A DNA stretch of 64,000 nucleotides from Schlesneria sp. (lineage in GTDB: Bacteria > Planctomycetota > Planctomycetia > Planctomycetales > Planctomycetaceae): the NCBI GenBank assembly GCA_028291515.1, contig JAQGHU010000064.1:62001-126000 (forward strand), given 5' to 3'. The notes beneath the pieces were generated by a model. That model was given only the letters and a program-made list of their open reading frames with translations, did not search any database and was not told where the DNA came from. The position numbers were made by a program, and so were the translations under genes. Positions 1 to 64,000 of this stretch are shown in pieces (position 1 is the stretch's first letter; every line of letters begins with the position of its first letter).

Positions 1-17
1 CTGCGACCGAGCGAAAC

Positions 18-635
18 ATGATGAGTGTCCTGAGTGGCTACAGTGTCGTCGCGACCCCCGCCGAGGCGGGTTGGGTGTTGCCCGAAGGTGACGGAATTAA
101 TATACTCCGATCCAGATTAACTTCTATGAAGTCGGTACTGGAATGCGAGGTGCGCCCCTTGTCAGACCAACCAGCGGATCAAGCTATGCATTGCCCCTCG
201 TTGTTGGAGATGCTCGCCGAGAGCATTCTCCCTCATGCCCGCGAAGAAATCGATCGTCACAAATGGATCGAAAGTGAGAAGGCCCGGCGCGACTTAGGTC
301 AAAAGGCGGTCGAAGACTGGCTGCGTCGGTTCTGGTGGCGATTCTGTCGCTGGCGACGGCTGGAACATATCGAAGGTCAGCGCTGTTGGAGCGAATTCAA
401 CGACCTCGATTTTGCCATTCTCCGTCGCATCTCGATGGAACGCGGTCTGCTCGAATCGATCATGGATCGCATGAAGGGCGACGGCACTCATATTCACGAC
501 AACCTGGAAATCATCCTGTGGGCCTTGGACCAGGGTGAGATCCAGTATCAGCGCGTGGAAGAATTTCTGCTGCTGATTGATATCAACTCCGCTCGACTGC
601 CTGTGCCTCGCGAACTGCGTTTGACGGTGGCATGA
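18..635 (+). CDS. Conserved-looking hypothetical protein upstream of murJ
   Basis: A 205-residue protein with no family I recognise. It is soluble, with no signal peptide or membrane segment. The middle is rich in Trp, Arg and Glu (around residues 80-120), and the C-terminal half looks all-helical. Its TGA stop overlaps the murJ ATG in an ATGA arrangement, so the two are probably translationally coupled and belong to one transcript. Two adjacent ATG codons stand at the start; an internal ATG at 126 is an alternative. The upstream end of the operon may lie outside the window. Confidence 0.7.
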   Translation: MMSVLSGYSVVATPAEAGWVLPEGDGINILRSRLTSMKSVLECEVRPLSDQPADQAMHCPSLLEMLAESILPHAREEIDRHKWIESEKARRDLGQKAVEDWLRRFWWRFCRWRRLEHIEGQRCWSEFNDLDFAILRRISMERGLLESIMDRMKGDGTHIHDNLEIILWALDQGEIQYQRVEEFLLLIDINSARLPVPRELRLTVA

Positions 636-2260
636 GTGATTCGCTGAAGAACGTCTCGCGGAACTTGCGTCTCGTCAGCCTCTGCACGTTCATCAGTCGC
701 ATCTTTGGGTTGCTGCGCGATCAGGCGATGGGAACGCTGTTCGGCGCGGGGCCCGTGCTGGATACATTTACCGTCGCCTTCCGCCTGCCAAATCTGGCGC
801 GCGTCTTACTCGGTGAAGGGGCTCTGACTACAGCCTTCCTGCCAATCTTCGTCGAAGAACTGAACGAGCGTGGCCGCGAATCGGCGGCGCGTGTGACCTG
901 GGCCGTCTTCGTCACGCTGGCGGCGGTGCTCTGCGGACTGGTCATCGTCGTGGAACTGGGGCTGGCGGCACTGGTCTCGTTCGTTGATCTGAGCGCGGAA
1001 ACGCGGCTGCTCTGTCAGCTCACGGCGACGCTGCTGCCGTATGTCATTCTGATCTGTCTGGCGGCTCAACTGGGAGCGGTCCTCAACGCATTGGGCCGGT
1101 TCGTCTGGCCGGCACTGGTCCCTGTCGTGCTGAACGTCGTCTGGCTGGCCGCGCTCTGGTGGGTGATCCCGATCTACTGGTCCGATCCCATTCAGCAGGT
1201 GCAGGCCACGTCGGTGTTCGTCGTGGTGGCCGGAGCACTGCAACTGGCGTTTCTGCTGCCCGTCGTCTGGCGCTGTGGGTTTGGGTATCGATCCGACTGG
1301 CGATCGGCGACAGGTGTCGTGGGACGGATCGCTCGCGTGATGTTGCCGGTCGTCGTGGGGCTCTCAATCACCCAACTGAATGGGATGCTCGATAGTTTCA
1401 TCGCGTGGGGATTCGCTCGACCCACAGGAGCCGGCCCGCTGATGCCGCTTCCCGGCTCGCCCGCTTATCCACTTCACGCCGGCACGGCGACTGCGCTATA
1501 TCTGGGACAACGACTGTATCAGTTCCCGCTGGGTGTCTTCGGCGTGGCGTTGGGGACGGTGCTGTTTCCGTTGTTTACTCAGCATGCGCAACGAGGTGAA
1601 TTCGATAAGTTGCGCGGCGACTTGTCGCTGGGGATTCGTCTGGTGCTGGCGATTGGATTGCCTGCCAGCGCTGGGCTGATATTGATCGCTCATCCATTGG
1701 CGACGCTGTTCTTTCAGTACGGCAAATTCGATGCGGCCGCGGCGACGATGACCGGTGACATGATCGTGTGTTATGGGTCGGGAGTGTGGGCGTACTGCGC
1801 GCTGCTGATCCTGCAACGGGGCTTCTACGCCATCGGCGATCGTCTGACACCGATGTATGTCGGGCTGGTCGCGATGTTGATGAATGTGGCGCTGAATCTC
1901 ACGCTGATCTGGCCGTTGGGAGGACGAGGCTTAGCGCTATCAACGGCTCTGGTCGCAGCACTGCAATGCGCGGTGACATGTTTGCTGCTACAGCGAAGAG
2001 TGGGACAGTTGCTCTGGAAAGAAATCGCGTGGACCGCAGTCCGCACACTGATTGCCGTGGCGGTCATGAGCGTCGTCTGCCTGCTGCTGACATTGCCCTC
2101 AGCCTCCGACGACGGACTCAAACTGCGCGGCCTGAAGCTGCTGGTCCCTCTTATGGCCGGCGGCCTGACATTCCTGGCGATGGCCTGGTTGCTGCGACTG
2201 AATGAGCCATGGTCGGTGCTCTTCGCACGCGGTCAGATCGCGAACACCTCTGAAGCGTGA
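632..2260 (+). CDS. murJ: Lipid II flippase MurJ (MviN family)
   Basis: 542-residue polytopic membrane protein, the usual size for MurJ, which carries lipid II across the inner membrane for peptidoglycan synthesis. The N-terminus has the family signature: an SRIFGLLRDQ stretch around residue 22, followed by a glycine-rich, FRLPN-containing first segment. About 13-14 hydrophobic helices follow, with a QFPLGVFGVALGTVLFPL segment near residues 290-310 that is typical of MurJ/MviN. It overlaps the preceding gene by four bases (ATGA). Its presence fits the view that planctomycetes make peptidoglycan. Confidence 0.95.
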   Translation: MSDSLKNVSRNLRLVSLCTFISRIFGLLRDQAMGTLFGAGPVLDTFTVAFRLPNLARVLLGEGALTTAFLPIFVEELNERGRESAARVTWAVFVTLAAVLCGLVIVVELGLAALVSFVDLSAETRLLCQLTATLLPYVILICLAAQLGAVLNALGRFVWPALVPVVLNVVWLAALWWVIPIYWSDPIQQVQATSVFVVVAGALQLAFLLPVVWRCGFGYRSDWRSATGVVGRIARVMLPVVVGLSITQLNGMLDSFIAWGFARPTGAGPLMPLPGSPAYPLHAGTATALYLGQRLYQFPLGVFGVALGTVLFPLFTQHAQRGEFDKLRGDLSLGIRLVLAIGLPASAGLILIAHPLATLFFQYGKFDAAAATMTGDMIVCYGSGVWAYCALLILQRGFYAIGDRLTPMYVGLVAMLMNVALNLTLIWPLGGRGLALSTALVAALQCAVTCLLLQRRVGQLLWKEIAWTAVRTLIAVAVMSVVCLLLTLPSASDDGLKLRGLKLLVPLMAGGLTFLAMAWLLRLNEPWSVLFARGQIANTSEA

Positions 2261-2270
2261 AGCGAAGAAT

Positions 2271-2396
2271 TTGAAACACAGAGGCACAGAGAAAACAGAG
2301 AATGTTGAACCATAAAACATACTGATCAGGCGGAATGAGAGGAGGTGGAGTGTTGTCGAATTACTCTGTTCCCTCTGTGCCTCTATCTCTTCTCTG
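2271..2396. repeat. Inverted pair of dispersed repeat R1
   Basis: Two copies of a short repeat with core CTCTGTGCCTCTGTGTTTC face each other here: 2271-2302 in reverse orientation and 2363-2396 forward (the second arm is slightly diverged). They are separated by about 60 bases. The same sequence recurs at 30940, 38761/38842 and 49393. The gene-free stretch 2261-2566 holds little else. The pair could fold into a long stem after murJ transcription. Confidence 0.8.
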
Positions 2397-2566
2397 ATCT
2401 TCCTTCCGTATGTTCAGTGTATTCCGTGGTTCAATTCTTGTTTGCCCTGGGGAAACCCGCACTTCCTTCTGGTATCGGCTTTCGTTAATGTATTAACCCG
2501 CGCCCGTGAATCCTGCCGATAGTGAATTTGCCCCGCCCAAGTCTGACCTGCCGAAAGTCGTCTGCT

Positions 2567-3976
2567 ATGAGCCTGCCGAATCCGTTTGATGGTTCGTTGT
2601 CTCGTCGTCGAGCGTTACAGGTCGGCTCGGCGGGAGTCCTCGGGCTGTCGATGCCGCAGTGGTTGGCACTGCAGGCTCAGGCGGAATCCAGCGGGATCAA
2701 ACCTGCCGCGAAGAACGTACTGGTCATCCTGGAGCAGGGTGGCGTGTCGCAAATGGACACGTGGGATCCCAAACCATTCGCTCCCGTCGATCATCGCAGT
2801 CCATACAAGCCGATTTCCACGACCGCACCGGGAATGCAGTTCACCGAGTTGTTGTCGCATACCTCGCGCGTGGCCGACAAGCTGGCTGTGGTCCGTTCGA
2901 TGCGGCATCCGAAATCCGGTGCGAACGGGCATCCCGACGGCACGCAGTACATGCTGTCGGGGTCTCATCCGAGCAGTCCGCTGGAGATGCCCGATGTCGG
3001 CTGCATCGCCACCAAGATCCTGGGGAGCGAATGCCGCGACCTACCGCCCTACATCATGGTCCCCGGCAACAGTGAACAGAACGCCGCCGCGCGAACAGGA
3101 TTCTTGCCCGCCGCATCTCGCGTCTTTAAGACCGGTGGCCGCGATGTCTCGTCGCCCGATTGGAAGGTCGCCGATCTCTTGCCGCGCGGCGAAAACAACG
3201 GGCGACGACTGGACGGTCGCCGACAGATGCTCAGTTCACTCGATTCGCGATTCAGTTCGGGTCACGACGTGGAAGGGATGGACCGATTCTACTCGCAGGC
3301 GTTCGATACGCTGACCAGTTCGCAGGTCTCCAAGTCGTTCGATCTGAAGACCGAATCGCACGCGACGCGCGAACTGTACGGCCGAGGACATCGGGGTGCC
3401 TGCTACCTGGTCGGCCGCAAGCTGATTGAATCGGGCGTTCGCTTTGTCACGGTCGACGTGCTGTGGCCGTTCTCGGATGATCTGCCCGGTGGCTTCCTGC
3501 TGAACTGGGATCATCACGATCTGATTTACACGTCAGGCTCCTGCGGCACGGTCCGCAATAAGGCAGGTGGCGAAGGTCGCTATGGAATCGGCACGTGGGT
3601 GATGATGGGCAGCACCGACAAGGCGTTCGCCGGCCTGATCGAAGACATGGACCAGCGCGGCTTACTGGCCGAGACGCTGGTCTGCTTCATCACCGAGTTT
3701 GGTCGCACGCCACGGTTAAACGGCTTCCAAGGTCGCGACCACTGGACCGATGCGTATTCGATTGTCTTCGCGGGTGCCGGCGTCCCTGGTGGCGTTGTCA
3801 TCGGTAAGACCGACGACGAAGCAGGCTATGTGTTGGACTCGCCGCACACCCCGGAAGAATATGCCTCCACGATCTACCAGAAGCTGGGAATCGATCGCTC
3901 GAAGCCCCTCTACACATCAGCCAATCGCCCGGTGTTCTTCGGCCATCATGCCGATCCGATTGCAGGTGTGATGTAA
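2567..3976 (+). CDS. DUF1501 domain protein (alkaline-phosphatase-like fold), exported
   Basis: About 469 residues. DUF1501 proteins belong to the alkaline phosphatase/sulfatase-like superfamily and are massively expanded in planctomycetes; their substrate is unknown. The start at 2567 was chosen because it puts a twin-arginine-like leader (SRRRALQVGSAGVLGLS) near the N-terminus; a GTG at 2522 is also open. Family marks include a PKSGANGHPDGTQYMLSGSHP-like stretch near residue 120 and TEFGRTPR followed by GRDHW near residues 375-390. It has no PSCyt1/DUF1553 partner next to it, unlike many family members. Confidence 0.9.
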   Translation: MSLPNPFDGSLSRRRALQVGSAGVLGLSMPQWLALQAQAESSGIKPAAKNVLVILEQGGVSQMDTWDPKPFAPVDHRSPYKPISTTAPGMQFTELLSHTSRVADKLAVVRSMRHPKSGANGHPDGTQYMLSGSHPSSPLEMPDVGCIATKILGSECRDLPPYIMVPGNSEQNAAARTGFLPAASRVFKTGGRDVSSPDWKVADLLPRGENNGRRLDGRRQMLSSLDSRFSSGHDVEGMDRFYSQAFDTLTSSQVSKSFDLKTESHATRELYGRGHRGACYLVGRKLIESGVRFVTVDVLWPFSDDLPGGFLLNWDHHDLIYTSGSCGTVRNKAGGEGRYGIGTWVMMGSTDKAFAGLIEDMDQRGLLAETLVCFITEFGRTPRLNGFQGRDHWTDAYSIVFAGAGVPGGVVIGKTDDEAGYVLDSPHTPEEYASTIYQKLGIDRSKPLYTSANRPVFFGHHADPIAGVM

Positions 3977-4086
3977 GGCAAAGTTCGAGTGGCGGAATGC
4001 AAGTTCTCTTGCCGGGCTTCAGCCGACGAAACAACCTCGAAGTGGGTGGGGTCGGCTTCGTCAAATTCCGGCAATCCCCGCCGAGT

Positions 4087-4437
4087 TCATCTCGGTGGAA
4101 TTCGGGCCTTTGCACTATGCAGGCGATTGGCCGGTGACCTAGTGCAATAGCCCACATCCATCGAGACAAGCTCGAAGGGGTCGAGAATCGGTTTTGTCAA
4201 ACCCGACAACCCCCACTTCACCTCGGTGGAAGAGCTCATCCCATCAAGGATTACGTTGTTTACAGCTTGAATCCCATCTCGAATTGACTGAATCTGCCGA
4301 CAGGCATAGAGTTCGTCTGGGGTGAGGTCCGGCCGCAACCAATGTTGTGGTTCAGGCTTAAGGTTGGCGACCAGCGGAATACGGATCGTCGGACTCTGAT
4401 GGACCGCAAGACCAGGAGTGGTTTTTTGCTCACCCAA
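4087..4437 (-). CDS. Doubtful small ORF in a gene-poor stretch
   Basis: A 116-codon reading frame on the minus strand within 3977-4498, a stretch otherwise without a clear gene. The middle part (residues about 25-65, with LRPDLTPDELYACRQIQSIR) reads like real helical protein, but the C-terminal part does not. No convincing ribosome site is visible. The strand shows two similar segments (about 4038-4105 and 4180-4230) containing CACCTCGGTGGAA-type sequence. It may be a decayed gene rather than a working one. Confidence 0.25.
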   Translation of the reverse strand: MGEQKTTPGLAVHQSPTIRIPLVANLKPEPQHWLRPDLTPDELYACRQIQSIRDGIQAVNNVILDGMSSSTEVKWGLSGLTKPILDPFELVSMDVGYCTRSPANRLHSAKARIPPR

Positions 4438-4498
4438 TCTCGGGGAGATTGGCTACGATGACGGGGGCATTCCCGATTGGGGAGCACCGGAGGCTTCG

Positions 4499-5596
4499 AT
4501 GAGTAGTATCAAAATATCTGCCCCCAATCGGATGGTACTACCCGACCGGCCGCCACGTCGCATCGTCATGCCCTACGTTTTGTCGCTCGCGATTCATGGA
4601 ACGCTGGTTCTCTTGATTGCGGTGACGATGAGCAGTTTTGGCCGGGGCCCGGCCGGGTTCTCGAACCGATCATCCGATCAGATTGGCCTCATTGTCGATC
4701 GGCCAGGGGATGGCCATGGGCCTGGAAATGGGATCGACAGCAAGCTTCCGGGCGATCCCCAGGAAGGGGCTCCGACCGACATCGCGATCGAACCCGTTGG
4801 CCGTCCAGACCAAGGGACTCCGACGAATGCCACTAGCGACCGACCACCAGCCCCCCTCAGCCTTCCGACTGCGGATGTTCCCACTCAGCCTGGCGTTGGT
4901 GTCGGCGTGGGGCTCAGCCTTCCTGCCGGCGGTGGGGCGGGCGGAGGGGGTGTTGAAAATCCATACGAATCGGTGAAGTCAAAAGGAGGGGTGCGACCGG
5001 CCAGGGGGCTTGGCAGTGGGGGCGGGGGTGGAGGAACTCCTGGCACGGCGTTCATGGGGGCTCGCGACGAAGGGATGAAAGTGGTGTTTGTGATCGATGC
5101 CTCGGGCAGCATGACCAGCCACAACGCGATGCAGGTCGCCAAGGGAGCATTGATGTCCAGCCTGCAGGCACTCGATGAACGACAGCAGTTCATGGTCATC
5201 TTCTATGACGACAAACCTCACTTGATCAAACTGCACGACGAAACGAAGCCCACGATGGCGAAGGCGACCGATCTGAACAAGACGCTCGCTCGCCAGAAGA
5301 TCTCGGGGATTCAGCCAGGGTCCGGGACCGACCACTTGCCGCCGCTGGAAATGGCACTGCGGACGAATCCCGACGTGATCTTCTTTTTGACGGACGCACT
5401 GGAGCCGCCGTTGTGGCCGAAGGACTTGGAACGGATCAAGACGATGAATGGTGGTCGCGTGCGGATTCATAGCATCGAATTCGGACAGGGCCCGGAACTG
5501 GGTGTGGATGCCAACCTCGGGAACTTTCTGCGCAAGCTGGCCAATCAGAACGGCGGATCGTACCGCTATCACGATGTGACGCGATTCAAGGGCTAA
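4499..5596 (+). CDS. Membrane-anchored VWA domain protein
   Basis: 365 residues. The start at 4499 has a good GGAGG site six bases upstream; an earlier ATG at 4418 lacks one. A membrane helix lies at about residues 24-45, then a Gly/Pro-rich linker (about 50-180), then a von Willebrand factor A domain (about 190-350) with the MIDAS motif DASGS at residue 200. Metal-dependent adhesion or scaffolding in the periplasm is the likely role. The next gene starts seven bases downstream, so the two probably form an operon. Confidence 0.85.
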   Translation: MSSIKISAPNRMVLPDRPPRRIVMPYVLSLAIHGTLVLLIAVTMSSFGRGPAGFSNRSSDQIGLIVDRPGDGHGPGNGIDSKLPGDPQEGAPTDIAIEPVGRPDQGTPTNATSDRPPAPLSLPTADVPTQPGVGVGVGLSLPAGGGAGGGGVENPYESVKSKGGVRPARGLGSGGGGGGTPGTAFMGARDEGMKVVFVIDASGSMTSHNAMQVAKGALMSSLQALDERQQFMVIFYDDKPHLIKLHDETKPTMAKATDLNKTLARQKISGIQPGSGTDHLPPLEMALRTNPDVIFFLTDALEPPLWPKDLERIKTMNGGRVRIHSIEFGQGPELGVDANLGNFLRKLANQNGGSYRYHDVTRFKG

Positions 5597-5602
5597 ACGA
5601 CC

Positions 5603-6772
5603 GTGCGCGATTCTGCTCGCTTGAATCATGAGCGCGGGGTGCCACGGACTCTAAGTCTTCGACATGGCCATCTCTTCGTGGCTTCTAATGTAGACAGCAC
5701 ACTCCGTGTGCTGAACGCGGCACACTCCGTGTGCCGTCTACTCTGTGTCTACTTCATTGTGGCGACCGCCATCTGTTCCGGTCAGGATCGTGTGATCATT
5801 CAGCAACCGGGTGGCAGTCGCTTGCCCTATTCCGGCTACGTCGACGACTACACCGGTCGCGAGGTGATTCTCCGCATGAAAACGGGCGACGGGCTGAAGC
5901 GTTTCCCGCGCGAAGATGTCATTCAGGTGCAGACCGCCTATACCGCTCATCACGAGCAAGGTCGGCAACTGCTGTCCAACGGTAAGCCCACTGAAGCCAA
6001 GGTCGAACTGACTCAGGCTTTGAAAGAAGAAGATCGAGCGTGGGTGCGTCGCGAGATCCTGGCGCAACTGGTCCGGTGCGCATTGTGGAATGGCAACTAT
6101 CGTGCGGCGGTGCCATTGTTCATGTCGATCGTCGAAGCGGATCCCGAGACGATTCACTATGGCCTGGCACCGCTGGCCTGGGGTGATACGGTGTCAGATG
6201 CGGGCCTGAAGGTCGACGCGCGGGTCTGGCTGGCTGACAAGTCGTCGGTCTCGCAACTGATCGGAGCCAGCCACCTGTTGTTTGATCGCGAACTCAACGA
6301 TCAAGCCGAAAAGATCCTGCGACAACTGGCTCGCGACGTGAACATCAAGGTCCAGCGACTGGCTCAGATGCAGTTATGGCGAGTCCGTTCATTGGGCGGA
6401 GCGGCCACCCCGAATGAATTGGGCCGTTGGGAAGCCGCCATCGACGAGTTGCCTGAAGAATTGCGAGTCGGCGGCTACTTTGTGCTGGGGCAAACCTTCC
6501 GTCGACAACACCAGCCTGAACGAGCCGCAGCGATGCTGCTGTGGCTCCCGTTGGTCTACGATGCCGACCGCTACCTGGCGGCTCGAGCCTGCTTTGACGC
6601 GGCGGAGCTTGTCGCCTCGTTTGGCGATCACGCTCAGGCCACAACCTTGTATAGCGAATTGGTGTTTCGTTTCGGCGATACGCCCTACGGTCGACAGGCC
6701 GAAGAACGCTGGAAGAAACTGCGCGGAGAACCGGTAGGGCCAACGCCGGATCCTCCAGAGAAGTCTCGCTGA
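5603..6772 (+). CDS. Exported TPR-like protein with repeat-derived N-terminus
   Basis: Up to 389 residues. The hydrophobic leader (around residues 45-60, followed by SGQDR) indicates export. Residues 115-370 are helical repeats of the TPR/tol-pal YbgF kind. The chosen GTG start has an AAGGG ten bases upstream. The first 45 codons run straight through two dispersed repeats (5636-5670 and 5690-5741), so the original start may have been replaced or the true start may be the GTG at 5708, which gives a cleaner signal peptide. It follows the VWA gene closely, suggesting a joint envelope function. Confidence 0.75.
   Translation: MRDSARLNHERGVPRTLSLRHGHLFVASNVDSTLRVLNAAHSVCRLLCVYFIVATAICSGQDRVIIQQPGGSRLPYSGYVDDYTGREVILRMKTGDGLKRFPREDVIQVQTAYTAHHEQGRQLLSNGKPTEAKVELTQALKEEDRAWVRREILAQLVRCALWNGNYRAAVPLFMSIVEADPETIHYGLAPLAWGDTVSDAGLKVDARVWLADKSSVSQLIGASHLLFDRELNDQAEKILRQLARDVNIKVQRLAQMQLWRVRSLGGAATPNELGRWEAAIDELPEELRVGGYFVLGQTFRRQHQPERAAAMLLWLPLVYDADRYLAARACFDAAELVASFGDHAQATTLYSELVFRFGDTPYGRQAEERWKKLRGEPVGPTPDPPEKSR
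5636..5741. repeat. Dispersed repeats R2 and R4 overlapping a gene start
   Basis: Positions 5636-5670 match repeat R2 (GGGTGCCACGG, then a CTTCGACA-type segment and GGCC), also found at 20551, 30823 and 38672. Positions 5690-5741 are repeat R4: GTAGAC, two copies of the palindrome GCACACTCCGTGTGC, then GTCTAC, so the whole is an inverted repeat. R4 relatives occur at 24140 and 51931. Both lie inside the reading frame of the TPR-like gene. Confidence 0.8.
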
Positions 6773-6795
6773 CACGGTTCGAGTGGCGATAAAGA

Positions 6796-6822
6796 AGAGC
6801 CGCCTCACAACGAGGCGGCTCT
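6796..6822. terminator. Hairpin between convergent genes
   Basis: A perfect 11-bp stem (AGAGCCGCCTC / GAGGCGGCTCT) with a five-base loop, between the 3' ends of the TPR gene (+) and the small lipoprotein gene (-). The position fits a bidirectional terminator. There is no long T tract on either side. Confidence 0.7.
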
Positions 6823-6879
6823 ATCAGTTTGCCGGCGAAATCTGGCCTTCAACTGACTATCTCGCGAAGAGAATCGCTG

Positions 6880-7062
6880 TTACTTCGCCGGAGCCGCAGT
6901 GCCGCCGTCGGCTTTGGCTTTCATCTCGGCATGTTGCTTATCGAGTTCAGCCTTTTGTTCCGGGGTCACGGTCGGGATTTTCTTGGGCTCTGCTCCGCCG
7001 CCGCAGCCAATGAACGCAGCGGACAGAACGATTGCGGAAATTGACAGGCGGCTCGAGATCAT
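6880..7062 (-). CDS. Small lipoprotein (60 residues)
   Basis: The start at 7062 gives a signal peptide ending in the lipobox FIGC followed by GGG (Cys at about residue 20), then a short charged helix rich in Lys, Glu and Ala and an Ala-Pro tail. An upstream extension to 7242 is open but non-protein-like. Small Gly-rich lipoproteins of this kind are common in planctomycetes near DUF1559 genes; their function is unknown. The 390 bases between this gene and the next (7063-7452) carry no other gene and probably contain both divergent promoters. Confidence 0.7.
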   Translation of the reverse strand: MISSRLSISAIVLSAAFIGCGGGAEPKKIPTVTPEQKAELDKQHAEMKAKADGGTAAPAK

Positions 7063-7452
7063 GGTTTTTGACTGCCCCGATTGAAGGAAGAAAAGAGGGA
7101 TACGCTCGGAAATCGAAACGCACGACCTAATGCTAACATCAGTCGTGCCGACAGTGAAGGCAACGGATGATTCGGGAACTTCCGACCACCGGCCAAGGGG
7201 AACTAACAGTGAGCAAAGTGTTGGTACCCGCAGTCGGACCAATCGCCGAGCACTTCCTGTTGGCTATCGGTAGCAGGCTCCTCGGCTACGATGGGCCATT
7301 CCAGCCATCAGATTCTTGGGATGATTGTCCTTGAGGAGTTTATGGCGCTTCCTTGAATCGATTCTAAGTATGTGAGATTCTGCCCGTTCAATTCGTTACG
7401 GCGAAAACAACCGTTCTGGTGTTGGTTTCAACATTCCTATCTGGTGTCCAAA

Positions 7453-8694
7453 ATGCGTACCATTGTTAACTGGTGCGTTGCTCACCGCTTGATGGTTATC
7501 TTGTTCGTCGTGATTGCGCTTGTGGCCGGTTTTGTGTTCACGCAGGCTCGGAGCGACCCTGACGGTGTATCGCAAAAGGACCTTGAGCGAGCGAAAGAGT
7601 CGTTCAAGCTTAAGTATGGGCGCGACGCCAATCGAGTTGATGCCCTCTCGTGGCTGGCCGAGTCATATTTATCCAGGGGCCGAGCCGTTGACGCAATTCA
7701 GTGCTTCTCCAAGATACCGACAACGCACCCCGTGTATGGCCACATGGCTCGTTATCAGCAGGCACGAGCGCTTCTTGGCCTGCATCGAGCCGTTGAGGCT
7801 GAAGCGGAATTTCGAGATTTAATTGGCGTCGAAGATCAACACCCGGAAATACAGGCCAAGTATCTCATTGATGCCCGTCAGCGGCTCAGGCATATTCTTG
7901 AGGTCGAACTTCGGTTTGAAGAACGACAACAGCTACTTCGCGGAACCATATCGCGAGGCGAAGGAGATTTCTTCGAGGTGGTTGCATACTGCTTCCCGAG
8001 CCATCTGCGATGGAACGGGCCGGAGGCCATGCAATGGATTGATGAATTTCATGGCGCTGACGCTGATAATCATTGGATCAAGACCGCGTTGGGCCGGTAT
8101 CGAACTGGTCAGGGCCAACTGGCGGAAGCTCGAAAATTGCTGGAAGAAGTCGTTCATGATCGTCCGACTGATCGTTGGGCGATTGCCGCGCTGATTGCGT
8201 GTTTGCGAGAAATGGATGATCAGGACGAGTTAAGCCGCAGGTTCAACGCACTTCCTTCACTGGCGGCTGACGACCCATGGTTGCTCCTTATTCAGCGAGG
8301 CCAAATCGCGAACGAGCAGGGGCGGCCCCAGGACGCGGTTGCTGCGTTTGAACTGCTCTTAAAGCATGACTCGACGAGTTCCGAGGCATGGGCCGGATTA
8401 ACGAAATCGTACTTGGAGTTGGGCGATCTGCCGCGTCGAAAACGCGCGCTGGCTAAATCGTCTGTACTTGGCCGTCTTCAAAACAACCTTGGAAAGATTT
8501 TTCGGAAGCCGGAAGACCCCGATTCTTACCTATTTGTGTTGGATCTGTGTGCGGAAATTGACCTCATCGATGAGGGGCAGATCTTGTCACAGTTCGTTGG
8601 GCGATTGGCCCCTGACAATCCTAAAGTGATTGCGGCGGTCGAATTATTTCGACAGCGAGCCGCCACACCCAATTCGTCCTCTGTTTTGGAATAG
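7453..8694 (+). CDS. Membrane-anchored TPR protein, paralogue of the gene at 14888
   Basis: 413 residues from the chosen ATG; an upstream ATG at 7372 adds an unlikely 27 residues. An N-terminal membrane helix (about residues 13-33) is followed by TPR-like helical repeats. It is clearly homologous along its length to the protein at 14888-16132; both share GHMARYQQ, LHRAVEAE, LRHILEVELRFEERQ and CFP...RWNGPE motifs. It is followed four bases later by a VCBS/UnbV lipoprotein gene. Such TPR proteins usually mediate protein-protein contacts, here probably at the periplasmic membrane face with the product of the next gene. Confidence 0.85.
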   Translation: MRTIVNWCVAHRLMVILFVVIALVAGFVFTQARSDPDGVSQKDLERAKESFKLKYGRDANRVDALSWLAESYLSRGRAVDAIQCFSKIPTTHPVYGHMARYQQARALLGLHRAVEAEAEFRDLIGVEDQHPEIQAKYLIDARQRLRHILEVELRFEERQQLLRGTISRGEGDFFEVVAYCFPSHLRWNGPEAMQWIDEFHGADADNHWIKTALGRYRTGQGQLAEARKLLEEVVHDRPTDRWAIAALIACLREMDDQDELSRRFNALPSLAADDPWLLLIQRGQIANEQGRPQDAVAAFELLLKHDSTSSEAWAGLTKSYLELGDLPRRKRALAKSSVLGRLQNNLGKIFRKPEDPDSYLFVLDLCAEIDLIDEGQILSQFVGRLAPDNPKVIAAVELFRQRAATPNSSSVLE

Positions 8695-8698
8695 GTAC

Positions 8699-10540
8699 AT
8701 GCCAGGTCCCGTACAATGGAAGCGCTTCAACGGACAAGTCATTGTCGGCTTGGTAGCCATCGCCATACTCAACTCGGGATGTCAGCCGTCTTCAGCCCTC
8801 CAGCAAAAGGAGGCTCCCGTACCCCCGATCAGTCACAATTCGTCTGCGACGCCAGCACCGATATCTGCCCCCGCGAAAAAAAGTTCCTCTGTTCCTTTTA
8901 GATTTCGGGATGCCACAAGCGACTGGGGGCTGAGCTTCACTCGATTTGACGACATGCGCGGCGACAACCGGATCCAGGAATTGCTGGGGGGAGGCGTGGC
9001 ACTTGTCGACTTTGACCTCGACGGAAGCCTGGATTTATTTATGGTGCAGGGTTGTCGACTTCCTTTGCGGGAAAAGACCAACGAGTACACCAACGAGATG
9101 TATCGCAATCGTGGTCGATTTGAAAAAGTCACAGAAGTGGCCGGACTTGTGGCGCATGGCTACTACAGTGGGTGTGAGGCTGGGGACTACGACGAAGATG
9201 GATTCCCAGATCTGTTTCTGTCGGCCTACGGTAGTTCCGGACTTTGGCGCAACAACGGTGATGGCACCTTTCAGGCAGTTGCAGATGGTGGGGGGTTAGC
9301 GAGGGAATCCTGGACCACCAGTTCCGCGTGGGCGGACTTCAATGGCGACGGTCTGCTGGATCTTTTTGCGGCGACCTATGCTAAGGCTAATGATGATCCG
9401 CCGATGATTTGTAAAGAACCTCGCAGTCCAACTGGTACGAAGTCCTGCTCACCGATCCTCTTCCCCGCGTTGGATGATTTTCTTTTCGTCAACGACGGTC
9501 ATGGCAGTTTCGCGGAGGTGACACGGAGTGCTGGAATCACCGGGCTCGATGGTCGGGGCCAGGGAACGGTGGCTTGTGATCTGACGGGAGATGGATGGTG
9601 TGACATCTTCGTCGCGAATGACACGACGCCAAGCTTCCTTTACGTAAATCAAACTGGAAAAAACGAAAAGACGCAGATCTCCGGTCGGGAATTGTTGTTG
9701 CCTCAATTCGAGGAACGCGGCATCGAGTTTGGTGTCGCACTGAATGCGGATGGGAAAGCAACCGCTGCGATGGGGGTGGGGCACGGAGACTATGACGGCG
9801 ACGGATGGCCTGATCTATTCATCACAAATTTCTTCCTGGAGACGAATACTCTATTTCGAAATCTGGGGGGAGCGGCCTTCGCAGACGTGTCCAACTCTTC
9901 ACGACTTGGTCCCCCCAGTCGCAATACGCTGGCCTTCGGAACCGAGTTCCTCGATGTCGATCACGATGGATGGCTTGACTTGGTCGTCCCCACGGGCCAC
10001 ATCGAAGATCGACCGTGGTCTAAAAACGAACCCTACCGAATGCGTCCTCATCTATTTCGGAATGATCGGAACGGTCGATTCACGGAAGTGTCATCCGAAG
10101 CTGGTTCGTACTTCACTTCGGAATGGATCGGACGCGGGTTGGCCACTGGTGATGTCGATCGGGATGGCGATCTCGATTTTGTCGTCGGCAATCAAATTGA
10201 CCCGTCACTCCTCGTTCTTAATGAAACTCCAGCTTCCGGCTCAAGCGTTGTGATCAAGCCAGTAGGCCGTTTGCGTTCGCCCCGATGTGGCATTGGAACA
10301 CGCGTGATCGCAACTGGGGTCATTCCTCAGGTGCTTGCTCGTGACATCGCTGGCGGTGGCAGTTTCCTATCGACCTGTGCTCAAGAATTACACTGCGGGC
10401 TTGGCGACAAAAAGTCGATCGCCGAAATCCAACTGCTGTGGCCCGATGGACAGGTAGATCGTTGGTCCAACGTGCAGGCCGGTTACTACGTCGCTATCGA
10501 AGGGGGACAGTTGTTCCGCATCCATTTCCCCGCGGAATAG
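8699..10540 (+). CDS. FG-GAP/VCBS-repeat lipoprotein with C-terminal ASPIC/UnbV domain
   Basis: 613 residues. The start at 8699 gives a lipoprotein leader with the lipobox NSGC. Residues about 70-520 are FG-GAP/VCBS repeats: repeated calcium-loop motifs of the DxDGDGxxD kind (DFDLDGSLD, DYDEDGFPD, DFNGDGLLD, DYDGDGWPD, DVDHDGWLD, DVDRDGDLD) of an integrin-like beta-propeller. The last 80 residues match ASPIC/UnbV, ending with a WPDG motif. The protein is exported and probably calcium-binding. It is paralogous to the product of 16146-18005 and pairs with the upstream TPR gene in the same way. Confidence 0.9.
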   Translation: MPGPVQWKRFNGQVIVGLVAIAILNSGCQPSSALQQKEAPVPPISHNSSATPAPISAPAKKSSSVPFRFRDATSDWGLSFTRFDDMRGDNRIQELLGGGVALVDFDLDGSLDLFMVQGCRLPLREKTNEYTNEMYRNRGRFEKVTEVAGLVAHGYYSGCEAGDYDEDGFPDLFLSAYGSSGLWRNNGDGTFQAVADGGGLARESWTTSSAWADFNGDGLLDLFAATYAKANDDPPMICKEPRSPTGTKSCSPILFPALDDFLFVNDGHGSFAEVTRSAGITGLDGRGQGTVACDLTGDGWCDIFVANDTTPSFLYVNQTGKNEKTQISGRELLLPQFEERGIEFGVALNADGKATAAMGVGHGDYDGDGWPDLFITNFFLETNTLFRNLGGAAFADVSNSSRLGPPSRNTLAFGTEFLDVDHDGWLDLVVPTGHIEDRPWSKNEPYRMRPHLFRNDRNGRFTEVSSEAGSYFTSEWIGRGLATGDVDRDGDLDFVVGNQIDPSLLVLNETPASGSSVVIKPVGRLRSPRCGIGTRVIATGVIPQVLARDIAGGGSFLSTCAQELHCGLGDKKSIAEIQLLWPDGQVDRWSNVQAGYYVAIEGGQLFRIHFPAE

Positions 10541-10706
10541 CAGTCTTTCTCGTTTGGGGTGATGCCCTCCCTGCAGGTTGTTGCAGCCTCGTCTTTGTGA
10601 GAATCAAGAAGAGGGCTCGTCCCAAACCGAAGCTGTACCAACACAGTTTCGTAAGTTCATCTTGGATAAGCTGCGATCACCGGCCGATCGATCAAGATAA
10701 TAATAA

Positions 10707-10732
10707 GAAGCCCGGACAATGGGCCGGGCTTC
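10707..10732 (-). terminator. Rho-independent terminator of the first DUF1559 gene
   Basis: GAAGCCCGG / CCGGGCTTC stem with an eight-base loop. Read on the minus strand it is followed by TTATTATTATCTT. It lies 40 bases past the stop of the minus-strand pilin-like gene. Confidence 0.85.
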
Positions 10733-10772
10733 TCACGAGACAACGCATGACGAACGTGATGATCAATTCCGC

Positions 10773-11780
10773 TTAGAAATCGCCAACCGTTTCGCCGGCA
10801 GCTCTGGTCTGGATGGCTTTGTGGACATTGCCATCGATATTCTGGGAAACGAATCGTGTGGAACCATCGGCCATCAGGCAATGCACACCGCCCACGTGCA
10901 AGCTTTTCGGACCAGCTTGACCGTCACCGCCAGAAAAGCCGCCCATGCCGATCTGCGTATTGTTGTAGTCGTTTGGTCCCCAGCAGTCGTCACCGTTCGT
11001 ATGGTTGTTGCTTGGGCTGCCCCCTTCGTTGATGCCGTAACAGTCACCAGTTTGGCTTGCGCCACCGATCATATTGTTACAGTTTCCTGTCAAGCCCGAA
11101 CCGGGACGACCTGATACAAATACCCCACGCGGATCATTCTGATTCCAGCCGGCACGGATTTCCCAAACCATCGACGTGTTGGACGTTCCGTCATTCACCT
11201 GGGCGATATTGCAACCGCCTTGGTTTCCAAACATGCCGGCGTTTGTGCCTGTATTCGCGTACCAATCATTCATGTTTCCGATCGCAACACCGCTGGCGGC
11301 GTAACTAGCTCGCGAAAACTGCTGGTTGTTCGTCACGAACATATTACCCCCATTTGCACCACCATCGCTCGGGCACCACTGTGATGATAGTTTTGCCTGC
11401 TGGATTGGTACGTTTGACGGATCGAAGATCGAGACATTCGCATTGAACTGGTTGTAAAGCGGGGCCTGATCAATGAATGGCAGGATCATGATGCGCCAAC
11501 TGGCACCTTGATTCGTTCCGCCCCATCCTCCGGTATCAATGCTACCCGTTCGCCAGATCTGTCCGGGAGGGAACATTCTCGCAGTGTCGTGATAATTGTG
11601 CAGTGCCAAGCCGAGTTGCTTGAGATTGTTCTTGCACTGCGTGCGGCGAGCTGCTTCGCGCGCTTGCTGCACGGCCGGCAGCAATAGCGCAATCAGGACG
11701 GCGATGATGGCGATGACCACGAGCAACTCGATCAGAGTAAATGCGCGTTGGCGTCGCCCGTGAGGGGACTGTGTCTTCAT
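10773..11780 (-). CDS. DUF1559 pilin-like protein (copy 1)
   Basis: 335 residues. The start at 11780 has GGAGG seven bases upstream. A type IV pilin/pseudopilin leader is present: a charged leader, then [20 protein letters not shown] (prepilin peptidase cleavage before Phe), continuing with [20 protein letters not shown]. The C-terminal part holds the H-X9-DG motif (HVGGVHCLMADGS). DUF1559 proteins are a large planctomycete family of putative pseudopilin-type surface or secretion components. It is more diverged from copies 2 and 3 than those are from each other. The coding strand ends at its own hairpin terminator. Confidence 0.93.
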   Translation of the reverse strand: MKTQSPHGRRQRAFTLIELLVVIAIIAVLIALLLPAVQQAREAARRTQCKNNLKQLGLALHNYHDTARMFPPGQIWRTGSIDTGGWGGTNQGASWRIMILPFIDQAPLYNQFNANVSIFDPSNVPIQQAKLSSQWCPSDGGANGGNMFVTNNQQFSRASYAASGVAIGNMNDWYANTGTNAGMFGNQGGCNIAQVNDGTSNTSMVWEIRAGWNQNDPRGVFVSGRPGSGLTGNCNNMIGGASQTGDCYGINEGGSPSNNHTNGDDCWGPNDYNNTQIGMGGFSGGDGQAGPKSLHVGGVHCLMADGSTRFVSQNIDGNVHKAIQTRAAGETVGDF

Positions 11781-12130
11781 GGAGCCTCCGAAAAAACGAA
11801 AAAGCAAACAAACGCGAGACGTTTCGCGTACAGAACGCGTGATGAACTGGCCCGCCGAACACGAAAAACGTGGGCATTAATGGAAAGGCGATGGAATCAA
11901 GCAAGAATCAGACGAACATCGACAGAAGTGACAACGTGAAGAATTACTGAATTTCTGTGGGCATTGCCATCAGATAAACAGCGACTTTCGCTTTTTTTAG
12001 AAGTTTTTTGGTGAAAAAGCGGATTTCCATAACCCAAGTGATATAAAGACGTTCTGTCTTCATGTTAAGACAAAATGACTGCATTTTTTTGCTGCAAAAT
12101 GCCCAGCACAGACGATCGCCGCGGAAATAA
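11781..12130. other. AT-rich intergenic region upstream of DUF1559 copy 1
   Basis: No gene seen. The stretch from about 11940 to 12115 is noticeably AT-rich, with A/T runs and a small GTCTT...AAGAC hairpin, consistent with promoter and leader sequence for the minus-strand pilin-like gene. The reading frame at 11944-12162 runs into the terminator and is not credible. Confidence 0.5.
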
Positions 12131-12134
12131 AAAA

Positions 12135-12159
12135 GAACCCGATGGATTAGATCGGGTTC
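12135..12159 (-). terminator. Rho-independent terminator of DUF1559 copy 2
   Basis: Nine-base stem GAACCCGAT / ATCGGGTTC with a seven-base loop. On the minus strand it is followed by a T tract (TTTTTTATTT). It lies about 50 bases past the stop of the gene. Confidence 0.9.
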
Positions 12160-12209
12160 CAAATTCGGAAACTGTGATGATTCAGGCGACCAGTCGTCGC
12201 TTCTGAGAT

Positions 12210-13247
12210 TCAGAAGTCTCCCACGACCTGTCCATCACCTTGGGCCGTGATCTTGGCCATCGCGCCGCCGTCGAGATTCTGGCTGACGAACCGCACGGAA
12301 CCATCGCACATCAGGGCATGCACGCCACCGGTGTGCAGACTTTTCGGCCCCGATTGTCCGTCGCCGTTGCCGTGACATCCCATTCCTTGTGTCGGAGCGC
12401 TGATGCAACCCAGAATGTCATCTCCGTCGGGATGAGTTCCTTCATTGATCCCAAAACAATCGCCGCTGCCTGTACCCCCGCCGTTGTTGTTGCAGTTGGC
12501 AGTAAAACCGGCACCAATTCGACCGCTCGCCCACAGGCCGCGGGGATCGGTTGCCGCCATGCCCGCTCGAATCTCCCACGACGCGACTGTATTCGACGTT
12601 CCATCGCTCACAGAATTGATTCCGCCCCAACCGTTCCATCCCATCACGCCGCGCTGGTTTGGGCCCGTCTGGCCATAGGATTGGTTTCCAGAGCCTGCCG
12701 TCGCGCCATTGAATGTTTGTGGTCCAATTCCGCACGCAGCATAACTGCCGCGCCCCCATTGGTTCGGACCCATTCGACCTGTGTCGATAAACTTATTGCC
12801 GCCGTTTGCATACGAATCGCTGGGGCATTGGAACCCCGCGATGTTGGCGCTCGTCACGTTCGCATTGATCGCGTTCCCGATTGCCACACTTAAGTTCGCC
12901 TGATTGAACAGGGGGGCCTGATCAATATAAGGCAATAGTCCCACCAGCCAGCTTGGTCCGTGCATTGTGTCGGCACCGCTCTGCTGGTAACCGATCATTC
13001 CGCCACTGGGGAAATTGCTGAAATAGATGGCCGCCGGAAACTTCAAATACGTGTCGTGGTAATTGTGTAATGCCAAGCCAATCTGCTTCAGATTGTTTTT
13101 GCATTGTGTTCGACGAGCGGCCTCGCGTGCTTGCTGTACTGCGGGAAGAAGAAGCGCGATCAAAACCGCGATAATAGCGATGACCACCAGCAATTCGATC
13201 AACGTAAATGCGCGTGGCCGTCGCCCTTGAGGGGCCTGAACTTTCAT
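12210..13247 (-). CDS. DUF1559 pilin-like protein (copy 2)
   Basis: 345 residues. The start at 13247 has a GGAGG site; an open extension upstream to 13376 is not supported. It has the same prepilin leader and pilin helix as copy 1, then a long Gly/Asn-rich C-terminal domain with the H-X9-DG motif [13 protein letters not shown]. It is very similar to copy 3 throughout, including [11 protein letters not shown] and FQCPSDS, which points to recent duplication. Each copy has its own promoter region and terminator, so they are probably transcribed separately. Confidence 0.93.
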
Positions 13248-13585
13248 TGAACCTCCGAGAATCATGACGAAAGGGTTAGACAAGAGAAGTGCGATGTGAA
13301 GTCCCTTAAGACGCCACTTTTCTAATTCACTAGAAAAAGCGATGCCACAGTGTGCGAATGTAGCGTGGGCTGTCATAGCAGTTGATCAGGCAGGTCAGAA
13401 GATCGCGTGTAAAGTATTGTTTAAATAGATGTTATGAAATATAAGTACTGCTTCAACAGGAGTGAGTAAAGTGTGATCAACACTTCTGAGCGTATTGGAC
13501 AGTACGGTGGCAGAGTAACACCTCTTTATCAGACACATGATCGTTTTTGTCGCATCATGAACGCCAATGTTCTCAGCCAAAAAAA
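13248..13585. other. Intergenic region between DUF1559 copies 2 and 3
   Basis: About 400 bases between the two coding regions, with no gene seen. It should contain the promoter for copy 2 near 13250-13450, where AT content rises, and ends at the terminator of copy 3. Confidence 0.5.
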
Positions 13586-13611
13586 GAAACCCGATCGAGT
13601 GATCGGGTTTC
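13586..13611 (-). terminator. Rho-independent terminator of DUF1559 copy 3
   Basis: Perfect 11-base stem GAAACCCGATC / GATCGGGTTTC with loop GAGT. On the minus strand it is followed by seven T. It is very similar to the terminator of copy 2, as expected if gene and terminator were duplicated together. Confidence 0.9.
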
Positions 13612-13646
13612 ATATCGGATATTGTCGTCGATTAATGAGATGCAGA

Positions 13647-14684
13647 TTAGAAGTCGCCAGCGACCTGCCCGTCGGCTTGAGCAGTAATTTTGGCCATCGT
13701 TCCGCCGTCCAGGTTCTGGCTGATAAATCGCACAGAACCGTCGCACATCAGGGCATGCACACCGCCGGTATGAAGGCTCTTCGGGCCTGCTTGTCCATCT
13801 CCGTTGGCATGGCAACCCATTTGAGGAGGCGAGGTGACACAACCCAGGACGTCATCGCCGCCATCAGTTCCCGAGTTGATACCGAAGCAATCTCCGCTAA
13901 CCATACCGCCACCGGGATTATTGCAATTGGCCATCCAGCTGGCACCGACTCGACCACTGGCCCACAGTCCGCGCGGGTCAGTGGTGCTAAGACCAGCCCG
14001 AAGTTCCCAAGCGGCGACTGTATTCGACGTACCATCGGTCACCGAGTTGATCCCACCCCAGCCGTTATAGCCGATGACACCACGCCAATTCGGCCCGATC
14101 TGCCCGGCGGATGGTGGCAGTGTTCCAGTAGTCCAACCGTTTGCTCCATTGAACGTCAAAGGTCCCGTTCCTGACGCCGCATAGTTTCCGCGGCCCCATT
14201 GGTTCGGCCCCATTTGGCTCGTATTAAGGAACTTGTTGCCGCTGGAATTCGAGTCACTCGGGCATTGGAACCCGGCAATATTGGCACTCGTGACCGCCGC
14301 ATTGATCGAATTGCCCATGGCAACGGAGAAGTTTGCCAAGTTGAAAAGGGGGCCTTGATCGATGTACGGCAGCAGACCCACCAGCCAGCCTGGACCATGC
14401 GTCGTATCGGCTCCTGTCGCCGAATACCCGCTCAGTCCACCATTGGGAAAGTTGCTGAAGTACATAGACGCCGGAAACTTCAGATACGTATCGTGGTAGT
14501 TGTGCAGTGCCAAACCGATCTGCTTCAGATTGTTCTTGCACTGGGTTCGGCGAGCCGCCTCGCGAGCCTGCTGGACAGCGGGCAGCAGCAGGGCGATCAG
14601 CACTGCGATAATAGCAATTACCACCAGCAATTCGATCAGCGTAAAAGCGCGTTGTCGACGTAATTCAGGACGGGTTTTCTTCAT
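13647..14684 (-). CDS. DUF1559 pilin-like protein (copy 3)
   Basis: 345 residues. The N-terminus ([12 protein letters not shown] before FTLIELL) is a short positively charged prepilin leader; the pilin helix and [20 protein letters not shown] follow. The C-terminal domain has [13 protein letters not shown]. Its closest relative in the window is copy 2. The adjacent TPR gene at 14888 is divergent and the 200-base gap between them probably holds both promoters. The likely role is an exported pseudopilin-like subunit; no partner secretion ATPase is visible here. Confidence 0.93.
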
Positions 14685-14887
14685 TTTCTTGTCTCACAAA
14701 GCAGAATCAAACAGATCCATCAAATCGCCATGTCGACCGTATCAAATAGTCGCAACTCTTTATTCGGTAAAGAAAACGGGAGACCTGACCAGTCAGTCAA
14801 TTATTGCATCTGAACGCGAGGGTACAAGGGATCACCGAAAAGATGGATGAAAATTCAGTCACAATTCAGTTCGAAAGAGCCTGAGGT

Positions 14888-16132
14888 ATGTTGACCCGTC
14901 CGCGTCTGCTGACGATGGCAATTTTGCTGAGCATGTCGCTCCTGCTGCTCGCCGCGATCTATTACGTCCGAAACCCCGTGGGACCGGGTCTTCCTGCGGA
15001 GATTAGTGCTCCAGAATATCGGCGGGCTCGCGAAGCCTTTGAGCTGAAATACAGGAAAGTTGCGGACCAGATCGATGTCCTGTCCTGGATCGCCGAACGG
15101 AAGCTGGCTTCAAACGATCCCGCTGACGCCATTCCCTGTTTCGCGGCGATTCCGACATCGCACCCGAAGTATGGACACATGGCTCGGTACCAGCAGGGCC
15201 AGATTTTGCTCAAACTGCATCGAGCCGTTGAGGCCGAGCAACAATTTCGAGAATTGATCGCAGCGGAAGAGGCCACGCCCGTCCTGGAGCCGCGACGACT
15301 GATCAACGCTCGCGGAAATCTGCGCCATATTTTAGAAGTGGAACTCCGCTTCGAAGAACGGCAGCGCTTACTGACAGGAGTTGTTGAACGTCGCGAGGAA
15401 GACGCATTTGAAGCAGTGGTCTACTGTTTCCCAACCGTGTTGCGGTGGAATGGGCCCGAATCCATTCTCTGGTTAGAGCAATTTCATGCAGCCGGTCCGC
15501 ACAGTCCGTGGCTTGAGATTGCCTTGGGTCGTTACCGAACAGGCCAAGGGCGTCTCGATGAGGCTCGGCCGATTCTGGAACGCATATATCAGGAACAGCC
15601 CACAAATCTCTGGGCCGCCGCTGCGCTCATCGCCTGTTTGCAGGAATGTGGCGATCTCGATCGGGCCGCTGAGCTCCTGGAGAAGCTGCCCCCGCAGTCG
15701 GAAGATGATCCCTGGCAACTGCTGACTTTACGCGGCTCGTTCGCGCTCCAGAATGGAAACGCGGATGTCGCATTGGCCGCGTATGAACAGATGCTGCAAC
15801 AAGTCCGGACCTGCACAGAAGCCTGGCAGGGACTGGCTCAGGCGGCTCAACTGAAAAACGATATCGAACGCCGCACCAAGGCGCTGGGTATGGTTGCGGC
15901 CCTCGGGCGAATCCAGAATCATCTGGGGAAGCCACTTCAGAATGCCGCGGACCCCAATTCTTTTCTGGACGTTGCCGATCTCTGTGGCGAATACAATTTG
16001 CTGCGCGAAGGGGCGTTGATGGTGCGGGCCGCAATTCAGCGGGCTCCACAAAATGAACGAGTGCTGGTGACCCGCAAGGCATTTCGAGAGCGGTTGGCGA
16101 AAGAAGGACTGCCAGCTCTGCTGGGACCTTAA
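14888..16132 (+). CDS. Membrane-anchored TPR protein, paralogue of the gene at 7453
   Basis: 414 residues: N-terminal membrane helix (about 7-26), then TPR-like repeats. Homologous over its full length to the protein at 7453-8694, with colinear motifs such as YGHMARYQQ, LRHILEVELRFEERQ and ALGRYRTGQG. It is the first gene of the second TPR + VCBS/UnbV pair; the partner starts 13 bases after its stop. It appears to be transcribed divergently from DUF1559 copy 3. Confidence 0.85.
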   Translation: MLTRPRLLTMAILLSMSLLLLAAIYYVRNPVGPGLPAEISAPEYRRAREAFELKYRKVADQIDVLSWIAERKLASNDPADAIPCFAAIPTSHPKYGHMARYQQGQILLKLHRAVEAEQQFRELIAAEEATPVLEPRRLINARGNLRHILEVELRFEERQRLLTGVVERREEDAFEAVVYCFPTVLRWNGPESILWLEQFHAAGPHSPWLEIALGRYRTGQGRLDEARPILERIYQEQPTNLWAAAALIACLQECGDLDRAAELLEKLPPQSEDDPWQLLTLRGSFALQNGNADVALAAYEQMLQQVRTCTEAWQGLAQAAQLKNDIERRTKALGMVAALGRIQNHLGKPLQNAADPNSFLDVADLCGEYNLLREGALMVRAAIQRAPQNERVLVTRKAFRERLAKEGLPALLGP

Positions 16133-16145
16133 ACAAAGAAGTCGC

Positions 16146-18005
16146 ATGAACATTCGAGCGCGTATCGGGTACCGCCTGCAGAACCTTTGGGTCGCCTTGT
16201 TCGCCCTGCTTGCCGGGGGAGTCTGCGGCTGCACTCAACAGCCTGCTCCGATGCCAGCAATTAGCGGTAACGTGTCATCAAGCCGGCCCGCCGACGTTCA
16301 ACGAATCGCGGAGTCCGCGAACCTTCCCTCGCGACCGGCCGCAACGGTTCCGGGAACGCAGCTCCGATTTCGCGATGTGACCGACGAATGGAAGCTGGAT
16401 TTCGATCGCTACGATGACATCGCTGGAGAACATCGCATCCAGGAAGGGATTGGCGGTGGTATCGCTACCTTTGACTATGACCAGGATGGGCAACTCGATC
16501 TGTTCTTCGCTCAGGGGAGTCGCTTGCCGAGGACCAAGATCACCGATGAATTCTCAAACGAGCTCTATCGGAACACGGGCGGTTTACAGCAAGTCACCGC
16601 TCAGGCGGGACTGACTTCCTATGGCTATCACAGCGGGGTCGCCGCAGGCGACGTTGATGAGGATGGGTTTCCCGATCTGTATATCACCGCCTTTGGAAAA
16701 TCGTCGCTGTGGCACAACAATGGTGACGGAACCTTTGTCGATGTTTCTCTGGCCGCCAAGGTGGTGGTCGATTCCTGGAGCAGCAGTTCTGCCCTGGCAG
16801 ACCTGAATGACGACGGCCTACTGGATCTTTATGTCGTCACGTATCTCGACGCGAATGACGATCCGCACCGCAAGTGCAAAGAAGCACGTTCTCCGAACGG
16901 CTATTCGCAATGTTCGCCAACTCTGTATGCCGCCACGGACGATGTGCTCTTCATCAACGATGGCCAGGGTGGCTTTGTCGACGTCACTCACGAGGCGGGA
17001 ATCAATGGGAAGGACGGCAAGGGACTGGCCGTGGCGACCTGCGACTTCAACCATGACGGCGTTCCCGAGATCTTCGTCGCCAACGATGGAACGCCTCAGT
17101 TTCTGTATGTCAGGACCAACAAGATCAAATCGACGGTCCACGAGGATATTGTTGTTCCCGTCTTCGAAGAGCGGGGGGTTGAACTGGGTGTCGCACTCAA
17201 TGGCGAGGGCCGTTCCATCTCGGGGATGTCCGCTGCACATGGCGACTATGATCGCGATGGATGGGACGACTTGTACGTCACCAACTTTTATCTCGAACCG
17301 AACATTCTGTTCCACAACCTGGGACCGGCCGGCTTTGCGGACGCCTCCACCTCGTCGAGGTTGGGGCCACCGACTCGCCAGACGCTCTCCTTCGGGGCCG
17401 AATTCGTCGACGTGGATCACGATGGCTGGCCCGACCTGATTGTCACGGCCGGGCACATCGAAGACCGAACCTACGTCGAACTCGAGCCGTACAAGATGCA
17501 CGCGCATCTGTTTCGCAACGATCGCAACGCCCGATTCACCGACGTGGCTTCCACAGCGGGGTCCTACTTCGAGTCACTACGAGTCGGCCGCGGACTGGCA
17601 TTGGGCGACATGGATCGAGACGGCGATCTGGATGTCGCGATCTCGCACCGTCAGGACCGAGCCGCGTTGCTGTTAAACGAAACCCCGCGCCGAAACTCGG
17701 GTGTAGTCATCAGGCCGATCGGGAAGGGCCGCGCTGCGAGAAGCGGTGTCGGCACCCGAGTGACCGCTGTCGGAGTCGCTCCCACGCAGTTCCAGGAACT
17801 CGTCGGCGGCGGCAGCTTCCAGTCCGCCTCAGCCCTCGAAATTCACCTGGGTCTAGCGGACCGCAAGCAGTTCGATCAACTCGAATGCCGCTGGGCTGAT
17901 GGCGAAGTGGAAACTTGGCGGAACGTCGCCCCCGGCTATTACATCGCGGTACAGGGCCGCGGGCTCGTCCGGATTGAGACGGCTTCGGTGGCTCCCATCA
18001 ATTGA
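16146..18005 (+). CDS. FG-GAP/VCBS-repeat lipoprotein with C-terminal ASPIC/UnbV domain (second copy)
   Basis: 619 residues with a lipoprotein leader (GGVCGC). Repeated acidic calcium-loop motifs (DYDQDGQLD, DVDEDGFPD, DLNDDGLLD, DFNHDGVPE, DYDRDGWDD, DVDHDGWPD, DMDRDGDLD) form an integrin-like propeller at residues about 75-520, followed by the ASPIC/UnbV module with a WADGEVETW segment. It aligns with the 8699-10540 product from the lipobox to the end. The AAGAAG upstream is a weak ribosome site. It is likely to act with the preceding TPR protein at the cell envelope. Confidence 0.9.
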   Translation: MNIRARIGYRLQNLWVALFALLAGGVCGCTQQPAPMPAISGNVSSSRPADVQRIAESANLPSRPAATVPGTQLRFRDVTDEWKLDFDRYDDIAGEHRIQEGIGGGIATFDYDQDGQLDLFFAQGSRLPRTKITDEFSNELYRNTGGLQQVTAQAGLTSYGYHSGVAAGDVDEDGFPDLYITAFGKSSLWHNNGDGTFVDVSLAAKVVVDSWSSSSALADLNDDGLLDLYVVTYLDANDDPHRKCKEARSPNGYSQCSPTLYAATDDVLFINDGQGGFVDVTHEAGINGKDGKGLAVATCDFNHDGVPEIFVANDGTPQFLYVRTNKIKSTVHEDIVVPVFEERGVELGVALNGEGRSISGMSAAHGDYDRDGWDDLYVTNFYLEPNILFHNLGPAGFADASTSSRLGPPTRQTLSFGAEFVDVDHDGWPDLIVTAGHIEDRTYVELEPYKMHAHLFRNDRNARFTDVASTAGSYFESLRVGRGLALGDMDRDGDLDVAISHRQDRAALLLNETPRRNSGVVIRPIGKGRAARSGVGTRVTAVGVAPTQFQELVGGGSFQSASALEIHLGLADRKQFDQLECRWADGEVETWRNVAPGYYIAVQGRGLVRIETASVAPIN

Positions 18006-18023
18006 TCGGAAAAAATGAGTTTT

Positions 18024-18061
18024 GGCCACGGATGAAACACGGATTGAACACGGATGAAGAG
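18024..18061 (+). repeat. Dispersed repeat R5 (CACGGAT tandem)
   Basis: Three near-tandem units of the form (A)CACGGATGAA just after the VCBS gene. The reverse complement occurs at 43381-43408 after another gene. Both copies lie in short gaps between convergent genes. Confidence 0.7.
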
Positions 18062-18069
18062 TGAGTGGT

Positions 18070-18525
18070 TCAAGCTGTTGATTCGGGCACTGTCAGTTGA
18101 ACTTTTCGTACTCTTGGCTTTGGCTTCCAGAGAATCAGGTACGCCGAGAGCAGCGTCAGTGGGAGTGTCAGCCATGCGTAGTGGATGATGAAGTCGGTGG
18201 TGTGTCCTGGCGATGTTTTGCTAATCGCCAACCCAGCGCCCCGCCAGATCCATTCAATGTCGTCTTGCAGAAAGTCGAAGATCGTGATGTCGCTATTGTA
18301 CGGCAGTGTTACCCAGTAAGGGTCTGCCCCACCCCGATCTAGGTATGTCGGTTCCAATGCCAATTCGCCATTCACAGAAACGACGTAGGTGTAGGAATTC
18401 CAAATCGGGATCACGACCACATCGTGAAGGACGAAACTCCTGACCCATGCCGCCGTCAACAGGCACGCCATCGCCAGTGTGAGACATCCCACTTTCCGTC
18501 GCCAGCCGCGGACGAACTCACGCAT
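18070..18525 (-). CDS. GWRRK-LILWKP family membrane protein (copy A)
   Basis: 151 residues. The N-terminus MREFVRGWRRKVGCLTLAMA leads into a membrane helix to about residue 30. The C-terminus has a second helix, LPLTLLSAYLILWKP, followed by a basic tail. The middle 80 residues resemble no other family member beyond general composition. Its ATG overlaps the stop of copy B in ATGCGTGA, so translation is probably coupled. Last gene of the trio B/C upstream. Topology suggests both ends cytoplasmic and the variable middle outside. Function unknown. Confidence 0.8.
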   Translation of the reverse strand: MREFVRGWRRKVGCLTLAMACLLTAAWVRSFVLHDVVVIPIWNSYTYVVSVNGELALEPTYLDRGGADPYWVTLPYNSDITIFDFLQDDIEWIWRGAGLAISKTSPGHTTDFIIHYAWLTLPLTLLSAYLILWKPKPRVRKVQLTVPESTA

Positions 18526-18994
18526 TGGGAGGCCTCTTCCGTGGCTTCCAGAGAATCAAACAGGTGGACAGCAGAGTCAGGGGAAGGATCAAGACCCAAT
18601 AATGGACTCTCAGGAAATAGGTGCGGACTGCTGCTCCCAACCCTTGACCGTCACTCCATGGTCTTGATTCAACGGACCCGGCTCTCAGTCCACCCCAATT
18701 CCAATTGGCAGGCGAGTCGGCGTAGAGACGAATATCCACGACATCCACCTCGGGCAAGTCCATCATTACTACGGAGCTCCTCCATTTCAACTTCTCGACC
18801 TGTAAGGGGGGGCTTTGCCATTTCCAGGTAATGTAGCCTGCATCCGACCTCCACTCCGAACCGGAATGCCAACCGGGCACCTCGACCCAATCCGCGATAA
18901 AGTTGCTGCGGCCCCAGGCGATTCCGAACACGCACGCCATCGCCAGCGTGACGCAGCCCACTTTCCGTCGCCAGCCGCGAAAGAACTCACGCAT
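18518..18994 (-). CDS. GWRRK-LILWKP family membrane protein (copy B)
   Basis: 158 residues. MREFFRGWRRKVGCVTLAMA and the first helix are nearly identical to copy A, and the end LPLTLLSTCLILWKPRK matches too. The 90 residues between are Trp-rich and different. Both junctions of this gene use the same eight bases ATGCGTGA, overlapping copy A downstream and copy C upstream. Head-to-tail order and shared ends point to tandem duplication followed by divergence of the middle. Confidence 0.8.
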   Translation of the reverse strand: MREFFRGWRRKVGCVTLAMACVFGIAWGRSNFIADWVEVPGWHSGSEWRSDAGYITWKWQSPPLQVEKLKWRSSVVMMDLPEVDVVDIRLYADSPANWNWGGLRAGSVESRPWSDGQGLGAAVRTYFLRVHYWVLILPLTLLSTCLILWKPRKRPPNA

Positions 18995-19397
18995 TGAGAG
19001 GCTTCTTTCGCGGCTTCCAGAGAATCAGGTAGGCGGAGAGAAGGGTGAATGGGATGACCAAATTTCTATGGCTGATTACCCACCCATTTGGATTGAGTCC
19101 CTCGATATTCCCAATGAGCGTCAAAACATCAGTTATGTCCATAGCCATCGAATTGACCAAGTGTGCACTGCCTATGGCGGAACTCTCCCACATCCATGTC
19201 TGGCGAAGGTGGCCATCCAAAGATATCCAGATAACTCCATCTCGCAATGAGATGACCGTGTGTCGACGGTCGGCAATCTGAAAAGTAATCTCGTCAGTTA
19301 TTAGATTCGCACGCATCCACAGGGAGCACATCGCAACTGCCATCACCAGCGTGACTACGCCCGCTTTTCGTCGCCAGCCGTTGAAGAACGTGTGCAT
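18987..19397 (-). CDS. GWRRK-LILWKP family membrane protein (copy C)
   Basis: 136 residues, first gene of the A-B-C tandem. MHTFFNGWRRKAGVVTLVMA starts the first helix; the second helix is FTLLSAYLILWKPRKK. The middle (about residues 35-105) is again unrelated to the others. Its stop overlaps the ATG of copy B in ATGCGTGA. The promoter probably lies between 19398 and 19474, a short gap after the next upstream gene's stop. Confidence 0.8.
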   Translation of the reverse strand: MHTFFNGWRRKAGVVTLVMAVAMCSLWMRANLITDEITFQIADRRHTVISLRDGVIWISLDGHLRQTWMWESSAIGSAHLVNSMAMDITDVLTLIGNIEGLNPNGWVISHRNLVIPFTLLSAYLILWKPRKKPLNA

Positions 19398-19474
19398 GGT
19401 GGATCAGCCCGGCTTGTTAATGAAGCCCTCTCACACCACCAGACTTCCGTGGATCGTTCGGCATCCACCACCGA

Positions 19475-20485
19475 TTACTCGGCATACTCCAGCAGTTGTT
19501 TGGCCTGATGGGCCAGGTTCGTGTCTGGAAAGTCCGCCACGATCTTTTCCAGCGCGGCTTTGGCTTTCGTTTTGGCGTTGGCGTTCGTCCCCGCCAGTTG
19601 CTTGCGAGCGCCTTCCAAGCTTTTTGTCGCGGTCAGGCCAGCCTTCACTTTGGCATCCTTGGCCAGATCCTTTTTCGACGTGGCCACATCCTTGGGAAGT
19701 TCAAAGCCGTTAAACCGCGCCGTCACGTCTTCAATCAGTTCATACGCATGGAAAGTGTTCTCTGCTTCTTGAGCTTCTTTCACCTTGGCTAACTGCTCGT
19801 CGATTTCCTTTTGGATGACTTCCATCAGTTTTCCCGCTGCCTCTTTCACATCGCCTTTCGATGACGCCGAGTACTTCTTGATGCTCGCAGCCAGACCTTT
19901 ATAGTTGCCGATTTCGACTGCGGTCCAAGTCGCTTTCAGAGCGTCGGGGATCGTGGACGGTTCGACCTTCCAGGCCGCGCCTTCCACCGCCTTCTCGGCA
20001 ATCTCGCCGAGGTCATCTTTCACTCCGGTATGGATCTCGCCATCGGGAGTGATGTAGCGGAATTGAAACGTGACCGTTTCGCTGATCGGCTGAAAGAGGC
20101 CGCTGGCTTTCTCGAAATCCCGATTCGTATCCACGATGATCGGCCAGGGGACTTTGACTTGCGAGAGGTAGCCTTGAATCTTCTGCTTGGGGCTGCCGGA
20201 ATTGACCGCGATGAAGATCACCGGTTGCCCGTCAAATTTCTTGGCTGCGTCCAGCAGGTCTGGCCAGTTCTTGCGAACGCCCTGGTCGTCCTCTTCGAAG
20301 TAGTACAGGACAATTCCCTTCCCCTTCAAAGCGCCAACGGACAGCGGCCCGGAATTGGCCCAGGAGTTGGGATCGGTCGGGAACGGCGGTGCCGGATCGG
20401 CAAGGACCTCACTCATCATGGCGGCAAATGCGACGAACGCGATCAACACACGAGGCACGTTCATTGTCGAAAACGGTCCGAGCAT
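19475..20485 (-). CDS. Exported thioredoxin-fold protein with helical C-terminus
   Basis: 336 residues. The ATG at 20485 has GGAGG seven bases upstream, so I prefer it to the ATG at 20464. A signal peptide ends near residue 30 (VLADPAPP). Residues about 45-160 read as a thioredoxin/peroxiredoxin-like fold (KGIVLYYFEEDD..., VIFIAVNSG, WPIIVDTNRDFEKASGL) but lack a CxxC pair, so redox activity is doubtful. The remaining 170 residues are Lys/Ala/Glu-rich helices ending in a TPR-like LAHQAKQLLEYAE. A periplasmic scaffolding role is possible. Confidence 0.7.
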   Translation of the reverse strand: MLGPFSTMNVPRVLIAFVAFAAMMSEVLADPAPPFPTDPNSWANSGPLSVGALKGKGIVLYYFEEDDQGVRKNWPDLLDAAKKFDGQPVIFIAVNSGSPKQKIQGYLSQVKVPWPIIVDTNRDFEKASGLFQPISETVTFQFRYITPDGEIHTGVKDDLGEIAEKAVEGAAWKVEPSTIPDALKATWTAVEIGNYKGLAASIKKYSASSKGDVKEAAGKLMEVIQKEIDEQLAKVKEAQEAENTFHAYELIEDVTARFNGFELPKDVATSKKDLAKDAKVKAGLTATKSLEGARKQLAGTNANAKTKAKAALEKIVADFPDTNLAHQAKQLLEYAE

Positions 20486-20550
20486 GGAAGAACCTCCGGG
20501 TGATGAACTTGATGATGCAGATCAGGAATCTGTTGCGATCGGGCCGTCTC

Positions 20551-20589
20551 GGGTGCCACGGTGTTGGAGTCCTCGACATCGCCGTGCTG
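20551..20589 (+). repeat. Dispersed repeat R2
   Basis: GGGTGCCACGG, then TTGGAGTCCTCGACA and GCCGTG; the CACGG and CCGTG ends can pair. It sits in the 346-base gap 20486-20831, which otherwise shows no gene and becomes AT-rich toward the next start. Other copies lie at 5636, 30823 and 38672. Confidence 0.8.
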
Positions 20590-20831
20590 CTTTGCCGAAG
20601 ACTTCAACACCGGGGCACTCGCACCACTTCACGAGTTACCAGATAGAGTAGACGGATCAACAAGGCATCGCAATCAGCATTTCTCTCGTGAGGCTGCGCC
20701 CAACAAGTGACGTTTGCCTGTTAAATCCGAATCTTGCCCAACAAATCAAACTTGAATCAAATGAGCCACAGCGATAAACCGGGGTCTGTTCGTTTTCATC
20801 ATGCGAATAGTTCTTCATCGGAAGGCAAGAA

Positions 20832-21440
20832 ATGACCGGTCAAAGAATCGCCTTCGGGCTGGGTTTGATTCTGGTGTTGAACAGTTGGGTATTGGCCGAC
20901 GAGGCAGCTTCTGTGAAAGGATCGATGACCATAAATCGCAAGAAGTACAAGCTGACCTACGTGAAGGCATATAGAATCAAATCGGATGGCAAGGACTCTG
21001 TGGCCGTCATCGTAAGCCAAAAGCCATTTCAGATGGACAAGCCGAAGCTGTTTCCAAGCAGAAAGCCGGATGACATCCCACGGTGGATCGATCTCATGTC
21101 GGTTTCGGTGCCCACTGAATTCGAGCAAATTCGAAATGTCGTCCCGCATCTTCAGGCTGTTTTCGACGAAAAGACTGGCAAGATTACGTCGTATCAAGGT
21201 TGGGCAAGCGGTAGTACGTTCATGAGCGTTGCAGAGTATGTGACGGTGACAGTTTCCGTGAACGGCAAGGAATCGAAGAATAAATCCTTCAGCGATGTTT
21301 CAGGAAGCTGGACTGCAAAAATCGAAGGTAATCGCATCGTCGGTTCAGGCGTCTGCAAGGATGATTCGCCGTTCGTAGACTTGTTCGATTTCGAATTCAA
21401 TGTGCTAATCGAGAAGTTGGAAGTTGTCACTGCTGAGTAG
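20832..21440 (+). CDS. Exported hypothetical protein
   Basis: 202 residues with a clear signal peptide (hydrophobic residues 6-20, cleavage likely after VLA). The mature part is beta-rich and mixed in charge, with two candidate Ig-like or lipocalin-like strands (GSMTINRKKYKLTYVKAYR early; SGSWTAKIEGNRIVGSG late). I do not recognise the family. A GGAAGG stands eight bases upstream of the ATG. It appears monocistronic. Base composition looks lower in GC than its neighbours. Confidence 0.7.
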   Translation: MTGQRIAFGLGLILVLNSWVLADEAASVKGSMTINRKKYKLTYVKAYRIKSDGKDSVAVIVSQKPFQMDKPKLFPSRKPDDIPRWIDLMSVSVPTEFEQIRNVVPHLQAVFDEKTGKITSYQGWASGSTFMSVAEYVTVTVSVNGKESKNKSFSDVSGSWTAKIEGNRIVGSGVCKDDSPFVDLFDFEFNVLIEKLEVVTAE

Positions 21441-21625
21441 GGCTATTTTGCACGTGAGAACTGCGATGACAAAAAGGGACTTTTGTAACGGCTGACTCTC
21501 GTGGTCGGAAGCTTGGAAATCCTGCACGGAGACCTGAGCTACCCTCGCGACCGCTGCTCGCCGTCTTTCTGTCAGACGCCCGGCAAGATAAGATTGCGGC
21601 TGACTCACCCTTTTTGAGGACTGCC

Positions 21626-22141
21626 GTGGCCGCGACCAACGACCTGCTGTTGATCTTGAATTCGCTCTACCAGGACGTGGATCAGCAGGCTCACGGGCTG
21701 GAGCAGGTTCACAGCGAGCGACTCGTTTGCCGCCGTGGTTGCTGCATGTGCTGTGTCGACGAATTGACCGTGTTCGAAGTCGAAGCGGCCAACATCCGGC
21801 AGACGCATGCGAATCTATTGCAGACGGCCGAACCGCATCCCCCGGGAGCCTGTGCGTTTCTGGATCAGGACGGAGCCTGCCGTATCTACGAACAGCGACC
21901 GTACGTCTGTCGAACGCAAGGACTGCCACTCCGCTGGCTCGACGAGGATGCCAGCGGCGAGTTTGTCGAGTACCGCGACATCTGCCCGCTGAATGATGAG
22001 GGAGATGTCGAAGCGGTCGAAGACCTGCCCGAGGACGAATGCTGGAGCATCGGCCCGATCGAAGAACGCCTCGCCAAGCTGCAGTTGCAGTTCGGCAACG
22101 GCAAGCTCACACGAGTCCCTCTGCGATCACTGTTTGAGTGA
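21626..22141 (+). CDS. YkgJ-type cysteine cluster protein (UPF0153-like)
   Basis: 171 residues from the GTG at 21626, which has GAGG six bases upstream; an earlier TTG at 21614 is open. The Cys pattern is typical of the YkgJ family: CRRGCCMCC near residue 37, GACAFLDQDGACRIYEQRPYVCR around residues 76-98, and a late Cys in DICP. These proteins are thought to bind zinc or an iron-sulfur cluster; their role is unknown. No partner gene is evident beside it. Confidence 0.85.
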   Translation: MAATNDLLLILNSLYQDVDQQAHGLEQVHSERLVCRRGCCMCCVDELTVFEVEAANIRQTHANLLQTAEPHPPGACAFLDQDGACRIYEQRPYVCRTQGLPLRWLDEDASGEFVEYRDICPLNDEGDVEAVEDLPEDECWSIGPIEERLAKLQLQFGNGKLTRVPLRSLFE

Positions 22142-22172
22142 GCCCACGTGCCCGTCAATCACCTCATTCCCA

Positions 22173-22516
22173 GGTGAGCCGCGCTGCGTCAGCACGCGGA
22201 TAACTTCGCTTGCACAACACGGAAGAAGAGGCAATATCCATGCGGAGCCGTGGAGCCGCAATGGGGAGAGAGGGGAAAAATCCAGTGGAGCAACACTTCA
22301 GCGGGTGTCTCATTTGCGTGGAGGTGGTTACCAACGCGAAGGCGCAGAGGCGCGGGGACGCAAAGGGAAGAACGGAACCAGGCCAGTTGAATTCCACCGA
22401 GATTCCTCTGCTCTCATCTTTGCGTCTTAGCGCCTCTGCGCCTTTGCGTTGAAAACCCTTCATTCTGAATTTGGCAGGCATGAAGTAATCTACGTGCTGA
22501 CGCAGCGCGGCTCACC
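22173..22516. repeat. 344-bp element bounded by perfect 24-bp inverted repeats, with a nested inverted repeat
   Basis: Arms 22173-22196 and 22493-22516 are exact reverse complements (24 bases, beginning GGTGAGCCGCGCTGCG) and similarity extends weakly inward. Inside is a second inverted pair, 22333-22367 and 22418-22450, matching at about 29 of 33 positions (core GGCGCAGAGGCGC; repeat R6). It fills nearly all of the gene-free gap 22142-22547. There is no credible gene inside and no obvious target duplication outside. It resembles a MITE or a compound of intergenic repeats. Confidence 0.75.
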
Positions 22517-22547
22517 TAGGCCAATCGGGCGCGTCCTGTGCGAGCGA

Positions 22548-24113
22548 TCACTCTGTGATGACAGGCTTTGCGACGTCCAGACACCTCAACCAATCTTCGC
22601 TGCGAAGATACAATCGCCCATGCGCCAGCACGGGCGAAGCCCACGTCGGGCCTGGATATCTGACTTTGTTGAACGAAGTCCGGCTGATCTCCTTCCAGCC
22701 TTCGCGACTGAGCTTCGCCAAACTCAATGTTGCATGCTCACCCAGGATAAAATACTTCCCTTCGGCGAGTGTCGCGGAACCGCGGCCATAAGTGGGGAAG
22801 GGGACCGTGGCACCCGTCTTCGTATCCGTAATCTGACCGGTAGTGCGGTCGACCTCTAGAGACAGATCTTCAACCTTCCCGGCGTAACCATTGGTCTCCC
22901 ACACCCGCTCGCCCGACTCGATATCGACGCACTGCAACATCCCTTCCTGCTCGTGCCGCCCACTGAAGCCGTACAGGCAGCCATCCTGATAGATGGGGGT
23001 CGACCAGTGAGTCGACATCCCTCGCTTGTCGCGCCAGACCACTTCGTAATTCGTGTTGTCAGGATGAACCTTCAGCAACGCCATGCCCGTTTCGTAAGCG
23101 GCCGACAGAAAGATCCGATCATCGACGACCACCGGCCTCGCCGCGTTCACCGACTCGTGTGTGCGTGAGCGGAACCAGTATTTGAAGCGGACTCGACCAT
23201 CTTTGGGATCCAGTGACACCAGCCCTTGGCGCATCAGGCAGAGTACATGTCGCTGGCCATGGATCGTGACCGCGATTGGCGACGAATAGCTGGCCAGCAT
23301 CTCATCGTCAGACCACTTCAGCGGGCGATTACCCGGGCCATCAGTGATCACGCCGTCCCAAGTATCTTGGCCGACGCTTTCCCACTTCGTCTTGCCGGTC
23401 GCCGCATCGAACGCCACCACGCCCGAATTGGGTTGACCCCCAACCAACACCAGCAACAGATTCCCCTCCAGAATCGGCGTACATCCCGCTCCGAAAAACT
23501 GCTGCGGCACCTTCCAGTCGGCCGCCGTATCCCGTTCCCAAACCAGTTCACCGGTCTTGAGATTCAGACAGACCAACCGACCCTGAGCGCCAAACGTATA
23601 GCACAACGTTTCGGTCAACAACGGCGAGCAACGCGGTCCGTTGCTATAGCCATACGGGTCCGAGAAATCCGTCTCGTACTCATACTTCCAGACGGTCTCG
23701 GCATTATCGGCACGCAGGCATTCAATGACATCCATGTCGCGCAGCCGATGATGAATCACCAGCTTGTCACCCCGAATCGACGGCGAGCTATACCCCTTCC
23801 CAATCTTCTTATCCCAGACCACGCGCGGCCCCTCCGCGGGCCATTCATCCAGCAACCCAGTCTCGTCAGAGATCCCGGTCCCATGCGGACCAAGAAAGCA
23901 GGGCCAATCCAGACCACGTGTCGTTGGCTTCACCTCCGAAGTCACCTCGTCACTCACCGAAACTTTGGCGATCCCGGCATCCGCATCATCATCTGATGGT
24001 GCTACCTCGACAGCTGCCACCGCCTGTGACGGAGTCGCTTTGGCAGGCAGATCCGTACCACAACCAATGATCAGACAAAGGGCCAAGCTCGTAAGTCGTA
24101 ATGTCCAAATCAT
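22548..24113 (-). CDS. PQQ-like beta-propeller lipoprotein
   Basis: 521 residues. The leader MIWTLRLTSLALCLIIGC is a lipoprotein signal with Cys at 18. After a linker (20-75), the PQQ-like repeats begin (WPCFLGPHGTG at about 72), with repeated strands such as LVCLNLKTGELVWER, VVAFDAATGKTKWESVG, LVSLDPKDGRVRFKY and LQCVDIESGERVWET. This matches the PQQ_2/BamB-like quinoprotein propeller family abundant in planctomycetes. It probably does not bind PQQ; it is more likely an envelope binding or scaffold protein. Confidence 0.88.
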   Translation of the reverse strand: MIWTLRLTSLALCLIIGCGTDLPAKATPSQAVAAVEVAPSDDDADAGIAKVSVSDEVTSEVKPTTRGLDWPCFLGPHGTGISDETGLLDEWPAEGPRVVWDKKIGKGYSSPSIRGDKLVIHHRLRDMDVIECLRADNAETVWKYEYETDFSDPYGYSNGPRCSPLLTETLCYTFGAQGRLVCLNLKTGELVWERDTAADWKVPQQFFGAGCTPILEGNLLLVLVGGQPNSGVVAFDAATGKTKWESVGQDTWDGVITDGPGNRPLKWSDDEMLASYSSPIAVTIHGQRHVLCLMRQGLVSLDPKDGRVRFKYWFRSRTHESVNAARPVVVDDRIFLSAAYETGMALLKVHPDNTNYEVVWRDKRGMSTHWSTPIYQDGCLYGFSGRHEQEGMLQCVDIESGERVWETNGYAGKVEDLSLEVDRTTGQITDTKTGATVPFPTYGRGSATLAEGKYFILGEHATLSLAKLSREGWKEISRTSFNKVRYPGPTWASPVLAHGRLYLRSEDWLRCLDVAKPVITE

Positions 24114-24139
24114 GGCAGCAGTTCCAGGCAGTGATCAAT

Positions 24140-24223
24140 GTAGACCGCACACTCCGAGTGCGGAGTCTGCGTCGGCCTCAGATCACAAGATGCACAAAGC
24201 CCGGCCTGAGAGCAAGCCGGTTC
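24140..24223. repeat. Degenerate repeats: R4 hairpin and a half copy of the GCCCGGC hairpin
   Basis: 24140-24170 is an R4 relative (GCACACTCCGAGTGCGG with GAC/GTC flanks). 24183-24216 copies the left part of the hairpin at 25157 (AAAGCCCGGCCTGAGAGC) but then diverges, losing the right arm. They lie just upstream of the minus-strand PQQ-like gene. Confidence 0.6.
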
Positions 24224-24228
24224 GCCTC

Positions 24229-24471
24229 CTACGCGGGGCGGCGTAAGCCCGGCCTCCGACCAATTCGATTAACGGCAACAGCCACAACGCAAAAGCCAAG
24301 CAGACTCACGAATACAGTACCGCCAACTATCAGTCTAAGGATCTGCGTGGATGGTAATGGAAGATCGTCCAGCGCGAGTATCGAGAAAAAAGTCATCAGG
24401 CCGATCGGCGGCGCAAGCATCACACAAAAGCCCGTTATCGCAATACAGAGCCAAAGGATTGGGAGTTTCAT
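24229..24471 (-). CDS. Small two-helix membrane protein, uncertain
   Basis: 80 residues with two hydrophobic helices (about 4-30 and 45-67) and a basic C-terminus that runs into repeat sequence. No strong ribosome site is visible. It lies between the PQQ-like gene and a GWRRK-LILWKP family gene, all on the same strand. It matches no family I know; a real gene is plausible but not certain. Confidence 0.4.
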   Translation of the reverse strand: MKLPILWLCIAITGFCVMLAPPIGLMTFFSILALDDLPLPSTQILRLIVGGTVFVSLLGFCVVAVAVNRIGRRPGLRRPA

Positions 24472-24585
24472 AATTCAATTGAGACAAAGTGGAGTCGCAT
24501 CGGCGAAGAGATTTCAACAATCGCTCGGCCATTGTCAGGTCACAAGATGCACTAAGCTCGGATTCAGATCACGCGCTTCGCGTCG

Positions 24586-25095
24586 TCAAGCATCTGATGC
24601 TCCTTGCCTGTTCTCTGTATCTAGTCGTACTTTTGGCTTCCAGAGCAGGAGACATGCAGAGATCAGTGACAAGGGAATTGCGGCAGCCAAATATGGCAAC
24701 CAAAAGCCGACGAACCAAAATGCGTTTGAAGTTTCACGATAAAAGCTAAACCGACCTCCCACAAAGGTCCATCCGTTAGACACAGAACTCATTCTGATGT
24801 GGAAATTTGTTTTTTGAACGCCGCTGTCTAGTGCATCGTTTGGATCGCAGCCCCATCTTGGGGAATCGCATGTTGTGGACTCCCATGCCTTGGTTTCATA
24901 CGGCAATCCTTGCATCACAGCCATACTGAAATGCCCGGTGCGCGAGATCCCGATGAACACCGGCCCTGGCCCTTTACCGATCGTGATCTCGTCTCGGGTC
25001 ACGCTACTTCGGGCGAAAGCGATCGCACAGAGAATGGCGAACAGCAACGATATAGTCCCGACCTTTCGCCGCCACCCGCGTAGGAAGTTGACCAT
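24586..25095 (-). CDS. GWRRK-LILWKP family membrane protein (copy H)
   Basis: 169 residues from the ATG at 25095; the open extension to 25242 runs through a hairpin repeat and is rejected. MVNFLRGWRRKVGTISLLFA starts helix one, IPLSLISACLLLWKPK is helix two. The middle has a Cys pair (CDSPRWGC) and a Gly/Phe-rich segment. It is a solitary, more diverged member: the DNA of its ends differs from the strict 16-base match shared by other copies. Confidence 0.75.
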   Translation of the reverse strand: MVNFLRGWRRKVGTISLLFAILCAIAFARSSVTRDEITIGKGPGPVFIGISRTGHFSMAVMQGLPYETKAWESTTCDSPRWGCDPNDALDSGVQKTNFHIRMSSVSNGWTFVGGRFSFYRETSNAFWFVGFWLPYLAAAIPLSLISACLLLWKPKVRLDTENRQGASDA

Positions 25096-25156
25096 CGAAG
25101 TCTCGGGTTGAGATTGAAAACTAGAAAAGTCGCCAGTCAAGTAAGCCAAAGATGCA

Positions 25157-25188
25157 CAAAGCCCGGCCTGAGAGCAAGCCGGGCTTTG
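25157..25188. terminator. Strong hairpin between S1-domain gene and copy H
   Basis: Perfect 11-base stem CAAAGCCCGGC / GCCGGGCTTTG with a ten-base loop. It lies downstream of the minus-strand S1-domain gene and upstream of copy H, so termination of the S1 transcript is likely, although there is no T tract. A broken copy occurs at 24183. Confidence 0.6.
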
Positions 25189-25211
25189 CGATTGGATTCC
25201 GTGTTCTCTTT

Positions 25212-25298
25212 GTAGGTTATGCTTCAGCATAACTTTTCGCACTGGTACTCAAAGCCACCGCACTGCCGAAGAAAGTTATGCTGAAGCATAACCTACGG
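25212..25298. repeat. Inverted pair of palindromic repeat R3
   Basis: Two oppositely oriented copies (25212-25239 and 25271-25298) of a unit with core GTTATGCTTCAGCATAAC, itself a palindrome, separated by about 31 bases. The same inverted arrangement is found at 59010-59090. Confidence 0.85.
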
Positions 25299-25317
25299 CG
25301 CTTGGCAACAAGGCCGC

Positions 25318-27069
25318 TTACTTCTTCCCAAAGTCGCCGGGGTTGCCGAACAACCCACCGCCATTCTCGCCGCTGGTTTTGCCGCCACGCAGCGGTTCTT
25401 TCCGCTTGCGTTCGTACTGCTGACCTTGCGACGGAGACAGGTCTTCGTCTTTTGGCTTTTCGGGCTTCTGCTTCAGAGCCTTCAGTGACAGGCTGATGCG
25501 CTGACGCTCGGGGACCACTTCCAGCACCTGCATCAGAATCTCTTGTCCAACAGAGACCACGTCGCTGACCTTGCGCACGCGCTGGTGATCCAGTTCGCTG
25601 ATGTGGACCAGGCCTTCGACCCCTTGCTCCAGTTCAACGAACGCTCCGAAATCCGAGACGCGAGTCACCTTGCCGCTGACCTGCTTGCCCATCGGGTAAC
25701 GATCTTCGACGCCGGCCCACGGGTTCTGGGCCAGTTGTCGCATCCCCAAGCCGATCTTCTGCTTTTCGCGATCCAGCGACAGCACAACGACTTCAACTGG
25801 CAAACCTTCCTGCAGCACTTCGGACGGATGCTTGACGCGAGTCCAGCTCATTTCGCCGATATGCAGGAAGCCGTCGGCTCCGCCCAGGTCGACGAACGCT
25901 CCGTAATCTTTGATCGTCTTGACGGTCCCGGTGTACTGCTGGCCGACTTCAACCTGCTGCCAGAAATTGACCGCCAGCTCTTTGCGTTCGGCAATCAGAA
26001 TGATACGGCGGCTGACCACCAAGTTTCGCTTGGCAGCATTCACTTCGGTGATCTGCACCGTCAGCTTCTTGCCAACGTACGTTTCGAGTGCGGGTGAGAA
26101 TCCAAGGTCGACCTGGCTGGCGGGCAAGAACGCTCGCAACGCGCCGATGTTGACTTCCAGTCCACCCTTGTTGGTCTTGGTGACCATACACTCGACCACC
26201 TGGCCGACAGTCAATTCTTCCCAGTTCCCTTTGACGCGCCGAGTTGCCTTAGGAAGGTTGACGATGATCACGCCGCTTTCGGCGTCATACTTTTCGACGA
26301 CTACCAGGAACTCTTCACCGATCCGCGGTTGCTTCCCTTGAGGGAACTGGCGAGCGGGCAGGACGCCTGGGCAGCGGAAGCCGACTTCGCAGAAGACATC
26401 TTCAGCGGTCACGCTCTGAACCTTGGCCTTCAGCTTGGTGCCGGCTTCGAGCAGATCTTCGGATTCCGGCAGTTCGGAAACGGCCGATTGAGGCGACGGC
26501 GTTGTTGCGCCGACGGGCGGAGCAGTGGGGGAGTCCATTTGACCCGCCATCGCCGCTTCCAACTCTTTTTCCAGATCGGCGTCGATCGCGTGCTTCTCGT
26601 ACGGAATTTCGACGGGAGCGGCCGGTGGCGATGGGGGTGCCACATGGACCGGGCCATCGCCCGCTGCGGCAGGGTCTTCCATGATCGAAGGCACGGCCAT
26701 TCCCTGACCAGGGTCGATCGTCGGGTTCAGGCGAGGCTTACGTTCGCGTTTGGCGACCGCAGCCTTCACTTCGTCGATCCAGGCTCGCGCGGCGTCGACT
26801 TGGTCGGTGGCACCCAGCGACAGCGTGATGGTCGTGCCATCATCGCCTTGGAAAGCCAGCGTCAATTCGACGTGACCATCATCGCGTGCGACCGATTGCA
26901 CGTCGACGACTTTGTCGGCAGACACAGTCGCGGGAATTGGTGTTCCGTTGGCGAGTTCCCCTCGCAAAGCCACTTGGCCCGATTCGCGATTCACTGCCAG
27001 CGCTGCTGGCAGTTGATCGACGTCCAGTACCAATTCCTCTGATTCCGACCGAAAACCTGTGATCTGCAT
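25318..27069 (-). CDS. S1 RNA-binding domain protein (ribosomal protein S1-like)
   Basis: 583 residues. The N-terminal 200 residues are an extension with no domain I recognise, including a Pro/Ala-rich linker. Four S1 domains follow at about 210-275, 290-360, 378-448 and 463-533; the third and fourth carry the classic G-x-V-x-x-I-x-D-Y/F-G-A-F-V pattern with HIGEMSW and HISELDH. LVVSRR after the second domain recalls RpsA. The C-terminus is a basic, Gly-rich tail. Either the ribosomal S1 homologue (rpsA) or a paralogue that binds mRNA; I cannot separate these. Confidence 0.85.
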   Translation of the reverse strand: MQITGFRSESEELVLDVDQLPAALAVNRESGQVALRGELANGTPIPATVSADKVVDVQSVARDDGHVELTLAFQGDDGTTITLSLGATDQVDAARAWIDEVKAAVAKRERKPRLNPTIDPGQGMAVPSIMEDPAAAGDGPVHVAPPSPPAAPVEIPYEKHAIDADLEKELEAAMAGQMDSPTAPPVGATTPSPQSAVSELPESEDLLEAGTKLKAKVQSVTAEDVFCEVGFRCPGVLPARQFPQGKQPRIGEEFLVVVEKYDAESGVIIVNLPKATRRVKGNWEELTVGQVVECMVTKTNKGGLEVNIGALRAFLPASQVDLGFSPALETYVGKKLTVQITEVNAAKRNLVVSRRIILIAERKELAVNFWQQVEVGQQYTGTVKTIKDYGAFVDLGGADGFLHIGEMSWTRVKHPSEVLQEGLPVEVVVLSLDREKQKIGLGMRQLAQNPWAGVEDRYPMGKQVSGKVTRVSDFGAFVELEQGVEGLVHISELDHQRVRKVSDVVSVGQEILMQVLEVVPERQRISLSLKALKQKPEKPKDEDLSPSQGQQYERKRKEPLRGGKTSGENGGGLFGNPGDFGKK

Positions 27070-27592
27070 GATTCTGTTCTTCTAACATAGGGCGCTACGT
27101 CCGATTCGCGGGGTGATCGGCGAGCAGGCATCGGCGATTGGCTTCAGATTGAATATGTGTCCGCGTGAAGCCCGAGAAGCAACAAAAGAAGCCGCCGAAC
27201 GGCGACAATTTCCTGAGCTGATGAGTGATTGATAGCGATCTTCGCGGCATGTGCAGGAATGAAATTGGCAACAACCTGAAAGACCTGAACACATTCCGTC
27301 CCAAAAACAACGATTGATCTATAAGCAGTTCGCCAGCATTCGTCAATTCTCCTGAATCTCACCCGCCCTGTCGCGGAAAAGATTCTTCGGAGATTCATTT
27401 TTCATGAATTTCCCGAGATCCCGCTCCAACCACCATTTGACCAATCCCCGCGATGACCTGCAGCCGCAACGAGCCCTCCAAATTCGGGTGCCTCTGGCGA
27501 CGGCTTTGCGTTGCCAGTGTCTTACCGATGAAGAACCGGCCGACAACACCGGGAGACGCGGATTATCACACAGGCTGCTGACGTGACGACAT
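27070..27592. other. Intergenic stretch without a recognisable gene
   Basis: About 520 bases upstream of the S1-domain gene. I see no credible protein: short open frames on both strands lack ribosome sites and family features. It probably holds the promoter and leader of the S1-domain gene. A leader-binding autoregulation site is possible but not visible. Confidence 0.5.
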
Positions 27593-28057
27593 TCAGTTAC
27601 CCGTGGCAACCGCTGGCGTTGGCGACGCAATCGGTGCCGTGGGCACCTCTTTCATCTGGTCCTTGTAACCGCTTTCCGTTTCGACGACACACAGGATATC
27701 ACCCGTGGCAATCGGCAATCGCAGCTTGTAGGTCCGAAACAAGCTCGGCCAGGTCATCGTGAGCGTGCGGACCTCATTCTTTTTTTCCTCATTGCGAATG
27801 GCGAATCCGCGGATGTGGCCGGGCAATTCCGTTTCCGCCAACGTCTGGCCGCTGTCGAAGGTCTCTTCCAGTCCAGCCAGGGTGCTGTTGTAGCCTCGTT
27901 GTGCCAGCAACTCGGATCCCACGACGACCAGCAGCACCAGAATCCCACCCCAGACGAGGGCTCGTTCGAGTGGCGATCGCTTGGGGGTTGGCTTGAGATT
28001 CGGATCGGCAGGGGTCGGCGGGACGATGGGATCGACGATCGGTTGAACTTCACTCAT
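27593..28057 (-). CDS. Single-pass membrane protein, unknown
   Basis: 154 residues from the ATG at 28057, which has GGAG about nine bases upstream; the extension to 28108 is unlikely. A Pro-rich cytoplasmic N-terminus (about 1-35) precedes one membrane helix (about 38-55) and a 90-residue periplasmic domain ending in a Pro/Thr/Ala tail. The family is not recognised. It probably stands alone in its transcript. Confidence 0.65.
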   Translation of the reverse strand: MSEVQPIVDPIVPPTPADPNLKPTPKRSPLERALVWGGILVLLVVVGSELLAQRGYNSTLAGLEETFDSGQTLAETELPGHIRGFAIRNEEKKNEVRTLTMTWPSLFRTYKLRLPIATGDILCVVETESGYKDQMKEVPTAPIASPTPAVATGN

Positions 28058-28253
28058 GGCACGAAACTCCGCTGGAACAGCGACAGAAAAAAGGAAATGG
28101 GCAAACATCAGAGCGATTTTCCCGAGCGATTACAAGAATCGATCTCCCGCCGCGACAGGCTGGATACCACGCCGTCTCAGATGTACGGTTGTCGACGCGA
28201 CGTGAATCGCCGAGTGACAAGCACGAATCAACTTCTGGTGGAGAGCCAACCCG

Positions 28254-28829
28254 ATGTCCTTGAAAGTCCTGATGCCGATTGGCGATGCCACGGAGGTGAT
28301 GGATACTCTGTACCCCTTTTTCCGATTGCCGGAAGACGGATTTGAAGTCGTCGTCGCCGGACCGGAAGTACGCAAGTACCACGGCGTGATGCACGAAATC
28401 CCGCCCAACGACAGCATCCCCTGGGACATCACACGCGAACAGCCCGCCTATCACATTCAGGCCACGATCGCGTTTCGAGACATCAACCCCAACGACTACG
28501 TCGGCCTCTTCCTGTCAGGAGGAAGAGCCCCCGAATACATCCGCTACGACCGCGACCTGCAGGCCGTGACCAAGCACTTCTTCGACACCGGCAAACCAAT
28601 CTGCACCGTCTGTCACGGAGTCGAAATCGCCGCCGCCGCCAACTGCCTGACCGGCCGAACGCTGACCACCGTCGCCAAGTGCGCCCTCGACATCACCCAA
28701 TGGGGCGGCACCTACGTCGACCAACCCGTCGTCATCGACAAGAACCTGATCAGCGCCCGCACCTGGCACGACAACACCCCCATGATGCGAGAATTCCTAA
28801 AGCTGCTCAAAAACCACTGTGCCCGATGA
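28254..28829 (+). CDS. DJ-1/PfpI family protein
   Basis: 191 residues. An alpha/beta glutamine amidotransferase-like fold is suggested by KVLMPIGDATE at the start, FLSGGRAPEYIR near residue 85, and the nucleophile elbow ICTVCHGVEIAAAA with Cys at about 120. DJ-1/PfpI members include proteases, glyoxalase or deglycase-like enzymes and chaperones; the substrate cannot be read from sequence. A GGAGAG lies eight bases upstream of the ATG. Confidence 0.85.
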   Translation: MSLKVLMPIGDATEVMDTLYPFFRLPEDGFEVVVAGPEVRKYHGVMHEIPPNDSIPWDITREQPAYHIQATIAFRDINPNDYVGLFLSGGRAPEYIRYDRDLQAVTKHFFDTGKPICTVCHGVEIAAAANCLTGRTLTTVAKCALDITQWGGTYVDQPVVIDKNLISARTWHDNTPMMREFLKLLKNHCAR

Positions 28830-28847
28830 ATCGCAGTCTTCGTAGAT

Positions 28848-28920
28848 TACGCTTCCGCATATCTCTGATTTCACTCCTCCGGCGACATGTCGCCGCTAGC
28901 GGAGCCTAACTTTTCGAGAG
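28848..28920. repeat. Palindromic intergenic repeat related to R3
   Basis: Contains GTAGATTACGCTTCCGC near the left end, the perfect palindrome GGCGACATGTCGCC in the middle and GCGGAGCCTAAC at the right. The outer parts can pair and resemble R3 (GTAGGTTATGCTTCAGC). It overlaps the region just upstream of the next gene. Confidence 0.55.
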
Positions 28921-28931
28921 CCAATCATATC

Positions 28932-29795
28932 GTGAAGGTCTACTCCAAAGCGACGATGTCAGTGCAACCCTGCGATGCCTGGTTGGGCGTAGGAGTGCTG
29001 CTTGTCCTGCTCAGTTCGCTGCTCGCCCTCTTTTTGTTTCAAAGTCGCGATCCAGTCGAGCCGATCTTCTGGTGGTTGTTGGCAGCCGGAGCAGTGGTGG
29101 GCGTCCTGATGCTGCTCTTGGGGTATCGCCTGCGTTTTCCGGACGGCATTCCTTACGTAATGAATATCAAGCCCGATTTCATTGAGGTTGCTCATGACCT
29201 CGTCAGCACTGAAGAGGGTAACGAACTCGACGACGCGACCTCGTCACCACACCGTCGCAGATTCATGTGGGCCGACTTAAAGGAAGTCGCCGTTGCTGGA
29301 TTGTCGAGCGATCCAGTACTGATTTTGGAACTGGTAGATGGAACGTTCGTCGCGATCAATCTCGGCGATGTGAGTAATGATCCCGCCATCATCGCAGAGA
29401 TGGCCATCCACTTTTTTCGACAGTCGCGAGGCAAACCAGCTCTGCATGTCGAACTTGCTGCGCGCAACATCACGATCCCATGTCCAGTGTGTGAAATCGC
29501 GACAGACAGTCTGAAGTCCTACACTCTTGGCACGATGGTGTTCGCGTTCGTGGTCATCTTCACTCAAGCGAAAACAATGACTTGCTGCCCGACCTGCATG
29601 CGAGGAAAAATCAGTGACTTCCTGTTCGGGAACGTGATCACCAGCAACGTCATTTGGCCATTTGTGATTGCCCCCTATTCCGTGATCCTGCTGATCAGCA
29701 CTTACACAAGGGGACATTCCAAGGAGGTCTTGAAAACCCTTGCCCTCCATGTCGCTCCAGAATCGTGGACTGGCAATCGAAATCAAAGATCGTGA
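28932..29795 (+). CDS. Membrane protein with CxxC motifs, unknown
   Basis: About 287 residues from a GTG start; an ATG at 28956 and one at 28887 are alternatives. Two close helices lie near residues 20-70, a soluble region of about 120 residues carries mixed strands, and two CxxC pairs (CPVC and CPTC, the second preceded by another Cys) flank a third hydrophobic stretch; a fourth helix follows. The Cys pairs could form a zinc ribbon on the cytoplasmic side. I do not recognise the family. Confidence 0.6.
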   Translation: MKVYSKATMSVQPCDAWLGVGVLLVLLSSLLALFLFQSRDPVEPIFWWLLAAGAVVGVLMLLLGYRLRFPDGIPYVMNIKPDFIEVAHDLVSTEEGNELDDATSSPHRRRFMWADLKEVAVAGLSSDPVLILELVDGTFVAINLGDVSNDPAIIAEMAIHFFRQSRGKPALHVELAARNITIPCPVCEIATDSLKSYTLGTMVFAFVVIFTQAKTMTCCPTCMRGKISDFLFGNVITSNVIWPFVIAPYSVILLISTYTRGHSKEVLKTLALHVAPESWTGNRNQRS

Positions 29796-29908
29796 CACAT
29801 CATCATCACGCCGACGACAGCCAGGTTAAGTACTTCGAGCGAAGTGCGTGGTGCCGAATATTACCGCTCCGATGGCTCTACCGAAATCTGATTGAGCGCG
29901 GGGTCTAG

Positions 29909-30184
29909 TATGTCAGATTCGATGGCACGGAAGAGCAGCTCCGGCGACAGGCTGCGAAGCATGTTCCCTTTTCGTACCGATGGCTCGGTTGCACCCTCAC
30001 CGTCGCCGAAATTGATGCCGCGCATGGCGAGTGGCCAGCATGGAACGCGATTAAACAGCAGCTTCAACCGAAGGATCGGATTTGCCCGTTCTTGATCAAC
30101 CCTTGGACGTTGGCGATGCGTGCTGGGTATGTCGTCATGAGGAAAGGGAAGGCGATTGCCGTACTGCTGGCCATTGGCAGCTAG
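29909..30184 (+). pseudogene. Remnant of a protein-coding gene without a start
   Basis: One plus-strand frame stays open here for about 90 codons after a stop at 29906-29908 and reads as protein: residues such as EEQLRRQAAKHVPFSYRWLG, WNAIKQQLQPKDRICPFLIN and PWTLAMRAGYVVMRKGKAIA, ending at TAG 30182-30184. It has no usable start near its 5' end. The same frame is protein-like before the stop, so an in-frame stop or a frameshift may have broken an older gene. I cannot name the family. Opposite-strand frames in this stretch are not convincing. Confidence 0.45.
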
Positions 30185-30188
30185 TCGA

Positions 30189-30770
30189 TCACTTCTTCTT
30201 CCCCCCGCGCTTCCAAGTCTCCACAAACCAATCAATCACCATCAACAAGAACTCTTCCTTCGGCCATTCGGGCGGCTTCGCCGTCGCAATCGGAAAGAAA
30301 TGGGCAACCGACAGCAAGAACACCCCCATGTCTCGCTCGGGGTCTTGGATCTGAAACAGCTTCTTCTCGACCCCTTCGCGCAGCAGGCCTAAGATCGCTC
30401 CCTGCATCATCGCCGATTCCTCCGCCAATCGTTGAGGCTTCACCTTTAGCACGGCCCGAGCCAACTCCGCCGCATGCCGAGATTCCGTCCCCACTTCTTT
30501 ACAATGTCGATAGCGACCCAGAATATAAGCCCGCAGGCGTTGATCGGGCGAGCCTTCACCACTACGAGCCGCATCGATCTCGCGCTGATGCCGCGCGACA
30601 AAGTCGTCCGCGCAGGCCGCACACAGGTCATCCTTGTCCTTGAAATACCGATACAGCGTCCCCACCGCCACGTTGGCATCGGTGGCCACTTCCTGCATGG
30701 TCGTCTTCGCGATCCCGTAATAACGGAATCGAGCCCGAGCCGCCTCAATAATGCGTTGCCGTTTGTCCAT
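30189..30770 (-). CDS. TetR family transcriptional regulator
   Basis: 193 residues from the ATG at 30770. The N-terminal HTH is typical: RIIEAARARFRYYGIAKTTM, then VATDANVAVGTLYRYFKDKDDL (about residues 8-55). The C-terminal ligand-binding half is helical. An open extension to 30881 runs through repeat R2 and is rejected. The cytochrome P450 gene lies 214 bases upstream on the same strand, and an operator-like palindrome lies at the P450 promoter, so this regulator is a good candidate to control the P450. Confidence 0.9.
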   Translation of the reverse strand: MDKRQRIIEAARARFRYYGIAKTTMQEVATDANVAVGTLYRYFKDKDDLCAACADDFVARHQREIDAARSGEGSPDQRLRAYILGRYRHCKEVGTESRHAAELARAVLKVKPQRLAEESAMMQGAILGLLREGVEKKLFQIQDPERDMGVFLLSVAHFFPIATAKPPEWPKEEFLLMVIDWFVETWKRGGKKK

Positions 30771-30822
30771 CCGCTCGCGTTCAGTCCTTAGTTGGTCGTC
30801 AAGAAAATAGCCGCGCCCTGAA

Positions 30823-30978
30823 GGGTGCCACGGTTTTGGAGGTTTTGGAGTCCTCGACAAGGCCGTGTGTTTTCGATTCAAAACGTGGCGATCCAGTGCC
30901 TGCTATTCAGATCAGATCCAGCTCAGCAAAAACATCCTATCTCTGTTCCCTCTGTGCCTCTGTGTTTCAAACTCTTCT
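30823..30978. repeat. Dispersed repeats R2 and R1 side by side
   Basis: R2 at 30823-30870 (with a small internal duplication of GGTTTTGGAG) and R1 at 30940-30978 fill the gap between the TetR and P450 genes. Only about 70 bases separate them; no further gene is present. Confidence 0.8.
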
Positions 30979-30983
30979 CCTCA

Positions 30984-32348
30984 TCACCGCGGCCACAATC
31001 GAACGTTCACGCCGGGCTTTGGCTTCAGGGTGAACGTCGTGTCGGGCTCGATCGTTTGGCCTGGAACCAGTTCCACGCGAAACTGTCGCAGAATCGTCGC
31101 CAGGATCAGAATTCCCTCCATCATCGCGAAATGCTGACCGATGCACGAGCGAGGTCCCCCGCCAAATGGGAAGTACGAAAACTTCGGCCTTTGATCGTCA
31201 TCCGCCAGAAATCGTCGCGGGTTGAATGTATTCGGGTCCGTCCAGAACTGGGGGTCTCGATGAGTCACCCACTGACAGACCATCACGAACGAGTTCTTCG
31301 GGATCACATAGCCATTCATTTCGTCCGGCCCCAAGGCCTGACGCGGCTGACCCGGTGCCGGTGGATACAGTCGCAATGTCTCCTCAAACACCGCCCGCGT
31401 CAGCGGCAACGCTGCCAGATCCCCCACCATCGGTGCTCGACTATCCGGAAGATTCTTCACTTCCGCAGCAACCTCGTCTTGAATCTCGGGATGCTGCCCC
31501 AGCAGATACCAGCTCCACGACAACGCAGCCCCCACCGTATCGTTGCCAGCGAGCAGCAACGTCAGCACTTCATCACGAAGTTGAGCGTCACTCATCCCTT
31601 TGCCGGTTTCGTCATCACGCGCGGCCAGCAGTGTTCCTAACAGATCGTTGCGAACGACATTCTCGCGCCGACGAGCCTGAATCATCTCCTCGACGACTCG
31701 ATCCAGGACCGCCTTCGCTCTGCGAAACCGACGATTCTCGGCCGTGGGGATCCATTCGGGCGGCAGCATCTGGTTGTTCATTCGCAGATGAACATGCTCG
31801 AACGCCGTCTTAAACGCGCCACCCAGCGAAGACGCCTCACTCGACAAGTCCGCGCCAAACAAAGTCTCCCCGGCAATCTTCAGCGTCAGTCGTGACATCA
31901 CCTGCTGAATATCCACCGTCTGCCCCGCGGCTCCCCGCGACAATTCCTCAGCACACGACTCGGCCGTCTCCGCCATCGTCACGCCCAGCAACGCCAACCG
32001 ATCGCGATGAAACGCCGGTTGAGCCAACTTGCGCTGCGTCTTCCACAGCTCCCCATCACTCGTCACCAACCCCCGCCCGGCGACGCTCCCCAGCGGCTTA
32101 TTGAAGAAGTCCGGCTTGCGATAGTTGCGGTGATTGCGAACCAGCACCTGCTCGACATCCTCAGGCCGAAACAGCATGTACAAGTACATCCCCGGCACGA
32201 TCCGCACACGCGCAAAGTCCCCATACTCCCGCCAAGTCCGCTCATAAAACCCCAGCGGATCCCGCTGCAGCTCCCCAGAACACCCCCACAACCAATGCCC
32301 CCGCGGCCCCGGCGGCTGCATCCGCGGTGAGTTCAATGTCCCCGGCAT
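30984..32348 (-). CDS. Cytochrome P450
   Basis: 454 residues from the ATG at 32348 (GGGA upstream); an ATG at 32390 lies within the palindrome and is less likely. P450 landmarks: I-helix AGNDTV (about residue 275), ExxR in EETLRLYPP (about 335), and the heme loop FPFGGGPRSCIGQHF, with the Cys thiolate ligand at about 400. It should be a heme monooxygenase needing external redox partners, none of which is encoded nearby. The sequence resembles soluble CYP102/CYP110-type bacterial enzymes acting on lipids or terpenoids, but the substrate is not predictable. Probably regulated by the TetR protein next to it. Confidence 0.92.
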   Translation of the reverse strand: MPGTLNSPRMQPPGPRGHWLWGCSGELQRDPLGFYERTWREYGDFARVRIVPGMYLYMLFRPEDVEQVLVRNHRNYRKPDFFNKPLGSVAGRGLVTSDGELWKTQRKLAQPAFHRDRLALLGVTMAETAESCAEELSRGAAGQTVDIQQVMSRLTLKIAGETLFGADLSSEASSLGGAFKTAFEHVHLRMNNQMLPPEWIPTAENRRFRRAKAVLDRVVEEMIQARRRENVVRNDLLGTLLAARDDETGKGMSDAQLRDEVLTLLLAGNDTVGAALSWSWYLLGQHPEIQDEVAAEVKNLPDSRAPMVGDLAALPLTRAVFEETLRLYPPAPGQPRQALGPDEMNGYVIPKNSFVMVCQWVTHRDPQFWTDPNTFNPRRFLADDDQRPKFSYFPFGGGPRSCIGQHFAMMEGILILATILRQFRVELVPGQTIEPDTTFTLKPKPGVNVRLWPR

Positions 32349-32371
32349 CCGATTGTTCCCACAAAATGAAT

Positions 32372-32398
32372 AATGAATATTATGATGCAATATTCATT
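32372..32398. promoter_or_regulatory. Operator-like palindrome at the P450 promoter
   Basis: Perfect ten-base arms AATGAATATT / AATATTCATT with a seven-base spacer, about 25 bases upstream of the chosen P450 start. Length and symmetry suit a TetR dimer site, and a TetR gene lies directly downstream of the P450. Inference only. Confidence 0.6.
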
Positions 32399-32531
32399 TT
32401 AATGGCGAGCCGGTTTCTCGTCAACACGATCACGAATCGCCACCGTCTTCGGGTTGGCGGCATGAGCACGCGGCTTTGAGACCATGGGTCCGACATCTTC
32501 GACTGCCTCGCAGCCTTCTTTGCGCTAAAGC

Positions 32532-32744
32532 CTACGCGTTACTGGGCTCGTCGCACGAAGCGGGCGGAGCTGAGGTGCAAGGACCGCCGTCGTCTTCCCA
32601 TCGCATTATGTCTAGTTCCAGTGCGACGTTCGCGTCGGCTACCACTGACTGCTTGACCTCATCTAATTTCGCTACAGGCGGCAAATCAGATCTCAGAGAA
32701 TCTAACAGGAGGCTTTTCAAAAATATGGAATCCGCGGTTTTCAT
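32532..32744 (-). CDS. Small hypothetical protein
   Basis: 70 residues from an ATG with AGAGGAA six bases upstream, the best ribosome site in the 600 bases between the P450 and the zinc-ribbon gene. Residues 1-48 look like a helical soluble protein (MKTADSIFLKSLLLDSLRSD, then VAKLDEVKQSVVADANVALE); the tail is Pro/Ser/Cys-rich. The opposite strand has a longer but less protein-like frame. The region is lower in GC than its surroundings. Function unknown. Confidence 0.4.
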   Translation of the reverse strand: MKTADSIFLKSLLLDSLRSDLPPVAKLDEVKQSVVADANVALELDIMRWEDDGGPCTSAPPASCDEPSNA

Positions 32745-32958
32745 GACTGTTCCTCTTAAAACAACTTTTGACACATGGCTAACAGATCCGGCCAAATTGG
32801 CTCGAATGGCAGCTTATGTTAAGGCAATTGACATTTCGCGAACTCGTGCTGTGATCGCAACGCCAATGTTTGCAAGAAGATGTGTTGTTTCCTGAGATGT
32901 ATGGAAATTGATCCAGAGGAGCGATTATCCTCAGTGGATCTAATTCGGCATCACCTCA

Positions 32959-33339
32959 GTGAGCAACAGAACGGTAAATGAAGAAGTTTGCTATGCGAAG
33001 GTAGTGGCAGTCCTGCATGGCCGGCACTCAAAATGGCTACCTAAGTCGGATCCTGTACGTCTTCACGTCGATCCACCTTGCCCTCGATGTGCACATGGCA
33101 AAGGTTACCGCGTCAAGCGCAGGCAGACGTCTGTCGACTTCCGGTGCGCGCTCTGTCGAAGCTATTTTAACGGATGGACGGGAACTGCCTTGCAAGGGAC
33201 GCACCGTTCACCATCGCAAGCTTTGATCCTAATTTGCGGAATCGCGATGCGAACGCCCACTTTGCAACTCGCTGCACTACTGGGCGCGAACCGGTCTTGG
33301 TTGATTTCGGTGCGCCGACGACTGGAGCGGGCAGATTGA
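32959..33339 (+). CDS. Solo IS1595-type zinc ribbon / HTH protein
   Basis: 126 residues from a GTG. A zinc ribbon at about residues 40-70 (CPRCAHGKGYRVKRR then CALCRSYFNGWTGTALQGT) matches the N-terminal domain of IS1595-family transposases, and residues 75-125 look like the HTH that follows it. The DDE catalytic domain is absent: the frame ends with TGA directly followed by an ATG. It could be a domesticated DNA-binding protein, a transposase remnant, or the first half of a frameshifted gene. Confidence 0.6.
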   Translation: MSNRTVNEEVCYAKVVAVLHGRHSKWLPKSDPVRLHVDPPCPRCAHGKGYRVKRRQTSVDFRCALCRSYFNGWTGTALQGTHRSPSQALILICGIAMRTPTLQLAALLGANRSWLISVRRRLERAD

Positions 33340-33453
33340 ATGGCTCAACTGCGCAATGGACAGTTGCCAGGAATTCGACTACAGGATTTGACCGATGAAC
33401 TTTCTCTTAAAACAAGAAAGGTGTTATATCATCTGGCGGGACCGCAGTCGTGA
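33340..33453 (+). CDS. Very short ORF coupled to the zinc-ribbon gene
   Basis: 37 codons starting directly after the previous TGA (TGAATG). The product contains LPGIRLQDLTDELSLKTRKV, which reads like a helical segment of a DNA-binding or transposase protein, so it may be the displaced continuation of the zinc-ribbon protein. The stretch 33454-33576 beyond it holds nothing I recognise. Confidence 0.3.
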   Translation: MAQLRNGQLPGIRLQDLTDELSLKTRKVLYHLAGPQS

Positions 33454-33591
33454 AGTGACCCGGGCTTGAACCAGATTCGACTCGGCAGGAGAGTGCGGCG
33501 TATTACGAACTTTTCGTGAGGTTGCGTGTCTCACCATTCGATAGCCGTATGACTGTCAGTTCTTGGGCTCTAGCCGATGGATGGGAGCGAA

Positions 33592-35439
33592 ATGAAGTCT
33601 CGTACATTGTGGCTTCCGCAGACAGCGCGCGATCCTGTTCCATCAATGCGCGTAGGCGTATTCATTCCGGTGAGCGCCGTATTCGAAGACTGTGACCCAA
33701 CGATTGCTGAATTCAAGGCGCAGTTGGCGCTGCTTAGTCGTACCGATGCATTGATCTGGTGTGCGAGATTGAATCTCGTCATCACCAACTCCACCCACCA
33801 CGACCGGTTAGTGCGGCAGAGATTTGCAATTCAGCAAATCTTTGCTGAGCCTCAGATCAAGAAAATCGCTGATTTCTTTGCAGAGCAAAAGAACCCACAG
33901 GAAGCTGCAGTCTTTTTCAGAGCACAATTGCTGGAGCTCATGCAGTGGATCGCAGTTTTTTGCAAGGACGCTGCAGATGACGGAGTCACATTTGAAGACT
34001 CGAATGTTCGGAACGCATTCGGGAAAGCGGCACTGATCGCTTCTGAATTGTGGGGCAGTCGGACTTACACTGGGAAGCTTGAGGTCGATTCGTCGCTCGA
34101 AGATATCGCCGCACTAAGGAGGCAAAGTCTAGGCGCGACCAGAATTGGAACGGAGGCCGCATCCGAAGGAATGGATCCGATGATGGCGATAGGGCGTGGA
34201 CGGCGATTATTCACGGAACATTTTGCCCTTCGCAATGAAAGGGCCGCCATAGAATTTGAACAGCAATCGGGCGTTTCGTTGGAATCGTTCTATGGAATCC
34301 TCTCGCTGATCGCCATCTACTACATGGCACGATCTCCCGAGCAAGGTGGCGTCACTCCCTTGAGCTCAGGACTGTTTCACAGAGATCACCTCGCTACGAC
34401 AACACAATTGAAAGCGACATCTGCCCGCTACCTTCTTTTTGCCACGCAATCTCCGGATGAGTTTGCAGCAGCCTTGCGTGGAGATCCACAAGGAACACGC
34501 GGTCTAGCTAGCATCCGTCGCCGCCCTATATTGGCCACATCCGATGGCCGTTGCATTGTTATGGATCCATTGTTTTTCGCCGAACACGCGGCGGTGGGTC
34601 CGCTGTTCACTCTTGTCGGGCATCAGACTTCGTCAAAAGCTCGAAGCCAGTGCTTCATCGACTTTGGATATGCATTCGAAGGTTATGCTCGCGCCATACT
34701 GCGTCGTATGTATCCGACACCAGCGCCACCGCTCATTGACCGACTTTCATCTCCTTTCGCTGGGCAATCAACGGCTGGTGACGAGATAGAAATCGCAGAT
34801 GCTTGCCTCAACGACGCAACAGAGTTGGTTCTATTTGAGATGAAGAGCAGCTGGATACCTGATGACGCGGCGATGGAATCGAACCCCGAAATCTACGTTG
34901 AGACACTGTTGGATAAATTTGCGCGCATCGAAGACTCGTCTGCTTCTCCAAAAGGTATAGGGCAATTGGTCAGGAGCATTTCAAAGTTGGCGACTGGCAA
35001 ATGGGTTGCAAAAGATCAGGATTTGTCGAGAGTTCAATTAGTCTACCCCGTCATGGTAGTCTACGATTCTCGCCTTCAAGCGGCAGCACATACTTGGTTT
35101 CTCGCGGAAACATTCCGGAAAGCCCTCGTTCCAGATGAGGTCTATCCCAATTTAGACATGCGTAAGGGGAGCATTCGTATTTCTGGGGTCATCGTCCTGT
35201 CGATCGATGACCTCGAAGCGCTTGAAACGTCCATTGAGGGCTTCTCCTTAATAGATCTTCTTCGAAGCTACTCAGAGGCGTCCCCCGATCGCCTCTGTTG
35301 CATGCACACCTATCTCGCAAGCTCGAAGTTCGGAAAGCGACTCTTCGCCAACCGAGACCTTGCAGGAAGTGTTCTGGAGGCGCTCGATACGGCGGGGGCG
35401 TTCTTGGGAATTGAACGAATCGACGATTCTGAGGTCTAA
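33592..35439 (+). CDS. Large hypothetical protein with candidate PD-(D/E)XK nuclease motif
   Basis: About 615 residues; the ATG at 33592 has GGGAG four bases upstream, and an ATG at 33577 is in frame. No membrane segment. Numbering from 33577, residues 360-425 show the PD-(D/E)XK pattern: a helix with Glu 368 (YAFEGYARAIL), then Asp 408 after a beta strand (EIEIAD) and E-x-K at 421-423 (LVLFEMKSS). The N-terminal 350 residues are helical and unknown. It lies in an atypical segment next to the zinc-ribbon protein. A restriction- or defence-type nuclease is a reasonable inference, not shown. Confidence 0.7.
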   Translation: MKSRTLWLPQTARDPVPSMRVGVFIPVSAVFEDCDPTIAEFKAQLALLSRTDALIWCARLNLVITNSTHHDRLVRQRFAIQQIFAEPQIKKIADFFAEQKNPQEAAVFFRAQLLELMQWIAVFCKDAADDGVTFEDSNVRNAFGKAALIASELWGSRTYTGKLEVDSSLEDIAALRRQSLGATRIGTEAASEGMDPMMAIGRGRRLFTEHFALRNERAAIEFEQQSGVSLESFYGILSLIAIYYMARSPEQGGVTPLSSGLFHRDHLATTTQLKATSARYLLFATQSPDEFAAALRGDPQGTRGLASIRRRPILATSDGRCIVMDPLFFAEHAAVGPLFTLVGHQTSSKARSQCFIDFGYAFEGYARAILRRMYPTPAPPLIDRLSSPFAGQSTAGDEIEIADACLNDATELVLFEMKSSWIPDDAAMESNPEIYVETLLDKFARIEDSSASPKGIGQLVRSISKLATGKWVAKDQDLSRVQLVYPVMVVYDSRLQAAAHTWFLAETFRKALVPDEVYPNLDMRKGSIRISGVIVLSIDDLEALETSIEGFSLIDLLRSYSEASPDRLCCMHTYLASSKFGKRLFANRDLAGSVLEALDTAGAFLGIERIDDSEV

Positions 35440-35591
35440 TTTGCGTTAGCGGATGGCCGGCGCATTGTCTCAATTCGACGAAGTAGGCACATTTTTCCAT
35501 TGAACAATGATCTGTTTACGTCCTATATCGTTTTAGGGGGAGTAGAGACGGGTCGTTCTCTTATCTCTTCATCTCCCGCCCGGAGAACCTC

Positions 35592-36764
35592 GTGGCCAAA
35601 TCGAGAATACCGAAGCCGCCGAAGGTGCTGGGGCTGGGGTGCGCGGCTTTGTTTGCGATTCCGTTTGCCGCGGTTGGGGTGTTTATGGGTTGGATGGTGG
35701 TTGCCACTCTGGCCGAACATCGGGCGATGCAGCGCTGGGTGGAAACGCCCGCTGTGATCACGCGGGCTGATTTGCAGGTGCAGCATGGTGATGGGGCAAC
35801 CTACAAAACTACTGCGGAATACCAGTACGAATTCGGTGGCCAGAAGCGTCAGGGGGCGCGTGTTGGCCTGTCGAGTGGCAGCGACAATATCGGCGATTTT
35901 CATCAGCGAGTGCATGCCGAGCTGAAAGCTCATCAGACCAACGGTCAGCCGTTCCGCTGCTTTGTGAATCCCGATCGACCGGACCAATCGATTCTGTATC
36001 GTGATCTCCGGTGGGAGATGATCGCTTTCTACGACATCTTCGTGCTGACATTCGGCGGGTTTGGCTGGGCCATGTTCCTGGGCAGTGTGTTCGCCTGGCG
36101 AGCGGAACGAAGGCGTGCTGCTCTGGCCGTGGACTATCCCGATCAACCCTGGCTGTGGCGAGACGACTGGGCCGCTAACGAAATTGAAGCCACCCACAAA
36201 AACTGGTTCTCGGTGACGGCGGCGTTCACACTCTTCTGGAACCTGATGACGGTCCCGCTCTGGTGGCTGTTGCCGCCACAGATCGCTCGTGGGAACTACA
36301 CCGCCTTCTGGGCGATGATCCTGCCGGGGATTGGACTGATCCTGATCGTCGTCTCGATCCGGATGCTGCTGCGTGAGCGAAAATATGGCCGCTGCATCTT
36401 CCGCATCACAGTTCCCCAAGGCGTCATCGGCAGCGAACTTTCCGGCGTGATCGAAACCAGTCGGCCCGTGGAATGTGATCAGTTCCAGGTCGTGCTGCTC
36501 TGCCAGCGGAAGGTGACCAAAGACGAGGACAACAAGACCATCGAAGTCTGGCGGAGTGAGCAGACCGTGCCCAATCCACAGGCCGCCAGTTGGGGAGACG
36601 GCGGCACTTCAATCCCCGTCCAATTCGAAGTCCCCGCCAACAGCCGACCAACCGGCGAAGTGGACGACGGCACGATCCTGTGGACCCTGCGTACCACGTC
36701 AGCAGATTCCTCCGTCCGGTTCAAAGTCGAATTCCATGTCCCGGTCTTCCGCCCCAGTGTGTGA
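35592..36764 (+). CDS. DUF3592 family membrane protein
   Basis: 390 residues from a GTG with GGAG eight bases upstream. A helix at about 12-40 precedes a DUF3592-type extracytoplasmic beta domain (residues 45-130, with AVITRADLQVQ and CFVNPDRPDQSIL), a second helix near 145-170, two more helices near 210-265, and a C-terminal beta domain (about 275-390). DUF3592 proteins are envelope proteins of unknown function, often found near secretion or contact-dependent systems. Confidence 0.75.
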   Translation: MAKSRIPKPPKVLGLGCAALFAIPFAAVGVFMGWMVVATLAEHRAMQRWVETPAVITRADLQVQHGDGATYKTTAEYQYEFGGQKRQGARVGLSSGSDNIGDFHQRVHAELKAHQTNGQPFRCFVNPDRPDQSILYRDLRWEMIAFYDIFVLTFGGFGWAMFLGSVFAWRAERRRAALAVDYPDQPWLWRDDWAANEIEATHKNWFSVTAAFTLFWNLMTVPLWWLLPPQIARGNYTAFWAMILPGIGLILIVVSIRMLLRERKYGRCIFRITVPQGVIGSELSGVIETSRPVECDQFQVVLLCQRKVTKDEDNKTIEVWRSEQTVPNPQAASWGDGGTSIPVQFEVPANSRPTGEVDDGTILWTLRTTSADSSVRFKVEFHVPVFRPSV

Positions 36765-36880
36765 CATCGAATGCGAATGGCAGTGACTGAATCAAAGGTT
36801 CCGTCGGAGCACTCCCAGAGGATTTTGCCGTTGCCTCACAGTAGGATGAGCCCGATCAGGACTCCCTGAAAGGAACTTCC

Positions 36881-38032
36881 ATGCTGGATCGACTCGACCA
36901 GATTCCGTGGCACAGTTTGCATCATGCTTACGGCACTGCGGAAGACGTGCCGGGATTGATTCGGGCTTTGGCGGGATCTGGTGACGAACAGGATCAGGCC
37001 CTGGGGGATTTGTTTAGCAACATCTGGCATCAGGGGACGGTCTACGAGGCGAGCAGCTATGCCGTGCCGTTCCTCGTCGAACTGGCAGTCGAACCGACGA
37101 TCACTCATCGCGAAGTGATTCTCAGCCTGATCGCGTCGCTGGCCGAGGGGAATTCTTATCTACAGGTTCACGCGCAACCCGGCCACAAGATCAGCGACTA
37201 CTTTCGGCAGCAGCCCGACTTCGAAGCGAAGCTGGCGGCCGAACTTGAACATGTTCGTCGAGCTCATCAGGCCGTCCTGGAACATTGCGACCTGATCTGC
37301 ACTCTGTTTCAGGACAACATGCCGCTGGTCCGCGTGGGGGCCGGGTATATCATGAGTCGGTTTCCAGAGCAGCTTGCCAGGTTCGGCCCCGTCATCCGGC
37401 AAGCAATCCAAACTGAACAGCGTTCACTCGTTCAAAGCGCGCTGATCTTGTGTCTCGGCGCCTTGCGAGACAGTTCGCCCGAAACGATCGCCCTCATGGA
37501 TCGCGCCGTCCATTATACGACCAACCCGCGTCAGGCATTTGCGGCAGCACTCGCCTTGTACCGAATCCAAGGTGAATACTATCCCGCTGCCGTCCCGCTC
37601 TATCGTCAGTTAGCGGCAGCCAAGTGGGCCGCCGAGTCTTTCCTGGGTGAGATTCCTTGGGATATCGAATCCGGGGTTCAGATCCAAACGATCGCGACGG
37701 AACTGGAGCCGGACCCCGTCGGCGCGACTCAAACACTGCTCACGCTGCTAAAGCAATCTGAAGCAGACAACGATCCCTGCACCGCGATCGTGCATGATCT
37801 GCTGGAACTCAATTTCCCCGAAGGGAAGTGGCGAAAGTACAAGCGATTGACCGCCACCCAGACGGAAATCCTGCGCCGCCTGGTTGAATCCCATCAAGCC
37901 TGGCAGAACCCCAAGCGGCTCTGGTTCCTGGTCCCCAACGGCGCAAAAAAGTTGTCGGACATCACCGCCGACGATCTTCAAGCCGTGCGAAACGAGATGC
38001 GAGCCGTGATCCTGGCAAGTTCCCGCGAGTGA
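36881..38032 (+). CDS. HEAT-repeat protein, immunity-like
   Basis: 383 residues, soluble, all helical. It begins IPWHSLHHAYGTAEDVPGLIRALAG and continues with LFSNIWHQGTVYEASSYAVPFLVEL, the pattern of HEAT-repeat proteins frequently encoded in polymorphic-toxin immunity clusters. It has an AAGGAA ribosome site. The nearby SUKH-ankyrin (43418) and DUF3806 (46628) genes strengthen, but do not prove, an immunity role; no toxin gene is visible here. Confidence 0.75.
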   Translation: MLDRLDQIPWHSLHHAYGTAEDVPGLIRALAGSGDEQDQALGDLFSNIWHQGTVYEASSYAVPFLVELAVEPTITHREVILSLIASLAEGNSYLQVHAQPGHKISDYFRQQPDFEAKLAAELEHVRRAHQAVLEHCDLICTLFQDNMPLVRVGAGYIMSRFPEQLARFGPVIRQAIQTEQRSLVQSALILCLGALRDSSPETIALMDRAVHYTTNPRQAFAAALALYRIQGEYYPAAVPLYRQLAAAKWAAESFLGEIPWDIESGVQIQTIATELEPDPVGATQTLLTLLKQSEADNDPCTAIVHDLLELNFPEGKWRKYKRLTATQTEILRRLVESHQAWQNPKRLWFLVPNGAKKLSDITADDLQAVRNEMRAVILASSRE

Positions 38033-38185
38033 ATGGCGCAGCAAACTTTCAGGAGCAGTTTGTGATGACCTGTGCCACTGATCTCGCGAGGTGGAGCCAT
38101 TCGCTTAAATGCGTGTACGGAATTTCCGGCTCGAAATGCGCTTGCAATCCTTAAACTCTCAGACTTCTCATTCGTCTGCCTAACT

Positions 38186-38197
38186 AGACATTTGTCT
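38186..38197. promoter_or_regulatory. Candidate BlaI operator 1
   Basis: Perfect palindrome AGACATTTGTCT upstream of the BlaI-type gene. BlaI/MecI repressors bind related TACA/TGTA-type dyads. The second dyad lies 27 bases downstream. Confidence 0.5.
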
Positions 38198-38224
38198 GTT
38201 GACTCGCCGCGATCTTGCGATTAT

Positions 38225-38242
38225 CGTCTAATTAACTAGACG
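38225..38242. promoter_or_regulatory. Candidate BlaI operator 2
   Basis: CGTCTA and TAGACG flank a six-base spacer, a perfect dyad about 25 bases before the ATG. Two dyads in the promoter fit autoregulation by the BlaI-type repressor encoded next. Confidence 0.5.
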
Positions 38243-38266
38243 AGTGGTCCCTGCGGGAGCAAGCTG

Positions 38267-38656
38267 ATGGCCAGGCCGGCTTCGAAGTATCCGACGGAAC
38301 TGGAACTGCAGATTCTGAAAGTGCTGTGGCAGCAGTCGCCGCTGCTCGCTCGCGACGTGCAGGCGTCGCTGGCCACCGACGGGCGGGATCTGGCGAAGAC
38401 GTCGATTATTACCACGCTCAATACGATGGTGACCAAGAAATACCTGGCGCGAGCCAAGCAGGGGAACATGTATTTGTTCAGCCCCCGGATCACCGAAAGC
38501 GAAGTCGGTGATCGCGTCATGGGAGACGTCGTCGACCGCGTGTTCGATGGCTCGACGTCGGCTGTGCTGCTGAAGCTGTTTGATGTCAAAGACGTCGACG
38601 CGGACGAACTGAAAGAGTTGCGTCGCATCATCGATCGAAAATTGAAAGAGACTTGA
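38267..38656 (+). CDS. BlaI/MecI/CopY family transcriptional repressor
   Basis: 129 residues. The N-terminal winged helix begins PTELELQILKVLWQQSPLLARDV and continues with TSIITTLNTMVTKKYLARAKQGNMYLFSP, typical of BlaI/MecI. GGGAG six bases upstream supports the start. The usual partner, a BlaR1-type M56 peptidase, is encoded 333 bases downstream; activated BlaR1 normally leads to repressor cleavage. Two palindromes upstream suggest autoregulation. Antibiotic resistance is not implied: planctomycetes carry many such pairs. Confidence 0.92.
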   Translation: MARPASKYPTELELQILKVLWQQSPLLARDVQASLATDGRDLAKTSIITTLNTMVTKKYLARAKQGNMYLFSPRITESEVGDRVMGDVVDRVFDGSTSAVLLKLFDVKDVDADELKELRRIIDRKLKET

Positions 38657-38671
38657 ATAACACTGACTACC

Positions 38672-38874
38672 GGGTGCCACGAACTTGGCGTCTTCGGCAT
38701 GGCCGTGTCTTGTGCCAGATAAACTCGGGCTTGTCGAGGACTCGAACATGGGCTTCGCCTCTCTCTGTTTCCTCTGTGCCTCTGTGTTTCAAAACTCTTC
38801 TTTGCACTACCGCGATTGCTTGCGGAAAAAGACGAAAGCATTTTTGAAACACAGAGGCACAGAGGGAACAGAGA
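38672..38874. repeat. Repeat R2 followed by an inverted pair of R1
   Basis: R2 at 38672-38712, R1 forward at 38761-38801 and R1 reverse at 38842-38874. The R1 arms can form a stem of about 30 bp with a 40-base loop. They occupy most of the 333-base gap between the blaI- and blaR1-like genes and could uncouple their transcription. Confidence 0.85.
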
Positions 38875-38989
38875 TTGAAGAGGCTTGTCATGACTCAAAA
38901 CATCAACTTGTGAACTCCACTGCGTCGCTCACATCCGTCCTGCAACATTCATTTCAAGATCAACAGATCAATCTCTCGGAACGATCGCC

Positions 38990-41900
38990 ATGAATACGCT
39001 GTCGTGGATTGTTGATGGTTCGTTTTCGACAAGGCTGACACTCGCGTTGTTGCACTTTCTGTGGCAGGGGTGTGCAGGCGGTTTGGTCGTCATCGTCGGC
39101 GGATGGCTGCTGCGCGATGCGGCTGCTCGATCTCGATACTTATTGAACGTGGCAACGATGCTGTTGATGTCGGCGTGCTTGCCAGTGACATTCCTGCTTC
39201 TCGACGCTCCCGACTCAGGGACTGAGCGCGCTGTCATTGCTCAGAGTCGCGAGTCACCCGCATTCGATACGAAGAGACCCGAACCGACCAAGGAACAAGC
39301 TCTTCCGGCCGGCTCTGATGTTGTGGGTTCAGACGAACCCTCCGTCGCACCAGATGTGACGACGCCCCCTCGCCCGAAGCCTGTAGAAGTCGCCTCAAAC
39401 CCTGTACCTCAGGCGACGCAGTTCCCTTCGCTCTCATCAATGCTCAGCGCGAGCACATTTGCGACGCTCGCGCGTTGGGTCGCCGTGTTGTACCTGACGG
39501 GTGTCACGCTGATTCTCGGACGATTGCTGCGAGGTGTCTGGGGTGGCGATCGGCTGCGGAAGATGGCCACCCCAATCAAGGATGCCGAGTTGCTGCAGAT
39601 GGTGCGCCAGCAAGCTCATCGACTCGGACTCAAGGTTGTGCCGACGATCGCGTGGTGCGAACAGATTTCCATTCCGGTCGTGGTCGGAATTATCACGCCG
39701 ATGATTCTGTTGCCGATGGCCGTCGCCAGCGGTCTGACTCCCAGCCAATTGCAAGCTCTGCTGCTGCACGAACTGTCACACATCCATCGCTTCGACCCGA
39801 TCGTCAATCTGCTGCAACGGATCGTCGAAGCCGCGTTGTTCTTTCATCCTCTGGTCTGGTTCGTCAGTCGGCGCATCAGTATCGAACGAGAATTGGCGGC
39901 CGACGACATGGTCCTGGCGGCAGGTTGGGATCGTCCACTCTATGCCGATGCCCTGGTTCGAGTCGCTGAGCTCGCATCGAGCATTTCCGGTTCCGACACA
40001 GCGCGCCGAGCCACAGTCCTGGGAGCGTCTGGAACGAATCCCTCAGAATTCAAAGCACGAGTCCTTCGACTCTTGGGTGAAGCGCCACCACCAAAATTAG
40101 ACCTCACCCGTGTCGGCATCGCCGTGACGCTACTGCTGCTCGTCGTGGGGGGAACAATTGCGTGGTCGCAATCCAACAAGCCTGAACAAACTGCCGCGCC
40201 CAGCAAACCGGCTGAGGACAATGCCGAGACTGCGAAGCCACTCGAAGATGAGATCGTGATTACCGGACGCGTCACCGATATGCGGGGCGACCCCATTGCG
40301 AAGGCGCTGGTTGTCTATACGCTGGGCTATGACCCTAGCACGGCGAAACCTCATACTTTGAAGGACGAAACAGATCGGAATGGGGCATTTCGGTTGGCCA
40401 TCAAGAAGTCGGACATTCCAACAGGCTTGAAACTCGGACCGATGGGGACTGTCTGGGCGTGGTCGAAGGGGTACGCCATCGGTGCCGCTTGCTTCGACGG
40501 CTCGGTGGATCTCAAGGCCGGAGCTCAGGGCAAGCCGGTCTCAATCCAACTGCCCAACTCATCGCAATCAGTCTTCGTTGTGAAAACGGAAACAGGAGCA
40601 CCACTGGCCGGCGCGACAGTCATTCCCAAGCTGGTTCGCGTCCCCAACGGCACTGATCCAATCGACGGATACTTTGGACTCTACGATCGATTGCCAGATG
40701 TACTCCTGGACAATGCCAGGCGAGTCACGGATGCCACGGGGCGTGTCGTGATTGACATCGTTCCTCGTTCGCGATTCCACGAATTGGAAGTGCACTCGAA
40801 ATCTCATGGGACACAATCCATGCGGTTGACGGCATCAACAGCCGAGGAAATATTACCCATGCGTGCCGTGAGCAGTGTAAGCGGCCAACTGGTCGACGGT
40901 CCCATCGAATGGATGCGAGGTGTTCGACTGTATCTTGTGACATCGGAGCGAGAGACGGAAGGGCAAGCTGAGGTCGTCACCGATCAGAACGGTTCCTTCC
41001 ATATTCCGGCTCTTGCCACAGGTACTTTGCGAATTAGCGCCCATCGCGATCCTCAACAACCATGGAGATTGGTCTTTGGCGACCAAATGCGAATTGCACC
41101 CGGTGGCGAGATCGATCTGACCCTCCGTGTCGCTAAAGGGATTCCGGTGACGGGTCGACTCGTCATTCAAGGGGGCGGCGAACCAGTCTCCCAGGCCAGT
41201 ATCTCCGTCAACTCAGGTAGTCTCGCCAACTCTAATACCTGTACTACCGACGAACGAGGCGAATTTCAAACGTTTGTCGTTCCAGGAGACAAGGCCGACA
41301 TCCAAGTCATCAACCTGTCTACACATCCAGGACTGACCTATCCGCCACGAGTGCACTCCAGGTTCACGATCCCGAAAGATGTCGACTCGTTCCGCATCCC
41401 CGATATTGAAATCCCAAAAGCAAAAGCATGGACTGGTCGACTGATTGACCAGTCAGGTCAGCCGATTGCTGGCAAGTACGTTCAGGCGTTCGATCGCGCG
41501 ACGCTGCAGGAATCTCCAGACCGCATCTACAATCAAGAACGCCTCATCCACCCAGTCCGCACCGACGCAGATGGAGCATTCAAACTCGTCCTTCGCGACG
41601 ATCAAATCCCCAACCGCTGGTCGGCACTGATCAAGTGGGACAAGGAGCCGGGCAATGCCGAAGATTCTCTGCCAGCCGAGATCGACTCAGTAGATCCGTT
41701 GGTTCTTCGCGTCAAACTACCAGACGTCACGACCACGTTCAAAAAACCACCACTCTTGCTACCGGATCATTGGATCGTCACGGCGGTCGGATTTGACAAC
41801 GACGGCAAAGAGCTTGTCACCGCTTCCATTCAAAGCTTCACCACGATCCGGCGCTGGGACCTCGTCAACAATAAGCTGATCAGCGAGATCATGCTCGAAA

Positions 41901-43354
41901 GCGACAAGCACGGTCGCCCCTTGCGCGGCGAGACGTTGATGCTGTCCGCAGATCGACGGAAAGTCATCGCGGCGACCGACGCCTATGTGGGGATCTGGGA
42001 CACCTCGACGGGCAAGCTGTTGAAACAACTGCAAATTCCCAAACTGAACGATAATGACACCGTTCGTCTGCTGACTTGCACGCCCGATTTTTCTGTCGTC
42101 GTGGGGAACTTAACCACCAACTATAGTCGCCTGACACTGCACTATGATGCCAACACCGTGGTCTGGGATGGTAACTCAGGCAAGATGCTGCGAATCCTGA
42201 CTCACAAGGGCCAGAATGACTTCATCGCCATCTCATTGTCGGCCAACGGAAAGCGGCTCGCCACGACCAATGGAGGCGGAGCCCTCATCTGGGACACCGG
42301 CACCGGCCAGCAACTGCTCGCCGTGACGAATGACAACTCTGGCCGAAAAAAATCCGACCCTGAAGTCTCCAACCAGTTCACGAACAACGTCTGGAGCATT
42401 CGGCTCTCTCCCGACGGCAAGTTGCTCGCGATGGGCGATACCCTGGGAGTGAAACTGCTCGACTCCACTTCGGGAAAGTTGGTGCAACAACTCGAAGGAC
42501 CGTATCGCTACAGCAGTGGGATTAGTCCGGGTCTGGTGTTCTCCAAAGACGGCCGGATGCTCGCGCGGCTGGGAACCAGAACCAAGGCCGAATATGTCAT
42601 TCCGATCTGGTCGACGCAGACAGGACAGAAGCTGTTTGAATTGCAGACCGACGCGTATGACGCGGCGTTCAGCGATGACGGCCAGCGGTTGGCCGTGGTG
42701 TTCTCGGACCTGCAGCAGGCCCTCAGCGTCTGGCAGCTTAATCGTGATGCGTCCGATCCAGAGCAGACAGAGGGCCCCGGACCAGAGCCGCGGCAGGACA
42801 AGGTCGAGCAAAACGGACACTATCGCGGCGCGACGGCGGCCCAGTTCATCGACACTTTCAAGCCAACGTGGAGTGACGCGAAGCTCGGCATTCAATACGG
42901 CATCGCTCTCACCAAGCCACAACGGCAGTTCCGCAACGGTGAACGAGTCCCCCTGGTCGCGTTCTTCCGCAACGCGAGCGACAAGCCACTGAAGATCGAT
43001 ACGCGACCAGACTACTTTGGGAACACGCCGAATGTGACAGATGCCAAGGGAGCAGCAGTCGCATTGGAAAATGTCCCGCTGGTCGGTCACATCGCGCACT
43101 ACGTCGAAACCCTCGCACCGGGCGAAGCGGTCGGCCCCTTCTACTTCAACTTCGGACTCGGCGAGAACCCACGCCCCGGCAAACAGCATTGGCATCCGTA
43201 CGACAAGGCACCCACACCGGGGACCTACACACTAACGCATTCGGTCCCGTTCAAAGTCGGTGGACCCAACAACGGCGACCCGTCAAAACCAGGCGAGATC
43301 ACCAGCGGGCAGATCGACTTCGAGATCGTTGACACTGCCAAGTCCGAGAATTAG
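38990..43354 (+). CDS. BlaR1-like M56 peptidase fused to carboxypeptidase-regulatory-like repeats and a WD40-like propeller
   Basis: 1454 residues. Helices near 15-70 and 165-185, then an M56 metalloprotease domain with zinc motif HELSH at 260-264 and ELAAD about 40 residues on. A helix at about 374-391 crosses the membrane. Residues 422-915 are repeated carboxypeptidase-regulatory-like (Ig-type) domains (ITGRVTDMRGDPIAKALVV; VTGRLVIQGGGEPVSQASI). Residues 920-1250 look like WD40 repeats (AVGFDNDGKELVTASI, SLSANGKRLATTNGGGALIW). The C-terminal 170 residues form another beta domain. It replaces the penicillin sensor of BlaR1 with other sensors and is paired with the BlaI-type gene. The signal it senses is unknown. 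Confidence 0.88.
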   Translation: MNTLSWIVDGSFSTRLTLALLHFLWQGCAGGLVVIVGGWLLRDAAARSRYLLNVATMLLMSACLPVTFLLLDAPDSGTERAVIAQSRESPAFDTKRPEPTKEQALPAGSDVVGSDEPSVAPDVTTPPRPKPVEVASNPVPQATQFPSLSSMLSASTFATLARWVAVLYLTGVTLILGRLLRGVWGGDRLRKMATPIKDAELLQMVRQQAHRLGLKVVPTIAWCEQISIPVVVGIITPMILLPMAVASGLTPSQLQALLLHELSHIHRFDPIVNLLQRIVEAALFFHPLVWFVSRRISIERELAADDMVLAAGWDRPLYADALVRVAELASSISGSDTARRATVLGASGTNPSEFKARVLRLLGEAPPPKLDLTRVGIAVTLLLLVVGGTIAWSQSNKPEQTAAPSKPAEDNAETAKPLEDEIVITGRVTDMRGDPIAKALVVYTLGYDPSTAKPHTLKDETDRNGAFRLAIKKSDIPTGLKLGPMGTVWAWSKGYAIGAACFDGSVDLKAGAQGKPVSIQLPNSSQSVFVVKTETGAPLAGATVIPKLVRVPNGTDPIDGYFGLYDRLPDVLLDNARRVTDATGRVVIDIVPRSRFHELEVHSKSHGTQSMRLTASTAEEILPMRAVSSVSGQLVDGPIEWMRGVRLYLVTSERETEGQAEVVTDQNGSFHIPALATGTLRISAHRDPQQPWRLVFGDQMRIAPGGEIDLTLRVAKGIPVTGRLVIQGGGEPVSQASISVNSGSLANSNTCTTDERGEFQTFVVPGDKADIQVINLSTHPGLTYPPRVHSRFTIPKDVDSFRIPDIEIPKAKAWTGRLIDQSGQPIAGKYVQAFDRATLQESPDRIYNQERLIHPVRTDADGAFKLVLRDDQIPNRWSALIKWDKEPGNAEDSLPAEIDSVDPLVLRVKLPDVTTTFKKPPLLLPDHWIVTAVGFDNDGKELVTASIQSFTTIRRWDLVNNKLISEIMLESDKHGRPLRGETLMLSADRRKVIAATDAYVGIWDTSTGKLLKQLQIPKLNDNDTVRLLTCTPDFSVVVGNLTTNYSRLTLHYDANTVVWDGNSGKMLRILTHKGQNDFIAISLSANGKRLATTNGGGALIWDTGTGQQLLAVTNDNSGRKKSDPEVSNQFTNNVWSIRLSPDGKLLAMGDTLGVKLLDSTSGKLVQQLEGPYRYSSGISPGLVFSKDGRMLARLGTRTKAEYVIPIWSTQTGQKLFELQTDAYDAAFSDDGQRLAVVFSDLQQALSVWQLNRDASDPEQTEGPGPEPRQDKVEQNGHYRGATAAQFIDTFKPTWSDAKLGIQYGIALTKPQRQFRNGERVPLVAFFRNASDKPLKIDTRPDYFGNTPNVTDAKGAAVALENVPLVGHIAHYVETLAPGEAVGPFYFNFGLGENPRPGKQHWHPYDKAPTPGTYTLTHSVPFKVGGPNNGDPSKPGEITSGQIDFEIVDTAKSEN

Positions 43355-43380
43355 TGCTCTCTGAATCAATTCCTCTCAGA

Positions 43381-43408
43381 ATCCGTGTTCATCCGTGTCA
43401 ATCCGTAG
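43381..43408 (-). repeat. Dispersed repeat R5
   Basis: ATCCGTGTTCATCCGTGTCA and continuing, the reverse complement of the R5 unit at 18024. It lies in the 63-base gap between two convergent genes. Confidence 0.7.
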
Positions 43409-43417
43409 CTCAGGTCT

Positions 43418-44254
43418 TTATTGAATCCCCACAGCCTGCATGTAATCCAGCACCGCTTTCGCTTCGGCGATTTCATTTTCATAGTCGGGGAAGGGGCCCT
43501 TAGCACCTCTGCTGATCAGGAATGGAATCACATCCTGGTGCGTTTGATACGACGCAGCAGCCGCTTCCAGAGGTGATTGACCTTCATGATCTTTCAGGTC
43601 GAAGCGAATGCCCGCCTCGTACAGTTGTTTCACCGTTTCCGCCTCGCGGCATTCGATCGCATAGAATACAGGATGAGTCCCACTGGGGGGCCACAGCGAC
43701 TGATCGAGGTCCGCAGCCATCGTCTTCACCTTCGCCCACTTCTCGTCAATGATCGCCATTTCCAGGCTTTCGAATTTCTTGCGCAATGCCGCCCGCTCTT
43801 TGGCTCGGTCCGAGGGTTGTTCGAGGCATCGCAGGAACTCACCAAAGGTCGCCGCGATCGGTTCGACACGTCGTAATTCAAATCCCGATTCAATGAACGA
43901 CCACGCCGAAACAGTCCCGATCCCTTCTCCGACCACGGTCAGCAGCAGCACGTTCTGTTCGTCATAGAGTCCCAGGGCCAGGTACTCCCGGGGCAGTTCC
44001 AACTCATCCCGAAAGTGCAGATTCATCGAGACCAGTTCGTACACCGACCTGGATGGTGTCGCAAACAACGAATACAGCTGTTCGATCTTGTAGTCGCCCC
44101 CATCCACCTTCAATGTCCGCGGCTTAGGCACGCCTCCATTGGTCTCTAACAGAAAGTCCGAGTAGTCCTTCGGAAACTCCACTTTCAGCGCCGCCGCCGC
44201 AGCACTCACAACATCCGCCGACACCTTCGCGGGCGATTTAAAAGTCAAAGCCAT
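43418..44254 (-). CDS. SUKH (SMI1/KNR4) domain protein with ankyrin-like C-terminus
   Basis: 278 residues. Residues 1-150 fit the SUKH fold: LKVEFPKDYSDFLLETNGGVP-type opening (split here: LKVEFPKDYSDFLL then ETNGGVPKPRT), YLALGLYDEQN, and FGEFLRCL at the end. Residues 190-260 resemble ankyrin repeats (THPVFYAIECREAETVKQLY, DLKDHEGQSPLEAAAASY). SUKH proteins are common immunity proteins in toxin systems; ankyrin fusions also occur. GAGG stands eight bases upstream. A truncated relative of its N-terminus lies at 47098. Confidence 0.85.
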   Translation of the reverse strand: MALTFKSPAKVSADVVSAAAAALKVEFPKDYSDFLLETNGGVPKPRTLKVDGGDYKIEQLYSLFATPSRSVYELVSMNLHFRDELELPREYLALGLYDEQNVLLLTVVGEGIGTVSAWSFIESGFELRRVEPIAATFGEFLRCLEQPSDRAKERAALRKKFESLEMAIIDEKWAKVKTMAADLDQSLWPPSGTHPVFYAIECREAETVKQLYEAGIRFDLKDHEGQSPLEAAAASYQTHQDVIPFLISRGAKGPFPDYENEIAEAKAVLDYMQAVGIQ

Positions 44255-44424
44255 GAGTGCATCCTCGATTGGGGGAGATTAGAAATGAACGGGACAAGGT
44301 TTGGCTGATGTCGAAATTGTTTCGCCCTTTCAGACAGCGCCGTGAAGCATGATTTGATGGACCAGTTTGGTTCGATATCTTTGCAGCCCTTATTCCAGCC
44401 TTGTCACATTGGCCTCTGTCATCA

Positions 44425-44520
44425 GGCCTAAGGGGCCGGAACTTTACCCAGCCGGGGCCCTTCGGCCCCGGAACAGGACTTCTAATACTCTCTCTTGAGG
44501 CCTGAAGGGCCGGCCCTTTT
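44425..44520. repeat. GC-rich hairpin repeats in a gene-free gap
   Basis: Perfect hairpin CCGGGGCC-CTTC-GGCCCCGG at 44452-44471, flanked by two similar segments (AGGCCTAAGGGGCCGG near 44424 and AGGCCTGAAGGGCCGG near 44498). No gene is visible in the 339 bases 44255-44593. The hairpin may act as a terminator after the minus-strand lipoprotein gene. Confidence 0.65.
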
Positions 44521-44593
44521 ATTCACATCACTGAGCGAAGCACCGTTTTTTGTATTGAACGTCAGACGCAGCCAAACTCGCGCAGGGGGGCGG

Positions 44594-45136
44594 TCACTCG
44601 GCCACAGTGGCATCTGGCCACGCCGCCACCGCCGCCCGGAATTTCTGTGAGTCGTTTTCCAATAGCATCAAGAGTTCCAATGCCGCATCGACACTCTCGA
44701 GCGGCTTTGATTCCGCGGCCAGCCCGATGCGCAGACCCCCTTTTCCATCGGAATCGAGGCCAATCACCTTGGCTCGAAACGGTCCGTCGTCGTTCGGAGT
44801 GCCAAGTGTCCCCTCCAGTTTCACCGTCGTGGAACCGATGTCCGTCTTCTTCGTGACATGAAGCAACGGTCGTTGTTGAGCATTCTTCCAATCAGTGGCG
44901 CGCAAGTGTTTTTCGATCGTGGCGGCATCGGGATCCGGAATCTTTTGTGTTTCTCCGAACACGAAACCAACAGTCAGGTTGTTCTCCGGTCCCTTCGCTG
45001 CTGCGGATCCCGAATTGCCCGTGCTCGAAGTCGACGGTGTGGGCGCAACCGGAGCAGCAGGTTTGGAACAACCCGCGATGGAAAAGGATGCGAGTAGAGC
45101 GACCACGGTGGCAAGAAAGCGGCTGGAATCGGGCAT
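44594..45136 (-). CDS. Lipoprotein, unknown
   Basis: 180 residues from the ATG at 45136 with AAGGA six bases upstream. Signal peptide with lipobox SIAGC (Cys at about 22), then a Pro/Ser/Thr-rich linker and a beta-rich domain of about 130 residues. I do not recognise the domain. Neighbours on the same strand encode a SIMPL-like protein and others with 38-70 base gaps, so an operon is possible. Confidence 0.75.
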   Translation of the reverse strand: MPDSSRFLATVVALLASFSIAGCSKPAAPVAPTPSTSSTGNSGSAAAKGPENNLTVGFVFGETQKIPDPDAATIEKHLRATDWKNAQQRPLLHVTKKTDIGSTTVKLEGTLGTPNDDGPFRAKVIGLDSDGKGGLRIGLAAESKPLESVDAALELLMLLENDSQKFRAAVAAWPDATVAE

Positions 45137-45174
45137 GATGGTCCTTAAGGCCAAGTAGGTAGTGTGAGTAATGA

Positions 45175-45882
45175 TCAGACGGGGTGGTCATTGCCTTGTT
45201 CTGCGTTTTCCACGGCAAAACGAATACGAAATTGCCGGGCTACTTTCGCTGGGCTAACTGGCAGACCGGCATAGGAGACGGTCTCTATCGGTTCCGCATC
45301 GATTGAGTCTTCTTCAACACTGTAGCCCCTGCCGCCATACGAAACGGATCTCTCCGGGGTCCCATTCCTTGTCACAAAGTGCTCAACGACAGACAGCATC
45401 CCTCCCAGTCGAACGCCAAGTTCGTCGGCCAGCAAAGTGGCCGTCGTCTGCGCCGATCGAATGGCTTCACGCAGGGCATCGCTCGCCGACGCATTCGCCT
45501 TGTAAACGGGAACCGGACGTTGAAAAGTGAAGTCTTGTTTCACCCGTCCAAAGAACGAGTGGGGCAGTGACGCAAAATGCCTTTCCGTCGCCGCCATCGC
45601 AGACATCAGGACGTCCATACTCGTGTTGCGGATCGTGATTCGATGAACGACAGTTTTCGTGGACGACCAGGTATTCTGCTCAGCCTCGCCGCCTCCTTCG
45701 CGAATCTCCGCATCGGTCAGGCCGCTCTTTCTCAGCGTTGCGAGCACAGCCTCTCGCAACGCAAGTGCCTCATCGAAGCAGATCACCTTTTTTCCAGTTG
45801 CTGTCGACAGAGCGAGCGTGGCTTCGAAAGCCTCGATTTCATGTTCCATTCGGGCACTGGTCAAGACTTCAATGTATCGCAA
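45175..45882 (-). CDS. SIMPL-domain (DUF541)-like protein
   Basis: 235 residues. Pattern of the SIMPL/DUF541 fold: an early segment with many small residues and AVLATLRKSGLTDAEIREGG, central VVHRITIRNTSMDVLMSAMAA, and DALREAIRSAQTTATLLADE-LGVRLGGMLSVVE, the typical Ala-rich helix and following turn. Unlike most members it has no signal peptide. SIMPL proteins are poorly understood; some bind signalling partners or resist oxidative stress. Confidence 0.6.
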   Translation of the reverse strand: MRYIEVLTSARMEHEIEAFEATLALSTATGKKVICFDEALALREAVLATLRKSGLTDAEIREGGGEAEQNTWSSTKTVVHRITIRNTSMDVLMSAMAATERHFASLPHSFFGRVKQDFTFQRPVPVYKANASASDALREAIRSAQTTATLLADELGVRLGGMLSVVEHFVTRNGTPERSVSYGGRGYSVEEDSIDAEPIETVSYAGLPVSPAKVARQFRIRFAVENAEQGNDHPV

Positions 45883-45953
45883 GTAGACTCCTCTCTAATA
45901 CAGAAAGATCGACTCCACTTATAGTCGCGTTGACTTGCTGGTTGAGCGGCCGC

Positions 45954-46598
45954 TTATTTCGATCCTCCGGCGCTCATTTTCGGACGCACATGCTTGTCGG
46001 AAAGTTCAACCAATTCGATCTGCGACAGATACCCTTTGATGCTCTGGTATCGATTGACATCCCGAAACGAAAACATCGTAGTAATCCGATGTGGCACGCC
46101 GAGGTGAATTCCAAACGTCCCCCCGGCAGATTGCATTGGCAGCAACGGCGGCGGTTCGTCTTGCCACGCGAACATCACGTACGTGATGGATTGAGCCACG
46201 ACGTCCTGTGTTTTCATGGGCTTCGCGAGTCTGTCGAACCACGTTGCGACGGCAGGCAGGTAGTCCAGAGAAAACTGCCAGCGGTGTTGACGGAAAAGCT
46301 CACCGTCCGCACTGGGAAGCTCATTGATGGCCGTGGGCTGACCGAGCACCTGATCAATCTCGACCGCAAGTTCCGAGAGCAATGGGTGCAGGGTCGAGTT
46401 CCATCCCACCATCAACTCAGAGGGCTGCGAGTAGATAATCGTGCATTTATCGCTCAGGAATTGGGTACAGCGATCGACGATAGCCGTCGCACTCAAGCGA
46501 CCAACCTGGTGGCCCCAGATCTGCGACTTTGGTGGAGAGTATCGAATCATAGACGACCGCGCGATGGCACAGGTGACAGAACAGGATTTCATTTCCAT
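45954..46598 (-). CDS. Hypothetical protein
   Basis: About 214 residues from the ATG at 46598 (GCGAGG upstream); a GTG at 46646 would overlap the end of the upstream DUF3806-like gene. Soluble, rich in Trp, Tyr and Pro, with a MVGWNSTLHPLLSELAVEID stretch in the middle and TMFSFRDVNRYQSIKGYLSQ near the end. It matches no family I can name. Gene order and tight spacing suggest cotranscription with the upstream gene. Confidence 0.65.
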   Translation of the reverse strand: MEMKSCSVTCAIARSSMIRYSPPKSQIWGHQVGRLSATAIVDRCTQFLSDKCTIIYSQPSELMVGWNSTLHPLLSELAVEIDQVLGQPTAINELPSADGELFRQHRWQFSLDYLPAVATWFDRLAKPMKTQDVVAQSITYVMFAWQDEPPPLLPMQSAGGTFGIHLGVPHRITTMFSFRDVNRYQSIKGYLSQIELVELSDKHVRPKMSAGGSK

Positions 46599-46627
46599 TA
46601 AGCCTCGCAGGGCTTCGCCGTCCGGCG

Positions 46628-47092
46628 TCACCAGAACTTCCACCACGGCTTCCCGGCATCGGCCTGGGCGACCGCCTGGACCTGCTCCGCGATTTGCTTG
46701 TACGACGCTTCCAAAAAGTTCGTCTCACGACGTTCCCAACGCTTGGCAACGAAGTTGGCCGGGTACACCAGCACGTCGCCTTTTCCGGGAAGCCCATGGA
46801 CCGCCAAGTCGGAGCCCTGCTTGTCGCTGGCGATCACCCACGCCAGGCCGACGCCATCGACCAGGAACTGCCCGAATGCCATGCTGACGCAATTGATCGC
46901 GCCGTTGACCAACTGATCGTCCGTTGGTTCGGTGCTGAGCCACGCGGTGAAGGAGCGATCCAAAGCGGCCAGCGTCAACGGCTGGCCCGCGTCCGGCGGT
47001 GAAAAGGCCTCGACAAACTTCGACGCCACTTCGATCTGCGACGCGACCCAGGCACGCTCCTTATCGGTCGGTGGGCTAACCTTCTGCTCCAT
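46628..47092 (-). CDS. DUF3806-like protein
   Basis: 154 residues. Features of the DUF3806 family: LVNGAINCVSMAFGQFLVDG, WVIASDKQGSDLAVHGLPG and VLVYPANFVAKRWERRETNF, which describe a small soluble domain resembling those seen in SUKH-type immunity clusters. It ends WWKFW. Directly upstream on the same strand is the degraded SUKH start at 47098, six bases away. Confidence 0.65.
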   Translation of the reverse strand: MEQKVSPPTDKERAWVASQIEVASKFVEAFSPPDAGQPLTLAALDRSFTAWLSTEPTDDQLVNGAINCVSMAFGQFLVDGVGLAWVIASDKQGSDLAVHGLPGKGDVLVYPANFVAKRWERRETNFLEASYKQIAEQVQAVAQADAGKPWWKFW

Positions 47093-47097
47093 GGTCT

Positions 47098-47229
47098 CTA
47101 CTCTCGATCCTCGACCCCGGCGGTCACAGGGTTGCAGCGTGACGTTGACTCCGGAAATTCGGCTTCGAGTGCTACTGCAGGAGCACTCACAACATCTGCC
47201 GAGATCTTCGCTGGCGACATGAAAGTGAT
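47098..47229 (-). pseudogene. Truncated N-terminus of a SUKH protein
   Basis: Minus-strand frame reading ITFMSPAKISADVVSA then PAVALEAEFPES, matching residues 4-30 of the SUKH protein at 43418 (TFKSPAKVSADVVSAAAAAL, then KVEFPKD), after which similarity stops. The DNA also matches over about 70 bases. An abandoned duplicate or recombination scar. It ends six bases from the DUF3806-like start. Confidence 0.6.
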
Positions 47230-47359
47230 GCGCAATCTGTCGATTTCTTCACAATCACTCAAGCGACGTCTGTGAATATTTCGCGAGGACTCTTTGAATG
47301 GTCTGTTATTCTGTCAATGTTCAATCCGGGCAACCAGTCTCGTCAAGAGATTGAGCTTT

Positions 47360-48001
47360 ATGACCTACAACGAAGTCACAACGATGAAGCAGTTCCCACA
47401 GCGCTTTGCGATGCAGATCGTGATTGGCCGCTTGATCCCGCTTCGAGCTCGATTTTCGACCGCTGTCTGGTTTCTATTCGGCGCGGTGTTGTTGAGCCTC
47501 TCTCAGAACATCACCTGGGCCTATATCAATGGCGGCGAGTGGCGCACGGATTTTCGCGAGCAGAAAGCCAACGTCGAAGCCGGGGGATGGCACGCCACGT
47601 TTGCGGGTGACTTCCCGAATCAGAACCAACTGTGGGTCACCTTCTATCCCGACTCGGATCCGCCGAGTAACTTCGATCGATTCGTCAAACTCGTCGTCGC
47701 CCGCGCAATTGCCGAACTCCCGGCGGACCAGGTCGCTCGATTCAGCACCGAACATCGAGATCGCCTTGTGATCCTGGCGAAAGAGTGGCTGACCACCGCG
47801 AAACGGAAACCGCCCTCAGAGCCAACCATTCACACCCTCGGCCCCTTCCAATTCAAACTCGGCGCAACAAAAGTCCGCACCTGGTGGGCCACCGGTCGCA
47901 AAACCCAGATCGAGAAAACCTACGACCTGTTCTACCTCGCCATCACACTTGACGAACCCGCCTCCGCGATCAGCCCCAGCAACATCGGTCTGTGCCGCTG
48001 A
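47360..48001 (+). CDS. Membrane-anchored hypothetical protein
   Basis: About 213 residues from the ATG at 47360 (AAGAGA upstream); an ATG at 47384 is possible. One hydrophobic segment near residues 27-45 of the longer form, then a soluble domain with GGEWRTDFREQKANVEAGGW and a 60-residue helical stretch, ending in beta-rich sequence. I do not recognise the family. It lies directly upstream of a GWRRK-LILWKP family gene on the same strand (79-base gap). Confidence 0.6.
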   Translation: MTYNEVTTMKQFPQRFAMQIVIGRLIPLRARFSTAVWFLFGAVLLSLSQNITWAYINGGEWRTDFREQKANVEAGGWHATFAGDFPNQNQLWVTFYPDSDPPSNFDRFVKLVVARAIAELPADQVARFSTEHRDRLVILAKEWLTTAKRKPPSEPTIHTLGPFQFKLGATKVRTWWATGRKTQIEKTYDLFYLAITLDEPASAISPSNIGLCR

Positions 48002-48080
48002 CCCACAGTCACTGCTCTACTACAACACGAGCGGAGACAGGGACGCCTGTCTCCGTTGTTCCATGTGGTATCATGCCCCC

Positions 48081-48446
48081 ATGAAAGAATTCTTCCACGG
48101 CTGGCGACGAAAGCTTGGATGCGTGGCGCTGGTGATGAGCCTCATCCTGATGGCGGGCTGGATACGGAGCCTTGCAATGACGGATGTGTTCACACGCTGG
48201 ACGAAAGGACCGAAGCAAGGATTGCTCATCGCAATCCAGTCGCGTGACGGCGAAATCGGATGGCGGACATTCCGCCCTATCGAGGTCGGCTTCGGGAATG
48301 GCTGGATCGCTTATCCAAACGTTCCACGATTACCATCCGATTTGAAATTCAACGTCATCCCCTACTGGTCGATTACAATTCCTCTCACGATCATCTCCGC
48401 GTACCTGATTCTCTGGAAGCCACGGAAGCAGTCATCCCCGATTTAG
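48081..48446 (+). CDS. GWRRK-LILWKP family membrane protein (copy G)
   Basis: 121 residues from the ATG at 48081; the open frame upstream to 47949 has no ribosome site. MKEFFHGWRRKLGCVALVMS begins helix one; helix two is IPLTIISAYLILWKPRK. The variable middle is only about 60 residues. This is the only copy in the window on the plus strand. The 16-base DNA stretch TGATTCTCTGGAAGCC near its 3' end is identical to that in copies A, B, C, D and F. Confidence 0.8.
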   Translation: MKEFFHGWRRKLGCVALVMSLILMAGWIRSLAMTDVFTRWTKGPKQGLLIAIQSRDGEIGWRTFRPIEVGFGNGWIAYPNVPRLPSDLKFNVIPYWSITIPLTIISAYLILWKPRKQSSPI

Positions 48447-48524
48447 CCGGACAGTACCTGCTCGTCACAAGAATATCGCTCCGATATAGCATCTCCGTTT
48501 CCACTTCCACTGTGGCTAGGCGAT

Positions 48525-49082
48525 TCACGCGCCGTGGAGAAATATGGGGACAATCGAGAACCATCTCTTCGCTTGAAACGATTCCTTTGCGACGAAATCG
48601 ATGACCTCGCCGTTCGATTTCGTAACGCGACCTTTCAGAGTGATGATGACATCCTCGTGTCGATCCAACAGACCATCCATCGTTTCGCCGACCGCTGCGT
48701 GGTCCCCGCGGGGTTTACCAGCCAAGGCATTGCGTTCCGCGCGAGATCGAAAGTTTTCCTTCCACCACATGGTCTTATCGACCACTTCTCCATCAGCGTA
48801 TGTCAAACGTACGTCAGTCAATTCGAAGGAGTCAATCTCTCGATCGATATCCATCAGCTGCAACGACAGATCATAGGGCCCCGTGCGGTGCTCATACTCG
48901 AACAGGATCGGGATGCCATAGGTTTGCGACTGCGGTGAGACGTATGCCGTCGACCTGATCCCGTCGACCAGATCGATGCCTCTTACGCCCCCGTATTCTC
49001 GACAATTGTAGACGTTGCAACACCCCGAGATCATGGCGCACGCCAGAACACCGCAGGCAATAAAAGTGTGCGTGATTCTCAC
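48525..49082 (-). CDS. Lipoprotein, unknown
   Basis: 185 residues with a lipoprotein leader (MISGCC; Cys near residue 21). The remaining protein is beta-rich with Arg/Asp pairs (SLQLMDIDREIDSFELTDVR, then LTYADGEVVDK), ending FSIVPIFLHGA. Convergent with copy G. No family recognised. Confidence 0.75.
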   Translation of the reverse strand: MRITHTFIACGVLACAMISGCCNVYNCREYGGVRGIDLVDGIRSTAYVSPQSQTYGIPILFEYEHRTGPYDLSLQLMDIDREIDSFELTDVRLTYADGEVVDKTMWWKENFRSRAERNALAGKPRGDHAAVGETMDGLLDRHEDVIITLKGRVTKSNGEVIDFVAKESFQAKRWFSIVPIFLHGA

Positions 49083-49392
49083 CGGTAGGTGCTCAGGTCT
49101 GGCAGTGTCGTCATGCGAAGTGCGAATGTTGTCCGTTGCCGATTTACGAACACCTCCTTTTAGATTCGTTTGATGTTCCGCTCAATCGAATTCTCGAATG
49201 GCAATTTCGGGCCGGATTCTAGCGAAACGACGCAAGCTAACGCCCCGTCAGCGATTCGTGCGAACGTCGTCGAGTTCGATAATCGCAAATGGGGAAGGCG
49301 ACCCGCAACTCGCCTTGGGTCGGCGGTAATTGCCGAAAGGATCTCAAAGGGAGTGAACTAACTCAGAGACGAAGTGGGGAACATCGAACTTG

Positions 49393-49430
49393 TTTCTTTC
49401 CTCTGTGCCTCTGTGTTTCTAACTTCTTCT
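49393..49430 (+). repeat. Dispersed repeat R1, single copy
   Basis: Core CTCTGTGCCTCTGTGTTTC. It lies in the 357-base gap 49083-49439, just past the end of a frameshifted gene. Otherwise the gap shows no gene. Confidence 0.75.
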
Positions 49431-49439
49431 TGAGTTCGA

Positions 49440-49882
49440 TCATGGTCCGTCTTCAGCAGGCGTGACGAGATCCGTGCGAATAACGACTTGCGGCTTCCAG
49501 AGAATCAAGTAGGCGGAGAGCAACGTTAAAGGAAGTGCAAGCCACCAATAAAGCAGATAGCGGCAAGCCGGTTTTCTCCCCCTGTCAGTCAATTTAGCGA
49601 ACCCTTCGTTTAAGGATTCCGCAAAGGGGCGGTTCAAATGGAGTTGCTCAAATTCTTCCGGAAGGATCACCACATGTGCCACTCAAGTACGGGAGATCGA
49701 TCAACGGACAGCCAGGAGAGTCCGCTTTGACCGGAATTGACGTAGTGCAGTCGATCCCCGATCGCGAAGCAAAACTGGTCGGAAAAAAATAGCGTTCGCA
49801 CCCACAGTCCCGTCACGACGCACGCCATCACCAGCGTGATGCAGCCCGTCTTTCGCCGCCAACCTCGGAAGAATTCACGCAT
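49440..49882 (-). pseudogene. Frameshifted GWRRK-LILWKP family gene (copy D)
   Basis: The N-terminal part (49882 down to 49667) encodes MREFFRGWRRKTGCITLVMA, helix one and about 40 more residues, then a stop. The C-terminal part (from about 49682 down to 49440) is in another frame and supplies LALPLTLLSAYLILWKP. The two frames overlap by 16 bases near 49667-49682; one shift there would restore a protein of about 145 residues, the family's usual length. Upstream the ATG overlaps copy E's stop in ATGCGTGA. Mutation, sequencing error or recoding are all possible. Confidence 0.7.
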
Positions 49883-50309
49883 GGGGCTGAAGCTTCACGT
49901 TGGGTTTGCGCAATAGTAGGTACGCCGCTATGGCCGTCAGAATCGCGACTGCAGGTAGATCAGGAATACGGAGTCCGATGTGACCAGGTACCAACTTGCC
50001 AATTGAATTCGACCCATCATAGTACTGGAACGTACTTCTGTGTGTGACGTGGGGCTTCACTGGAAACGTCACCCAGTTGAACTCGTTTGAAGGCGGGATA
50101 ATCCTCGTATCGATCCACATATTCCACTGGTAACCACACTCGATGCCACAATCCTCAAACCTTAGTTCCAAATAGTCTCCACCACTGATGTCATAGCGAA
50201 TAACATCCTCGACGAGGGAACCCCGGATCAAAGCGATTTGAAACACGCACGCCATCGCGAGCGTGACTATGCCCGTCTTTCGTCGCCAACCATGAAAGAA
50301 CGTCTGCAT
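49875..50309 (-). CDS. GWRRK-LILWKP family membrane protein (copy E)
   Basis: 144 residues. MQTFFHGWRRKTGIVTLAMA begins helix one; the C-terminal helix VAILTAIAAYLLLRKPN is diverged from the usual LPLTLLSAYLILWKP. The middle is rich in Asp, Cys, Trp and Asn. Its stop overlaps the copy D start in ATGCGTGA. It starts nine bases after the stop of copy F, so D, E and F are probably cotranscribed. Confidence 0.78.
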   Translation of the reverse strand: MQTFFHGWRRKTGIVTLAMACVFQIALIRGSLVEDVIRYDISGGDYLELRFEDCGIECGYQWNMWIDTRIIPPSNEFNWVTFPVKPHVTHRSTFQYYDGSNSIGKLVPGHIGLRIPDLPAVAILTAIAAYLLLRKPNVKLQPHA

Positions 50310-50318
50310 TCGTGAAGC

Positions 50319-50768
50319 TCAGCCTGGCGGTGTCGGAGCAATCGGTTTGCGTGGCTTCCAGAGAATCAGATACGCGGAGAGCACAGTGAGAGGTAAGGTG
50401 ATAGTTGAGTAGTGAACGATGAAATAAATCGGCCAATCGTTGGTGCCCGCAACTTCCTTTCCAACACCAATCCCACAGCAACGAAAAAACCATGTAATGC
50501 GATCGTCCTCGAAGAAATCATAGTCCGTTCTCGGAACGGTGTCCCATTCCTGAAATGATGTTTTAACATCGGGCCACTCCTGGTGGACCTTTATCCAGAC
50601 GATCGAGCAGTCGAAAGAATAGATGATGTCAGTCGTGGCTGTTTCTTTGGCGAATTCGAAAATATCTGTCGTGGCTAGACTACGTATCCACGCGCCCATG
50701 CATGCGAGCGCCATCACCAGCGTGACGCAACCCATCTTTCGTCGCCAACCATGGAAGAACGTCTGCAT
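50319..50768 (-). CDS. GWRRK-LILWKP family membrane protein (copy F)
   Basis: 149 residues. MQTFFHGWRRKMGCVTLVMA and the helix-two end LPLTVLSAYLILWKPRK are both canonical. The middle contains three closely spaced Cys residues around an RCCGIG segment. It begins seven bases after the stop of the small membrane protein gene upstream, the first sign of a longer run of short membrane protein genes on this strand. Confidence 0.8.
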   Translation of the reverse strand: MQTFFHGWRRKMGCVTLVMALACMGAWIRSLATTDIFEFAKETATTDIIYSFDCSIVWIKVHQEWPDVKTSFQEWDTVPRTDYDFFEDDRITWFFRCCGIGVGKEVAGTNDWPIYFIVHYSTITLPLTVLSAYLILWKPRKPIAPTPPG

Positions 50769-50775
50769 CGACTGG

Positions 50776-50985
50776 TCAGTCCTGTGACTTCAACTTCGAC
50801 CTGGTGCTGCGAGGGCCAACAATCACACCCAGCAAGAATCCCATACCAGAGCATCCGACCAGCAGCCAGCCCAGGTATTCGAGCGGCAATCCAATCGTCA
50901 TCAGTCCAATCACCTGAAGCATCAGCGCCAGCGCGGCCCCCGCGACAATCCCCGTCCAGATTCGCAGCAGACAATTCTTGATCAT
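50776..50985 (-). CDS. Small two-helix membrane protein
   Basis: 69 residues from the ATG at 50985 (a TTG at 50994 also opens). Hydrophobic segments at about 9-31 and 37-57 are followed by a basic tail. No family recognised. It lies seven bases before copy F and 33 bases after the gene at 51019, in a tight run of minus-strand membrane protein genes. Confidence 0.6.
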   Translation of the reverse strand: MIKNCLLRIWTGIVAGAALALMLQVIGLMTIGLPLEYLGWLLVGCSGMGFLLGVIVGPRSTRSKLKSQD

Positions 50986-51018
50986 TGGGCTCAACTACCT
51001 TAGCAATGTCACACGTCA

Positions 51019-51537
51019 TCACGAGTTTGTGGCCAACTCTTTCGCGGGTTTGACCCAGAGCGTCCGAACAGCGCTCTCGAACGCCGCGGTATCGACCGGT
51101 GGATAGTAGCAATACCCCGAGCGCCAACTGATTCGGTAGTGATGTGTCGTCGCCAGTGACGCTGTCATCTCCAGAGGCGGAAAGCGTGGCCAGAGCCAGC
51201 CACAGCAAATCAGTTCCCAGCGAGGTGCGATTTCGATCTCCAGGACGCTGCTCCAGGGCAGGAACTTGGGTCGGCCGATCAAGCGATGAAAACGAATCCC
51301 TTCGGCATCCAGTGTGACGCTCCACACCGTGAAACAGAGGAACACGACATAAATCAGGATGAAGATCAGCAGAGTGATCTCCAAAGAACCCGTCAGCAGC
51401 AAAGCGATCAGGCTGGGCACGATAAAGAGGAAGAATATCAGTATCGGAGCAATCAGAAACATCACGATGCAAAAGTCGAGGAGACTCCGCGGCCAGATGC
51501 GGGGTTTGACGTGAACGGCAGGCGGGTGAATCGTCAT
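51019..51537 (-). CDS. Two-helix membrane protein, PH-like domain possible
   Basis: 172 residues from the ATG at 51537 (AAGG eight bases upstream). Two close helices near residues 20-45 and 50-75 precede a beta-rich domain (TLDAEGIRFHRLIGRPKFLP, WSSVLEIEIAPRWE) whose pattern recalls bacterial PH-like (bPH/YdbT-type) domains after two transmembrane helices. This is a resemblance by eye only. Confidence 0.6.
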   Translation of the reverse strand: MTIHPPAVHVKPRIWPRSLLDFCIVMFLIAPILIFFLFIVPSLIALLLTGSLEITLLIFILIYVVFLCFTVWSVTLDAEGIRFHRLIGRPKFLPWSSVLEIEIAPRWELICCGWLWPRFPPLEMTASLATTHHYRISWRSGYCYYPPVDTAAFESAVRTLWVKPAKELATNS

Positions 51538-51651
51538 GCACATGCCTTCAACGCGAAACACTGTTCATAAAGTGAACCCTATATGGAGGGCAGTACAGAG
51601 CGACATCACGCTGGCAAGAGTGCGAGTCCGCGGACGAAGTACTCAAGTAGC

Positions 51652-51947
51652 CTTCTCGCTCCGAGGCTGTCAGTTTTTCGAAAACCGCCAAAACGAGGAT
51701 GAAGTTTATATCGGACCACCCCGTTTGCGTCGATTCTGAGCGATCCTACGAGGTCGTTTTTTGGAAGTGACATCAACTTTCGGCCGCAATTCGAAAAACT
51801 GACAACCTCTCCGCGAGAAGTAAGCCGATGAACGCGACGCCGACTACGCTATCACGTTCCGATTCATAAGAGCGCGCGGATTTGCGGTTGGCTTTCTTCT
51901 CGGCGGAGCGAGAAGGCAACTTAAAGACACGGCACACGGAGTGTGCC
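51652..51947. repeat. Inverted repeat pair, small hairpin and R4 copy in a gene-free gap
   Basis: Arms 51652-51689 and 51782-51820 are imperfect reverse complements with a perfect 15-base core (TGTCAGTTTTTCGAA / TTCGAAAAACTGACA). At 51896-51915, CTTCTCG-GCGGAG-CGAGAAG is a seven-base-stem hairpin sharing the arms' outer sequence, and R4 (GGCACACGGAGTGTGCC) follows at 51931-51947. No gene is seen between 51538 and 51954. Confidence 0.7.
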
Positions 51948-51954
51948 TACTACT

Positions 51955-52239
51955 TTAGTCACGGCGGGGTCGCGCCAGGTTCAACACTGCGGCGAACAGG
52001 GCGGCGCCGATGATCGACCAGACGACTGGAAACGGTTGCCCGCCGACTTGGATCGTGAGCAGTTCCGGCAATCCCATCTGATGGGCGATCCACGTCCCCA
52101 GCACAGCCCCTACGAAACCGAGCGCGATGGAGACCAAGCAGCCCGAATGCGAGTAGCCGGCCATCGCTTGGGCTAAGCTTCCGCAAATACCGGCGATCAG
52201 CAGCAGCAATAAAAATCCACCGAGAGTCATCTGGGACAA
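51955..52239 (-). CDS. GlsB/YeaQ/YmgE family stress-response membrane protein
   Basis: 94 residues with three hydrophobic helices (about 6-25, 33-52 and 72-88). The pattern IAGICGSLAQAMAGYSHSGC then GFVGAVLGTWIA matches the GlsB/YeaQ/YmgE (transglycosylase-associated) family. Members are small inner-membrane proteins induced in envelope or acid stress. It is not visibly linked to neighbours. Confidence 0.85.
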   Translation of the reverse strand: MSQMTLGGFLLLLLIAGICGSLAQAMAGYSHSGCLVSIALGFVGAVLGTWIAHQMGLPELLTIQVGGQPFPVVWSIIGAALFAAVLNLARPRRD

Positions 52240-52471
52240 CTCACTTTCTGAAAAGGTGACCGAGCAAAAAGTGACCTACGGTGCTGATAGCACCTACGTG
52301 TCGCGTTGAAACATGGGTTAGACCAAGCAGTTTTTTGCTCGCGGGACGCCACAAGTAAATGGGACGGCTCTAGAACCTTAAGCAACCGCGATGCCGTGGC
52401 CAATCGGCGTTCATTTTTTGATATCAACGAATGGCATATTGTTTGCGGATCATCGTTACAGGGGGATTACG

Positions 52472-52798
52472 ATGAGACGGTTGCTGATGCTGCTGATTCT
52501 GGGTTCGGTCGTGAGCGCGATCGGGTTGTATCTGAATATCCGGGCAGGTGCCTTTGCAACGTATTGGCAGCCTTTCGGTTCTAGCGGCTGGGCAGGAGAT
52601 ACCGATGCCGCCCTGCGACAAAGCTATCGCGAAATCGGCTTAGTTTGCCTGTGGCTCGGGGCATCGCTGCTGGCCGCGGTTGCGTGGTCGTGGACCATTC
52701 TGAGTCATGATCTATCAGGTCGCTCAGAAATCGACGGATTCCTGTTCCGCGAATCCCAACGGCGATCGCATTCTAAAACGCGAGTTAGTTCACATTAA
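52472..52798 (+). CDS. Small membrane protein, unknown
   Basis: 108 residues from the ATG at 52472, which has GGGGG seven bases upstream; the earlier ATG at 52391 does not. Two hydrophobic helices (about 3-24 and 56-80) are separated by a polar loop with Trp and Asp, then a polar Ser/Arg tail. Its last nine bases overlap the end of the convergent DUF1501 gene. No family recognised. Confidence 0.6.
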   Translation: MRRLLMLLILGSVVSAIGLYLNIRAGAFATYWQPFGSSGWAGDTDAALRQSYREIGLVCLWLGASLLAAVAWSWTILSHDLSGRSEIDGFLFRESQRRSHSKTRVSSH

Positions 52799-54301
52799 TA
52801 GTGCCGGGTGAAGTTTGGCCTTTCCTTCTGCGCCAATCAGTCGCTGGTCCAGTCCCTGGAAGTTGTACGTCAGCTTGAAGGGATCCAGCCCAAGCAGATG
52901 CAGGACTGTGGCCTGCAGATCGCGGACGTCCATCGGATTCTCGGTGATGTAGTAGCCGATGTCATCCGTCTGGCCATACGTTTGGCCTCCCTTAATCCCG
53001 CCGCCCGCCAGCATCATCGTGAACGCGTAGGGATGATGATCGCGACCGATGAACGGTTGATTCGGAGCGTTATTCTGCTGCATCGGAGTTCGACCGAACT
53101 CGCCGCCCCAGATAATCAACGTTTCATCGAACAGGCCGCGTTGCTTCAGGTCCTTGATGAGTGCCGTCAGAGCCCGATCGATCTGCTGAACTTTGATCGG
53201 CAGGATCGTCGGGATATGTTCGCCGGGGCTGACGCCGTGATGGTCCCAACCCCAGTCGTAGATCTGCACGAAGCGGACACCCGCTTCGACCAGTCGCCGA
53301 GCCAACAGGCAGTTATTCGCCAGGGCCGCATCGGTCCCTTTGTAGACAACCCGCGGATCGGAAGCGGCGTCGGAATCGGGGACGAAGCCCGGTTTGGCGC
53401 CGTACAGATCGAGGATATGTTGCGGCTCCTTCGAGATGTCCATGATCTCCGGCACGGACATCTGCATGCGATAGGCGAGTTCATACTGAGCGATCCGCGT
53501 GATCGTTTCGGGATCACCGAGCTTTTCGGCTTGGAATTCATTCAGTGTCCTCAGCGCATCCAATGTTTCACGACGGCCGGCGCGATCGAGGCCGTTTGGA
53601 TTCGACAGGAAGAGCACCGGATCGCCCGGTGATCGACATTGGACTCCTTGATAGATCGACGGCAGATAGCCGCTGCCCCAGACGCTTTTGCCGGCGTCCG
53701 GAGTTTTGCCACCACTACTGAGCACGACGAACCCCGGCAGGTCTTCGTTGTTGGAACCAAGCCCATACGTCGCCCACGATCCCATTGCCGCGCCGCCGAA
53801 CAAGTTGGTCCCCGTTTGCAGAAACAACTGAGCCGGCGCGTGATTGAACTGCTCGGTCTGCATCGATTTCACGATCGCAATGTCGTCGATCACTTCGGGC
53901 AGGAACTTCCAGACTTCGCTCAGTTCGGCTCCCGACTGCCCATGCTTTGCAAACGAGAACGGAGTCCCCAGCATGTTGGGAATTCCCTGAATGAAGGCGA
54001 ATCGCTTTCCTTCCAGGTATTCCTTGGGACAGGGCTTGCCGTTGTACTTTTGCAGGGTCGGCTTGTAGTCGAACAGATCAAGCTGAGTAGGGCTGCCTGC
54101 CATGTGCAGGTAGATCACATGCTTGGCCTTCGCTGGCAGTGGCGGCTGCTTCGGAGCCAGCGGATTGATGGCCGCAGGGGGGGCGGCGACGCCATCACGC
54201 TGCAGCAGTGATGCCAGCGCGACTGCTCCCAGGCCGACGCCTGCTTGTCCGAAGAAGTGGCGGCGAGTGACAGCTTTCAAGTATTCCTGTTGCAGATTCA
54301 T
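52790..54301 (-). CDS. DUF1501 domain protein, last gene of the 11-kb operon
   Basis: 503 residues. A twin-arginine-type leader (TRRHFFGQAGVGLGAVALAS) directs export. Family landmarks: HVIYLHMAGSPTQLDLFDYK, GFVVLSSG, WGGEFGRTP followed by GRDHHPYAF and GYYITENP. The alkaline-phosphatase-like fold is expected. Usually such proteins sit next to a PSCyt1/DUF1549/DUF1553 protein; here that partner may be the first gene of this run at 60408, with four genes in between. It follows its upstream neighbour by 22 bases. Confidence 0.92.
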   Translation of the reverse strand: MNLQQEYLKAVTRRHFFGQAGVGLGAVALASLLQRDGVAAPPAAINPLAPKQPPLPAKAKHVIYLHMAGSPTQLDLFDYKPTLQKYNGKPCPKEYLEGKRFAFIQGIPNMLGTPFSFAKHGQSGAELSEVWKFLPEVIDDIAIVKSMQTEQFNHAPAQLFLQTGTNLFGGAAMGSWATYGLGSNNEDLPGFVVLSSGGKTPDAGKSVWGSGYLPSIYQGVQCRSPGDPVLFLSNPNGLDRAGRRETLDALRTLNEFQAEKLGDPETITRIAQYELAYRMQMSVPEIMDISKEPQHILDLYGAKPGFVPDSDAASDPRVVYKGTDAALANNCLLARRLVEAGVRFVQIYDWGWDHHGVSPGEHIPTILPIKVQQIDRALTALIKDLKQRGLFDETLIIWGGEFGRTPMQQNNAPNQPFIGRDHHPYAFTMMLAGGGIKGGQTYGQTDDIGYYITENPMDVRDLQATVLHLLGLDPFKLTYNFQGLDQRLIGAEGKAKLHPALLM

Positions 54302-54323
54302 CTTGGCTCTTTCAACGCAGCAT

Positions 54324-55760
54324 CTACTGCCGCTTCTTGATTTCCTCTGGCTTAGGCGGTGCGATCAGAAATTCGGCATGCCGAATCTTCTGGATGACGA
54401 TCTCAATTTCAATCGCTGTCGATGTCGGCTTCGGTTCAAAGAACCAGAACGTTAGCGCTCCCGTTCCACCGCTGCTGGCTTGTTGTTCTAACACTTCGCC
54501 ATTCTGATCGCGAATGACACATTGAACCGACAAACCTTCCTGGCTTTGGCTATCGCTGGTCACAATGAAAGGAGGCCCCGATACAAAGTCGACATCGCAC
54601 TTATTGTTATTGCACATGGTCGTCATTCCGTAGCTGCGCACCCCCGGCTGATAAGCGCCAGTCTTAAAATGCGATGTCGAGCCTGGCAGCGTGAAATCCA
54701 GCGGCCCCTGGCCTCCCATGCCGACTATTGAAACAGAGTGTCCGTTGACCTTGTAAGTTTCCGAGACTCCGTCGAGCTGCCGTGCCGGGGTCAGTGGTCG
54801 CGAAGGGAGCTTCTTCGTTTCCTCGGGCAGGAATCGACCGTTCGTGTGTTGCGTCATGCGCAGCTTCATTTTCCAGGCGGATTCCGCAGGCGAAAGATCG
54901 CAGTTCCAGGCATAAGATTGGTTCCCCAGAAGATCATGAAAGGTCTCTCCGGAACCCCAGGTCGTCGATGCGACCCTGTCATGGACGTAGGTCAGGCGCG
55001 GGCTGACGTAGACTCCTTTGTTCTCTGACGTTTCGAAGAAGTCGACGCCGTTCAGCGTCACAGTTAAGGTGCCATCCGTTCGGCTGGCGGGCAGCGGGTC
55101 GGGTTCCCATTGCTCTATGGAGAGACTCGGCGGTGGAATGTAGGGGAGCGGCAGTTCGGCAATCAACGTATCGCTGCCATCGAAGACCTTAACGATCATC
55201 TTGGCATCGCGTGGACGTAGTAGAGGAAAATCAAAATGGATCAAGGCAATTTCCATCGGCGTGGCTGCTGCGAACGGCTTGGCATCGCTAAATCCAGTGG
55301 ATCCCGTTCCCGTACCGCCGCTGCTGTTGGCCTGAATATTCTGCCGATGGTACTGATGGGGCGTGAGCGGGCGAGGATCGCCGACATCGATCTCAACGCG
55401 TTTGAGCCAGTCGAGGTCCAGCCGTTCACCACGATCATTCTCTCGCATGAGCCAGACGACAGTGCGATCATCGGAGGTCATGTGCGGCTGTTTGTAACTT
55501 TGCTGCCAGCGCCTCAATTGCACGCCCATAGGATAGGGGATCTCAATCGCGTGGATCTTGCCAACGGTGACCTGCCGTGCGACCAGCCAAGACCCATCCG
55601 GCAATTTGACACGCGGATATTTCGAAGAGGAGACGTTGCCGCGCAGCGAGATCAGGCCAAATAGGCCCGCGACGACCGCCACGAACAGGAACAGCAGGCG
55701 CGCCGCGAACCAGCGTTCTTCGCGTTTGCTGGAGATCTGCTCTGTTGGAACACTCGTCAT
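54324..55760 (-). CDS. Membrane-anchored beta-rich protein, unknown
   Basis: 478 residues from the ATG at 55760, which has GTGGGAA upstream. One helix near residues 20-40, then a large periplasmic region. It contains strands, a Gly/Thr-rich linker (NSSGGTGTGSTGF near 155) and a Cys pair (CNNNKC). I do not recognise the family. Its gaps of 22-23 bases to neighbours on either side show that it belongs to the same operon. Confidence 0.75.
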   Translation of the reverse strand: MTSVPTEQISSKREERWFAARLLFLFVAVVAGLFGLISLRGNVSSSKYPRVKLPDGSWLVARQVTVGKIHAIEIPYPMGVQLRRWQQSYKQPHMTSDDRTVVWLMRENDRGERLDLDWLKRVEIDVGDPRPLTPHQYHRQNIQANSSGGTGTGSTGFSDAKPFAAATPMEIALIHFDFPLLRPRDAKMIVKVFDGSDTLIAELPLPYIPPPSLSIEQWEPDPLPASRTDGTLTVTLNGVDFFETSENKGVYVSPRLTYVHDRVASTTWGSGETFHDLLGNQSYAWNCDLSPAESAWKMKLRMTQHTNGRFLPEETKKLPSRPLTPARQLDGVSETYKVNGHSVSIVGMGGQGPLDFTLPGSTSHFKTGAYQPGVRSYGMTTMCNNNKCDVDFVSGPPFIVTSDSQSQEGLSVQCVIRDQNGEVLEQQASSGGTGALTFWFFEPKPTSTAIEIEIVIQKIRHAEFLIAPPKPEEIKKRQ

Positions 55761-55783
55761 GGGGGCTTCCCACGCCATCGCCT

Positions 55784-56347
55784 TCACGGCAGCTTGACTT
55801 CGACACCCCGTTGCTTGAGTGCCGTTTCCAATTCGACTTTGTCGATCATCTCAGGATCAATCAGTGCTGTCACGCGACCCTCTTTGAAGCTGGCTGTCGC
55901 ACATTCGACCCCTTTCAAGCGGAAGACTGCTTCGTAGGCTGCCAGGCAACACGCTTTGCAATCCAGCCCGGCGACCGCAATCTCGATTCGCTTCAGTTTC
56001 TCTTTGTCGATGGTTCGCAGCGGCTTCACGCCGAAAGTGTGATTGGATGCGCCACGGACCAGATTGTCAAAGCGTTCGACGATCTGCTCCAGCTTCGCGC
56101 CCGGAAATGCTTTCGCTGAATCATATTGCACAGTGGCTTCGGCATTCTCGAAGTCAATCTTGATCAGTTTGATGTCCGGTAGTTTCTCAAAGACTGCCTG
56201 CAGATCCTGCTCGCGATCAGGGGCGAATAGACCCGTGATCTGATGCTTGGCTGTGACATTCCCTGCAGGAGCATCTTCCGCGCGCGATGTGGACGATACT
56301 GCGACACAGCATAGTAAAAGGAAAACCGCTCGGATCAGGTGAATCAT
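55784..56347 (-). CDS. Exported protein with heavy-metal-associated-like domains
   Basis: 187 residues. A signal peptide ends near residue 23 (SRAEDAP). Residues about 35-100 form a degenerate HMA-like fold without Cys, and 118-187 resemble HMA with a CxxC (GLDCKACCLAAYEAV, then GVECATASFKEGRVTALID). HMA domains carry copper or other soft metals. Four bases separate it from the DUF1592 gene upstream, so it may deliver metal for maturation or function of the exported heme proteins encoded in the operon (inference). Confidence 0.75.
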   Translation of the reverse strand: MIHLIRAVFLLLCCVAVSSTSRAEDAPAGNVTAKHQITGLFAPDREQDLQAVFEKLPDIKLIKIDFENAEATVQYDSAKAFPGAKLEQIVERFDNLVRGASNHTFGVKPLRTIDKEKLKRIEIAVAGLDCKACCLAAYEAVFRLKGVECATASFKEGRVTALIDPEMIDKVELETALKQRGVEVKLP

Positions 56348-56351
56348 GAGA

Positions 56352-58967
56352 TTATCGCGTCTGGAAGAAGGAGCTTTGGATTACTTGATGAATCAGTGTG
56401 CGAATGCCGCCGCCATCGCGTTCCGCGTTGGCGACAATTGTTGTTATCTGGTCGCGATCGGCGAACGCGATGTCTCGACCTGTGCCGTAAATAGCGAGTT
56501 GCTCGGCCAGGTTCTTCAACAAGCGATGAGTATCCGACGCGATCAGCGATTGGAACTCCTGCACATTCTTGAACGATCGTCCATCGGGCAGATCGCTTGA
56601 TGGATCGACCGCCGGACCCAGCTTGAAGCCGATGCCGATGAATGGATCGATCGAACCCCGCGGGGCTGGATCGCCGTCGCCAATCGATCGATAGCGGTCG
56701 CGGAAGCCACCGATGACGTCGAACGCTTCGAGAGCAAACCCTGGTGGGTCCATCTTCGCATGACACGACGCGCAGACCATGTCGGTCCGGTGCTTGTCCA
56801 ATTGCTCGCGAATCGTTTTTGTTCCGCGAACATCAGGTTCAATCGCTGTGATGTTCGCTGGCGGAGGATCAGGCGGCTGGCCTAGTAGTCGCGCCATCAC
56901 GAACGCTCCACGAGGAACAGGCGATGTCGTGGTTCCGTTCGCGGTGATTTTCAGGATCGCAGCCTGTGTCAGGAACCCGCCACGAGGACAATCGGCAGGT
57001 AGCGCGACGCGGCGAATCTGCGAGCCACTCACTCCCGGGATCTCATAGTGGACGGCCAGCTTCTCATTGATCATCGCAAAATCAGACTTGATCAAATAGC
57101 TGGCTCCCAGGTTCTGGTTGACCAGCTCGCGAAAGTAAGCTCGCGTTTCGGCGACCATCGAATCCTGCAGATAAGCGCTGAACTCGGGGTACAACTTCCG
57201 ATCCGGATCGGTCGACGCGATCTGTCGCAGCTTCAGCCACTGCCCTAGGAAATCCTCGACGAATCGTTGCGATCGAGGATTGTTCAACATCCGTTCGACT
57301 TCACCACGCAGGATCTCCGGTGTGCGCAGTTGAACTTTCGCAGCGAGTTCGATGAGCCGATCGTCGGGGATCGAATTCCACAGGAAATAAGACAATCGCG
57401 ATGCCAGCGAGAAGTCATCCAGTTGTCCGGCCGGTTCGATGTGATACAGAAAATCGGGCGAACAGAGGGCCGCTCGATAGGCCCAACGCATCGCCGATTC
57501 GAAGCAGTCGCCCGCCTTCAGGCGATCATCAACCTTGGTGACATAGAACTGTCTTGTTTCCGCATCGACGGGACGACGAAACGCCTTCGGCAGGAACGTG
57601 GCGAGCAGTCGATCGGCATCGACGAAAGGTTGTTCGCTCTGAACCGTCCAGACTCCTTCTTCTTTCTCAGGCTCATTCTTACCCGCACCGACTTCACGTC
57701 GAACCGGAGTCCGCTTGGGTGGCCGCACGTTGGGGTGATCTGCTGCTCTGAACTCGGTCACAGGGAGGTCGCCAAACAGTTGCTGGTGGCTCACGGGCGG
57801 CCAGACATCATGCAGTGGCCCTTCGATATCGAACCAGTCGCACACAATGCCAGGACCGGTGAACGCCATCGCTCGGCCCTTGCGGCTGTAGTTCGCCACG
57901 GGAGCCAACGAGGCCGTATTGAAGCCGATGATCTCTTTATAGTTCAGCCAGTGAACGACTTCGTGTTCCTGCTCTTGCATCGATGGCGCATCGTAGTAGC
58001 CGAGGACATAACTCGGGTGCCCACCGCCGCGGCCGTCGCCGCTGAGCTGCACGACAGAGAGCCGTGCCGCTTCGGTTCCACGTCCCGGCAGGACAGTTCC
58101 CTTGTCCCATTGGAAACTCCACAGCGACGTTCGCATGCGATAGCGACCGGGGTAGAGCGTGACATGCTCGATGAAGTAGGGGTGAAACGATTCGTCCTCG
58201 TGCCGAAACAAACCGACACTGGCCCCATTGCGGAATGAGCCCATCCGCTCATGAGCTCCCTCGTCAATGTGACCTTGATCACCCGCCGGTGGAAAATCGG
58301 GATCGGGCTTCTTGTTCTTCAGCAGGATTCCGTCACCATTGGTCAGCACGTGTGCAACAAAGCCGCCCGCGTTGGCCAGCGAGATTCGTCGCCTGATCGA
58401 AGTCGGGGGTTTTGGCCGCGTCGCAATAGCCATATCCAGGGTCCGGTCGGCAGCTTCGACATACTTGGTCAGATTCACATGCGAGATGTCGAGCGCATCG
58501 CTGTTCTTATCAAACCCATGAGCCGACCCATCGACGGGAAGTTCCCCCTGTAGCGGGATGCCCGACATCTGGAACAGATCACGTACCGTGTTTTCGTATT
58601 CCGCACGCGTCATCCGGCGAACGCCAGTCCGTCCGCCGTCGTCCAGTCGTGCTCGTTCGACCTTGATCAAAGATTGCTTCAGGACATTGATCGCTGCGTT
58701 CTTGTCCGCTTGCGCGGGGCGAGGCTGCTCACGAGGCGGCATCTCACCCGATTCGATGCGATCATGGATCTTCACCCACCGCTCAAAGTTCTCTCGTGAG
58801 GCATCGTCGAACTTGAACGTGGAGAGATCCAGGTCCCCTTGCTTCGACTGCGTGTCATGGCATTCATAGCAATGGGTTTTCAGGAAGTCGGTGGGGATGT
58901 CTGCTGCGGATGCGCTGGTCGCGAGCAGGCACAACAGAGCTGCGATCACAGAAGAAGAGCGCTTCAT
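56352..58967 (-). CDS. DUF1592/DUF1587/DUF1588/DUF1585/DUF1595 protein with cytochrome c motif
   Basis: 871 residues; the ATG at 58967 gives a clean signal peptide (cleavage after TSASA). A c-type heme motif CYECH lies near residue 33. Next come DUF1587 (RRMTRAEYENTVRDLFQ), DUF1595, DUF1592 (FVEDFLGQWLKLRQI), DUF1588 (GGFLTQAAILKITANGTTTS, GAFVMARLLGQPPDPPP) and DUF1585 at the C-terminus. The combination is a planctomycete hallmark; the function is unknown but electron transfer and polysaccharide-related roles have been proposed. The DUF1552 gene just upstream is its usual partner. Confidence 0.93.
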   Translation of the reverse strand: MKRSSSVIAALLCLLATSASAADIPTDFLKTHCYECHDTQSKQGDLDLSTFKFDDASRENFERWVKIHDRIESGEMPPREQPRPAQADKNAAINVLKQSLIKVERARLDDGGRTGVRRMTRAEYENTVRDLFQMSGIPLQGELPVDGSAHGFDKNSDALDISHVNLTKYVEAADRTLDMAIATRPKPPTSIRRRISLANAGGFVAHVLTNGDGILLKNKKPDPDFPPAGDQGHIDEGAHERMGSFRNGASVGLFRHEDESFHPYFIEHVTLYPGRYRMRTSLWSFQWDKGTVLPGRGTEAARLSVVQLSGDGRGGGHPSYVLGYYDAPSMQEQEHEVVHWLNYKEIIGFNTASLAPVANYSRKGRAMAFTGPGIVCDWFDIEGPLHDVWPPVSHQQLFGDLPVTEFRAADHPNVRPPKRTPVRREVGAGKNEPEKEEGVWTVQSEQPFVDADRLLATFLPKAFRRPVDAETRQFYVTKVDDRLKAGDCFESAMRWAYRAALCSPDFLYHIEPAGQLDDFSLASRLSYFLWNSIPDDRLIELAAKVQLRTPEILRGEVERMLNNPRSQRFVEDFLGQWLKLRQIASTDPDRKLYPEFSAYLQDSMVAETRAYFRELVNQNLGASYLIKSDFAMINEKLAVHYEIPGVSGSQIRRVALPADCPRGGFLTQAAILKITANGTTTSPVPRGAFVMARLLGQPPDPPPANITAIEPDVRGTKTIREQLDKHRTDMVCASCHAKMDPPGFALEAFDVIGGFRDRYRSIGDGDPAPRGSIDPFIGIGFKLGPAVDPSSDLPDGRSFKNVQEFQSLIASDTHRLLKNLAEQLAIYGTGRDIAFADRDQITTIVANAERDGGGIRTLIHQVIQSSFFQTR

Positions 58968-59009
58968 ATGTTGGTCAACTCTAGAGTCGAAAGGCATGGC
59001 GTTTATTCT

Positions 59010-59090
59010 CGTAGGTTATGCTTCAGCATAACTCTTCGATTTACGGCCAACAGTTCAATCAAAAGAAGTTATGCTGAAGCATAACCTACG
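59010..59090. repeat. Inverted pair of palindromic repeat R3 within the operon
   Basis: Copies at 59010-59038 and 59064-59090 share the core GTTATGCTTCAGCATAAC and are arranged in inverse, as at 25212-25298. They lie between DUF1552 and DUF1592 genes, in the only gap larger than 50 bases in the operon. Confidence 0.85.
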
Positions 59091-59105
59091 CAGACCGTTC
59101 CGCGG

Positions 59106-60368
59106 CTACGCCATCTCCAGACCGCGGAACGTTCCTTTGCCGGTGGAGAACTCGTCGGTGCCGATTCCCAGTCGCTGCAGCATCGAGACGAACAGGTTCG
59201 TCAGCGGGTAGTTGTTCTGCTGGTCGAACGCCAGATGCTGTCCGTGCTTGAAACCGCCGCCGGCCAGCAGGACGGGCAAATTCACATTGGAATGCGAGTT
59301 CGCGCTGCCCATGCAGGTTCCGTACAGCACCATCGTGCGGTCCAGCAGCGATTGTCCTTCTTCCTTGGTTTCGGTGAGGGACTTCAGGAAGCCCGCCAGC
59401 ACTTCGAACTGGCGTTCTTCGTGGCCTCGCAATTCGGCCAGGGCTTCGGGGCGATTGCCGTGATGCGTGATGTTGTGGATCACGGTCGTGTCGACGAACA
59501 GCGAAACAATTCGCGACGAGTCCGTTTCCAGCGCGAGTTTCACCACATCGAACGTCAGTTTTGTCCTCTGAACGAACGCGCGAGCGTCATCGATATCGTC
59601 GGGTGCCTTCGCTTCCACTTTGGGCTTGGGCCTGTGCTCCCACGATTCAGAGCTTGCCAGTCGTTGCTCAAGGTCCCGAACGGCCGTCAGGTATTGGTCC
59701 ATTCGATTCTGATCGGCTTTGCCGAGTGATCGGTTCAGGCGCTTGGATTGATCACCGACGAAGTCGAGCATGCTGCGACCCTGCTTGATCGCTTCCACAT
59801 TGGCGGCGACTTCATCGGGTTGACCCTGAACGAAGAGCTTTTGAAACAGTTTCTTCGGACTTCGTTCGGCCGAGATCGGGGCTCCACTGCGTGTGAAACT
59901 CAGCGTCTGTCCTCCCTCGCTGCTCATTGCGAGTACTAGAGAAGGATATCGTGTTCGATTGCCGACGAGTTCTGCGGCGTATTGATCGACGGAAACCCAG
60001 TTGCGAAAGCCACCTCGTTCTGGATGGGGGGTGCCGGTGAGGAAGCATTTTTCGGCCGAGTGGGCTCCCGTCACGCCAGGGTGGCTGGTCCCGGAAAAGA
60101 CGGTGAAGTCGTTGCGGAACGGAGCCAGCTTTTCCAGGTACGGTGTCGAATCGTAGTCGCGACCTGCCTTCTCGGGGAAGAAGAACTGCGGCAGGATCCC
60201 CATGTTGGTTTCGATCGCCACCATGCGCCGCGGCATTTCGGCGTTGGCCTCAGCGCCAAAAGTCGGCCGCATTGCGTCGAGGAATGGCAGGGCCATTGCC
60301 ACGCCGGCCCCGCGCAGAAACGTTCGTCGAGACAGCGTTCTGCCACCGATGGCGATCGAATTCTGCAT
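59106..60368 (-). CDS. DUF1552 domain protein
   Basis: 420 residues with a twin-arginine leader (SRRTFLRGAGVAMALPFLD). Family marks: MVAIETNMGILPQFFFP, FTVFSGTSHPGVTGAHSAEK, and near the C-terminus MVLYGTCMGSANSHSNVNLP and LPVLLAGGGFKHGQHLAF. DUF1552 is related to the DUF1501/alkaline-phosphatase-like group and is nearly always encoded with a DUF1592 protein, as here. The start codon is 39 bases from the stop of the upstream PSCyt1 gene. Confidence 0.95.
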   Translation of the reverse strand: MQNSIAIGGRTLSRRTFLRGAGVAMALPFLDAMRPTFGAEANAEMPRRMVAIETNMGILPQFFFPEKAGRDYDSTPYLEKLAPFRNDFTVFSGTSHPGVTGAHSAEKCFLTGTPHPERGGFRNWVSVDQYAAELVGNRTRYPSLVLAMSSEGGQTLSFTRSGAPISAERSPKKLFQKLFVQGQPDEVAANVEAIKQGRSMLDFVGDQSKRLNRSLGKADQNRMDQYLTAVRDLEQRLASSESWEHRPKPKVEAKAPDDIDDARAFVQRTKLTFDVVKLALETDSSRIVSLFVDTTVIHNITHHGNRPEALAELRGHEERQFEVLAGFLKSLTETKEEGQSLLDRTMVLYGTCMGSANSHSNVNLPVLLAGGGFKHGQHLAFDQQNNYPLTNLFVSMLQRLGIGTDEFSTGKGTFRGLEMA

Positions 60369-60407
60369 TCCGGCATCCTGACAAATGGTGTGTTTCGCGA
60401 TGTGGCT

Positions 60408-63400
60408 TCAGTTTCGAGTGACGAATTCGTCCAAATTCAGAATGACATTGCCCACGGCTGTTAACGCCGCAAGTTCCGCCGCCGCTACTCCGTCTGGCAA
60501 CGGACCGATCGGATCGGTCGCCAGTTTTGTGGCTTCCTCTGAATACTTGGCATAATGAGCCCGTCGGGTTTCATACAATTTCGCCAGGACGGCCACTTCG
60601 TCAGGTTGAGCCGGTCTGATCAAGGCGAGTTCCAGACCTTTGGCGAGTCGATCTTCGAGTTTCAGTCCCCCCTCCTTAATCATCCGGCGTGCCAACGCCT
60701 GAGCTGTTTCGACGAAGGCGGGATCGTTTAACGTGACCAAGGCCTGTAGCGGCGTATTGGTGTTGATGCGGCGAACGGTACACAGTTCGCGACTGGGGGC
60801 ATCGAACGTCGTCATCGCAGGGTAGGGGGTCGTTCTCTTGATGAATGTGTACAACCCGCGCCGGTAGCGATCTTCACCTTTGCTCGTTTCCCATTTTGTT
60901 GTGTTATAGGTCGACTGCCAGATCCCTTCCGGCTGGGGAGGCATGACCGACGGGCCGTACATCTTCTGACTGAGCAGACCGGAAACAGCGAGTGCGTTGT
61001 CGCGGATCATCTCCGCTTCCATCCGGAACCGCGGACCCCGAGCTAGAAATTTATTGAAGCGATCCTTCTGCAGCATTTCGGCCGTGGTCCGTGAAGATTG
61101 CCGGTACGTCGACGACATCACGATCAGCTTGCACAGTCGCTTCATTGACCACGAACGCGGTGATGTCTCCGATGGTGAGGCGGTTGGGGTCATAAATTCT
61201 ACTGCCAGCCAGTCGAGCAGCTCCGGATGTGTTGGGGGCTGACCTTGTGAACCGAAGTCTTCTTGAGTTTCCACGAGACCCGCACCGAAGAATTGAGCCC
61301 ACAGGCGATTCACAGCGACGCGAGCGGTGAGCGGATTGTTTGGGTCGGTCAGCCAATCGGAAACACCCAGTCGATTGGTAGGAGCGTTCGCCGGAAACGG
61401 ATGAAAGCTGGCGGGGATCGCGGCCTCGACGACATCGCCTTGTTCCAGGAAGTTACCGCGAACATGCATCTTCGTCGTTCGCTTTTTTCCTTCGGCGAGT
61501 TCCCGCAGGATTGGCGTTTGAGGAACCGGGGCTGCCAGTTCTTTCTGCCGTTGCGCGAGTCGATCACGGATTGGCTTCGTCGATGGGGCGAACGATGCGA
61601 CGTGTTTCAGCAGTTCAATTAGTTGATCGGCTGTTCGGCTGCCAGCGGGTGTTCTGACGATGGCGAGGATCGGTGCGGGAACGGTGGGGTCCAGCGAGGG
61701 GTTATCGTCGTCGGTTAATGAAAGTCGGAAGCGACCGATGCTGAAACCGGGGTAGGCGAATTCGAACTGATGATCGAGCGTCACAATGACCTCGGCATCT
61801 TTGTCGATTGTGATCGGCTCGGCTGGGGTAAATACGGCTGTGTGTGTCTTGGTCTGCTGCGGCGAGATCGCCCAGCCGCGTTTTGCCAAGTCGGAATTCT
61901 TGATCGCGTGTTCGACAGGATAGTTCGCCTGCGCGAAGTCGGCTTTGGCTGTTGCCAACGGGATCTCGGTCGTTTCGCCTGCGCGGCGGATGGCGACGTT
62001 GATGCTGCTAAGTACGAAATTGCCATCGTCGGGTGAGCGACCGACGCCACTCCTGGGGTGGGATTTGTCGGGCAACGCTTCCAGCTTCAGGCCGCTGAAG
62101 CGCATGGCATCGACAGGCGAAACAACCGTATAGGTCTCTTTCGCGGGAGACTTCGCTTCGGCCAGGATCGAGCCGTCATCTTGTCGCGTCAGTGTTGATC
62201 GACTGGCCGCCGACATCTCTTTGGGTACCAGCACCACCCAGTCGCGTGAGGCGCTGACTCTGGCTGTCCAGTCATCGGCGAAGGCCTTCAGTTCGGGCGT
62301 AGCGGCGTCGCGATCCTGTTCTAACTTGGCGATCTCGGCTTTGAGTCGAGCCTGCTGTTCAAGTTGTTCGCGAGTCGGCGTGGCCAGCTTGGGACGTTCG
62401 TCGAAGTCGTCGGCGTCTTCGGTCTGATTAAAATAGGCGTAGAACTGATAGTACTCGCGCTGGCTGATTGGATCGTACTTGTGGCTGTGACATTTCGCGC
62501 AACCAAAGGTCAGGCCCATCCAGACCTGCAGTGTCGTATCAATGCGATCTTTCACGGCAACAACGCGGAACTCTTCGTTGTCCGTCCCCCCTTCATCGTT
62601 GATCATCGTGTTGCGATGGAAAGCGGTTGCCAGTTGTTGGCTAAATGTTGCATTGGGCAGCAGGTCGCCAGCCAGTTGTTCTCGCGTAAACTGGTCGTAC
62701 GGCATGTCGATGTTGAACGCCTCAATGACCCACTCGCGATAGGGCCACATGGTGCGCTCAAGGTCCTTTTCGTAGCCCTTTGTGTCGGCGTAGCGAGCCA
62801 GATCAAGCCACATGCGAGCCCAGCGCTCTCCATAGGCAGGTGACTTCAGTAATTCATCCACGAGATGTTCGTAGGCCTGGGGGGAGTCATCTTGCAGATA
62901 GACTTGCAGCAGTCCATCGCCGGGGGGAAGCCCAGTCAAATCGAGGGCGACTCGTCGAGCCAGCGTGTGCTTGTCGGCTTCGGGTGATGGCGACAGTCCT
63001 GTCTCGACCAGACGGGCCAGCACAAATCGGTCGAGATCGGTGATCGGCGCTTTGGTCGAATTCACGGCTGGGACTGCTGGTCGAGTGGGCTTTTCGAACG
63101 ACCAGTGATTGCCCCATGCGGCGCCTTCAGCAACCCAGCGCTTCAGAACGTCGATTTGGTCCGGAGTGAGCGACTTGCCCGAGTCTTTGGGCGGCATCTG
63201 TTGGTCATCATTCGCGACGATGCGCTTCACCAGTTCGCTGGCTTCCAGGTCCGAAGGGACGATGGCGTGACGCCCGTCGTGTTCGGCCAAGGCACCTTCG
63301 CGAGTATCAAGACGAAGTTCGGCTTCACGATGCTTGTCGTCAGGGCCGTGGCAGGCGAAACAGGTGCGAGCCAGAATCGGGCGGACGTCGCGGACGAAAT

Positions 63401-63497
63401 TGACAGGTTTGGGGCCATCTGCAGCCTGGGCTGCGGATGACAGTATGGTCCATGCGACAAATGCGAGCCCCCTGGCCCATATCTTGTGTGGCCGCAT
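60408..63497 (-). CDS. PSCyt1/DUF1549/DUF1553 planctomycete cytochrome c protein
   Basis: About 1029 residues. The ATG at 63497 gives a normal signal peptide (cleavage after AQAADG); ATGs at 63548 and 63566 would add residues encoded by a hairpin-rich stretch. The PSCyt1 heme motif CFACHG lies near residue 48. DUF1549 follows (FVLARLVETGLSPSPEAD, RRVALDLTGLPP), then a second CxxCH (CAKCHSHKYDPI), a beta-rich central part, and DUF1553 at the C-terminus (ARVAVNRLWAQFFGAGLVET). These proteins are exported multiheme-like proteins of unknown function. First gene of the operon that ends in a DUF1501 gene. Confidence 0.92.
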   Translation of the reverse strand: MRPHKIWARGLAFVAWTILSSAAQAADGPKPVNFVRDVRPILARTCFACHGPDDKHREAELRLDTREGALAEHDGRHAIVPSDLEASELVKRIVANDDQQMPPKDSGKSLTPDQIDVLKRWVAEGAAWGNHWSFEKPTRPAVPAVNSTKAPITDLDRFVLARLVETGLSPSPEADKHTLARRVALDLTGLPPGDGLLQVYLQDDSPQAYEHLVDELLKSPAYGERWARMWLDLARYADTKGYEKDLERTMWPYREWVIEAFNIDMPYDQFTREQLAGDLLPNATFSQQLATAFHRNTMINDEGGTDNEEFRVVAVKDRIDTTLQVWMGLTFGCAKCHSHKYDPISQREYYQFYAYFNQTEDADDFDERPKLATPTREQLEQQARLKAEIAKLEQDRDAATPELKAFADDWTARVSASRDWVVLVPKEMSAASRSTLTRQDDGSILAEAKSPAKETYTVVSPVDAMRFSGLKLEALPDKSHPRSGVGRSPDDGNFVLSSINVAIRRAGETTEIPLATAKADFAQANYPVEHAIKNSDLAKRGWAISPQQTKTHTAVFTPAEPITIDKDAEVIVTLDHQFEFAYPGFSIGRFRLSLTDDDNPSLDPTVPAPILAIVRTPAGSRTADQLIELLKHVASFAPSTKPIRDRLAQRQKELAAPVPQTPILRELAEGKKRTTKMHVRGNFLEQGDVVEAAIPASFHPFPANAPTNRLGVSDWLTDPNNPLTARVAVNRLWAQFFGAGLVETQEDFGSQGQPPTHPELLDWLAVEFMTPTASPSETSPRSWSMKRLCKLIVMSSTYRQSSRTTAEMLQKDRFNKFLARGPRFRMEAEMIRDNALAVSGLLSQKMYGPSVMPPQPEGIWQSTYNTTKWETSKGEDRYRRGLYTFIKRTTPYPAMTTFDAPSRELCTVRRINTNTPLQALVTLNDPAFVETAQALARRMIKEGGLKLEDRLAKGLELALIRPAQPDEVAVLAKLYETRRAHYAKYSEEATKLATDPIGPLPDGVAAAELAALTAVGNVILNLDEFVTRN

Positions 63498-63627
63498 TGC
63501 CAAGGGGCTTACGCCCCCCGCTCGGGAAGAGGTTCTGGATCGCGACATCAGGTTTGGAACCGGCATGGGAGGCTATCCGTAGATCCAGAAGCGGCCTGTT
63601 TGACAGCGGACACTTGGGCTGTCGAAT

Positions 63628-64000
63628 TCAACGCTGGCATTTAGGACAGTAGAACGTTGAACGCTGGGCTTGCACAAGGCGCACGATGACGCCGACGCCA
63701 CAGGTGGCGCAGGTCTGATCGTGTCGCATGTAAACTCGATGTTCGTTTTGATAGCGACCGCTTTGGCTGAGCGCATTGCGGTACGTCCCATCGCCAAGGG
63801 TCGACCCTTCATATTCGATGGCGAGTTCCAAGACGGCCTTGGTGGCTTGAGCGAGTCGTTCCACTTGTGGCTTCGTGAGCTTTTTCGAACTGCGGCGCGG
63901 GTCGATGCCGGCCACGTGCAGGATTTCACTGGCGTACAGATTTCCGATTCCCGCGACCAGCTTTTGATCGAGCAATGCAACTTTGACCGCTCGGGTCGTT
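63628..64000 (-). CDS. mutM: Formamidopyrimidine-DNA glycosylase MutM (C-terminal part)
   Basis: Only the last about 124 residues lie in the window; the gene continues past the right edge. It begins in the H2TH region ([18 protein letters not shown], then [14 protein letters not shown]) and ends in the zinc finger CATC...CPKC. The enzyme removes oxidised purines such as 8-oxoguanine. The Fpg/MutM signature includes [11 protein letters not shown]. The gap to the PSCyt1 gene carries a small GGGGCGTAAGCCCC hairpin. Confidence 0.93.

Follow-up and report, generated by a model that had tools for sequence, protein, structure and literature searches.

Fixed membrane ends and diverse, homologous middles in a multiplied two-helix protein family of Schlesneria

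Within a window of 64,000 nucleotides from a Schlesneria genome (assembly GCA_028291515.1, contig JAQGHU010000064.1, positions 62,001 to 126,000), eight short loci start and end alike while the stretches between seem to have nothing in common. Are whole middles exchanged between constant ends, or have the copies simply multiplied, diverged and decayed? The original prediction, made from the letters of this DNA, had favoured cassette-like diversification of unrelated middles. In the following, G000 denotes the genome of the window and G012 its closest compared Schlesneria species.

Layout and anatomy of the loci in the window

The loci of the two-helix family that carry both shared ends in the window are compiled in Table 1; seven of the eight are intact. 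Their positions and ends had been predicted correctly, with the amendment that the copy at 49440 is frame-broken and lies in two frames, and that the copy at 24586 starts at 25095. The DNA of the ends is conserved as claimed: TGATTCTCTGGAAGCC occurs exactly in six copies (at 18122, 18543, 19012, 48406, 49492 and 50353), and the ends of paralogues are alike at silent sites, too. When up to three mismatches are permitted, nine matches of TGATTCTCTGGAAGCC are obtained, seven of them within family copies, against 0.64 expected, which rules out chance similarity of the shared ends. Close neighbours on the same strand overlap by exactly 8 bp in 13 of 19 cases in G000 and in 8 of 11 in G012. An upstream box, GGTATCATG, accompanies 9 of 103 copies in G000 and 1 of 53 in G012, and was dropped as a general conserved upstream element.

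Table 1. Copies of the two-helix family and associated short elements in the window
Feature	Position	Strand	Remarks
Copy 1	18070..18525	-	151 aa; helix, seven strands, helix (AlphaFold model)
Copy 2	18518..18994	-	158 aa; syntenic orthologue in G012
Copy 3	18987..19397	-	136 aa
Copy 4	24586..25095	-	within insertion of about 960 bp; start is the ATG at 25095
Copy 5	48081..48446	+	121 aa
Copy 6, broken	49440..49882	-	N piece 49667-49882; C piece 49440-49682 in other frame
Copy 7	49875..50309	-	144 aa
Copy 8	50319..50768	-	149 aa; AlphaFold-modelled
8-bp seam ATGCGTGA	18518..18525	-	end of copy 18518 (..NA-stop) and start of copy 18070 (MRE..)
8-bp seam ATGCGTGA	18987..18994	-	joins copies 18987 and 18518
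8-bp seam ATGCGTGA	49875..49882	-	joins copies 49875 and 49440
34-bp direct repeat, left	24187..24220		one copy, with one mismatch, at the G012 place
34-bp direct repeat, right	25149..25182		pairs with left copy at 24187

AlphaFold models of two window copies (18070 and 50319) display the same order of elements, a helix, seven strands and a second helix; for 50319 (mean pLDDT 91) the helices span residues 2-30 and 120-136, with all seven strands placed within 33-119. The two membrane anchors around a separate domain, as originally proposed, are thus borne out by modelling. The protein would run from a cytoplasmic N-end through helix 1 into a seven-stranded extracytoplasmic beta domain, and return through helix 2 to a positively charged cytoplasmic tail, an orientation that we infer. 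A fold search against the PDB gave no clear match, which does not amount to showing a new fold.

Copy number, turnover and spread of the family

At least 103 single-frame copies and at least 39 partial pieces reside in G000, compared with at least 53 single-frame copies in G012 (lower bounds, at most 150 candidates having been scored in each search); the copy-number variation that the original prediction asked about is therefore strong even between close species. At the aligned start, 94 of the 103 copies open in one frame in G000 have M or V. On contigs C63, C53 and C13, two or three matches among the weakest were not taken in, and 98 to 102 of the 103 copies were used depending on the analysis, with later sets omitting copies longer than 240 aa and those with an unplaceable C-end. 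From other genomes of the genus part of the copies was taken; the middle-homology set, for example, contains 37 CAILLA copies and 43 G008 copies.

Only 12 reciprocal best pairs between G000 and G012 are more than 50% identical, while syntenic flanks are 80-96% identical. Turnover is also seen at individual places. The syntenic position of copy 18070 in G012 (C157:1837) holds a copy with a different middle lineage between matching flanks, and at that of copy 18987 no more than the initial 12 codons or so can be recognised. Copy 48081 is missing from its syntenic place and copy 49875 from the G012 array, the broken copy 49440 has an intact G012 orthologue, and collinearity ends within the N-end of copy 50319, at about 50710. 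For copy 18518, the amino acids identical to the G012 orthologue number 29/36 in the N-end, 46/91 in the middle and 19/23 in the C-end. The insertion of about 960 bp with copy 24586, located between an S1-domain gene and a PQQ-like gene, was found neither in G012 nor in 13 other genus genomes compared; no donor could be named, because matches elsewhere in 15 genus genomes extend over only 38-63 bp.

The profile search suggested by the original prediction located the family in 12 of 15 Schlesneria genomes and showed it to be rare outside the genus: among 147 other genomes (at most 25 candidates scored in each), four contain a match at E ≤ 1e-3, each of them a single one. Nearly the whole profile is matched in L267, from another genus of the same family-rank taxon (E 1.9e-21); the matches in the three further genomes are weaker. 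Class-wide relatives, such as L267 and L268-L272, feature helix 1, the motif W-x-R/H-S, mostly followed by an acidic residue, a soluble part, an aromatic-W motif and helix 2. They resemble the two-helix family in motif order and length, but occur as one match per genome, not scores, and their ends are not FFxGWRRK and LSAYLILWKPRK. The hhalign profile-profile probability of 96.7 for five relatives other than L267 is circular, as the sequences had been picked with the same profile; a Pfam search with five sequences gave nothing convincing (best E 0.039).

Middles, collinearity breaks and silent sites

Compared pairwise, the seven intact window middles look unrelated, with a sole notable match between 18070 and 50319 (E 0.003). 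With a profile built from the middles of other genomes, six of the seven, and 76 of 101 middles in G000, exceed the 99th percentile obtained with shuffled middles, which 18518 just misses; genus-wide, 195 of 310 middles match another at E ≤ 1e-3, compared with 1 of 310 shuffles. Taken together with the same element order in the models, these matches remove the claim of unrelated middles. Across ten orthologous pairs, the pooled dN/dS amounts to 0.21 for the N-end, 0.34 for the middle and 0.27 for the C-end, the highest single-pair value for a middle being 0.70; no paralogous pair entered the pool, nor did the pair C69:18102, whose orthology is doubtful. At 0.34, pooled diversifying selection on orthologous middles is not seen. 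On the sequence evidence, the middles are homologous, and the orthologous ones have been passed across species under pooled purifying selection. The original prediction had reasoned that homologous middles at a constant copy number would make this an ordinary gene family; the middles are homologous, but the copy number is not fixed.

Collinearity between G000 and G012 breaks at 79 edges on the G000 side. Thirteen lie in N-ends (2.5 expected from 3.2% of bases, p 1.2e-6), six in C-ends (2.4% of bases, p 0.011) and none in middles (5.8% of bases, 4.6 expected); the remaining edges are outside copies, and 57 of the 79 fall outside any copy in both genomes. Breakpoints are thus over-represented in the conserved ends, where the original prediction had proposed to look for them, with the reservation that BLAST edges may extend slightly into a paralogous end, so that an N-end edge may reflect a break located at the start codon or immediately ahead of it.

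This excess in the ends would suit an active cassette system, in which, as in antigenic variation, an exposed domain is varied by swapping whole middles between loci via the conserved ends. So would the pair 18070 and C157:1837, and the pair L141/L145, whose middles are identical at 78 of 79 silent sites between flanks of 84-87% identity, as if recently crossed between species. The expected product of rapid swapping, however, is near-identical N-ends around unalignable middles, and among the 30,244 pairs whose middles cannot be aligned none has an N-end DNA identity of at least 88% (one has a C-end identity of at least 90%). All 17 non-overlapping cross-genome pairs whose ends reach at least 80% amino-acid identity prove to have homologous middles, and the pooled estimate for orthologous middles points to purifying selection. 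Rapid swapping is therefore not supported, and the cassette-like diversification of the original prediction appears improbable.

The silent sites bear on a simpler account, ordinary birth and death without gene conversion, in which a recent radiation left ends under strong protein and codon constraint and middles that diverge fast after duplication. Purifying selection on the ends and the many broken copies fit it. Paralogue ends within a genome share 0.51-0.53 of silent sites, where 0.29-0.31 is expected from middle codon use or 0.37 from neighbouring genes. Unalignable middles should be old, because orthologous middles are constrained, yet the silent sites of paralogue ends are unsaturated. 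An early test on 32 pairs picked by middle identity placed the ends below the middles in 25 (p 7e-5); since this choice was biased, the test was redone with neutral and reverse selection, degeneracy strata and control ORFs. Between orthologues the ends again fall below the middles, with a stratified odds ratio of 0.67 (p 6e-7) and lower values in 28 of 41 pairs (p 0.01), whereas control pairs of non-family ORFs show no dip (odds ratios 1.11 for 18 pairs and 1.06 for 12). This dip and the collinearity breaks in the ends speak against birth and death alone. On its side, the closest species pair, G000-G012, by itself has no significant dip (odds ratio 0.83, p 0.25, 12 pairs), and its orthologue ends track the middles (silent identity 0.738 versus 0.755, 14 pairs). 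For nine clade-A copies with a homologous middle in another clade, the silent identity of the ends is 0.438 to that homologue, compared with 0.523 to copies of the own genome whose middles are unrelated; the value for the homologue is the lower one in 8 of 9 (borderline, p 0.055 and 0.074); in a looser set of 18 cross-clade pairs the values are 0.471 and 0.469 (p 0.87), so these ends are not drawn to own-genome copies. The C-ends of tandem neighbours are not more alike than other C-ends (p 0.55). On balance, birth and death without conversion is rather unlikely.

The data are probably best accounted for by birth and death combined with partial gene conversion that affects the membrane ends, the diverse outer beta domains between them being long-lived. 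A two-helix membrane protein would have expanded at the level of the genus, its copies gained and lost via homologous (unequal) recombination at the shared ends. Copies would often form head-to-tail arrays, with genes overlapping by ATGCGTGA, and would occasionally be inserted at new sites. The same recombination would shift short end tracts among paralogues, in other words act as partial, ectopic gene conversion, such that the ends stay alike genome-wide and each middle persists as a lineage of its own, long-lived and subject to purifying selection. The mobile part would then be the ends rather than the middles. Conversion may be the source of the silent-site pattern; the likeness of paralogue ends could in part stem from a young radiation in which the middles diverged fast at first, or from constraint on the ends at the level of DNA or RNA.

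A proposed common chassis and comparable known systems

What stands of the original prediction are the loci, the shared ends, the two anchors, the copy-number variation and the breaks in the ends; the unrelated middles do not stand, and cassette swapping appears improbable. A single bacterial genome contains about a hundred diverged copies of one small protein whose membrane ends are fixed, and the extracytoplasmic domain is available in many natural variants. Ends alike among paralogues and less stable than the middles among orthologues would constitute a clean bacterial case of partial gene conversion. As to function, the most likely reading is one membrane chassis, serving a shared partner or mixed oligomers, that would display many binding domains, several of them co-translated. 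Among 84 members, Pfam returned nothing convincing (best E 0.01) and the PADLOC anti-phage defence models no hit at E ≤ 0.01; NCBIfam (seven proteins), PHROGs (six) and the PDB gave no convincing match, and searches of open-access paper listings showed no description of the family.

In the antigenic-variation cassette systems, such as the pilin and vls loci, constant flanks surround variable middles and recombination proceeds through the flanks. The two-helix family differs in that its middles are conserved across species and near-identical ends around unrelated middles are missing at the N-end threshold used. Closer at hand, the passages of PMC8567305 on the N_methyl / SBP_bac_10 family describe its expansion in Planctomycetales to 41 or more genes per genome. 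A large planctomycete expansion and a shared N-terminal region are common to both; the family studied here, with its two predicted helices, occurs mainly in one genus, and none of its 84 members matched the N_methyl / SBP_bac_10 Pfam models at E ≤ 0.1. Finally, one may think of the clustered protocadherins of vertebrates, in which regional gene conversion homogenises part of the gene, to more than 99% identity among fugu paralogues in the account given in PMC1852091. It would be a long shot to see in the two-helix family their bacterial counterpart: about a hundred membrane hairpins on one chassis, which ectopic gene conversion would keep interchangeable; they would be co-translated from overlapping arrays and form mixed complexes whose many extracytoplasmic domains would provide a strain-specific recognition code for self or kin, ligands or attackers. 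No homology is claimed; the likeness lies in tandem paralogues with one part of the gene homogenised and other extracellular domains kept individual, while protocadherins are animal adhesion proteins with homogenised parts above 99% (fugu), compared with about 57% DNA identity in the two-helix ends.

Extent of the family and its window copies

A profile (A1) built from 31 copies of the family, small two-helix membrane proteins with similar ends and a differing middle, gave at least 147 matches in the 8.59-Mb assembly of the organism itself, G000 (best 150 of 314 candidates scored). Stop-to-stop frame extraction yielded 103 copies that are full-length in a single frame, besides 39 partial pieces; of the former, 94 have M or V at the aligned start. 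These counts are approximate, since several copies lie near contig ends. With the best ≤66 candidates scored per genome, the family was present in at least 12 of 15 genus genomes, its own included, and absent from 44 further genomes at E ≤ 1e-3. A wider search of the class covered 148 genomes (best ≤25 candidates scored in each); among the matches listed for the 147 other genomes, L267 from another genus of the same taxonomic family is strong and nearly full-length (E 1.9e-21), and three others that are weaker reach E ≤ 1e-3. The motif W-x-R/H-S after helix 1 is common to L267 (as GRS), the three weaker matches and the sparse relatives L271 and L272, and an aromatic residue plus W precedes helix 2 in those class-wide relatives whose match extends there. 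Profile–profile comparison with five such relatives, picked with the family profile itself, gave a probability of 96.7.

The eight window loci with fixed protein ends were confirmed, seven of them being single open frames, as was the conservation of their DNA, the 16-mer TGATTCTCTGGAAGCC being exact in six copies. The head-to-tail sets 18070/18518/18987 and 49440/49875 have in common the 8-base overlap ATGCGTGA, in which the upstream gene ends (..A*) and the downstream one starts (MRE..). Genome-wide, close neighbours on the same strand (gap <60 bp) share an overlap of exactly 8 bp in 13 of 19 cases in G000 and in 8 of 11 in its nearest relative, G012. As a separate observation, a box like GGTATCATG, perhaps a candidate promoter of leaderless messages, immediately precedes the start of 9 among the 103 full-length copies (40 bp upstream scanned; background 0.0007 per window).

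Coordinates of window copies and of other features (bare numbers are window positions)
Feature	Location	Observation
Copy	18070	G012 has, at the syntenic place, a copy with a middle from another lineage
Copy	18518	Syntenic orthologue in G012
Copies	18987, 24586, 48081, 49875, 50319	Without full counterpart at their G012 places
Copy 49440	49667-49882 + 49440-49682	Broken by frame change; syntenic orthologue in G012, intact there
Paired GTTATGCTTCAGCATAAC / GTTATGCTGAAGCATAAC elements	25216-25292	Two of four sites; pair forms long inverted repeat
Paired GTTATGCTTCAGCATAAC / GTTATGCTGAAGCATAAC elements	59015-59085	Two of four sites
Apparent dispersed repeat	22160-22480, 49289-49465	Similar nonsense frames on translation (by eye only)
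Length difference	32430-47465	~15 kb vs ~2.5 kb at collinear G012 place (C157:15571-18128); large insertion or deletion between family loci
Fused frame	L204:2732-3184	Family-like N-end (MREFFHWGRRKAG..) in frame with unrelated-looking tail starting SGCGF..; among family copies
Neighbouring genes	L204:1-1103, 2157-2735, 4527-5237	Resemble members of a further small family of membrane paralogues, interspersed among family copies (by eye only)
Long single frames	G000:C67:303108-304544; G006:C238 (519 aa)	Several family-like stretches
Copies in two species	L141:3001-3480, L145:3001-3495	Middles identical at 78/79 silent sites; flanks 84-87% identical

Homology of the middles and turnover of copies

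The original prediction held the middles to be unrelated and likened the family to cassette-like diversification; the first part did not withstand comparison. With N- and C-ends removed, 165 of 256 middles match another at E ≤ 1e-3 (0/256 match shuffled middles), and in a larger genome set 195 of 310 do so vs 1 of 310 for shuffles. A profile made solely from 210 middles of other genomes separated 101 own middles from shuffles with an AUC of 0.943, and placed 76 of them, 6 of the 7 intact window copies included, above the 99th percentile of shuffles. As judged from sequence similarity, the middles of the family are homologous. The earlier impression is understandable, because 113 of 310 middles are singletons in pairwise BLAST (E ≤ 1e-3) and 25 of the 101 fall below the profile threshold. 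Fast swapping was not borne out either: among 30,244 pairs whose middles cannot be aligned, none has N-ends ≥88% identical, and C-ends ≥90% identical occur in one. The middle common to L141 and L145 may represent a recent exchange between species.

G012 belongs to the same genus; its S1-gene DNA is 94% identical to that of G000, and syntenic blocks are 80–96% identical (filter, above 80%). It carries 53 full-length copies vs the 103 of G000, and only 12 reciprocal best pairs exceed 50% identity; one of these is evidently a paralogous match. Neither G012 nor any of 13 other genus genomes has a family copy at the place of 24586, downstream of S1, and a PQQ-like gene adjoins S1 in 12 of those 13. 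An exact 34-bp direct repeat flanks the 24586 insertion in G000. A single copy of it, with one mismatch, is present in G012; a donor was not found in the 15 genus genomes searched. Pooled over 10 orthologous G000/G012 pairs, dS/dN was 0.30/0.063 for the N-end, 0.33/0.112 for the middle and 0.40/0.110 for the C-end; the pooled dN/dS (0.21, 0.34 and 0.27, respectively) makes the middles, individually 0.08 to 0.70, a little less constrained than the ends, and pooled diversifying selection on the middles was not seen in these pairs.

Probable recombination in the ends

Recombination breakpoints at the conserved ends found support in the 79 inner edges of G000/G012 collinear blocks, placed on the G000 side: 13 fall inside N-ends, which make up 3.2% of bases (p 1.2e-6), 6 inside C-ends (2.4%, p 0.011) and none inside middles (5.8%); 57 edges are outside any copy in both genomes. 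Own-genome paralogues use the same codon at 0.51–0.53 of identical N-end and 0.51 of identical C-end residues (sampled from all paralogue pairs, regardless of middles), where 0.29–0.31 is expected from the codon use of middles and 0.37 from that of six neighbouring genes. Subsets with unrelated middles gave 0.42–0.52, and comparisons of G000 with other clades gave lower sharing (C-ends 0.31–0.39, N-ends 0.40–0.48). The codon sharing, taken by itself, could also reflect constraint on the ends at the codon level or a young radiation; these fit less easily the excess of breaks in the ends, and less easily the behaviour of orthologues. Compared within 41 reciprocal best pairs, with strata for pair and codon degeneracy, the ends are less alike than the middles at silent sites (odds ratio 0.67 at p 5.8e-7; the ends score lower in 28 of 41 individual pairs, p 0.01), also when pairs are picked by their ends instead (0.62; lower in 13 of 17, p 0.017), and mechanical non-family ORF pairs show no such dip (1.11 in 18 pairs, 1.06 in 12). 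Among G000–G012 pairs alone the dip was not significant (0.83, p 0.25; lower in 9 of 12).

The simplest account of the break, codon-sharing, orthologue, cross-clade and swapping results is homologous recombination between paralogues via their shared ends. Unequal crossing-over would gain and lose units; short conversion tracts would keep the ends alike genome-wide and, over long times, slacken the link of ends to middles. For nine clade-A copies whose middle has a homologue outside the clade, silent identity of the ends was 0.438 to this homologue, 0.523 to copies of the own genome whose middles are unrelated, and 0.439 to unrelated copies in the homologue's genome (lower to the homologue than to the own genome in 8 of 9, p 0.055). 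The case for paralogue recombination is slightly weakened by 18 cross-clade pairs which, with both sides averaged, gave no difference (0.471 to the homologue vs 0.469, p 0.87). Copies adjacent in tandem resemble each other slightly more in their N-ends (0.624 vs 0.579, p 0.002; 29 pairs), and their C-ends are not more alike than others (p 0.55).

Putative function and known analogies

Since the ends are conserved, the outer domains diverse and the co-oriented genes overlapping, the family suggests a shared chassis bearing different binding domains that would be made together. No convincing match was obtained in libraries including Pfam, NCBIfam, PADLOC and PHROGs, and no description of the family was found among the open-access papers listed for Schlesneria paralogues and planctomycete paralogisation; other expanded planctomycete families are reported in PMC8567305. 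By evolutionary pattern, the nearest known analogy is offered by the fugu protocadherins, which, according to PMC1852091, undergo regional gene conversion.
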